In this document: piece after piece, positions 1 to 27,229 of the stretch
How positions within the stretch are numbered: the first letter of the stretch is position 1
Layout: the number at the start of each line of letters is the position of its first letter
Assembly: GCA_002686135.1 (NCBI GenBank)
Contig: NZAO01000054.1
Coordinates: forward strand, 13,521 to 40,749
Length of the DNA: 27,229 bases
Direction of reading: 5' to 3'
DNA from: Rhodospirillaceae bacterium
Lineage (GTDB): Bacteria; Pseudomonadota; Alphaproteobacteria; UBA11136
The notes under the pieces: generated by a model
Databases searched by the model: none
Seen by the model: the letters and a program-made list of their open reading frames with translations, nothing else
Told to the model about the DNA's origin: nothing
Made by a program: the position numbers and the translations under genes

Positions 1-323
1 GCGAGGCCCATGTCGTCGAGCACGGCCCGCAGGTCCACCGCCGGGTTCACGCCCTCGACGTCGACCCAGGTCCGGACATCGGTGATGTCGGACGTGTAGA
101 GCGCCGTCCCGTAGTCGGGGGCCCGGTTGAGCAGTGCGATCCGACCGTCGGCGGTCATCACCAGGCACTGGAACATGGCGAAGCCGAACGTGTCGTAGCC
201 GGTCAGCCAGTACATCGACTCCTGCTTGAACATGAGCAGGGCATCGAGGCCTGCACCGCCGATCGCCGTGGCGGCCCGGTCCTTGCGGCCCTGCATCTCG
301 TCGGGGGTGAAGTGGATCGGCAT
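1..323 (-). CDS. M24 family (creatinase/prolidase-type) hydrolase, N-terminal part
   Basis: The reverse strand encodes about 107 residues from an ATG at 323 and runs off the left edge, so the C-terminal pita-bread catalytic domain is not seen. The visible part is a creatinase N-terminal domain: it opens MPIHFTPDEMQGRKDRA, carries the family's SMYWLTGYDTFG segment near residues 37-48 and an alternating strand/helix pattern. The same position in the ectoine hydrolase-like gene at 699 reads NMSWLTGYDGWS, so the two are related but clearly different paralogues. It lies 81 bp downstream of a decayed dioxygenase remnant on the same strand. Exact substrate cannot be given: an Xaa-Pro-type peptidase or a second ectoine or creatine-like amidinohydrolase are all possible. 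Family assignment is firm, function is not. Confidence 0.8.
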   Translation of the reverse strand, partial: MPIHFTPDEMQGRKDRAATAIGGAGLDALLMFKQESMYWLTGYDTFGFAMFQCLVMTADGRIALLNRAPDYGTALYTSDITDVRTWVDVEGVNPAVDLRAVLDDMGL

Positions 324-404
324 CGAATACCTCGTTCAGGCAGTGCGGGCAGCTGGAGCGGCGACAGCGTGCCCCGGCAACGGCAACCGGTCAACTCCCG
401 GGGG

Positions 405-636
405 TCAGAGCCGGCGCCGGACCTCGGCGCCCTCGTACAGGATGTCGGCGAAGGCGTCGTTGACGATGCGGCGGGTGGAGAGGGCCTCCGGCGTGGACGT
501 CGTCGGGGAAGTCGGCCTCGGCCGCCTCGAGGTCGGCAGGTGCGTCTGCCGCCTCGTCAGCGGTCAGTACGTCGATCGGCGCCAGCCAGCCCTGCTCGCG
601 GTGCTGCGCCACCTGGGAGTCGGTGAGCCCAGCCAT
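405..636 (-). pseudogene. Internally deleted, frameshifted phytanoyl-CoA dioxygenase-like remnant
   Basis: From an ATG at 636 the reverse strand reads about 45 residues typical of a phytanoyl-CoA dioxygenase (PhyH) N-terminus (TDSQVAQHREQGWLAPIDVL, then TADEAAD and a run rich in Ala and Glu). Around 495-510 sensible sequence moves to another frame and continues as TPEALSTRRIVNDAFADILY followed by EGAEVRRRL and a TGA at 405-407. The second piece looks like a PhyH-type C-terminus, though that match is weak. A normal family member has 250-300 residues, with the HxD...H iron site in the middle; here at most about 75 remain and the iron site is absent. I infer an internal deletion with a frameshift. 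It would have been transcribed with the M24 gene downstream. An assembly error or a genuine small protein cannot be excluded. Confidence 0.45.
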
Positions 637-698
637 GGTGCGGACGCTGTTGCCTCCGGGACATTCCGCCCGCATGGCACGACCACTACGTTGTGTCG

Positions 699-1883
699 AT
701 GCCGGACGTCGAGCTCCCGTTCAGCCGCGAGGAGTACGCGGCACGACTCGCCAAGGTCCGGGTGGCAATGGACGCTGCCGGCGTCGACGTCATGGTCGCC
801 GCCGACCCGTCGAACATGTCCTGGCTGACCGGCTACGACGGCTGGTCCTTCTACACGCCCCAGGCGGTGGTCGTCGGGCCCGACGGTGAGCCGTGGTGGT
901 GGGGTCGACGCATGGACGCCAACGGCGCCCGCCGAACCGTCTACATGGACGGGTCCCGCATCCTCGACTACTCCGACGACCACGTCATGTCGACCGAGCG
1001 CCACGCCTTCGGTCAGTTGGGCGGGTTGTTGTGTGATCTGGGCCTCGGCTCCGGCCGGGTCGGCGTGGAACTCGACAACTACTACTACTCGGCCGCCGCC
1101 CACCAGAACCTCGTGGCGGCCCTGCCCGACGTCGAGGTGGTGGATGCCACGGGCCTCGTCAACTGGCAGCGGGGCGTCAAGTCCGAGCAGGAACTCACCT
1201 ACATGCGGCGCGCAGCCCGCATCGTCGAACTCATGCACGACCGGGTCCGCGAGCTGATCGAACCCGGCATGCGCAAGTGCGACCTGGTCGGCGAGATCTA
1301 CCGCACGGCCATGACGGGCACCGACGAGTTCGGCGGCGACTACGCCGCATTCGTGCCGATACTCGCGACCGGTGCCGACGCCTCTGCTCCGCACCTCACC
1401 TGGGACGACAAGCCGTTCGAGCGCGACGCCGGCACCTTCTTCGAGATCGCCGGCGCCCACCGCCGCTACCAGCTGCCGCTGTGCCGGTCCGTGTACCTCG
1501 GTGAACCTCCGCCCGCCATGCTCGAGGCCGAAAGGGCGCTCATCGAGGGGCTCGAGGCCGGGCTCGAGGCCGCCCGGGCCGGCAACCGGGCCTGCGACGT
1601 GGCCAACGCCCTCTACGACACGATGGAGCGGTACGGCATCCACAAGGAGGGCCGTTGCGGCTACCCGATCGGGATCAGCTACCCACCCGACTGGGGTGAG
1701 CGCACCATCTCGTTCCGACCGACCGACGAGTCGATCCTCGTGCCCGGCATGACCTTCCACTTCATGCCCGGCCTCTGGATGGACGACTGGGGCCTCGAGA
1801 TCACCGAGAGCCTCGTCATCACCGACGAGGGTCCGGCCGAGACCCTGGCGAACTATCCGCGCGAACTGTTCGTCAAGCCGTGA
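699..1883 (+). CDS. doeA: Ectoine hydrolase (M24 family, DoeA/EutD-like)
   Basis: DoeA/EutD opens the ring of ectoine to N-acetyl-L-2,4-diaminobutyrate in the cytoplasm, the first step in using ectoine as carbon and nitrogen source. The 394-residue product matches the family's usual length (about 400). It carries recognisable blocks: DPSNMSWLTGYDGWSFY near the N-terminus, VELDNYYYSAAA, VNWQRGVKS, EPGMRKCDLVGEIY, GADASAPHLTWDDKP and, near the C-terminus, MTFHFMPGLWMDDWGLEITE. The metal-binding Asp pair of true M24 peptidases is replaced (FFEIAG), as in creatinase-type enzymes; the His of APHLTW is the likely catalytic residue. ATG at 699 gives the family-like start MPDVELPF; an in-frame GTG at 693 is possible. 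The stop overlaps the next gene's GTG by 4 bp. Identification is from remembered family sequence. Confidence 0.82.
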   Translation: MPDVELPFSREEYAARLAKVRVAMDAAGVDVMVAADPSNMSWLTGYDGWSFYTPQAVVVGPDGEPWWWGRRMDANGARRTVYMDGSRILDYSDDHVMSTERHAFGQLGGLLCDLGLGSGRVGVELDNYYYSAAAHQNLVAALPDVEVVDATGLVNWQRGVKSEQELTYMRRAARIVELMHDRVRELIEPGMRKCDLVGEIYRTAMTGTDEFGGDYAAFVPILATGADASAPHLTWDDKPFERDAGTFFEIAGAHRRYQLPLCRSVYLGEPPPAMLEAERALIEGLEAGLEAARAGNRACDVANALYDTMERYGIHKEGRCGYPIGISYPPDWGERTISFRPTDESILVPGMTFHFMPGLWMDDWGLEITESLVITDEGPAETLANYPRELFVKP

Positions 1884-3049
1884 GTGGTCACCCGCTGTTG
1901 GACGACGCCCTCGGGATCCTCGACGACCTGGTGGCGTTCCCGTCGGTGGCGCTCACTCCCAACGTCGACCTCATCGCCTGGGTGGTCGACCGCCTCGACG
2001 GCGTGGCCTCCGACATCCGGCTCAGCCACGACGCCACCGGCACCAGGGCCAACCTGTTCGCCACGATCGGCCCGGTGGTCGACGGCGGGATCATGCTGGC
2101 CGGCCACAGCGACGTCGTGCCCGTCGATCCCGACGACTGGACGTCGCCGCCGTTCGTCGCCACCCGTCGCGAGGATCGCATCTACGGGCGGGGCACGGCC
2201 GACATGAAGGGGTTCGTGGCCTGCGTGCTGGCCCTCGCCCCCCGGTGGGCGGCCCTCGACCTGGCCCTACCGGTACACCTCGCCCTCACCTACGACGAGG
2301 AGGACGGCTTCCACGGCGCCCCGGTGCTGATCGACTCGTTGGCCGGTGCCCCCCGGCCGGCCGCCGCCATCGTCGGCGAGCCCACCGGCCTGCAGGTAAT
2401 CGGCGCCCACAAGGGCTGCTACGAGTACACGACCACCGTCACCGGCATGGACGGGCACAGCTCACACCCGGCCGAGGCCGTGAGCGCCGTGCACCACGCC
2501 ACCCGCTGGATCGGCGGACTGCTGGGCCTGGCCGAGGACCTGGCCGACCGTGCACCCACCGACAGCCGCTTCGAGCCCGTCCACACCACGACGAACGTCG
2601 GCGTCGTGGCCGGGGGGCTGGCCCGCTGCACCGTCGCCGGGGAGTGCTCGTTCGAGTGGGAGATGCGCCCGGTGCAGCGCAGCGATGCCGGGTTCGTCAG
2701 GGGCCGCATGGCCGAGGTCGAAGCGGAACTGCTGGCCGAGATGCGCACGGTGCACCCGGAGGCGTCGATCGAGACCGAGGTCGTGTGCGAGATCGACGGC
2801 CTCGAATGGGATGACACCTCCCCGGCCGTCGACCTGATGCGGTCGCTGCTGGGCGGCGACCCGCCGGTGGGCGTGGTCGCCTACGGCACCGAGGCGGGCC
2901 TCTATCAGGCGGCAGGAATCCCATCTGTCGTGTGGGGCCCCGGCGACATCGGCGTCGCCCACCGCCCCGACGAGTTCGTCGAGGTCGTCGACCTGGTCGC
3001 CTGCCTCGAGGTGCTGGAACGCCTGCCGGAGCGGCTCGTCGCCGGGTAG
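1880..3049 (+). CDS. M20 deacetylase (ArgE-like), probable N-acetyl-diaminobutyrate deacetylase
   Basis: This is a 389-residue zinc-dependent M20 amidohydrolase of the acetylornithine deacetylase type. The metal-site motifs are visible: GHSDVVPVD (His76, Asp78), YGRGTADMKG (Asp108) and the catalytic DEED (Glu140/Glu141), followed by a GEPTG segment and a dimerisation lid rich in HSSHPAEAVS. A late His in GVAHRPDEF completes the metal set. The GTG start lies in a GTGA overlap with the ectoine hydrolase stop, so the two are translationally coupled. Ectoine hydrolase releases N-acetyl-2,4-diaminobutyrate, a close homologue of N-acetylornithine, so a DoeB-like role (giving L-2,4-diaminobutyrate and acetate) is inferred from context. 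Classical DoeB belongs to the AstE/AspA family, so this would be an M20 replacement. Ordinary arginine-biosynthetic ArgE is the alternative. Confidence 0.8.
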   Translation: MSGHPLLDDALGILDDLVAFPSVALTPNVDLIAWVVDRLDGVASDIRLSHDATGTRANLFATIGPVVDGGIMLAGHSDVVPVDPDDWTSPPFVATRREDRIYGRGTADMKGFVACVLALAPRWAALDLALPVHLALTYDEEDGFHGAPVLIDSLAGAPRPAAAIVGEPTGLQVIGAHKGCYEYTTTVTGMDGHSSHPAEAVSAVHHATRWIGGLLGLAEDLADRAPTDSRFEPVHTTTNVGVVAGGLARCTVAGECSFEWEMRPVQRSDAGFVRGRMAEVEAELLAEMRTVHPEASIETEVVCEIDGLEWDDTSPAVDLMRSLLGGDPPVGVVAYGTEAGLYQAAGIPSVVWGPGDIGVAHRPDEFVEVVDLVACLEVLERLPERLVAG

Positions 3050-3081
3050 GCGCTGACCGGCCCGACCGTTAGCATCTTCGC

Positions 3082-3158
<77 letters not shown>

Positions 3159-3288
3159 AGAAGCCGCAGGTCAGGGCCGGTTCAGCGAACGGGTCGGTCG
3201 TGCTGGCTCACCGCTACGACGTCCGTCTCGCCTCGGCGGGTTGATCGACAATCTCGCCGTACGTGAGTGCCTGATTCGGGTAGCGCGA
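3159..3288. other. Intergenic stretch between tRNA-fMet and the Rieske operon end
   Basis: These 130 bp separate the tRNA from the convergent end of the four-gene Rieske/RCCR-like operon. Short open frames here are not credible as genes. I found no strong inverted repeat followed by a T-run, hence no terminator I can support, and no copy of the tRNA 3' end that would mark an integration site. Confidence 0.5.
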
Positions 3289-4236
3289 TCAACTGTCGGG
3301 AGTCCAGCGCAACGGGCCGAATACCAGGTCGGTCATCAGGTCGCCGAAGTACAACTTCCACGCGACGGCCATGGTGTAGTCGCTGTCGATGATGAACTCG
3401 CGGCCTTTGACCTTGAATGCCTCAGACGAATGATGCTGTGTGGTGTACAAGGCGCGCCCGTAGTTGATGGCGTTGCCGTAAAGGTCGGGCCCCTCGTAGG
3501 TGTGTCGGTTCGAGTTGCGCTGGCGTACGTAGCTGAACTTGTGGTTCACCACGCCCGACAGTTCCCAGGTCTGGTTGGCCCGCACAAGGTCTATCGGGTC
3601 GTGGCGCACGCTCACCTCGACCTCGCCCTTCTTTTCCTGGTCGGGCCCGAAGACCTCACAGGTTCCGGAGAAGGTGCCCGACGTACGGTCGGGCAACACG
3701 TGTGACCACGCGGCCATCTCGCGTTCCTTCACGAGGAAGGCGTCGATGTGCGCCCGGGTTTCAGGGTTGGTGTCGTAGTCGTGGGCATTGAGGTACACCC
3801 CGTTGAACACCGAAAACAGGGTCGGTCCTTCGAAGAGCAGAGACGAGTACACCTGGGTGACGCCGTCGGGCAGGATCTGGTTCATCGTGTTGAGATCGGC
3901 TCGCCAGGCCGGTGAGTAGTAATGCGAGTCGACCAATGATCCGTATGGATGCCCGGCGCCGAAGAAGTCGGGCCCGAGATACACCCGATTGTTGCCGCCG
4001 TCGTCGACACCGAAGGCAAAGTCCTTGATCTCGAACCGGTTGCGCAACGGTCCAGTGTTCATGAAGTTGCAGTGCATGTAGTACGTGGTGACACCATCTT
4101 CAAACACCGACGAACGATTCACCTTGTTGAACCCGGTGTGCGCACCGTCGGCGTCAAACACCGACGGCAGGCCGTACCACTCACCGGTGATCCGCTCCTG
4201 CCATTCGCTCACTTCCGCTTCCCTGTCTTCACTCAT
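3289..4236 (-). CDS. Unknown protein, last gene of the Rieske/RCCR-like operon
   Basis: The 315-residue product is not recognised. It has no signal peptide or long hydrophobic segment, so it is probably cytoplasmic. The sequence is rich in aromatic residues and alternating polar/apolar stretches, suggesting a mostly beta structure; it opens with ...ITGEWYGLPSVFDADG, which recalls lipocalin/calycin-type starts, but this is only an impression. Aromatic and His pairs recur (HYYSPAW, TTQHHSSE, YYMHCNF), which would suit a pigment or heme-like ligand. The ATG at 4236 directly follows the TAG of the preceding gene with no gap, and an AAGGGA-type ribosome site lies inside that gene's end, so expression is coupled. 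By position it should act with the oxygenase and reductase-like genes, as a carrier, lyase or subunit. Confidence 0.75.
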   Translation of the reverse strand: MSEDREAEVSEWQERITGEWYGLPSVFDADGAHTGFNKVNRSSVFEDGVTTYYMHCNFMNTGPLRNRFEIKDFAFGVDDGGNNRVYLGPDFFGAGHPYGSLVDSHYYSPAWRADLNTMNQILPDGVTQVYSSLLFEGPTLFSVFNGVYLNAHDYDTNPETRAHIDAFLVKEREMAAWSHVLPDRTSGTFSGTCEVFGPDQEKKGEVEVSVRHDPIDLVRANQTWELSGVVNHKFSYVRQRNSNRHTYEGPDLYGNAINYGRALYTTQHHSSEAFKVKGREFIIDSDYTMAVAWKLYFGDLMTDLVFGPLRWTPDS

Positions 4237-4962
4237 CTAGGCGTTCCCTTGAGATGCATCGCGGAGGCTGGCCTGGATGCCCTGACTCACCTCGGCGCCG
4301 AGCAGTTGATCGACACGAGCCCAGACCGGGTCGACCTCGTGGCTGAAGATGGCCGCCCGATTGGCAGCGTCGCGAGCGGCGAGCAACTCGGGCGTGGCGC
4401 CGCCGGTAGCCGAATCGGGGACCCCGGACGAAACGAGTCCAAGCCAGTGGTCGCGATAGGTATCGACGATTGGCGTGATCGACTCGAAGCCAGGCTCATC
4501 GGCACGATGGGCGAGCATCCAGGCCGACATCAACTGCCATTGTCGGGGCGAGAGATGAGCCGGCGTTAGCCCCTCGAGCTCGAGACACGCATCGTGGGCC
4601 TCGGTCAGCGGTGCAAAACAGTGATCGATGTATGCCAGGTTCGCGCCCGGGTCGACCCGCGGAATCAGATCGAGGTGGAATGCGTAATGCGGCCCGGCCA
4701 GCACGGCGTCAAGCGTGAAGTGCGGAACCGGACTCGAGGTGGGCGTGAAGGCGAACAACATGTGGCTGTCGAGACCGAACTGCTCGACCGTCATGCCGAC
4801 ATACACGAGGTGTACTCCGCCCTCGATGCCGAGGACTCGGTGCGAGCCGACATCGGAGCCGTCCATTGCCGAGGTCAGCCGGTCCTTGCGAAGCACGGCG
4901 AGCCCCAACGAGCTTGTGATGTGGTCGATGGTGCGATCGCACAGGTCCTGCGTATGGCTCAC
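4237..4962 (-). CDS. RCC reductase / bilin reductase-like protein (second copy)
   Basis: This 241-residue protein starts at a GTG (4962) in a 4-bp GTGA overlap with the Rieske gene. Its central block has VPH at residues 79-81, then AFHLDLIPRVD around 94-104 with Asp98, then YIDHCFAPLTEAHD. This lines up with the corresponding block of the gene at 6175-6987 (VPHLGIAW ... FYIDYNPRSD ... YYAPMNEEFL). Both recall the ferredoxin-dependent bilin reductase fold (PcyA, PebA/B, plant red chlorophyll catabolite reductase), in which a V/L-D-hydrophobic-x-P motif is conserved. The family would reduce a linear tetrapyrrole using ferredoxin. The assignment rests on motif pattern and on the neighbouring oxygenase, and on no database search. 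It may have diverged to a binding or lyase role. The N-terminal 70 residues are poorly recognisable. Confidence 0.5.
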   Translation of the reverse strand: MSHTQDLCDRTIDHITSSLGLAVLRKDRLTSAMDGSDVGSHRVLGIEGGVHLVYVGMTVEQFGLDSHMLFAFTPTSSPVPHFTLDAVLAGPHYAFHLDLIPRVDPGANLAYIDHCFAPLTEAHDACLELEGLTPAHLSPRQWQLMSAWMLAHRADEPGFESITPIVDTYRDHWLGLVSSGVPDSATGGATPELLAARDAANRAAIFSHEVDPVWARVDQLLGAEVSQGIQASLRDASQGNA

Positions 4963-6143
4963 GAAACGTCTCCGTCCATATGCTCTGTCCGGTCCGATTG
5001 GGCTTTCGCCTGGTCGCCGACGGCCGGGAAAACCCACGCATTGGCGAGTTCGGGATCAGCTGACCGGGCGGGGGAGGGGATGACGGCCACAGAGCGGCGC
5101 GCCTGCACATCGGTTGGCGTCGGAATGCCGAGCCCGGCATCGATCTGTTCTTGGCGCCAGCGGCGGTACGCCAGCTGAATAGCGTCAGACTTCACGTGCA
5201 GTTCCGCCGAGAGATCGAACGGCAGAAGTTCGGGACGTTGCCCCTCGACAGTTGGCTGATCCTCGAGGAAGATCTTCGTCGTTCGTTTGATCGAGTCCTT
5301 GTCGGCCCAACCTCCGGTGAAGAAGGTTCGCATCATGATGAACTTCGACACCGTGGTGTGTTCGTCGATGGGTACAGCGGCGGCAAAGATTCGAATCTCA
5401 CCGAGAGGCAATCGAACGATCAGCATCGAAACATTCGGGGGATAGAACCCGGTGGTGGTCTTGACCAGCGGGCGCTCGGCGTTCTTTCGAAGGACTTTCC
5501 AAAAGCCTGACGGTGCGGGAGGGTTGAGGAGCACGGTCGCTGAGACCTGCCGGAGCACGCCTCCTTCACGGACCTCGTCGAGGTCGAAGTCTTGGATCTC
5601 GGGTTCGTCGGCATTGCCGAACGTGCCCGAATGCACAAACGGGGTGTGGGCGATGTCGACCGCATTTTCGAGGACGCGGTCGTAGCTCGCTTGCCAGGTG
5701 AACTCTCCGAACACGGCCCGATATCCCTCGGCCCTGGCTTCGGTGCTGTGGTCGAGCCCGGCCAACTCGGTGAGCGGTGGGCGGTCGTCGGCGGGTTGAT
5801 CGCCGAGGAAGGCCCAGACGAAGCCGTACCGTTCGACGCACGGGTAAGAGTCGACGCGCGCTTTCTTTGGGATGGGTAGCCCGGCCTTGTTGGCGGGAAT
5901 CTCCACGCACACGCCATCGCTGTCGAATCGCCACCCGTGATACGGGCACTGGACACAGCCATCGACGACCAGACCGCCGCCGAGTGAGGCTCCGCGGTGG
6001 ATACACAGGTCGGATTGCGCATTGACAGTTCCATCGTTGCTCCGCCAGAGCACGAGGTCGTGGCCGTGCACCCGTACCTGAACTGGTTCGTCGCCTACCT
6101 TGTTGCCCAGTTCGATTGCGTACCAATGGTTCTTGATCAACAC
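4959..6143 (-). CDS. Rieske [2Fe-2S] monooxygenase, pheophorbide a oxygenase/vanillate demethylase type
   Basis: The oxygenase component of a Rieske non-heme iron enzyme, 394 residues from a GTG at 6143. I chose that start because a GAGAGG ribosome site lies just upstream and the protein then opens VLIKNHWYAIEL as relatives do; longer frames would overlap the upstream gene. The Rieske ligands are Cys47-x-His49 and Cys66-x2-His69 (CPYHGW). The mononuclear iron site is Asp163-x2-His166-x4-His171 in ENAVDIAHTPFVHSG, with a later acidic LEDQPTVEGQ block. The HxPFxHxGTxG region and overall layout resemble pheophorbide a oxygenase (PAO/TIC55 family), but the plant C-terminal CxxC and membrane anchors are absent. 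An electron-transfer partner is not encoded in this window. RCC-reductase-like genes on both sides point to a tetrapyrrole substrate; aromatic O-demethylation is the alternative. Confidence 0.88.
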   Translation of the reverse strand: MLIKNHWYAIELGNKVGDEPVQVRVHGHDLVLWRSNDGTVNAQSDLCIHRGASLGGGLVVDGCVQCPYHGWRFDSDGVCVEIPANKAGLPIPKKARVDSYPCVERYGFVWAFLGDQPADDRPPLTELAGLDHSTEARAEGYRAVFGEFTWQASYDRVLENAVDIAHTPFVHSGTFGNADEPEIQDFDLDEVREGGVLRQVSATVLLNPPAPSGFWKVLRKNAERPLVKTTTGFYPPNVSMLIVRLPLGEIRIFAAAVPIDEHTTVSKFIMMRTFFTGGWADKDSIKRTTKIFLEDQPTVEGQRPELLPFDLSAELHVKSDAIQLAYRRWRQEQIDAGLGIPTPTDVQARRSVAVIPSPARSADPELANAWVFPAVGDQAKAQSDRTEHMDGDVS

Positions 6144-6174
6144 GTGCCTCTCGCCATTCGTCGGAGGCGGTTTG

Positions 6175-6987
6175 TCATTTCGGACGGGGCAGCTGGCGGT
6201 CGCCACCCCACAGTGCGCGGACCAGCCGATCGGTAAGTTCTTCGCCAAAGAAGCGGACCGCCATGATGTTGGCCGGATCGCGCTCGGCGATGTTGCGGCG
6301 CCGGGTGAGGTCGTCGGCAGCGAGTTGTGCCCGACGCTCCTCGGGCACCGGCTCTGCGGCGTCGACGAACGCCAACCACTGGTCGACGCGGCGATGGGCG
6401 ATCTCTGAAATCTGTTCGAGCCTGGCTTCGTCGTACACCGTCTCGGGAACGGAGAAACATGTGGCGACCTCGCTCAAGGCTTGCCGCACGTACAGCGCCT
6501 TCGAAGTGAATGGCGCCAGACCATCGTCGGCTCGGAGCTCGAGGAACTCCTCGTTCATCGGAGCGTAGTACTTGTCGAGTGCCTCGGTATCGAGCATGAG
6601 GTCGGAACGAGGGTTGTAGTCGATATAGAACCAGAGGTCGGGCAGGGTGCCCCAGGCGATGCCGAGGTGGGGTACGTCGATTTGAGGCCCCAACCAAGCT
6701 GTGACGTGCATGTTGGTGAACCCGAGTGGGGGATTGCCGATCCACGAGTGCACGAGCCAATCGATCTGGGGGCCGGAGTAGGCGGCCAGACGGCCCGAAG
6801 GGAATTCGGCGTCGCCGCTGTAGGACTCGAGGTCTTCGGTACTCGGATCTCGGGTGAGTTCGAACCGGGCCCTGATCTTCACCATCAGCTCTTCGGTGAT
6901 CGACCACAGGCGCTCGAAGGCTTGGGTTGTATCCGTTGCGCTGCGCTTGTCGAAGATCTCCTCGACACCTTCAAGAGTCTCTTTCAT
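6175..6987 (-). CDS. Red chlorophyll catabolite reductase-like protein (first gene of operon)
   Basis: A 270-residue protein starting at ATG 6987, chosen because AGGGGA lies five bases upstream (complement of 6992-6997); GTG 7005 and ATG 7002 are less well supported. The middle carries VPHLGIAWGTLPDLWFYIDY around residues 105-124, then NPRSDL and YYAPMNEEFLELRADDGLAP, followed by KALYVRQALS. In plant RCC reductase and other ferredoxin-dependent bilin reductases an equivalent strand-D-x-x-P segment lines the bilin pocket; RCCR reduces red chlorophyll catabolite made by PAO. The very next gene is a PAO-like Rieske protein, 31 bp away, which strengthens the reading. No signal peptide or transmembrane segment. 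The promoter region upstream carries the triple half-site operator at 7024-7049. Family membership is from memory of motifs and needs a profile search. Confidence 0.55.
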   Translation of the reverse strand: MKETLEGVEEIFDKRSATDTTQAFERLWSITEELMVKIRARFELTRDPSTEDLESYSGDAEFPSGRLAAYSGPQIDWLVHSWIGNPPLGFTNMHVTAWLGPQIDVPHLGIAWGTLPDLWFYIDYNPRSDLMLDTEALDKYYAPMNEEFLELRADDGLAPFTSKALYVRQALSEVATCFSVPETVYDEARLEQISEIAHRRVDQWLAFVDAAEPVPEERRAQLAADDLTRRRNIAERDPANIMAVRFFGEELTDRLVRALWGGDRQLPRPK

Positions 6988-7023
6988 GGTTTCCCCTGCC
7001 ATCACAGTACGGTGATCATGTTC

Positions 7024-7049
7024 GTTCCGAAGAGCGGAACGATGTTTCG
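7024..7049. promoter_or_regulatory. IclR-type operator A (Rieske operon / citE divergent promoter)
   Basis: Three half-sites are seen: GTTCCG (7024-7029), a 5-nt gap, CGGAAC (7035-7040), a 3-nt gap, GTTTCG (7044-7049). The first two form a perfect 6-bp inverted repeat; the second and third a 5/6 inverted repeat. The identical 6-5-6-3-6 layout recurs at 11341, 24325 and 26512. It sits 36 bp before the RCCR-like start on the left and 71 bp before the citE-like start on the right, so it could control both operons. The likely ligand is the IclR-family protein encoded at 10494-11276. Confidence 0.75.
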
Positions 7050-7120
7050 TTTGCCAACGTTAGGGCCCACGAGGTTTTAGCGCAACGTTTGAGACAGGCC
7101 GAACAGACGGGAAACCGACC

Positions 7121-7930
7121 TTGCAAACTCCCAGCCTCCGAACCAGCCTCTACGTGCCTGGCGATCGACCTGAACGCTTCGACAAGGCGCTGCACAGCGG
7201 AGCCGATTCGGTCATCATCGACCTCGAGGATGCCGTCGCCGACGCGGCCAAGCCCCACGCTCGGGAGCATGCGGTCGATTGGCTACGTTCGAATCCGGGG
7301 ACGCCGGCGTGGGTGCGGGTGAACAACCGCTCCGATCTCCTGTCGGTCGACCTCGACGCAATTTCGCCGGTTTCGGGCCTGGGTGTCGTCATCCCCAAAG
7401 CCGACCTAGCCGCCTGCGCTCAGGCCTCGCTTCCGGTGGTCGCTCTCATCGAGACCTCCGTCGGTGTCGTGCAAGCGCGCGAGATCGCCGCGTTGCCCAA
7501 CGTGGTTCGGCTGGCCCTGGGCGAAGCCGATCTTGCCGCCGATCTCGGTATCGAGCCCTCGGTTGACCACCGGGAGTTTGTCGCTATCCGGTCCGAGATC
7601 GTGGTGGCATCGGCCGCGGCAATGATCGCCGCGCCGGCCGGGCCGGTGTTCACCGACCTCGAAGACGACGATGGATTGGCGGTATCGAGCGACCAGCTAC
7701 GACGCCAAGGCTTTGGTGGACGATCGATCCTTCACCCAAGGCAGGTCGGGGCGGTACACCGCGCCTTTGCCCCGCCCGCCGAACGCGTCGTGTGGGCACG
7801 ACGAATACTCGACGCGTTTCGGTCTGCCCAATCGGAGGGCCGTGCCGTGGTGATCGTCGATGGGGAATTCGTCGACGCTGCCGTAGCCCGACGAGCCGAA
7901 GCCGTCCTCGCCGTCGCGGGGAACCCATGA
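7121..7930 (+). CDS. HpcH/HpaI aldolase / citrate lyase beta-like (CitE) CoA-ester lyase
   Basis: A 269-residue TIM-barrel lyase of the CitE/malyl-CoA lyase family, which cleaves 3-hydroxy-acyl-CoA or malyl/citramalyl-CoA-type esters in a Mg-dependent aldol reaction. Family blocks are in order: RTSLYVPGDRPERFDKAL at the N-terminus, SVIIDLEDAV (Mg-region acid residues), AWVRVN, VIPKA, LIETSVGV, LALGEADLAADLG, GFGGRSILHPRQV and the terminal DGEFVDAAVARRAEAVL. The start is a TTG at 7121; no ATG or GTG fits the conserved N-terminus and the ribosome site is weak. Operator A lies upstream. It lacks the C-terminal extension of full malyl-CoA lyases. Given two CaiB CoA-transferases in the locus, it probably cleaves a CoA thioester made by one of them. 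Its stop overlaps a small open frame by 4 bp. Confidence 0.87.
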   Translation: MQTPSLRTSLYVPGDRPERFDKALHSGADSVIIDLEDAVADAAKPHAREHAVDWLRSNPGTPAWVRVNNRSDLLSVDLDAISPVSGLGVVIPKADLAACAQASLPVVALIETSVGVVQAREIAALPNVVRLALGEADLAADLGIEPSVDHREFVAIRSEIVVASAAAMIAAPAGPVFTDLEDDDGLAVSSDQLRRQGFGGRSILHPRQVGAVHRAFAPPAERVVWARRILDAFRSAQSEGRAVVIVDGEFVDAAVARRAEAVLAVAGNP

Positions 7931-8046
7931 CCCATCTCGTCTTCAGCCAAACCTGGCTGGAGGAAGGACCCGAACATCTCGCCGCCTACCTCGAGTTGGC
8001 GAACGGCTCGACTCGGTCCTCCAGGCCCAACCCGCCGTGGTCGTGA
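7927..8046 (+). CDS. Small open frame after citE, possibly a decayed gene
   Basis: A 39-residue frame starts in an ATGA overlap with the citE stop, the coupling used throughout this locus, and begins plausibly (MTHLVFSQTWLEEGPEHLAA). After YLELA the composition becomes Ser/Pro/Arg-rich, while a neighbouring frame continues sensibly as RLDSVLQAQPAVVVIH and then stops. This looks like a frameshifted remnant of a short protein; an antibiotic-biosynthesis-monooxygenase-type (ABM) fold would fit the pattern, but that is a guess. It may also be a genuine short peptide. Confidence 0.35.
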   Translation: MTHLVFSQTWLEEGPEHLAAYLELANGSTRSSRPNPPWS

Positions 8047-8086
8047 TCCACTGACCTGCGGGTTTGGCATTTCGCGCCATCCCCGA

Positions 8087-8950
8087 TCAGGAGTAGCGCT
8101 GCTCCTGCTCGTCGATCTCGTCGATGCCGACCAAGTGCAGAAAGTCGTCGTAGCTGGTCATCGTCGCGAGCCGGTCGGAACGAAATCCCAACTCGTGGAG
8201 ATCGGCCAGGCTGTCTTGCATCGCTCTTGTAGCGCTGAGCAACGTGGTGATCGGCGCCAAGACCACAGCGAACCCCATCCCACCGAGTTGGTCCAACGTG
8301 AACTCGGGTGGCCGGGCCTCTGAGGCGTTGAAGACCAGAGGTATGTCGTGGAAGGTCTCGGCGACAGTCTCGACCTCGGCTGGCGACTGCAGCGCTTCGA
8401 CGAACAACAAGTCGGCCCCAGCGTCGCGATAGCGGCGGGCTCGTTCGAGGGCGGCGCCGAGTCCCTCGTCGGCGCGAGCATCGGTGCGAGCGACGATCAC
8501 GATGTCGGTGCCCACGGCATCGCGGGTGTCGATAGCAGCGCGGAGCTTGCCCGCCATCTCGTCGACCGGAACAAGCGTCTTGCCGGCGAGGTGACCGCAC
8601 CGCTTGGGCATCTGTTGGTCTTCGAGATGCATTCCTGCCACGCCGCCTGCGATATAGGCCTCGACGGTGCGAACTACGTTGAGGGCGTTGCCATATCCGG
8701 TGTCGGCGTCGGCGAGCAGCGGTACCGACAACACCCGGGCGATTCGGCTTGCCGCATCCGCCATTTCGGTCATCGTCAGCAGGCCGACGTCGGGCCTTCC
8801 CAACAACGAACCCGCGACCGCGAACCCCGACATGTGCGCGGCATGGAATCCGGCCTGCTCGACCAGACGAGCCGAGACACCGTCGTAACAACCGGCGAGC
8901 ACCGTTGGGTCCGGCGCGGCGACAAGAGTTCGGAGGCGTTCGGCTGTCAC
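8087..8950 (-). CDS. Isocitrate lyase / PEP mutase family C-C lyase (methylisocitrate or dialkylmalate lyase-like)
   Basis: A 287-residue member of the PEP mutase/isocitrate lyase superfamily. The Mg ligands lie in DADTGYGN (Asp81, Asp83) and the flexible catalytic loop reads KRCGHLAGK with Cys118, the signature of true C-C lyases (2-methylisocitrate lyase, 2,3-dimethylmalate lyase) as opposed to oxaloacetate decarboxylases or mutases. Other family blocks: GCYDGVSARLVEQAGF, MHLEDQ, VIVARTDAR, ADLLFVEA. These enzymes split a 2-hydroxy-dicarboxylate into pyruvate or glyoxylate plus a second acid. The GTG start (8950) overlaps the nitrilase stop by 4 bp, placing it third in the iclR-nitrilase-lyase operon. 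With a PrpD-family gene nearby, a methylisocitrate-like or dialkylmalate-like substrate is inferred. Confidence 0.88.
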   Translation of the reverse strand: MTAERLRTLVAAPDPTVLAGCYDGVSARLVEQAGFHAAHMSGFAVAGSLLGRPDVGLLTMTEMADAASRIARVLSVPLLADADTGYGNALNVVRTVEAYIAGGVAGMHLEDQQMPKRCGHLAGKTLVPVDEMAGKLRAAIDTRDAVGTDIVIVARTDARADEGLGAALERARRYRDAGADLLFVEALQSPAEVETVAETFHDIPLVFNASEARPPEFTLDQLGGMGFAVVLAPITTLLSATRAMQDSLADLHELGFRSDRLATMTSYDDFLHLVGIDEIDEQEQRYS

Positions 8951-10497
8951 AGCAATGCGGCCGAAGCCTGCCAGGAGCGGCCACCGACCAGGTCGGTATC
9001 GCGCGAAACCTCACGGTGCAATGCCCGGGCCGGATAGAGCCGGGACTCCAGGATCGAGTCGTCGGGGCCGGCGGCGACCGCGTCAGGAGTATTGATCGTG
9101 CCATCGTAGGGGTGTAGCCGATCGGTCGACCAGAGAGAATCACGAGGCGGGTTGAGCACGATCGTGCCGCCGACACCCAGCGGGGTGCAGGCGACCAGGC
9201 ACAAGCGGTTCTCTGCCGCCCGTTCGCGAAGTGCCAGATCGGTGTGCCACGCGTGCGTCGGGTGGTAGAGCACGACGGCGATGTGGGCGCCCTGGATAGC
9301 GGCCAGACGGACGGCCTCCGGGTATAGGTGGTCGTCGCCGACAATGAGGGCGATGTCGCCCAACGGTGTTTCGCAGAGTGCGAGTTCGTCGCCGAACTCG
9401 GTCGCGTCGAACCGGTCGGAGTGATGAAGCTGTGCTTGTTCGTGGCGCAGCCCGCTGCGGGTCCACAGTTGTCCGACGTGTCGTTGGCCAACCACCGCGG
9501 AGGTGGCCACCCACACCCCGTCGGGGATCGACGCGGGTGGGGATGTGCCTTCGGGCAGCACTACGAGTTGCGCCCCGACAGCGTCCGAAGGTTGACTGCG
9601 CACACACCGAACTACGATGCTTTCGGGAACGTCGTGGCGGGGCGCGGCCGAGTGTGGCTTGGCGAGCGGACCGTAGATCTCGGGTCGGCGATGGCCGAAT
9701 CGATCGTCCAGCGGGCGAACCTCGGCCAGATCGATGTCGGCGACGATCACCTCTTCCTCGGTTCGGTTCGCCGATGCCAGGACCTCGCCATCGGGGGCGA
9801 CGATCTGGCTCTCGCCGGCGCCCTGCAGTACCTGGGACGGGACGCCGAGCGCTCGACTGAGCATCTCCACCTGGTCGACGGGAAGTAGCGGCCCGACCTT
9901 GTTGGCCGCTACCACGAACACGCCGTTCTCGACCGCTCGAACCGGGATGTGAAGAGCGGCCTCGTCGAGCGCGAACGAGTTGAGGCTGTTGAGCAGGAGG
10001 CGGGCGCCGCGAACCGCGAACGTCCGAGGTGTCTCGAAGGTGACGCCGTCCATGCAGGCATAGATGCCGAGAGGGCCGTAGCGGGTGTCGGCCAGTGGGC
10101 TGCCCGACGTCCCACCGGTCAGGTAGGTGCGCTCGTTGCCCATCAGCGTCTGCTTGTCGGCGGTGGCGATGATCTGGCCCACAGCATCAAGAAGGACACT
10201 GGTGATCGTCACACGATCGTCGCGGGGGACGGTGACCGCCAGTGCCACGCTGATGTCGAGCGCCCTTGCTCGCTCGGAGATCGTCGACATCCAGGCGCCG
10301 TCGAGCTCTACCGCCACGCTGCGACAATGGTCGAGGCTCTCGTATACCGACAGATGATTGGCGAATTCGGGCAGGACGACCAGTGCCGCACCGTTGGCCG
10401 CGGCCTCATCGATCAGTCGTAGACAACTGCCAAGGTTCTCGGCGAGGTCGGTGGTAGCCGCGAACTGGCCGGCTGCCACCCGAATCTGATCGATCAT
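8947..10497 (-). CDS. Tandem nitrilase-superfamily amidohydrolase with degenerate second domain
   Basis: A 516-residue protein, about twice the family's usual length. The first domain (residues 1-270) has the complete Glu-Lys-Cys triad: LPEF Glu44, ADKQTLMGNERTY Lys114 and GIYACMDGVTFE Cys147, so it should hydrolyse a C-N bond of an amide, nitrile or carbamoyl compound. The second (about 290-500) retains the fold pattern: LVVLPEG Glu315, then LGDIALIVGDDHLYPEAVRL, where the Cys of the usual ICYD is a Gly near 386 and no clear Lys is found, followed by AAENRLCLVACTP. It is therefore probably a catalytically dead pseudo-domain used for dimerisation or substrate gating. Start ATG 10497 overlaps the iclR stop; the stop overlaps the downstream lyase gene. 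The substrate is unknown; an amide intermediate of the same pathway is likely. Confidence 0.85.
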   Translation of the reverse strand: MIDQIRVAAGQFAATTDLAENLGSCLRLIDEAAANGAALVVLPEFANHLSVYESLDHCRSVAVELDGAWMSTISERARALDISVALAVTVPRDDRVTITSVLLDAVGQIIATADKQTLMGNERTYLTGGTSGSPLADTRYGPLGIYACMDGVTFETPRTFAVRGARLLLNSLNSFALDEAALHIPVRAVENGVFVVAANKVGPLLPVDQVEMLSRALGVPSQVLQGAGESQIVAPDGEVLASANRTEEEVIVADIDLAEVRPLDDRFGHRRPEIYGPLAKPHSAAPRHDVPESIVVRCVRSQPSDAVGAQLVVLPEGTSPPASIPDGVWVATSAVVGQRHVGQLWTRSGLRHEQAQLHHSDRFDATEFGDELALCETPLGDIALIVGDDHLYPEAVRLAAIQGAHIAVVLYHPTHAWHTDLALRERAAENRLCLVACTPLGVGGTIVLNPPRDSLWSTDRLHPYDGTINTPDAVAAGPDDSILESRLYPARALHREVSRDTDLVGGRSWQASAALL

Positions 10498-11276
10498 GAT
10501 TCATCGGATCGGGCGCCGAGGCGGGTCGAGAGCTCCCTCGTAGCTTCGGTGAGTGTTTCCGCCGAACCGGCGACCTCGTGTCGGAATCGTTCGATCGGGC
10601 CGCAAACGCTGATGACGGCAACCGGCCGATGCTGCTGATCGAGCACCGGCGCGGCGACAGAACAAGCGCCAACCTGACGTTCGCCCAACGACACGGCGAA
10701 ACCCTGCTCACGGATGCGCTTGAGTTCTGTGCGAAGCTCGGGCTCGGAGACGATCGTCGCATCGGTGAGCGCTTCGAGCGCCGACTCGGCGAGGTAGCCG
10801 TCGATCTCTTCGGGGCTGAGCCACGCCAGAAACGCCTTCGATGACGCGCCGGCATGGAGGGGGAACGCCGCGGCGAGTTGAACGGTCATCTTGACCTCTC
10901 GTGAGGGTGTGACCTGGTCGACGTACACCCGCTTGTTCCCGTTGCGAACCGAGAGCGTCGCTGTTTCGTTGGTCGTCGCGCTGAGGCGGTGCATCGCGTC
11001 GAGCGCCATCGAATGGATATCGAGGTTGTCGAGGTAGGCAGCCGAAAGTCGGAGCACGCCGGGACCAAGCGAGTAGCGCCGGGTCACCAGATCGGCGACC
11101 ACGAGATCGTGCTCACACAACGAGGTGAGGATGCGGTGGACCACCGCTTTGGAGATTTCGAGTTCTTTCGAGATCTCGGTAACCCCGATGGTGCCTTGTT
11201 TCGTCGTCAGGAGAAAGAGCACTTCGGCTGCTCGTTCGATGGTCGCTAGGCTTCTGCCACTCGTCGATGTCGACAC
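10494..11276 (-). CDS. IclR-family transcriptional regulator
   Basis: A 260-residue regulator with the two IclR domains. A winged helix-turn-helix spans roughly residues 8-75 (TIERAAEVLFLLTTKQGTIG, then VTEISKELEISKAVVHRILT and YSLGPGVLRL). The effector-binding domain follows (ETATLSVRNGNKRVYVDQV, PLHAGASSKAFLAWL, RIREQGFAVSLGERQVG and SVAAPVLDQQHRPVAVISVCGP), all characteristic of the family. It is first in an operon with the nitrilase and lyase genes (ATGA overlaps) and diverges from the CaiB-led operon. An operator of the type found at three other promoters lies in the 102-bp gap between them, so autoregulation and local control are likely. The effector is presumably a pathway substrate or intermediate, unknown here. 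Confidence 0.95.
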   Translation of the reverse strand: MSTSTSGRSLATIERAAEVLFLLTTKQGTIGVTEISKELEISKAVVHRILTSLCEHDLVVADLVTRRYSLGPGVLRLSAAYLDNLDIHSMALDAMHRLSATTNETATLSVRNGNKRVYVDQVTPSREVKMTVQLAAAFPLHAGASSKAFLAWLSPEEIDGYLAESALEALTDATIVSEPELRTELKRIREQGFAVSLGERQVGACSVAAPVLDQQHRPVAVISVCGPIERFRHEVAGSAETLTEATRELSTRLGARSDES

Positions 11277-11340
11277 CGATGATTCCTCTCAATCGGAAGG
11301 GGTTGCCCCACAGTCCACCGTACGAGACACTACAGGTTAT

Positions 11341-11366
11341 GTTCCACTGGGCGAAACAGTGTTCCG
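11341..11366. promoter_or_regulatory. IclR-type operator B (iclR / six-gene operon divergent promoter)
   Basis: Half-sites GTTCCA (11341-11346), CGAAAC (11352-11357) and GTTCCG (11361-11366) are separated by 5 and 3 nt. The 16 bases at 11351-11366 are the exact reverse complement of those at 26523-26538. The site lies 12 bp before the GTG of the CaiB-like gene and 64 bp before the iclR start, so occupancy would block rightward transcription or translation onset directly and could autoregulate iclR. Confidence 0.78.
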
Positions 11367-11378
11367 AGACGGTCTGAC

Positions 11379-12584
11379 GTGACGAAACCTCGAACCGGTC
11401 CACTCACCGACCTGCGGGTTCTCGATATCTCGACCGTGCTTGCTGGCCCGACCACTTGTCAAGTCCTGGCCGATTACGGCGCCGACGTGATCAAGATCGA
11501 ACACCCAACCCGTGCCGACGCATTGCGCGGGCATGGAGCCCAGATCGATGGCGAGGGGTTGTGGTGGAAGGTCGTCGCGCGAAACAAGCGCTGCATCGGC
11601 CTCTATCTCGGCTCGCCCGAAGGCGCCGAGATCTTTGAGAAGTTGGTGCCCACCGCCGACGTCGTCGTCGAGAATTTCCGGCCGGGCACGCTCGAACGTT
11701 GGGGGCTCGGATACGACCGCCTCGCCGAGATCAATCCGGGCATCGTGCTCTGTCGCATCACCGGGTTCGGACAGGATGGCCCGTATGCCGATCGTCCAGC
11801 GTTCGGGACGCTTATCGAGGCGATGAGCGGGTTCGCCCACATGACCGGCGAAGTCGACCGCCCACCTACCCTTCCCCCCTTTGGTCTGGCCGACTCAATC
11901 GCCGGCCTGGTTGGCGTTTCGGCGGTCATGATGGCTCTCCACCACCGCGACCGCACAGGGGTCGGTCAACAGATCGACCTCAGCATCCTCGAGCCGCTGA
12001 CCTCAGCGTTGGGTCCTCACATCATCACCTACGACCAGACCGGCCATGTGCAGTCGCGTTCGGGAAACCGATCGAGCAACAACGCGCCCCGCAACACATA
12101 CCTCACCTCCGATCAACACTGGGTTGTCGTGTCGTCGAGTGCAGAATCCATCGCTCGCCGTGCGATGGAGTTGGTCGGCCGTTCCGACCTGACCGACGAG
12201 CCATGGTTCGGCACAGGGGCGGGACGGGCCGAACACGCCGAGGAGATCGATGAGGCGATGGGCCAATGGATCGGCAGACTCGACCTCGAGACGGTCGTGG
12301 CCGAGTTCGCTGCCGCTGAAGTGGCACTGGCCCCAGTCTACGACGTTGCAGGCTACGTGGCCGATCCGCAGGTCGAGGCCCGGGGAGCCGTGGTCAGGGT
12401 TGACGATCAGAGCCTGGGTACCGTCGCCATGCAGAACGTGTTGTTCAAGATGTCGGAAACCCCGGGCGTCATTCGCCATACCGGTCGCTCGTTGGGGGCC
12501 GACACCGACGCCCTGCTTCATGGCGAGCTTGAGATTTCACACGAGCAACTAGACGAGCTACGCCAAGACGGAGTGATCGCATGA
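11379..12584 (+). CDS. CaiB/BaiF (class III) CoA-transferase, first of six-gene operon
   Basis: A 401-residue class III CoA-transferase, which moves CoA from a donor thioester to a carboxylic acid. The catalytic Asp is Asp172 in FGLADSIAGL. Other family blocks are ADYGADVIKIEHP, ARNKRCIGLYL, VVVENFRPGTLERWGLG, CRITGFGQDGPYADRPAF, GVGQQIDLSI and the late QVEARGAVV. Start is GTG 11379, 12 bp downstream of operator B. Its stop overlaps the next start (ATGA). The gene at 22347 is a clear paralogue sharing ENFRPGTLERWGLG. The operon content suggests it activates a dicarboxylate or a related acid for cleavage by the CitE-like or HMG-CoA-lyase-like enzymes. Donor and acceptor are unknown. Confidence 0.92.
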   Translation: MTKPRTGPLTDLRVLDISTVLAGPTTCQVLADYGADVIKIEHPTRADALRGHGAQIDGEGLWWKVVARNKRCIGLYLGSPEGAEIFEKLVPTADVVVENFRPGTLERWGLGYDRLAEINPGIVLCRITGFGQDGPYADRPAFGTLIEAMSGFAHMTGEVDRPPTLPPFGLADSIAGLVGVSAVMMALHHRDRTGVGQQIDLSILEPLTSALGPHIITYDQTGHVQSRSGNRSSNNAPRNTYLTSDQHWVVVSSSAESIARRAMELVGRSDLTDEPWFGTGAGRAEHAEEIDEAMGQWIGRLDLETVVAEFAAAEVALAPVYDVAGYVADPQVEARGAVVRVDDQSLGTVAMQNVLFKMSETPGVIRHTGRSLGADTDALLHGELEISHEQLDELRQDGVIA

Positions 12585-13390
12585 GCGACGTCGCCGCTCT
12601 ACTAGAACTACTCGGCCACGCCACCATCCACGACCTGGGCCGCAGCATGAGCAACGGCATGGCGCAGTCGCCGAACCACCCGTCGTTTCGGCACTGCCTC
12701 GATCGACTCCACGGCGACCGGGTTCGCGACGACGGCGGTTCGGCCGCCGCCGACCTGCTCACCACCGGTTGCCACGTCGGCACCCATGTCGACGCGCTGG
12801 CCCACGTCAGCCACGACGGCCTTCTATTCGGTGGTGTATCGGCCGCCGAGGCGCAGGCGACCGGAAGGTTCGAGGTGTTGGGTATCCACGAACTCCCGCC
12901 GTTCGTCGGCCGAGGTGTGCTTCTCGACATTGCGGCCATGTTGGGTGTCGAAGTCTGCGAACCCGGGTACGAGATCACCGCGTCCGACCTTGAGGCGACG
13001 GTCGTGCGACAAGCCACGCCGGTCAGGGCCGGCGACGCGGTCCTGATCCGAAGCGGGTGGGGGAAACACTTCGCCGACGATGCCGCGTATCGGGGCGTAG
13101 GTACCGGGGTGCCCGGAGTGGGTGAAGCGGGGGCGCAATGGTTGGCCGAACATGGGATAGCGCTGGCAGGCGCAGACACCGTCGCGTTCGAGTGCATCCC
13201 ACCCGGTGCTGGACACGCGCCCCTGCCCGCGCATCGTGTGCTCCTGGTCGAGGCGGGAATCAACATCATCGAAGCGATGAACCTCGATGACGCTGCCGCT
13301 GCCGGCGCGCACGAAGTCGTCTTTGTCTTGGCTCATCTCAACATTCATGGAGCCACCGGCGCACCTGCCCGACCTCTCGCCATCGCATGA
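12581..13390 (+). CDS. Metal-dependent cyclase-family amidohydrolase (kynurenine formamidase / isatin hydrolase type)
   Basis: A 269-residue protein of the cyclase family (Pfam Cyclase). The metal site is seen as HVGTHVDALAH: His65, His69, Asp71 and His75, matching the HxGTHxDxxxH signature. Family features also include IHDLGRSMSNGM at the start, DAVLIRSGWGKHF in the middle, HGIALAGADTVAFECIPPG and a terminal EVVFVLAHLNIHGATGAPARP. Members hydrolyse C-N bonds, including the ring amide of isatin and N-formylkynurenine. A cyclic imide or lactam opening step is therefore a fair inference, given that HyuA/HyuB and isochorismatase-type amidases are encoded in the same or adjacent operons. Coupled by ATGA overlaps on both sides. 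Confidence 0.88.
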   Translation: MSDVAALLELLGHATIHDLGRSMSNGMAQSPNHPSFRHCLDRLHGDRVRDDGGSAAADLLTTGCHVGTHVDALAHVSHDGLLFGGVSAAEAQATGRFEVLGIHELPPFVGRGVLLDIAAMLGVEVCEPGYEITASDLEATVVRQATPVRAGDAVLIRSGWGKHFADDAAYRGVGTGVPGVGEAGAQWLAEHGIALAGADTVAFECIPPGAGHAPLPAHRVLLVEAGINIIEAMNLDDAAAAGAHEVVFVLAHLNIHGATGAPARPLAIA

Positions 13391-14811
13391 CCGACACTCC
13401 GATCCTCACCCAACTCGCCGCGCTTGCCACGGGCTCGATGCCCAGCGAGGTGATCGACGGCATTCCAGCTCGGATCATCGACATCGTGGGCATCGCTGTG
13501 CGGGCCAGCACACTCGACACGAGCCGGTCGATCGTGGGTTTTTCGACCGATCAGGGAACCGCGCCACAATCGACCGCCATCGGCGCTTCGGTGAAGATGT
13601 CGGCCGCCGAAGCCGCGTTCGTCAACGGAGTGCTCGCCCATTCGCTCGACTACGACGACACCCATCTCCCCTCGATATTGCACCCGAGCGCGTCGGTCGT
13701 ACCGGCAGCGTTGGCTGCTGCGGAGTGGGTCGATGCTTCGGGTACTGCGCTGCTCGAAGCGGTCACCGCCGGCCTCGAGATCACGGTGCGCCTGGGTATG
13801 GGTGGCTACGACCCGGTAGGTCGCCAGTCGGTGTATTTCGAGCGCGGTCAGCACGCGACCTCGATCTGTGGCGCCATCGGTTCGGCCGCAGCAGTCGCGC
13901 GACTGCTCGGCGGTAGCGCCGAGGTCGTGCAGGACGCGATGGGAATAGCGTGTTCGATGGCCAGCGGCATCATCGAAGCCAACCGGGCGGGAGGCACGGT
14001 CAAGCGACTGCATTGCGGTTGGGCAGCTCGATCAGGGGTCAGCGCCGCCCAGTTGGCGGTACGCGGAATCACCGGTCCCCCCACTGCCATCGAGGGGCGA
14101 TTCGGCCTGTTCCAGGCGTTCCTCGGTGACCAGGGCCGGGTGTCAGCCACCCTGGATCGGCTCGGTGAGAACTGGGAAGCGGCCGGAATCTTCTACAAGC
14201 CTTATCCCGCGAACCACTTCACCCACACCGGCATCGACGCGGCGATCGCCCTTCGCAACCGCGGACTAGCAGTCGCTGACATCTCCACGGCGACCCTTGA
14301 GGTAGCCCCGCCCACGGTTCGAACCATCGGCGATCCCATCGCCGCGAAACGTCGACCCGATACCGGCTACCAGGCGCAGTTCAGCGGGCCATATACGGTC
14401 ATCGCCGGATTCCTCGGAGGCGGCGGACTGGGTGTCGGCCTTGCCGACTTCACCGACGCGCTGGCGATCGACCCTCGTCGCCGCGATCTCATGGCGAAGG
14501 TCGACGTGGTCGGCAGCGAAACGTTCCTCGACATCTACCCCTATCAATTCCCGGCCCGGCTCACCGTCCAGACAACCGATGGACACCAACTGGTCGAGGA
14601 AGTCCTCACCAACCGTGGTGGTTCCCACCGGCCGCTTTCATCCGAGGAGCTCGCCGCGAAATTCAACGACAACGTCGACGGTTTGCTGTCACCCGACGCG
14701 GCCGATCGGTTGGCAACGTCACTTGCCGATCTCGCCTCGGTGGGTTCGGTGTCCGACGTGCTTTCGCCGCTCTGCCTTGTGTCTGCGCTCGATGAGGGGA
14801 CATCTTCATGA
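13387..14811 (+). CDS. MmgE/PrpD family dehydratase/hydratase
   Basis: A 474-residue MmgE/PrpD protein (family length about 450-500). Recognisable blocks: FVNGVLAHSLDYDDTH, with the conserved DD near residue 96; HPSASVVPAALAAAEW; LEITVRLG; GAIGSAAAVARLLG; GTVKRLHCGWAARSGVSAAQLA; KPYPANHFTHTGIDAAIAL; and FSGPYTVIAGFL. The best-known members dehydrate 2-methylcitrate to 2-methylaconitate; others act on related 2-hydroxy-carboxylates or isomerise itaconate-type acids (cis-aconitate decarboxylase). It overlaps both neighbours by 4 bp. In this operon it could add or remove water on a substituted maleate/malate, feeding the PEP mutase/isocitrate lyase-family enzyme. That link is inference. Confidence 0.92.
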   Translation: MTDTPILTQLAALATGSMPSEVIDGIPARIIDIVGIAVRASTLDTSRSIVGFSTDQGTAPQSTAIGASVKMSAAEAAFVNGVLAHSLDYDDTHLPSILHPSASVVPAALAAAEWVDASGTALLEAVTAGLEITVRLGMGGYDPVGRQSVYFERGQHATSICGAIGSAAAVARLLGGSAEVVQDAMGIACSMASGIIEANRAGGTVKRLHCGWAARSGVSAAQLAVRGITGPPTAIEGRFGLFQAFLGDQGRVSATLDRLGENWEAAGIFYKPYPANHFTHTGIDAAIALRNRGLAVADISTATLEVAPPTVRTIGDPIAAKRRPDTGYQAQFSGPYTVIAGFLGGGGLGVGLADFTDALAIDPRRRDLMAKVDVVGSETFLDIYPYQFPARLTVQTTDGHQLVEEVLTNRGGSHRPLSSEELAAKFNDNVDGLLSPDAADRLATSLADLASVGSVSDVLSPLCLVSALDEGTSS

Positions 14812-16466
14812 CCACCCTCGATCCCGTCACGCTCGCCGTTCTTCAGGGGCGGCTCGAACAGTTGGTCGACGAGATGGACGCCACGCTGTTTCGTAGTGCC
14901 TTCAATCCGATCATCGCCGAAGCCCACGACGCATCACACGGCATCTACGACCGGACCACCGGAGCCACCGTCGCCCAGGGCTCCTCGGGACTGCCCGTGT
15001 TCGTCGGGTCGATGTCAGGCGCCGTGTCGCTCATCATCGATCGAACCGCCGAGGAAGGCGGACCAGGTGAGGGAGATATCTGGGTCTTCAACGATCCCTA
15101 CCGAGGAGGCACCCACCTCAACGACATGAAGCTGGTCCAACCGTTCTTTCGCGATGGCGAACTGTTCTGCTGGTTGGCGTCGGTCGGGCACTATACGGAT
15201 GTCGGCGGAGCAGTGCCCGGCAACTACAACCCGTCGGCCACCGAGAGCGCCCAGGAGGGTGTGCTGATTCCCCCCGTCCGATTGGTCGACGGCGGTGAAC
15301 TGCGAAGCGACATCGTCGACCTCGTCTGCGCGATCAGTCGGGTGCCCGCCAATGCGTACGGCGACCTCTTCGGACAGCTCAATGCGCTGAAGCTAGGGGT
15401 CAGCCGCTTGACCGATCTGCTCGATGAGTTCGGCGCTGCCACGGTATCGACGGCCTTCGTCGAGCTCACCGCTCGCGCAGCGTCGCTCATGCGAAGCAAC
15501 ATCGCAGCGCTGCCCGATGGCACCCATTCCATCGACGATTTCCTCGACAACGATGGGTCGGTCGACCAGCCGATTCAGGTTTCGCTCGATCTCACGATCG
15601 AGGGCGATCGGCTGGTGCTCGACTTCACCCGCACAGCGGGCGCCGCCACCGGTCCGGTGAACATCTCGAAGAGCACCGCGATCGCCGCCTGTTACGTGGG
15701 GTTGAAACACATCTTTCGCGATGTGCCAGCGAACGCCGGTTGCCTCGAGCCGGTCGAGGTGCGAATAGCCGACGGTTCACTTCTCGATGCGTCGTGGCCG
15801 CGCCCGGTGGCCGGGTATACCGAGACGATTCTGCGGATCATGGACCTGATCTTCGGTGCGTTGGCCGAAGTCGACCCGGCGATCAGCAACGGCAGCTCAT
15901 ACGGCACCATCAACGCTCTTTCCATCGCCGGCCACCAGCCAAGCGGCGACCGTTGGGTCATGTTCACCTTCTACGGCGGTGGCCTGGGGGGCAGCCCGGT
16001 GAGCGATGGCTTGTCCCATGGCAATGCGCCGCTATCGACCGCCACCATCCCGCCGATCGAGATTCTCGAATCCGCCTACCCCGTCCGATACACGAGGTGG
16101 GCGTTGCGGCCAGATTCAGGTGGGGCCGGAAAGCATCGGGGTGGGCTCGGCGCCGACTACGAAATCGAGTTGCTCGACGAGAGCGCCGAGGTCTTTGCCT
16201 TCGGCGACCGCGGACGGTTCCCGCCGCCCGGCGTGGCCGGTGGCGGTCCATCCGCGCTCAACCGAATCAGCTTCGACGTGGCCGGCGACGAACTCATCCC
16301 GCCGCTGGCGTCGAAGATCGTGGGGGTCAAGCTGCACAAGGGCGACCGTGTTCGCATCGCCTCCCCGGGCGGCGGAGGTTACGGCGACCCCTCCGACCGC
16401 TCGCTCGAGGCCATCGAACGCGATCTCCGGTTGGGCTACACGACGGTAGAGGGTTCGGGAACGTGA
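14808..16466 (+). CDS. hyuB: Hydantoinase B / oxoprolinase family subunit
   Basis: A 552-residue HyuB-type subunit of an ATP-dependent hydantoinase/5-oxoprolinase. Seen from the N-terminus: DPVTLAVLQGRLEQLVDEMD, ATLFRSAFNPIIAEAHDAS, GDIWVFNDPYRGGTHLNDMK, HYTDVGGAVPGNY, EGVLIPPVRLV and, near the C-terminus, RFPPPGVAGG and SPGGGGYGDPSDR. All are hallmarks of the family. It works with HyuA, encoded immediately downstream with a GTGA overlap, to hydrolyse a cyclic amide with ATP. Known substrates of such pairs include N-methylhydantoin, 5-oxoproline and caprolactam; acetone carboxylase is a distant relative. The substrate here is unknown, but a lactam or imide is expected. Confidence 0.95.
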   Translation: MTTLDPVTLAVLQGRLEQLVDEMDATLFRSAFNPIIAEAHDASHGIYDRTTGATVAQGSSGLPVFVGSMSGAVSLIIDRTAEEGGPGEGDIWVFNDPYRGGTHLNDMKLVQPFFRDGELFCWLASVGHYTDVGGAVPGNYNPSATESAQEGVLIPPVRLVDGGELRSDIVDLVCAISRVPANAYGDLFGQLNALKLGVSRLTDLLDEFGAATVSTAFVELTARAASLMRSNIAALPDGTHSIDDFLDNDGSVDQPIQVSLDLTIEGDRLVLDFTRTAGAATGPVNISKSTAIAACYVGLKHIFRDVPANAGCLEPVEVRIADGSLLDASWPRPVAGYTETILRIMDLIFGALAEVDPAISNGSSYGTINALSIAGHQPSGDRWVMFTFYGGGLGGSPVSDGLSHGNAPLSTATIPPIEILESAYPVRYTRWALRPDSGGAGKHRGGLGADYEIELLDESAEVFAFGDRGRFPPPGVAGGGPSALNRISFDVAGDELIPPLASKIVGVKLHKGDRVRIASPGGGGYGDPSDRSLEAIERDLRLGYTTVEGSGT

Positions 16467-18526
16467 CGGCACAGGAGTCGAATCGCGTAGTGGGGATCGA
16501 CGTGGGCGGCACATTCACCGACGTGTTCATGGTCGACGACCGATCCGGCGAGTTCACGGTCGCCAAGGTCCCGTCGACCAGAGGCGACGAAGAACTTGGC
16601 TTTCTTGCCGGCGTGAGGGCAGCGGTCGACTCGTTCGACGAAATCGGCGCCGTGATCCACGGGACGACGGTCGGCACGAACGCGTTGCTCGAACGCAAGG
16701 GTGCCACCACAGGCATCATCACCACGGCAGGATTCGCCGACGTGCTCGAAATGCGCCGGCGCGACCGACCGAACACGTGGGGTTTGTGGGGCGACTTCAT
16801 CCCGATCGTCGAACGCGACATGCGGCTCGAGGTCGCCGAACGAACCGGTGCCGACGGCACGATCGTGCAAGAGGTCGACCAGGCCGCGGTGACTGCTCAA
16901 GCTCAGGTGTTGCTCGCAGCCGGCGCAGAAGCGTGTTGCATAGCGTTCATCAACTCCTATGCGAACGACGAGAACGAACGGTTGGCCCTCGACGCGGTCA
17001 GACTGGTGTGGCCGAACGACCACGTCACCAGCGCAGCCCTGCTGCTTCCGGAGGTGCGGGAGTTCGAACGAACCTCGACCGGAGCGATCAACGCGTACCT
17101 GCAGCCGGTGGTCGGTGGCTACATCGAACGGCTCGAGGTTGCGCTGGCCGATGGTGGGTTCGGAGGACGGTTCTTCATAGTGCAGTCGAACGGCGGCGTG
17201 ATGACATCGACGGCCGCCCGAGCGCTACCGGTGCGTACCGCACTGAGCGGGCCGGCGGCAGGCGTGATCGCCGGCGCCCACCTGGCGGCGGCGGCCGGAT
17301 TCTCGAACGTCATCACCTGCGACATGGGAGGCACGAGCTTCGACGTAGCGGTCATCGCCAACGGCGAGGTGGTGTCGGGCGCACAGACGAGCGTCGACTA
17401 CGGCCTGGTTATCCGGACGCCGATGATCGAGATCTCGACCATCGGCGCCGGTGGCGGTTCGTTGGCGTGGGTCGATGCCGGTGGGATACTGCGGATCGGA
17501 CCCGAATCTGCCGGCTCGGTGCCGGGGCCCGCCTGTTATGGGCGGGGCAACGGTCGCCCGACCGTTACCGACGCCCATTTGGTGTTGGGGCGCCTCAATG
17601 GTGAACGTCCGATCGGTGGCCTCGACCAACTCGATACCAGGGCGGCCCGCGATGCGGTACGTCGAGAGGTGGCCGAACCCCTGGGCTTGTCGATCGAGGA
17701 AGCGGCTGAGGCGATCCTTCGCATCGCGACGAGTCGAATGGCGGGCGCGTTGCGCCTGGTGTCGATCGAACGTGGCCACGACCCGGGCGAGTTCATCGCG
17801 ATGCCCTTCGGTGGCGCCGGAGCGTTGCACAGCTGCGGCCTGTTGGCCGACGTCGGCCTTTCGGCCGCGCTCGTGCCCCGTTATCCGGGCGTGACCAGCG
17901 CTCTCGGATGCACGGTTGCCGATGCTCGACACGACGTGGTCCAAACGCTCAACCTCGCGGTCGCCGACCTCGCCGACCAGGCGGCGGTTGCAGCGTTGAC
18001 CGAGCGGCTCGGTCGAAACGAGGCTGCCGTTCGCAGTTTCCTCGACGACTCCGGGATGGTGCTCGACGACGTCAGCGTCTCGGTCGTACTCGACATGTCT
18101 TACGTGGGCCAGACCCACACCGTCTCGGTGCCGGTCGGAAACCTCGACACACTCAGCCAGGCCAACCTGCTCGGCGCATTCGAGAAGAAGTACGAGGACA
18201 CCTACGGCCGGGTGCTCGAGTCGATCGCCGTGCGGGTGCTCTCGGCCCGCACGACGGTGGTCGGCACCCGCCCCAAGATCGATCCGGCGGCCCTGGCGCC
18301 GCATCCCGACGCAACGGTGCCTCCGGCCGGCGAACGAAACGTGTTCTTCGATGGCGAGTGGCGCCCCACCGCGATCTGGCCGCGACTAGAGCTCCCCTCG
18401 GGTTGGCTGTGCGAGGGTCCGGCAATCCTCGAGCAACCCGACGCCACCATCGTGATCGAGCCCGGCTTCATCGCTGAGGTCGATGCGCTCGGAAACGTCG
18501 TCATCACCAACGCGAGCGGTTCATGA
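16463..18526 (+). CDS. hyuA: Hydantoinase A / oxoprolinase family ATPase subunit
   Basis: A 687-residue HyuA subunit with an ASKHA-type ATP-binding fold. It begins at GTG 16463 (GTGA overlap with hyuB), just before VVGIDVGGTFTDVFMVD, the phosphate-binding loop; the same frame is open for 241 more codons upstream but that part is not coding. Further blocks: VIHGTTVGTNALLERKGATT, FADVLEMRRRDRPNTWGLW, EVREFERTSTGAINAYLQP, VQSNGGVMTS, ALSGPAAGVIAG, CDMGGTSFDVAV and MPFGGAGALHSCGLL. Length is normal. Together with HyuB it should couple ATP hydrolysis to opening of a cyclic amide. Its TGA overlaps the next ATG. Confidence 0.95.
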   Translation: MTAQESNRVVGIDVGGTFTDVFMVDDRSGEFTVAKVPSTRGDEELGFLAGVRAAVDSFDEIGAVIHGTTVGTNALLERKGATTGIITTAGFADVLEMRRRDRPNTWGLWGDFIPIVERDMRLEVAERTGADGTIVQEVDQAAVTAQAQVLLAAGAEACCIAFINSYANDENERLALDAVRLVWPNDHVTSAALLLPEVREFERTSTGAINAYLQPVVGGYIERLEVALADGGFGGRFFIVQSNGGVMTSTAARALPVRTALSGPAAGVIAGAHLAAAAGFSNVITCDMGGTSFDVAVIANGEVVSGAQTSVDYGLVIRTPMIEISTIGAGGGSLAWVDAGGILRIGPESAGSVPGPACYGRGNGRPTVTDAHLVLGRLNGERPIGGLDQLDTRAARDAVRREVAEPLGLSIEEAAEAILRIATSRMAGALRLVSIERGHDPGEFIAMPFGGAGALHSCGLLADVGLSAALVPRYPGVTSALGCTVADARHDVVQTLNLAVADLADQAAVAALTERLGRNEAAVRSFLDDSGMVLDDVSVSVVLDMSYVGQTHTVSVPVGNLDTLSQANLLGAFEKKYEDTYGRVLESIAVRVLSARTTVVGTRPKIDPAALAPHPDATVPPAGERNVFFDGEWRPTAIWPRLELPSGWLCEGPAILEQPDATIVIEPGFIAEVDALGNVVITNASGS

Positions 18527-19140
18527 GCCGGTTGGCCCACCTCGACCCAGCGTCGACAGCGCTGCTGCTGGTCGACCTACAGAACGACTTCATCCACCCC
18601 GAAGGGGCCTACGCCAAAGGTGGCGTGACCTCGGAAACGATCGAAGCACTGCCCAGGCGGCTCGGCGCGGTCGCCGACACCGCACGATCATGCGCGATAC
18701 CGACCATTGCGACGCTGTTTACGCTGGTGCCGGGCCCCGACGGACCATTGATCCCCGACCACCTGGCTCGCCTGCGGCCGTTTCTCACCGACGGCGACTT
18801 CGCCCCGGGAAGCTGGGGACAGTCGCCGATCGACGCAGTCGGCCCCATCGACATAACCGTCGAAAAGGTGGCCTACTCCGCCTTCCATGCGAGCCGCCTC
18901 GAGTTCGTCCTCGGTCGGTTGGGCGTCACGGCATTGCTGGTTGCGGGAATCGTCACGAACGGCGGCGTGGCGTCGACGGTTCGGGCGGCCCATGTGCTCG
19001 ATCTCCACACCGTGGTGTTGTCCGATGGGTGTGCGGCCTTCGGTACTGAACCCCACGACGCTGCGATCGCATCGCTGGCGGCTGTGAGCGACATCGCGAC
19101 GTGTTCGGACGTTCTGGGTTGGCTCCAGGGCCTCAGCTAG
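18523..19140 (+). CDS. Isochorismatase-fold protein lacking the catalytic cysteine
   Basis: A 205-residue cysteine-hydrolase-fold protein, last in the six-gene operon. Asp18 (LLVDLQNDF) and Lys115 (VEKVAYSAF) of the usual Asp-Lys-Cys triad are present, but the nucleophile segment reads GIVTNGGVASTVRAAHVLDL, where the normal Cys (as in TNxCVxxT) is Gly148 (codon 18964-18966). It is therefore either catalytically inactive, has a different chemistry, or hydrolyses through another residue. Length and the remaining fold pattern are normal, so it is not a simple decay product. It follows hyuA with an ATGA overlap and its last 8 bp overlap the convergent CoxL-like gene. A regulatory or subunit role next to HyuA/HyuB is possible. 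Confidence 0.88.
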   Translation: MSRLAHLDPASTALLLVDLQNDFIHPEGAYAKGGVTSETIEALPRRLGAVADTARSCAIPTIATLFTLVPGPDGPLIPDHLARLRPFLTDGDFAPGSWGQSPIDAVGPIDITVEKVAYSAFHASRLEFVLGRLGVTALLVAGIVTNGGVASTVRAAHVLDLHTVVLSDGCAAFGTEPHDAAIASLAAVSDIATCSDVLGWLQGLS

Positions 19141-21427
19141 AAGACGCGTTCGTCGGAGTTGGCGCTGACGCGTTGGCGATAGCGGACCACACTTTTTGTG
19201 GAGTCATCGGCATGTCGAGGTGCTTCACGCCAAGGTGTCGAATCGCATCGATGACGGCGTTCTGTACCGCGGCGGTAGAGCCGATGGTTCCCGACTCGCC
19301 GATGCCTTTCGCGCCGAGTGGGTTGTTCGGCGAAGGGGTTTCGTAATGCGTGGTCTCGAATGACGGCACTTGAGGCGCCGAAAGGATCGAGTAGTCGGTG
19401 AAGTTCGACGTCAGGAGATTGCCATCGACGTCGTAGACGATCTCTTCGCACAATGCTTGAGCGACCCCAGCACCGAGACCGCCATGCACCTGCCCTTCGG
19501 CGAGCATTGGATTGATGATGGTGCCAGCGTCGTCGGCCGCGATCAGGCGCAGGAGTTCGACGGATCCGGTCTCTGCATCCACCTCGACCACGGCGATGTT
19601 GGTGCCCGACGGATAGGTGGGCGACTCCTGGGCGAACTCTCCCACCGTGGCGAGCGGCACCTCGGTCGCGGCCGCTATGGCCGGCCAGTCAATCGAGATG
19701 GTGGGTGAGCCGGCAACGGCGAATGCGCCGGTTCCCTGGTCGAACACGACATCGTCCACGGCTGCTTCCAACAGCTGCGCGGCGATCGACTTGGCTGCTT
19801 CGACCATCTGCTTGGAAGCATCGACCATCGTCGGTCCAAGGACCTGGGTCGTGCGAGACGCCGCGGTGATGTTGCTGTGGGGAATTGTGCTGGTGTCACC
19901 TGACCGGAGGGTGATCTGTTCGACGCCCACACCCAGGCCATCGGCGGCGATCATCGCCACAGTGGTTTCTGTGCCCTGGCCCATAGCCGTTGCACCGAAG
20001 TCGACCCGGAAAGATCCGTCGTCGAGCAGCGTGACTGCGCCGTGTTCGGTCTGGGGGCCCGGAGCTGCGGCCGTGACTTCGACAAACGACGCCACACCGA
20101 TGCCCAACAGTTTCTTGCTTCCCGACTCTCGACGGGTTGCCTGGTCGGAGCGGAGCTGTCCGTAGCCGGCGATGTCGCAAGCGAGCCGAAGCCCTTCGGC
20201 GAATCGCCCGGAGTCATAGACCGAACCCGTCTTGGTCGCGAACGGGAAACTGTCTGGCTCGATGAAGTTGCGACGACGCACCTCGACCGGGTCGATGCCC
20301 GTCTCGGCGGCAAACAGATCGACGGCCCGTTCGAGGGTGGCAATCGCTTCGGGGCGGCCTGCTCCACGAAACGCATCGATGGTGGACGTGTTGGTCAGGA
20401 CTGTCTCGAACGTATAGGCGACCTGGCCGATGTCGTAGCAACCCTGGGCCACCATCCCGGTGAGGAATGGAAGAAACCCCACCCCGGTGGGGGTGTAGCC
20501 GGCGTCGGCGAGATTGTGGAGGTGATAGTGGGTGATGCGTCCATCGGCGCGACCGCCCATCGTGACCGTGTGGTACTGGGCGCGGCCGTGGCACATCGCC
20601 TGCAGGCTTTCGGTGCGCGACTCGACCCACAGGACCGGGCGTTGCACGATGCGGGACAGACACCCCAGGGCGCACTCCTCCAGGCCCGGTGCGGCCTTGG
20701 CTCCAAACCCGCCCCCGAGATCGGGGACGATCACCCGCACGGATTGGTCAGGCAGCCCGGCCACGGCTGCCAGCTGCGAACGGGTCGCGTGAAGCCCCTG
20801 GGTCGACGACCAACAGGTGAGCGTGTCATCGGCGTGCCAATGCGCGGCGGCAACCCTGGGTTCGATCGGCGCAGCGTTCATCCGAGAGTTCGAGATTTCC
20901 ATCGTGATGACGACATCGCAGTCCGAGAAGTCGGGAATCGGCGCCTCGACTAGTGGCATTGCGGGCAGCACGTTCGACCCAAGTTCGTCGTACAACGTCG
21001 TCGCGTGGGCGCCGGCGCGGCGCGGATCGATCACGGCATCGAGAGGCTCGTAATCGATGACGACCGCCTCCGCGGCATCGATCGCCTGGCTGAGCGTGTC
21101 TGCCACGATGGCAGCGATGGGTTGTCCGACGAACCGCACCCGGTCGGTCGCGAGCAGGTGGCGTTGCAGGAAGTCGGGCCGCGGGATGGGTGGAAAGCCC
21201 GGTGCCGGATTCGCCCCGAGCGATCCTGCGTCGACAGCGGCGAGAACGCCAGGCATGCGCCTGGCCTGGTCGAGTTCGACGGCGAGAAGCTTGGCATGCG
21301 CCATGCTCGAACGTACGAACACCACCGCTGCGGCATCCGGTGGCGCAACGTTGGCCACATATCGTCCCTGGCCGAGAAGAAACCGTACGTCTTCGATGCG
21401 TTTTACGCGGTTGCCGAGAATGCTCAC
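19133..21427 (-). CDS. Molybdenum hydroxylase large subunit (CoxL / xanthine dehydrogenase family), orphan
   Basis: A 764-residue molybdopterin-binding subunit of the xanthine dehydrogenase/CO dehydrogenase family. It starts at GTG 21427 in a GTGA overlap with the HMG-CoA-lyase-like gene (SILGNRVKRIEDVRFLLGQG). Family blocks: VRFVGQPIAAIVADT, IVPDLGGGFGAK, ERAVDLFAAETGIDPVEVRR, active-site loop AFRGAGRPEA, and the C-terminal GAKGIGESGTIG with the conserved catalytic Glu. The active-site loop lacks the CSFR-type Cys of true aerobic CO dehydrogenase, so it should hydroxylate an aromatic N-heterocycle, purine-like compound or aldehyde. No FAD (medium) or [2Fe-2S] (small) subunit gene is in this window, which is unusual; they may be elsewhere, or another electron acceptor is used. 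Confidence 0.92.
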   Translation of the reverse strand: MSILGNRVKRIEDVRFLLGQGRYVANVAPPDAAAVVFVRSSMAHAKLLAVELDQARRMPGVLAAVDAGSLGANPAPGFPPIPRPDFLQRHLLATDRVRFVGQPIAAIVADTLSQAIDAAEAVVIDYEPLDAVIDPRRAGAHATTLYDELGSNVLPAMPLVEAPIPDFSDCDVVITMEISNSRMNAAPIEPRVAAAHWHADDTLTCWSSTQGLHATRSQLAAVAGLPDQSVRVIVPDLGGGFGAKAAPGLEECALGCLSRIVQRPVLWVESRTESLQAMCHGRAQYHTVTMGGRADGRITHYHLHNLADAGYTPTGVGFLPFLTGMVAQGCYDIGQVAYTFETVLTNTSTIDAFRGAGRPEAIATLERAVDLFAAETGIDPVEVRRRNFIEPDSFPFATKTGSVYDSGRFAEGLRLACDIAGYGQLRSDQATRRESGSKKLLGIGVASFVEVTAAAPGPQTEHGAVTLLDDGSFRVDFGATAMGQGTETTVAMIAADGLGVGVEQITLRSGDTSTIPHSNITAASRTTQVLGPTMVDASKQMVEAAKSIAAQLLEAAVDDVVFDQGTGAFAVAGSPTISIDWPAIAAATEVPLATVGEFAQESPTYPSGTNIAVVEVDAETGSVELLRLIAADDAGTIINPMLAEGQVHGGLGAGVAQALCEEIVYDVDGNLLTSNFTDYSILSAPQVPSFETTHYETPSPNNPLGAKGIGESGTIGSTAAVQNAVIDAIRHLGVKHLDMPMTPQKVWSAIANASAPTPTNASSS

Positions 21428-22323
21428 GGTGTGGGAAACCCGCCCGCCTTGGCGACCAGACCGGGGGTTGGGTGTTGCAGCTCGTATTCCAGCCACGCCG
21501 TGGACTGGATGAGGAGGTCGAGGTCCAGGCCGGTGTCGAAACCCATCTCGTGCAACAGGTAGACGACGTCCTCGGTGGCTACGTTGCCGGTTGCGCGTGG
21601 AGCGAACGGGCATCCCCCGACACCACCGAGGCTCGAATCGAAGATGCGCACCCCGGCGTCGATCGCTGCCACGATGTTGGCGAGGGCCGTATTGCGCGTG
21701 TTGTGGAAGTGCCCGCGCAGCGGGATTACGTCGACAGCCTGCGAAACACCCTCGACGAGCGAGGCGACCCTGCTGGGAACTGCCACCCCTATGGTGTCGG
21801 CAAGCACGATCTCATCGGGTCCGGTCGCGGCGAGTTGGCGGGCGATGTCGACGACGAGAGCGGGATCGACACGACCCTCGAAGGGGCAACCAAAGGACGC
21901 AGCGATCGTTACCGAGGCCTTCTTGCCGGCCGCTCGGGCGGCGTCGCCTATGGCGGCCCACCGCTCGATCGATTCGGCGATCGACGCGTTCTGGTTGCGC
22001 TGCGAGAAGGTTTCGGAGGCGACGACGACACCTGTGACCTCGTCGACCTCGGCGGCGATCGCCCGCTCGACGCCGCGCCTGTTGAAGGCGAGGGCGCTAT
22101 AGCTAACCCCATCGATTCGGGGAACCCCGGCCATGATGGCATCGCCGTCGGCCATCTTCGGCACCGCCTTCGAGCTCACGAAACTGGCGGCCTCGATGCG
22201 GGTGTGACCTCCGGCGATCAACCGTTCAATGAGCGCCACCTTCTGGTCGGTGGTGAGGTCGGCCGGGTCGGCCTGGAGACCGTCGCGCGGCGATACCTCG
22301 ACGATCTGGATATGTCCTACCAT
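21424..22323 (-). CDS. HMG-CoA lyase-like / DRE-TIM metallolyase
   Basis: A 299-residue hydroxymethylglutaryl-CoA lyase-family enzyme (DRE-TIM barrel). Seen: EVSPRDGLQ (catalytic Arg13, metal Asp14), IEAASFVSSKAVPKMAD, FGCPFEGRVDP, LADTIGVAVPSRV, metal-binding RGHFHNTRN (His near 205 and 207) and the family signature GGVGGCPFAPRATGNVATED with its Cys. It splits 3-hydroxy-3-methylglutaryl-CoA or an analogue into acetyl-CoA/propionyl-CoA plus a keto acid. ATG 22323 is taken; GTG 22329 is in frame. No ribosome site is visible, and a TAGGCT hexamer lies at leaderless -10 spacing (complement of 22331-22336). First of a two-gene operon with the CoxL-like gene, divergent from a CaiB gene only 23 bp away. 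Confidence 0.92.
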   Translation of the reverse strand: MVGHIQIVEVSPRDGLQADPADLTTDQKVALIERLIAGGHTRIEAASFVSSKAVPKMADGDAIMAGVPRIDGVSYSALAFNRRGVERAIAAEVDEVTGVVVASETFSQRNQNASIAESIERWAAIGDAARAAGKKASVTIAASFGCPFEGRVDPALVVDIARQLAATGPDEIVLADTIGVAVPSRVASLVEGVSQAVDVIPLRGHFHNTRNTALANIVAAIDAGVRIFDSSLGGVGGCPFAPRATGNVATEDVVYLLHEMGFDTGLDLDLLIQSTAWLEYELQHPTPGLVAKAGGFPTP

Positions 22324-22346
22324 CGGCACCGAGCCTAGTGTTGGGT
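22324..22346. promoter_or_regulatory. Compact divergent promoter, possibly leaderless on both sides
   Basis: Only 23 bp separate the HMG-CoA-lyase-like ATG (left) and the CaiB-like ATG (right). Two -10-like hexamers overlap or abut: TAGGCT on the minus strand (22331-22336) and TAGTGT on the plus strand (22336-22341). Each is 6-8 bp from the first base of its start codon, which would place transcription starts at or beside the ATGs. No Shine-Dalgarno is visible on either side. The operator seen at four other promoters is absent. Proposed from spacing alone. Confidence 0.4.
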
Positions 22347-23579
22347 ATGCCAGGAGCCCTGAGTGACATCCGCGTAATCGAGATGGGAACCCTGCTCGCG
22401 GGGCCCTTCTGCGGTCAACAGCTCGCCGACCACGGTGCCGAAGTGATCAAGATCGAGCCGCCCGGCAAGGGCGACCCAATGCGCGATTGGGGTCAGGAGA
22501 TCGCCGAGGGACGTTCGCTCTGGTGGCCGGTCATCGCCCGAGGCAAGAAGTCGGTCACCGTCAACCTGCGCGAGGAAGCGGGCCAGGAACTGATCCGTCA
22601 ACTCATCAGAGAGGCCGACGTCCTTGTCGAGAACTTCCGGCCGGGAACTCTCGAGCGATGGGGGCTAGGTCCCGAAACGCTGCACGCCATCAACCCGCGG
22701 CTCATCATCACCCGGGTGAGCGGCTGGGGTCAGTTCGGACCCAACTCGGGCCAACCCGGGTTCGGTGCGATCGGCGAAGCGGTCGGCGGTATTCGGTACA
22801 CGACCGGCGAGCCCGATCGTCCTCCGAGCCGAACCAGCATCAGCATCGGCGACACCCTCACCGCGTTGTTCGCGACGATCGGCACGCTCAGCGCGCTGCA
22901 TGCCCGTGAAGGCACCGGTCGTGGGCAGGTGATCGACGCGGCCCTGTACGAGTCGGTTCTGGCCGTCATGGAGTCGTTGCTCACCGAGTATCACGTTGCC
23001 GGGTTCATCCGCGAACGAACCGGCTCGTTGATTCCCAACATTGCGCCTGCGAACATCTATCCGACGGCGGGCGACGGATTGCACCTGATCTCGGGAAATC
23101 AGGACACCGTGTGGCGTCGACTCGCCGAGGCGATGGGCCGTCCCGAACTCGCCACCGACGTCAGGTACGCAACGCATCTCGGCCGCGGCGAAAACCAGGC
23201 CGAACTCGACGGCCTCATCGCCGAGTGGACCATTGGCTACACGAGCGACGAGCTGCATGCACTCCTGAAAGAACACGGTGTTCCCAACAGCCCGATGTAT
23301 CGAGCTCCCGAAATGTTGGCGGACGAGCACTTCGCAGCTCGCGACTCGATCAAGTGGATCGACAGCCACGACTTCGGGGAGATCCCAATGCAGAACGTCG
23401 TGCCGAAGCTGTCCGACACGCCCGGCGAGGTTCGCTGGTCGGGGCCGACCCTCGGACAACACAACCTCGAGGTATTGCGCGACATCCTTCACCTCGACGA
23501 CGATGCGATCGACCAACTGGCCGCCGAGGGCATCGTCGAGGGGCCTGTCAAGGCGGCCGAGGGAGCTGAGCAGCCATGA
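22347..23579 (+). CDS. CaiB/BaiF (class III) CoA-transferase, second copy
   Basis: A class III CoA-transferase of 410 residues from ATG 22347; in-frame GTG 22338 and TTG 22341 precede it without ribosome sites. The catalytic Asp is Asp169 in ISIGDTLTAL. Family blocks: IEMGTLLAGPFCGQQLADHG, AEVIKIEPPGKGDPMRDWG, VLVENFRPGTLERWGLG, TRVSGWGQFGPNSGQPGFG, RGQVIDAALYESV and EMLADEHFAARDSI. It is paralogous to the gene at 11379 but diverged throughout, so the two probably serve different acids. Its stop overlaps the following isochorismatase-family amidase start (ATGA), and it diverges from an HMG-CoA-lyase-like gene. Likely forms the CoA thioester cleaved by that lyase. Confidence 0.93.
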   Translation: MPGALSDIRVIEMGTLLAGPFCGQQLADHGAEVIKIEPPGKGDPMRDWGQEIAEGRSLWWPVIARGKKSVTVNLREEAGQELIRQLIREADVLVENFRPGTLERWGLGPETLHAINPRLIITRVSGWGQFGPNSGQPGFGAIGEAVGGIRYTTGEPDRPPSRTSISIGDTLTALFATIGTLSALHAREGTGRGQVIDAALYESVLAVMESLLTEYHVAGFIRERTGSLIPNIAPANIYPTAGDGLHLISGNQDTVWRRLAEAMGRPELATDVRYATHLGRGENQAELDGLIAEWTIGYTSDELHALLKEHGVPNSPMYRAPEMLADEHFAARDSIKWIDSHDFGEIPMQNVVPKLSDTPGEVRWSGPTLGQHNLEVLRDILHLDDDAIDQLAAEGIVEGPVKAAEGAEQP

Positions 23580-24232
23580 CTCCTCCGTCTCGAGATTCCA
23601 CGAGCGAGTCGGACCTCGACCTCGACTACAAGACGGCCGGCTTCTCGAAGCGACTCGGCTTCGGTCGACGTCCCGCGCTGGTAGTCATCGACTTTTGCCA
23701 TGCGTACCTCGATGCCGACTCGCCCCTGTATGCCGGCGTGGAGGACGCTCGCGTATCGTCAGAGCGACTTCTGCGTGCGTCGCGGGCGGCCGGAATTCCG
23801 ATCATCCACACGCGGGTCGAGTTTCAACCGGACGGTGCCAACGGTGGTGTCTTCTTTCGCAAGGTCGACGCGCTGAGGTGTTTCATCGAGGGGAACCCGC
23901 TCGGCGAACCAGGCCCTGGGCTCGAGCCACAGCCCGGCGAGGTCGTCGTCACCAAGCAATATGCTTCGGCGTTCTTCGGCACATCGCTTGCGTCGACACT
24001 GACGGCACTCGGCGTAGACACCTTGATCCATGCCGGCGTCTCCACCAGCGGTTGTGTGCGGGCCACCGCCCTCGACGCTTGCCAGCATGGCTTTGTTCCG
24101 ATTGTGGTTCGCGAGGCGGTCGGCGACCGCGATCAGGGCGTCCACGACGCCAACCTGTTCGACCTCGACGCGAAGTATGCCGACGTGGTCTCCGAAGACG
24201 AGACCCTCGCGTACCTCCACGGGTTGGACTGA
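23576..24232 (+). CDS. Isochorismatase-family amidohydrolase (maleamate / N-carbamoylsarcosine amidase type)
   Basis: A 218-residue cysteine hydrolase with the complete triad: Asp39 (GRRPALVVIDFCHAYLD), Lys127 (VVVTKQYASAFFGTSLA) and Cys160 (GVSTSGCVRATALDACQHGF). The N-terminal GFGRRPALVVID and the KxYASAFFGT segment fit the N-carbamoylsarcosine amidase / maleamate amidohydrolase (NicF) branch better than isochorismatase proper. Such enzymes release ammonia from a carbamoyl or maleamate-type amide. It is coupled to the upstream CoA-transferase. With a maleate isomerase-like gene 131 bp downstream, a maleamate-like substrate is attractive; with HyuA/HyuB in the locus, an N-carbamoyl amino acid is the competing option. 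Unlike the paralogue at 18523, nothing essential is missing. Confidence 0.9.
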   Translation: MTPPSRDSTSESDLDLDYKTAGFSKRLGFGRRPALVVIDFCHAYLDADSPLYAGVEDARVSSERLLRASRAAGIPIIHTRVEFQPDGANGGVFFRKVDALRCFIEGNPLGEPGPGLEPQPGEVVVTKQYASAFFGTSLASTLTALGVDTLIHAGVSTSGCVRATALDACQHGFVPIVVREAVGDRDQGVHDANLFDLDAKYADVVSEDETLAYLHGLD

Positions 24233-24324
24233 TCAGCGCGGCCCCCTTTCAGTCCTCAGCCCAATGTTTCTACGGAAGCCTGCCCAGGGGCCGCATGCAG
24301 GCGCCATAGGCACCTCGGTGTAGT

Positions 24325-24350
24325 GTCCGGCTGAGTGGAACAGCGTTCCT
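24325..24350. promoter_or_regulatory. IclR-type operator C (upstream of isomerase/monooxygenase pair)
   Basis: A perfect dyad GGAAC-3 nt-GTTCC at 24337-24349 is preceded, 5 nt further left, by a weaker half-site GTCCGG (24325-24330, 4/6 to GTTCCG). The layout is the same 6-5-6-3-6 as at 7024, 11341 and 26512. It lies 13 bp before the GTG start at 24364; a -10-like TAGTGT (24321-24326) overlaps its left edge. Occupancy would block transcription at or just after initiation. Confidence 0.72.
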
Positions 24351-24363
24351 TAGGAGGTTTCGT

Positions 24364-25110
24364 GTGCCTGACGTCGTCGGATACCGAGCAAAGATCGGTG
24401 TGGTCGTGCCATCGACCAACACGGTCGTCGAATACGACCTCAACCAGGTGCGGCCACCCGGCGTCACCTTCCACAGCGGACGTTTTTTCGTCGAAGCCCC
24501 CGACCTGAGCACCGATGAAAAATTCCTGCACTTCCTCGGGTTGATTCGCCAGACCATTCCCATCGCCCTCCGAGACCTCATGACCTGCGAACCCGACTAC
24601 ATCTTGATGGGGATGTCGGCCGAGACGTTCTGGGGAGGGAAGGAGGGAAACGCGGCATTCGAGGCCAGCGTGCGCGAGCAGACTGGCGGTCTCGGGATCA
24701 CTTCGGGCGCAGACGCGTGCAACGCGGCGCTCGAACGCCTCGGCGTCTCCAACATCGCGTGCATAACCCCATACCAACCAGTGGGCGACGCTCAGGTTGA
24801 CGGCTATTTCTCCGAGTGCGGCTACGACGTGAAGCGAGTTCACGGTCTGAAGTGTGCGACCGCCACCTCGATCGCCGACGTGCAGCCCGACACCCTCCTG
24901 GACGAACTGAAGCGCCTCGATGGTCCCGACATCGATGCCATCGTCCAGTGTGGAACAAACCTGTCGATGGTGGCGGTGGCCGACGAGGCCGAGCAACTGC
25001 TCGGCAAACCCGTACTGGCCATCAACGCGATCTGTCTGTGGCACGCTCTGCGGGCCCTCCACATCGAAGACCAATTCTCGGGCCAAGGCATGATGCTCCG
25101 CGAGTTCTGA
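24364..25110 (+). CDS. Maleate isomerase / arylmalonate decarboxylase-like (Asp/Glu racemase superfamily)
   Basis: A 248-residue Asp/Glu racemase-superfamily protein. The start is GTG 24364 with a strong AGGAGG ribosome site at 24352-24357. N-terminal IGVVVPSTNTVVEYDL matches the maleate cis-trans isomerase / AMDase group. Maleate isomerases use two cysteines; here the first position reads LMGMSAETFWGG with Ser85 in place of Cys, while the second, VQCGTNLSM Cys196, is kept. One-cysteine members include arylmalonate decarboxylase. So the reaction may be decarboxylation or an unusual isomerisation of a substituted maleate or malonate, and NicE-type maleate isomerase activity is less certain. 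Operator C lies directly upstream; the FAD monooxygenase follows after 1 bp. Confidence 0.85.
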   Translation: MPDVVGYRAKIGVVVPSTNTVVEYDLNQVRPPGVTFHSGRFFVEAPDLSTDEKFLHFLGLIRQTIPIALRDLMTCEPDYILMGMSAETFWGGKEGNAAFEASVREQTGGLGITSGADACNAALERLGVSNIACITPYQPVGDAQVDGYFSECGYDVKRVHGLKCATATSIADVQPDTLLDELKRLDGPDIDAIVQCGTNLSMVAVADEAEQLLGKPVLAINAICLWHALRALHIEDQFSGQGMMLREF

Positions 25111-25111
25111 A

Positions 25112-26347
25112 ATGCCCTCAGGCGTCTCGTCCATCACCGCTCCACATGTCGTCGTCGCCGGTGCCGGTCCGGTCGGTTGCGTGGCCGCCGCGGTGCTTGC
25201 AGGAGCCGATGTTCGGGTCACCTTGATCGAGGCATCCCCGTCACCCCCTCGCGAACTGCGGGCCTCCACGTTTCACCCCGCGACCCTCGAGATGCTTCGA
25301 CCGTACGGCGTAGTCGACGAGATGATCGCCCGCGGCCTCGTCGCCCGACACTTCGCCTATCGAGACCGTCACGTCGGAGTCGTGGCCCGATTCGACCTCG
25401 ACGAACTGCGTGACATCACGAACTACCCGTTTCGCCTTCAGTGCGAACAGTTCAAGCTGTGCGAGATCCTTCTCGAGAAGTTCGTGTCGAACCCGCTGAT
25501 CGATGTGCGCTTCAGTTCGGCCATCGAGGCTGTCGAACAGCGGTCCGAGGGTGCTGCAGCCGTACTGACCAGCGGCGAGACAATCGAGGCCGACGCTGTC
25601 ATCGGGGCCGACGGTGCCTCGAGCGCTGTGCGCAAGTCGCTCGGTTGCACGTTCGATGGCATGACCTACGCCGACCGCTACCTCGTGGTCTCGACGCCCT
25701 ATGAGTTGTCCGACCATATGCCCGACCTTTCCTACGTCAACTATGTTTCCGATCCCGACGAGTGGATGGTGCTCCTGCGCACCGTCGATCTTTGGCGAGC
25801 CCTCTTCCCGGTGTCCGACGACGAGACCGACGGTCAGGCGCTCAGCGACGAAAGTGCCGAGCGGCGATTGCAGGGTGTGGTAGCCAAGCCGACTGCATAC
25901 GAGGTGGCCCACCGCGCGATCTATCGCGTGCACCAGCGGGTAGCCGACCGATTCCGTGTGGGGAGGGCGGTGCTCGTTGGCGATGCCGCACACGTCAACA
26001 ACCCGCTGGGCGGCATGGGAATGAACGGGGGAGTGCACGATGCCGTATTGCTGGCGGGTGGGCTGGCGGGACTCCTGCACGGCACGGTGACCGACCAGCA
26101 GTTCGATGGGTACGCGGCGCTTCGTCGCCAGCTGGCCCTCGACTTCGTCCAGAGACACACTCACGAGAACGCGGTCACGCTCGCCACACCCGACGCTTCG
26201 ATTCGGGCAGAGGCACTCGAGCAGATGATCGAGCGGGCTGCGAACGTCGACACCGCGTACGACTACCTGCTGCAAGCCTCGATGATCAAAGCGGTGTGGG
26301 CGATGGAAACCGAGCTCCGCGCGATCGATGCCTACCCGTTCGGCTAA
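25112..26347 (+). CDS. FAD-dependent aromatic monooxygenase (group A flavoprotein hydroxylase)
   Basis: A 411-residue single-component flavin hydroxylase of the PHBH/UbiH/6-hydroxynicotinate 3-monooxygenase type. The three fingerprints are present: GAGPVG at residues 17-22 followed by LIEAS (ADP-ribose binding), ADGASSAVRKSLG near 165 (DG motif, FAD and NAD(P)H) and VGDAAHVNNPLGGMGMNGGVHD near 289 (GD motif, FAD ribityl). It hydroxylates an activated aromatic or N-heterocyclic ring using O2 and NAD(P)H. ATG 25112 follows the isomerase-like stop by one base, so the two form an operon under operator C. Pairing of such a monooxygenase with a maleate isomerase-like and a maleamate amidase-like gene resembles the nicC-nicE-nicF set of aerobic nicotinate breakdown, although nicX and nicD counterparts are not seen. 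Confidence 0.93.
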   Translation: MPSGVSSITAPHVVVAGAGPVGCVAAAVLAGADVRVTLIEASPSPPRELRASTFHPATLEMLRPYGVVDEMIARGLVARHFAYRDRHVGVVARFDLDELRDITNYPFRLQCEQFKLCEILLEKFVSNPLIDVRFSSAIEAVEQRSEGAAAVLTSGETIEADAVIGADGASSAVRKSLGCTFDGMTYADRYLVVSTPYELSDHMPDLSYVNYVSDPDEWMVLLRTVDLWRALFPVSDDETDGQALSDESAERRLQGVVAKPTAYEVAHRAIYRVHQRVADRFRVGRAVLVGDAAHVNNPLGGMGMNGGVHDAVLLAGGLAGLLHGTVTDQQFDGYAALRRQLALDFVQRHTHENAVTLATPDASIRAEALEQMIERAANVDTAYDYLLQASMIKAVWAMETELRAIDAYPFG

Positions 26348-26356
26348 GGGGCCGGG

Positions 26357-26530
26357 TCAGCCCTGGTAGTCGAGAACCGGGAGTTCGTCGGTTTCGTAGT
26401 TCGTGAGGTCGTCGGCGCTCTCCTCAGGGGTTTCGCAGGCGCAAGCAGTCGCCGGCAGCGCGAGACAACACCAGGCGCAGAACGGGCGAGACCACGCAGC
26501 GACGATTCGTTGTTTCGTTGACCGGAACAC
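26357..26530 (-). CDS. Possible small Cys-rich protein (57 aa)
   Basis: The reverse strand from GTG 26530 encodes 57 residues: a basic start (VFRSTKQRIVAAW), a Cys-rich middle (FCAWCCLALPATACACE) and an acidic tail (DDLTNYETDELPVLDYQG, TGA at 26357-26359). The last 25 codons have strongly GC-rich third positions, as real genes here do, which is why I list it. Against it: the start codon lies inside operator D, there is no ribosome site, and the reverse frame is open much further right only because it shadows the gene there. It could be a remnant of a longer gene's C-terminus. Function unknown. Confidence 0.3.
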   Translation of the reverse strand: MFRSTKQRIVAAWSRPFCAWCCLALPATACACETPEESADDLTNYETDELPVLDYQG

Positions 26531-26537
26531 TGTTTCG
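26512..26537. promoter_or_regulatory. IclR-type operator D (upstream of neocarzinostatin-like gene)
   Basis: Half-sites GTTTCG (26512-26517), CGGAAC (26523-26528) and GTTTCG (26532-26537) are spaced by 5 and 3 nt, exactly as in operators A and B. Sixteen bases (26523-26538) are the reverse complement of those in operator B. It fills the space between the promoter's -35 and -10 elements, the position expected for repression. Confidence 0.78.
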
Positions 26538-26544
26538 CTATACT
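26518..26544 (+). promoter_or_regulatory. Sigma-70-type promoter of the neocarzinostatin-like gene
   Basis: A -10 box TATACT (26539-26544) matches the consensus at five of six positions. TTGACC (26518-26523) is a good -35 at 15-bp spacing, or GTTGAC at 16 bp. This is slightly short, which often marks regulated promoters. Transcription would start near 26551, leaving a leader of about 60 nt before ATG 26613. Confidence 0.6.
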
Positions 26545-26612
26545 CTCGACACTCATCGGGTATGAACTCGACCGCCGCGTCAGGCGGCCACCATTTGGAG
26601 GAACTCTCAGAC

Positions 26613-27229
26613 ATGATCCGCAGACTGCTCGTGTTCTCGACGGTGCTCGTCGCTCTCTTGAGCCTGATTTCGGCTCCAGCGTCCGCCGACCACGGCGTCG
26701 CGCACAACGGCGAGACCGGCGATGTGTCCAAGACAGAAGGTCTCGCCCAGGACGATGTGGTCACCGTCACCGGCCACGGGTACGAACCGGGCGCGACGCT
26801 CACCGTGGTGCAGTGCTTCGTCTTCCCGGCCGCTGGTCCCGCCGACTGCGAACTCAGCAACTACGGCCAGTACACCGCAGAGGTCGGCGCTGACGGCTCG
26901 GCAAGCATCGACTATGCCGTGAATGTGGTCGAGGGTCGCTGCGATGCAACCACTCCGTGCTTCATTGTGGTTAGCGACGGTATCGGTCCGGCGGCCAACG
27001 CCGTCGGCACCGAGGTGACCTTCGCCGGAGGCGCACCAGCGACCACCACTGCGCCCACCACGACGGCGGAGCCAACTGATACAACGGCGACGTCGGCTAT
27101 GACCGGCGATGTGTCCAAGACCGAAGGTCTCGCCCAGGACGATGTGGTCACCGTCACCGGCCACGGGTACGAACCGGGCGCGACGCTCACCGTGGTGCAG
27201 TGCTTCGTCTTCCCGGCCACTGGTCCCGC
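26613..27229 (+). CDS. Secreted tandem neocarzinostatin-fold protein, 3' truncated by window end
   Basis: An open frame from ATG 26613 runs off the right edge (205 residues seen). Residues 1-28 are a Sec signal peptide (MIRRLLVFSTVLVALLSLIS, then APASA cleavage site). A complete neocarzinostatin/macromomycin-like domain follows: VVTVTGHGYEPGATLTVVQC, a second Cys in PADCELSN, then GRCDATTPCFIVVSDG and a closing VTFAGG; the four cysteines match the two disulfides of the family. A Thr/Pro/Ala linker (PATTTAPTTTAEPT) leads into a second, nearly identical domain that is cut off. In enediyne producers this beta-barrel binds a hydrophobic aromatic chromophore. GGAGG at 26597-26601 serves ATG 26613; an in-frame ATG at 26562 would spoil the signal peptide. 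Placed under operator D. Confidence 0.85.
   Translation, partial: MIRRLLVFSTVLVALLSLISAPASADHGVAHNGETGDVSKTEGLAQDDVVTVTGHGYEPGATLTVVQCFVFPAAGPADCELSNYGQYTAEVGADGSASIDYAVNVVEGRCDATTPCFIVVSDGIGPAANAVGTEVTFAGGAPATTTAPTTTAEPTDTTATSAMTGDVSKTEGLAQDDVVTVTGHGYEPGATLTVVQCFVFPATGP
26714..26842 (+). repeat. Direct repeat, first copy (domain-coding)
   Basis: These 129 bp recur at 27101-27229 with two mismatches (26735 A vs C; 26832 G vs A). The period is 387 bp (129 codons), equal to one neocarzinostatin-like domain plus linker. The second copy is cut by the window end, so the repeat may be longer and more copies may follow. Confidence 0.97.
27101..27229 (+). repeat. Direct repeat, second copy (continues past window)
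   Basis: Matches 26714-26842 at 127 of 129 positions, in the same reading frame. Near-identity at silent positions indicates a recent duplication or gene conversion. A collapsed or misassembled repeat is a possible artefact, because such arrays are hard to assemble. Confidence 0.97.

Follow-up and report, generated by a model that had tools for sequence, protein, structure and literature searches.

Four three-box sequences in the window, a stretch of DNA of 27,229 nucleotides, very likely serve as operators for the IclR-family product of 10494–11276, which would act as an effector-released repressor of a regulon confined nearly to this one locus. The features on which this reading is built are the following (window coordinates, strand):

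3289–4236, minus: protein with a predicted DUF3598/BFA1-type double beta-barrel fold (AF2 pLDDT 92.2)
4237–4962, minus: second protein with a predicted RCCR/bilin-reductase fold (AF2 pLDDT 93.4)
4959–6143, minus: Rieske oxygenase of the VanA_C type
6175–6987, minus: RCC-reductase-like protein (PF06405, E 1.6e-15; Arabidopsis RCCR 3agb, 4.8e-10)
7024–7049, plus: predicted operator 1, GTTCCG-n5-CGGAAC-n3-GTTTCG, flanked by the RCCR-like (minus) and citE-like (plus) genes
7057–7062, minus: candidate -10 element (TANNNT) of the RCCR-Rieske operon; operator 1 begins 7 bp downstream
7121–7930, plus: CitE/HpcH-like lyase, nearest to RipC (itaconate C-C lyase), below cut-off
8087–8950, minus: member of the PEP mutase/ICL superfamily, nearest to methylisocitrate lyase PrpB, below cut-off
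8947–10497, minus: carbon-nitrogen hydrolase (PF00795), overlapping the end of iclR and probably in the same operon
10494–11276, minus: IclR-family regulator (Pfam HTH_IclR and IclR_C)
11327–11332, minus: candidate -10 element (TAGTGT) for the iclR operon, whose -35 region is covered by operator 2
11341–11366, plus: predicted operator 2, GTTCCA-n5-CGAAAC-n3-GTTCCG, flanked by iclR (minus) and the CoA-transferase gene (plus)
11379–19140, plus: probable operon of overlapping ORFs for a class III CoA-transferase, cyclase, MmgE/PrpD, HyuB, HyuA and isochorismatase
24325–24350, plus: predicted operator 3, GTCCGG-n5-TGGAAC-n3-GTTCCT, first box degenerate; it abuts the Shine-Dalgarno-like AGGAGG of the Amdase-like gene
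24364–26347, plus: probable operon for an Amdase-like racemase/isomerase and an FAD monooxygenase
26512–26537, plus: predicted operator 4, GTTTCG-n5-CGGAAC-n3-GTTTCG, covering the -35 element and spacer of the putative secreted-protein promoter
26518–26523, plus: candidate -35 element (TTGACC) of the secreted-protein gene, within operator 4
26541–26546, plus: candidate -10 element (TACTCT) of the same gene, 17 bp past TTGACC
26613–27229, plus: secreted neocarzinostatin-like protein, reaching the contig end

Each operator is composed of three GTTYC/GRAAC boxes of alternating direction, whose 5-mer cores are 7 and 3 bp apart. The four sequences read exactly as given in the preliminary description and lie, as claimed there, between genes; a search of both strands for GGAAC-n3-GTT, said to be missing from genes, found matches solely within the four sites (three on the plus and two on the minus strand). 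Three-box architecture is already known, and the locus is a further case of it: Suvorova and Gelfand (2021; PMC8222616) predicted such sites for 32 orthologous groups of IclR-family regulators with 199 TFs, and took them to reflect two ways in which the protein may alternatively dimerise. The dimers of dimers on overlapping half-sites suggested in the preliminary description would be a putative mode of binding. According to the main text of that paper, one pair of boxes here fits group 1 (GTT-11-AAC; GTTYCRYW3RYGRAAC) and the other pair group 2 (TGRAACAN1-2TGTTYCA); alternating box direction, location near gene starts and mostly small catabolic regulons are also shared, whereas the genes of this locus form a different set from those discussed in the paper. 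"Acidimicrobi" does not occur in that main text, to which the search was confined and whose study covered 181 groups. The operators of PcaU, PobR and HmgR, as presented there, likewise combine a palindrome with an extra external direct half-site, but their boxes are of the GTNCG type and their pathway is different. The right-hand GRAAC-n3-GTTYC dyad has the group 2 geometry of the KdgR, IclR and AllR dyads; unlike in those, a third box is situated 5 bp to the left.

The regulator possesses the N-terminal winged HTH (PF09339, 40.6 bits) and the effector domain (PF01614, 145.7 bits) of the IclR family, both above the cut-off, and matched IclR proteins in the PDB; with operator 2 adjoining its gene, the earlier proposal of an IclR-family regulator with a site at its own promoter is borne out. 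Its best NCBIfam match, the BhcR equivalog (NF045644), reached 168.9 bits against a curated cut-off of 350, and the second best, the PcaR/PcaU/PobR subfamily (TIGR02431), 137.3 bits against 284.75, and neither assignment was adopted. The candidate -10 elements are conserved: on the minus strand, TANNNT starts 8–10 nt beyond operator 1 and stands 7–8 nt to the left of operator 2 in 7/7 genomes each, and it is found at the operator 4 offset in 5/5 genomes, with G770, outside those five, reading TAGTCT there. TTGACC is common to the window, G059, G773, G712, G760 and G770.

Because these conserved -10-like elements place the operators over promoter or start regions, we favor a repressor that is released by an effector; binding, repression and effector are all predicted from sequence, and repression is the probable mode of action. 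IclR dimers would occupy the three-box sites and block transcription over the -35 regions of the secreted-protein gene and of iclR itself, resulting in autorepression, whereas in the RCCR-Rieske operon the block would fall on the start region, immediately past the -10 element. The protein would be freed by an effector, probably the substrate or an intermediate of the pathway, and the operons would be turned on together. With operators and regulator unchanged, the protein could instead be a PcaU/PobR-like activator, or a dual regulator dependent on the effector for polymerase recruitment. Three-box sites have been reported for PcaU, PobR and HmgR (PMC8222616), and the PcaR/PcaU/PobR model is the second-best match noted above, but the operators overlap the presumed -35 and start regions, themselves predicted from the sequence, and do not occupy upstream activator positions, which makes activation unlikely.

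The window's own assembly was set aside as the main background, since assembly and locus apparently come from different classes. Probably, though this is not certain, the window contig stems from the Acidimicrobiia and was misbinned; for this reason the genomes of relatives were used instead. The class samples of the assembly (385 genomes) and of the Acidimicrobiaceae relative G059 (395 genomes) shared no genome, and two genomes of the same genus and one of the same family as the assembly yielded no iclR match at E 1e-30. The GC content provides weak evidence for a foreign contig: it is 0.645–0.685 in the window contig vs 0.58–0.62 in ten other stretches of the assembly, with 3-kb loci of its other contigs spanning 0.49–0.64 and the G059 contig at only 0.61–0.62. 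In the assembly as a whole (1.57 Mb), the exact pattern GTTYCVNNNNNBGRAACNNNGTTYCV has three matches, all in the window, and one match with one mismatch lies outside it.

Sites were scored by their matches over the 15 box positions, with the reversed pattern as control. In G059, whose IclR protein is 86% identical, all four sites recur at equivalent places, and both divergent-promoter sites are kept in G773, G712, G760, G770 and G687 (IclR 63–68%); at both promoters, the orthologous sites of all these genomes score 15/15, though other intergenic DNA has diverged. Homologues of the secreted protein stand behind a near-identical operator 4 in G773, G712, G760 and G770, and G059 also has a counterpart. 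Operator 3 and the Amdase/monooxygenase part were seen only in the window and in G059, where the site reads GTTCGC-n5-CGGAAC-n3-GTTCCT (14/15). Two of the checks suggested in the preliminary description, a genome scan and conservation upstream of orthologues, thus came out in its favor, the latter with exceptions. In two relatives of 3.5–3.6 Mb, all matches with at most one mismatch are confined to this locus; the in-locus share of such matches, counting register-shifted matches on one site, is 6/6 in G712 and G773, 5/6 in G770, 6/8 in G059, 6/10 in G760 and 3/4 in G461.

In the 300 bp preceding iclR, a score of at least 14/15 is reached in 15 of 24 orthologues and one of at least 13/15 in 16, vs none of the 24 for the reversed pattern and 0/20 other IclR-family genes at the latter threshold. 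All 16 orthologues that reach at least 13 there share SKAVVHR in the presumed recognition helix. Among the eight low-scoring orthologues (<13/15), those of G656, G585 and G750 carry a site one gene further up, that of G724 has it at the CoA-transferase gene, G659 is at a contig edge, and G392, G684 and G707 have no site near iclR. Upstream of L055, which is among the 20 other IclR genes, lies an exact two-box dyad, GRAAC-n3-GTTYC, and this half of the motif is therefore not peculiar to the present iclR group.

Across the sample of 395 Acidimicrobiia genomes, the 23 that carry an iclR orthologue (E 1e-40) account for 33 of 48 exact matches. Exact matches occur in 12/23 genomes with an orthologue vs 13/372 without (Fisher p 1.9e-10, ignoring kinship); they are absent genome-wide from the other 11 orthologue-bearing genomes, and in G477 all three are on contigs other than that of iclR. 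The boxes might be served by some other regulator, with its gene at another place in the genome and the neighboring iclR as a bystander: the 13 genomes without an orthologue would agree with this, and contact between IclR and the boxes is a prediction. However, the co-occurrence of sites and orthologue, the placement of sites just upstream of this iclR and not of other IclR genes, and a box sequence and geometry of the IclR-site type render it quite improbable. As operators of the IclR protein, the sites would define an essentially one-locus regulon retained in part of the Acidimicrobiia.

The four sites together are far beyond chance. Three places in the window score 15/15, none 14 and two 13 (the 24325 site and a register-shifted match overlapping the 26512 site), whereas 200 first-order Markov resamplings gave means of 0.00, 0.01 and 0.36, and the reversed pattern has no place in the window scoring at least 12. 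By score alone operator 3 is not significant (13/15; 0.36 expected per window), and it was accepted because of its position and its G059 counterpart. The spacing is specific: across 24 regions, 43 box pairs have core spacing 7 vs at most 3 at any other spacing (3–12), 37 have the second spacing of 3 vs at most 4 at any other (0–10), and 24 triples combine (7,3) vs 3 and 1 for two other combinations. Chance similarity or a dispersed repeat would suffice for the degenerate operator 3 taken alone, but is practically negligible given this spacing, the 46 places scoring at least 14/15 in 546 kb vs none reversed, and the conservation at orthologous promoters across IclR divergence down to about 50% identity.

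The sites had been said to link all parts of the locus. This goes too far: no site accompanies the HMGL-XDH and CoAT2-isochorismatase genes (19133–24232) or the peptidase genes (693–3049), and the predicted link covers iclR itself and the promoters of the Rieske/RCCR/citE, CoA-transferase/HyuAB, isomerase/monooxygenase and secreted-protein genes. The co-regulation would tie catabolic operons into one unit with a defined operator, making the pathway inducer accessible to a simple reporter or binding assay. Tentatively, and with considerable doubt, the regulon may be dedicated to the effector-induced uptake and breakdown of tetrapyrrole (chlorophyll or haem) catabolites in heterotrophic Acidimicrobiia, with the Rieske oxygenase, two RCCR-fold reductases and DUF3598-fold proteins acting on a linear tetrapyrrole, and the HyuAB, amidohydrolase, PrpD, CoA-transferase, CitE, PrpB and HMGL-like enzymes assimilating maleimide-like or alkyl-maleate pieces. 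Should the inducer be such a catabolite, this would suggest that bacteria have a regulated pathway for a very abundant pigment; what becomes of that pigment in heterotrophic bacteria is, to our knowledge, poorly known. Neither this regulon nor RCCR-Rieske clusters in Acidimicrobiia were found in the titles and abstracts searched (full texts open-licence only).

The operon resembles the plant set of RCC/bilin reductases and pheophorbide a oxygenase, itself a Rieske enzyme, in having an RCCR homologue, a second protein of predicted RCCR fold and a Rieske oxygenase; the last differs in being of the VanA_C type, with SxtDIOX and NdmA as its nearest solved relatives and a putative function. The RCCR homologue scored 57.4 bits against PF06405 (gathering threshold 24.9); its longest ORF begins at 7005, and alignment with relatives suggests a start at 6987. 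The 4237–4962 product had no Pfam match and, since the PDB sequence search also gave nothing credible, was assigned by its modelled fold: the best Foldseek match was Arabidopsis RCCR 2zxk (E 4.5e-11, TM 0.75), and ranks 1–43 were all RCCR or bilin reductases, suggesting an RCCR/FDBR fold. The model of the 3289–4236 product matched 5yvf (1.5e-8) and 2o62 (3.4e-8), with TM of 0.55–0.60.

The preliminary description had reported four three-box sites in the window, and all of them were found, exact in sequence and in place, at 7024, 11341, 24325 and 26512 (operators 1 to 4). According to our scoring of the pattern GTTYC, GRAAC, GTTYC at core spacings of 7 and 3 (15 positions), three places in the window reached 15, none 14 and two 13, compared with means of 0.00, 0.01 and 0.36 when the window was resampled 200 times under a first-order Markov model. 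One of the places at 13 is operator 3 (24325), and the other is a register-shifted match overlapping the site at 26512; the reversed pattern, used as a control, gave no place at 12 or above in the window. The intergenic location of the sites also stood, as no place scoring 13/15 or more lay within a gene. Likewise, the IclR protein was the only regulator recognised: among 26 Pfam-scanned ORFs (including three overlapping alternatives without a family), only this protein had a regulator family. The gene order, from left to right, is as follows:

Left end of the window: M24 and M20 peptidases
Left of operator 1 (7024), minus strand: DUF3598-fold protein, second RCCR-fold protein (RCCR, red chlorophyll catabolite reductase), Rieske oxygenase, RCCR-like protein
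Right of operator 1, plus strand: citE/RipC-like gene
Between the citE/RipC-like gene and operator 2 (11341), minus strand: PrpB-like protein, C-N hydrolase, iclR (10494-11276)
Right of operator 2, plus strand: CoA-transferase III, cyclase, PrpD, HyuB, HyuA, isochorismatase
After the first isochorismatase, minus strand: molybdopterin dehydrogenase and HMGL
Before operator 3 (24325), plus strand: second CoA-transferase III and isochorismatase
Between operators 3 and 4: Amdase-like and FAD monooxygenase genes
Right of operator 4 (26512): secreted neocarzinostatin-like protein, truncated by the contig end

The divergent HMGL-like and second CoA-transferase genes, separated by a gap of about 8 bp without an operator (22329-22338), recur in the cluster of relatives.

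The window (C54:13521-40749) belongs to an assembly that comprises 1.57 Mb in 96 contigs. It is collinear from 3293 to 27076, at about 86%, with JABIQM010000163.1 of Acidimicrobiaceae bacterium SI072_bin141; the class samples used for the assembly and for the Acidimicrobiia-like locus had no genome in common. The locus is Acidimicrobiia-like, and the contig may be misbinned.

Conservation at orthologues, proposed earlier as a check, was borne out in SI072_bin141, where all four sites occupy the same places with scores of 15, 15, 14 and 15. This genome also has a fifth site (15/15; C17:6969, L076 6969-6994) some 40 bp ahead of a gene for a Dabb-domain protein, with a DUF3891 gene set on the other side, the first ORF of which is family-less and in its longest form overlaps the site. 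The fifth site lies past the point where the contig of the window ends. An iclR match at E 1e-40 was found in 23 of 395 genomes of the class of SI072_bin141, this genome among them, and the regions around iclR were examined in all 23. Five of these genomes (G773, G712, G760, G770 and G687; IclR identity 63-68%) have 15/15 sites at the divergent RCCR/CitE and IclR/CoA-transferase promoters and a third 15/15 site beyond the DUF3598-fold gene; the start region behind it is common to all five sequences, and in G773 the genes behind it include a DUF3891 gene. In the alignment, the main islands of identity are the boxes and short -10-like elements, the rest of the intergenic DNA having diverged. A site of the operator 4 type, GTTYCGTTGACCGGAAC-n3-GTTTC, precedes a secreted-protein homologue (53-57% identical, in a different cluster position from that of the window) by roughly 65-135 bp in G773, G712, G760 and G770, and a sequence resembling it is present on another contig of G687. 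A further site was observed 2-4 kb from the site of the operator 4 type, exact in G770 (C20:128994) and with one mismatch in G773 (C1:55271, near serpin and FG-GAP genes), G712 (C1:127484) and G760 (C1:1674000).

Of the 24 orthologues, counting that of the window, 15 have a site at 14 or 15 and one a site at 13 in the 300 bp ahead of iclR. The presumed recognition helix contains SKAVVHR in 20 of the 24, and 16 of these 20 have a site of 13 or more in that interval; the numbers are small and ignore kinship among genomes. For the four orthologues with a different helix sequence (G659, G724, G750, G707), the interval contains nothing scoring 13 or above. In G656, G585 and G750 a site lies one gene further up, ahead of a citE-iclR pair. 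Upstream of 20 other IclR-family genes (18 of 19 loci from one search and two from another), none scored 13 or more within 300 bp, the best being 12; one of them, L055, has an exact two-box GRAAC-n3-GTTYC dyad upstream.

The motif is also specific on a larger scale. In 24 regions (546 kb), 46 places scored 14/15 or more, the window's sites and register-shifted matches counted, and the reversed pattern none; box spacings peaked sharply at 7 and 3. A genome-wide scan, with at most one mismatch, placed 32 of 40 matches of six relatives inside the cluster, with three reversed matches in the same genomes. Exact matches in the 395 genomes numbered 48 (reversed pattern, 5): 33 in 12 of the 23 orthologue-bearing genomes, with the remaining 372 genomes contributing 15, spread over 13 of them (Fisher p 1.9e-10 for the genome counts). 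Some of the 33 lie away from the cluster, on contigs other than that of iclR: all three in G477, one in G687 and the single match in G684. A slightly stricter pattern matched exactly in 18 of 385 genomes of the class to which the assembly is assigned, more than twice in this assembly only. G756, which lacks an iclR match at E 1e-40, has two exact sites 8.6 kb apart (C7:200694 and 209324); this pair could represent a related but diverged regulon. In G018, two places with one mismatch each (C6:469879 and 476698) flank an IclR gene, 31% identical to that of the window, at 1.8 kb and 4.2 kb.

The distance between the operator and a TANNNT hexamer, which we take to be an actinobacterial -10, is nearly constant both on the RCCR side (7/7 genomes) and on the iclR side (7/7); at the secreted-protein promoter the hexamer follows TTGACC-17 in 5/5 genomes, with G770 as a sixth. 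From these distances, the operator is predicted to lie over the RCCR operon's start region, and over the -35 region of both iclR and the secreted-protein gene. In the case of the Amdase gene, it adjoins a Shine-Dalgarno-like AGGAGG. Judged from sequence, these positions would suit a repressor; binding by IclR, an effector and the sign of regulation are what we infer.

Suvorova and Gelfand (PMC8222616) predict three-box sites built in this way in 32 orthologous groups of IclR proteins, and also cite PcaU, PobR and HmgR. The make-up of the window operator is the one described there, so that its kind is already known; the regulon and its gene content had no match in the literature searched.

The first operon encodes a Rieske oxygenase together with a homologue of RCCR (E 4.8e-10 to the Arabidopsis protein). 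Adjoining them is the product of 4237-4962 (minus strand), which has no Pfam family; the fold predicted for it (pLDDT 93.4) is most similar to that of Arabidopsis RCCR (E 4.5e-11, TM 0.75), then to those of bilin reductases. A branched-chain-type ABC transporter is additionally present in the neighbourhood in SI072_bin141 and G773. Itaconate, mesaconate and methylisocitrate enzymes are among the best NCBIfam matches of the lyases and CoA-transferases of the other operons; none of the ten proteins scanned had a best match above cut-off apart from one to the HMG-CoA-lyase subfamily. Taken together, the operon enzymes, the transporter and these matches would agree with a pathway that breaks a linear tetrapyrrole down to alkyl-maleate-like acids, a reading that we consider rather unlikely; the same enzymes would fit the breakdown of other N-containing ring compounds. 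Bilin reductases are already known from heterotrophic bacteria (PMC10151467). The 4237-4962 protein has 1026 relatives among 8000 candidates scored. The first operon also includes a two-barrel DUF3598/BFA1-fold protein (3289-4236, minus strand) with 357 relatives, Anaerolineales being named for 2 among the 120 relatives listed.
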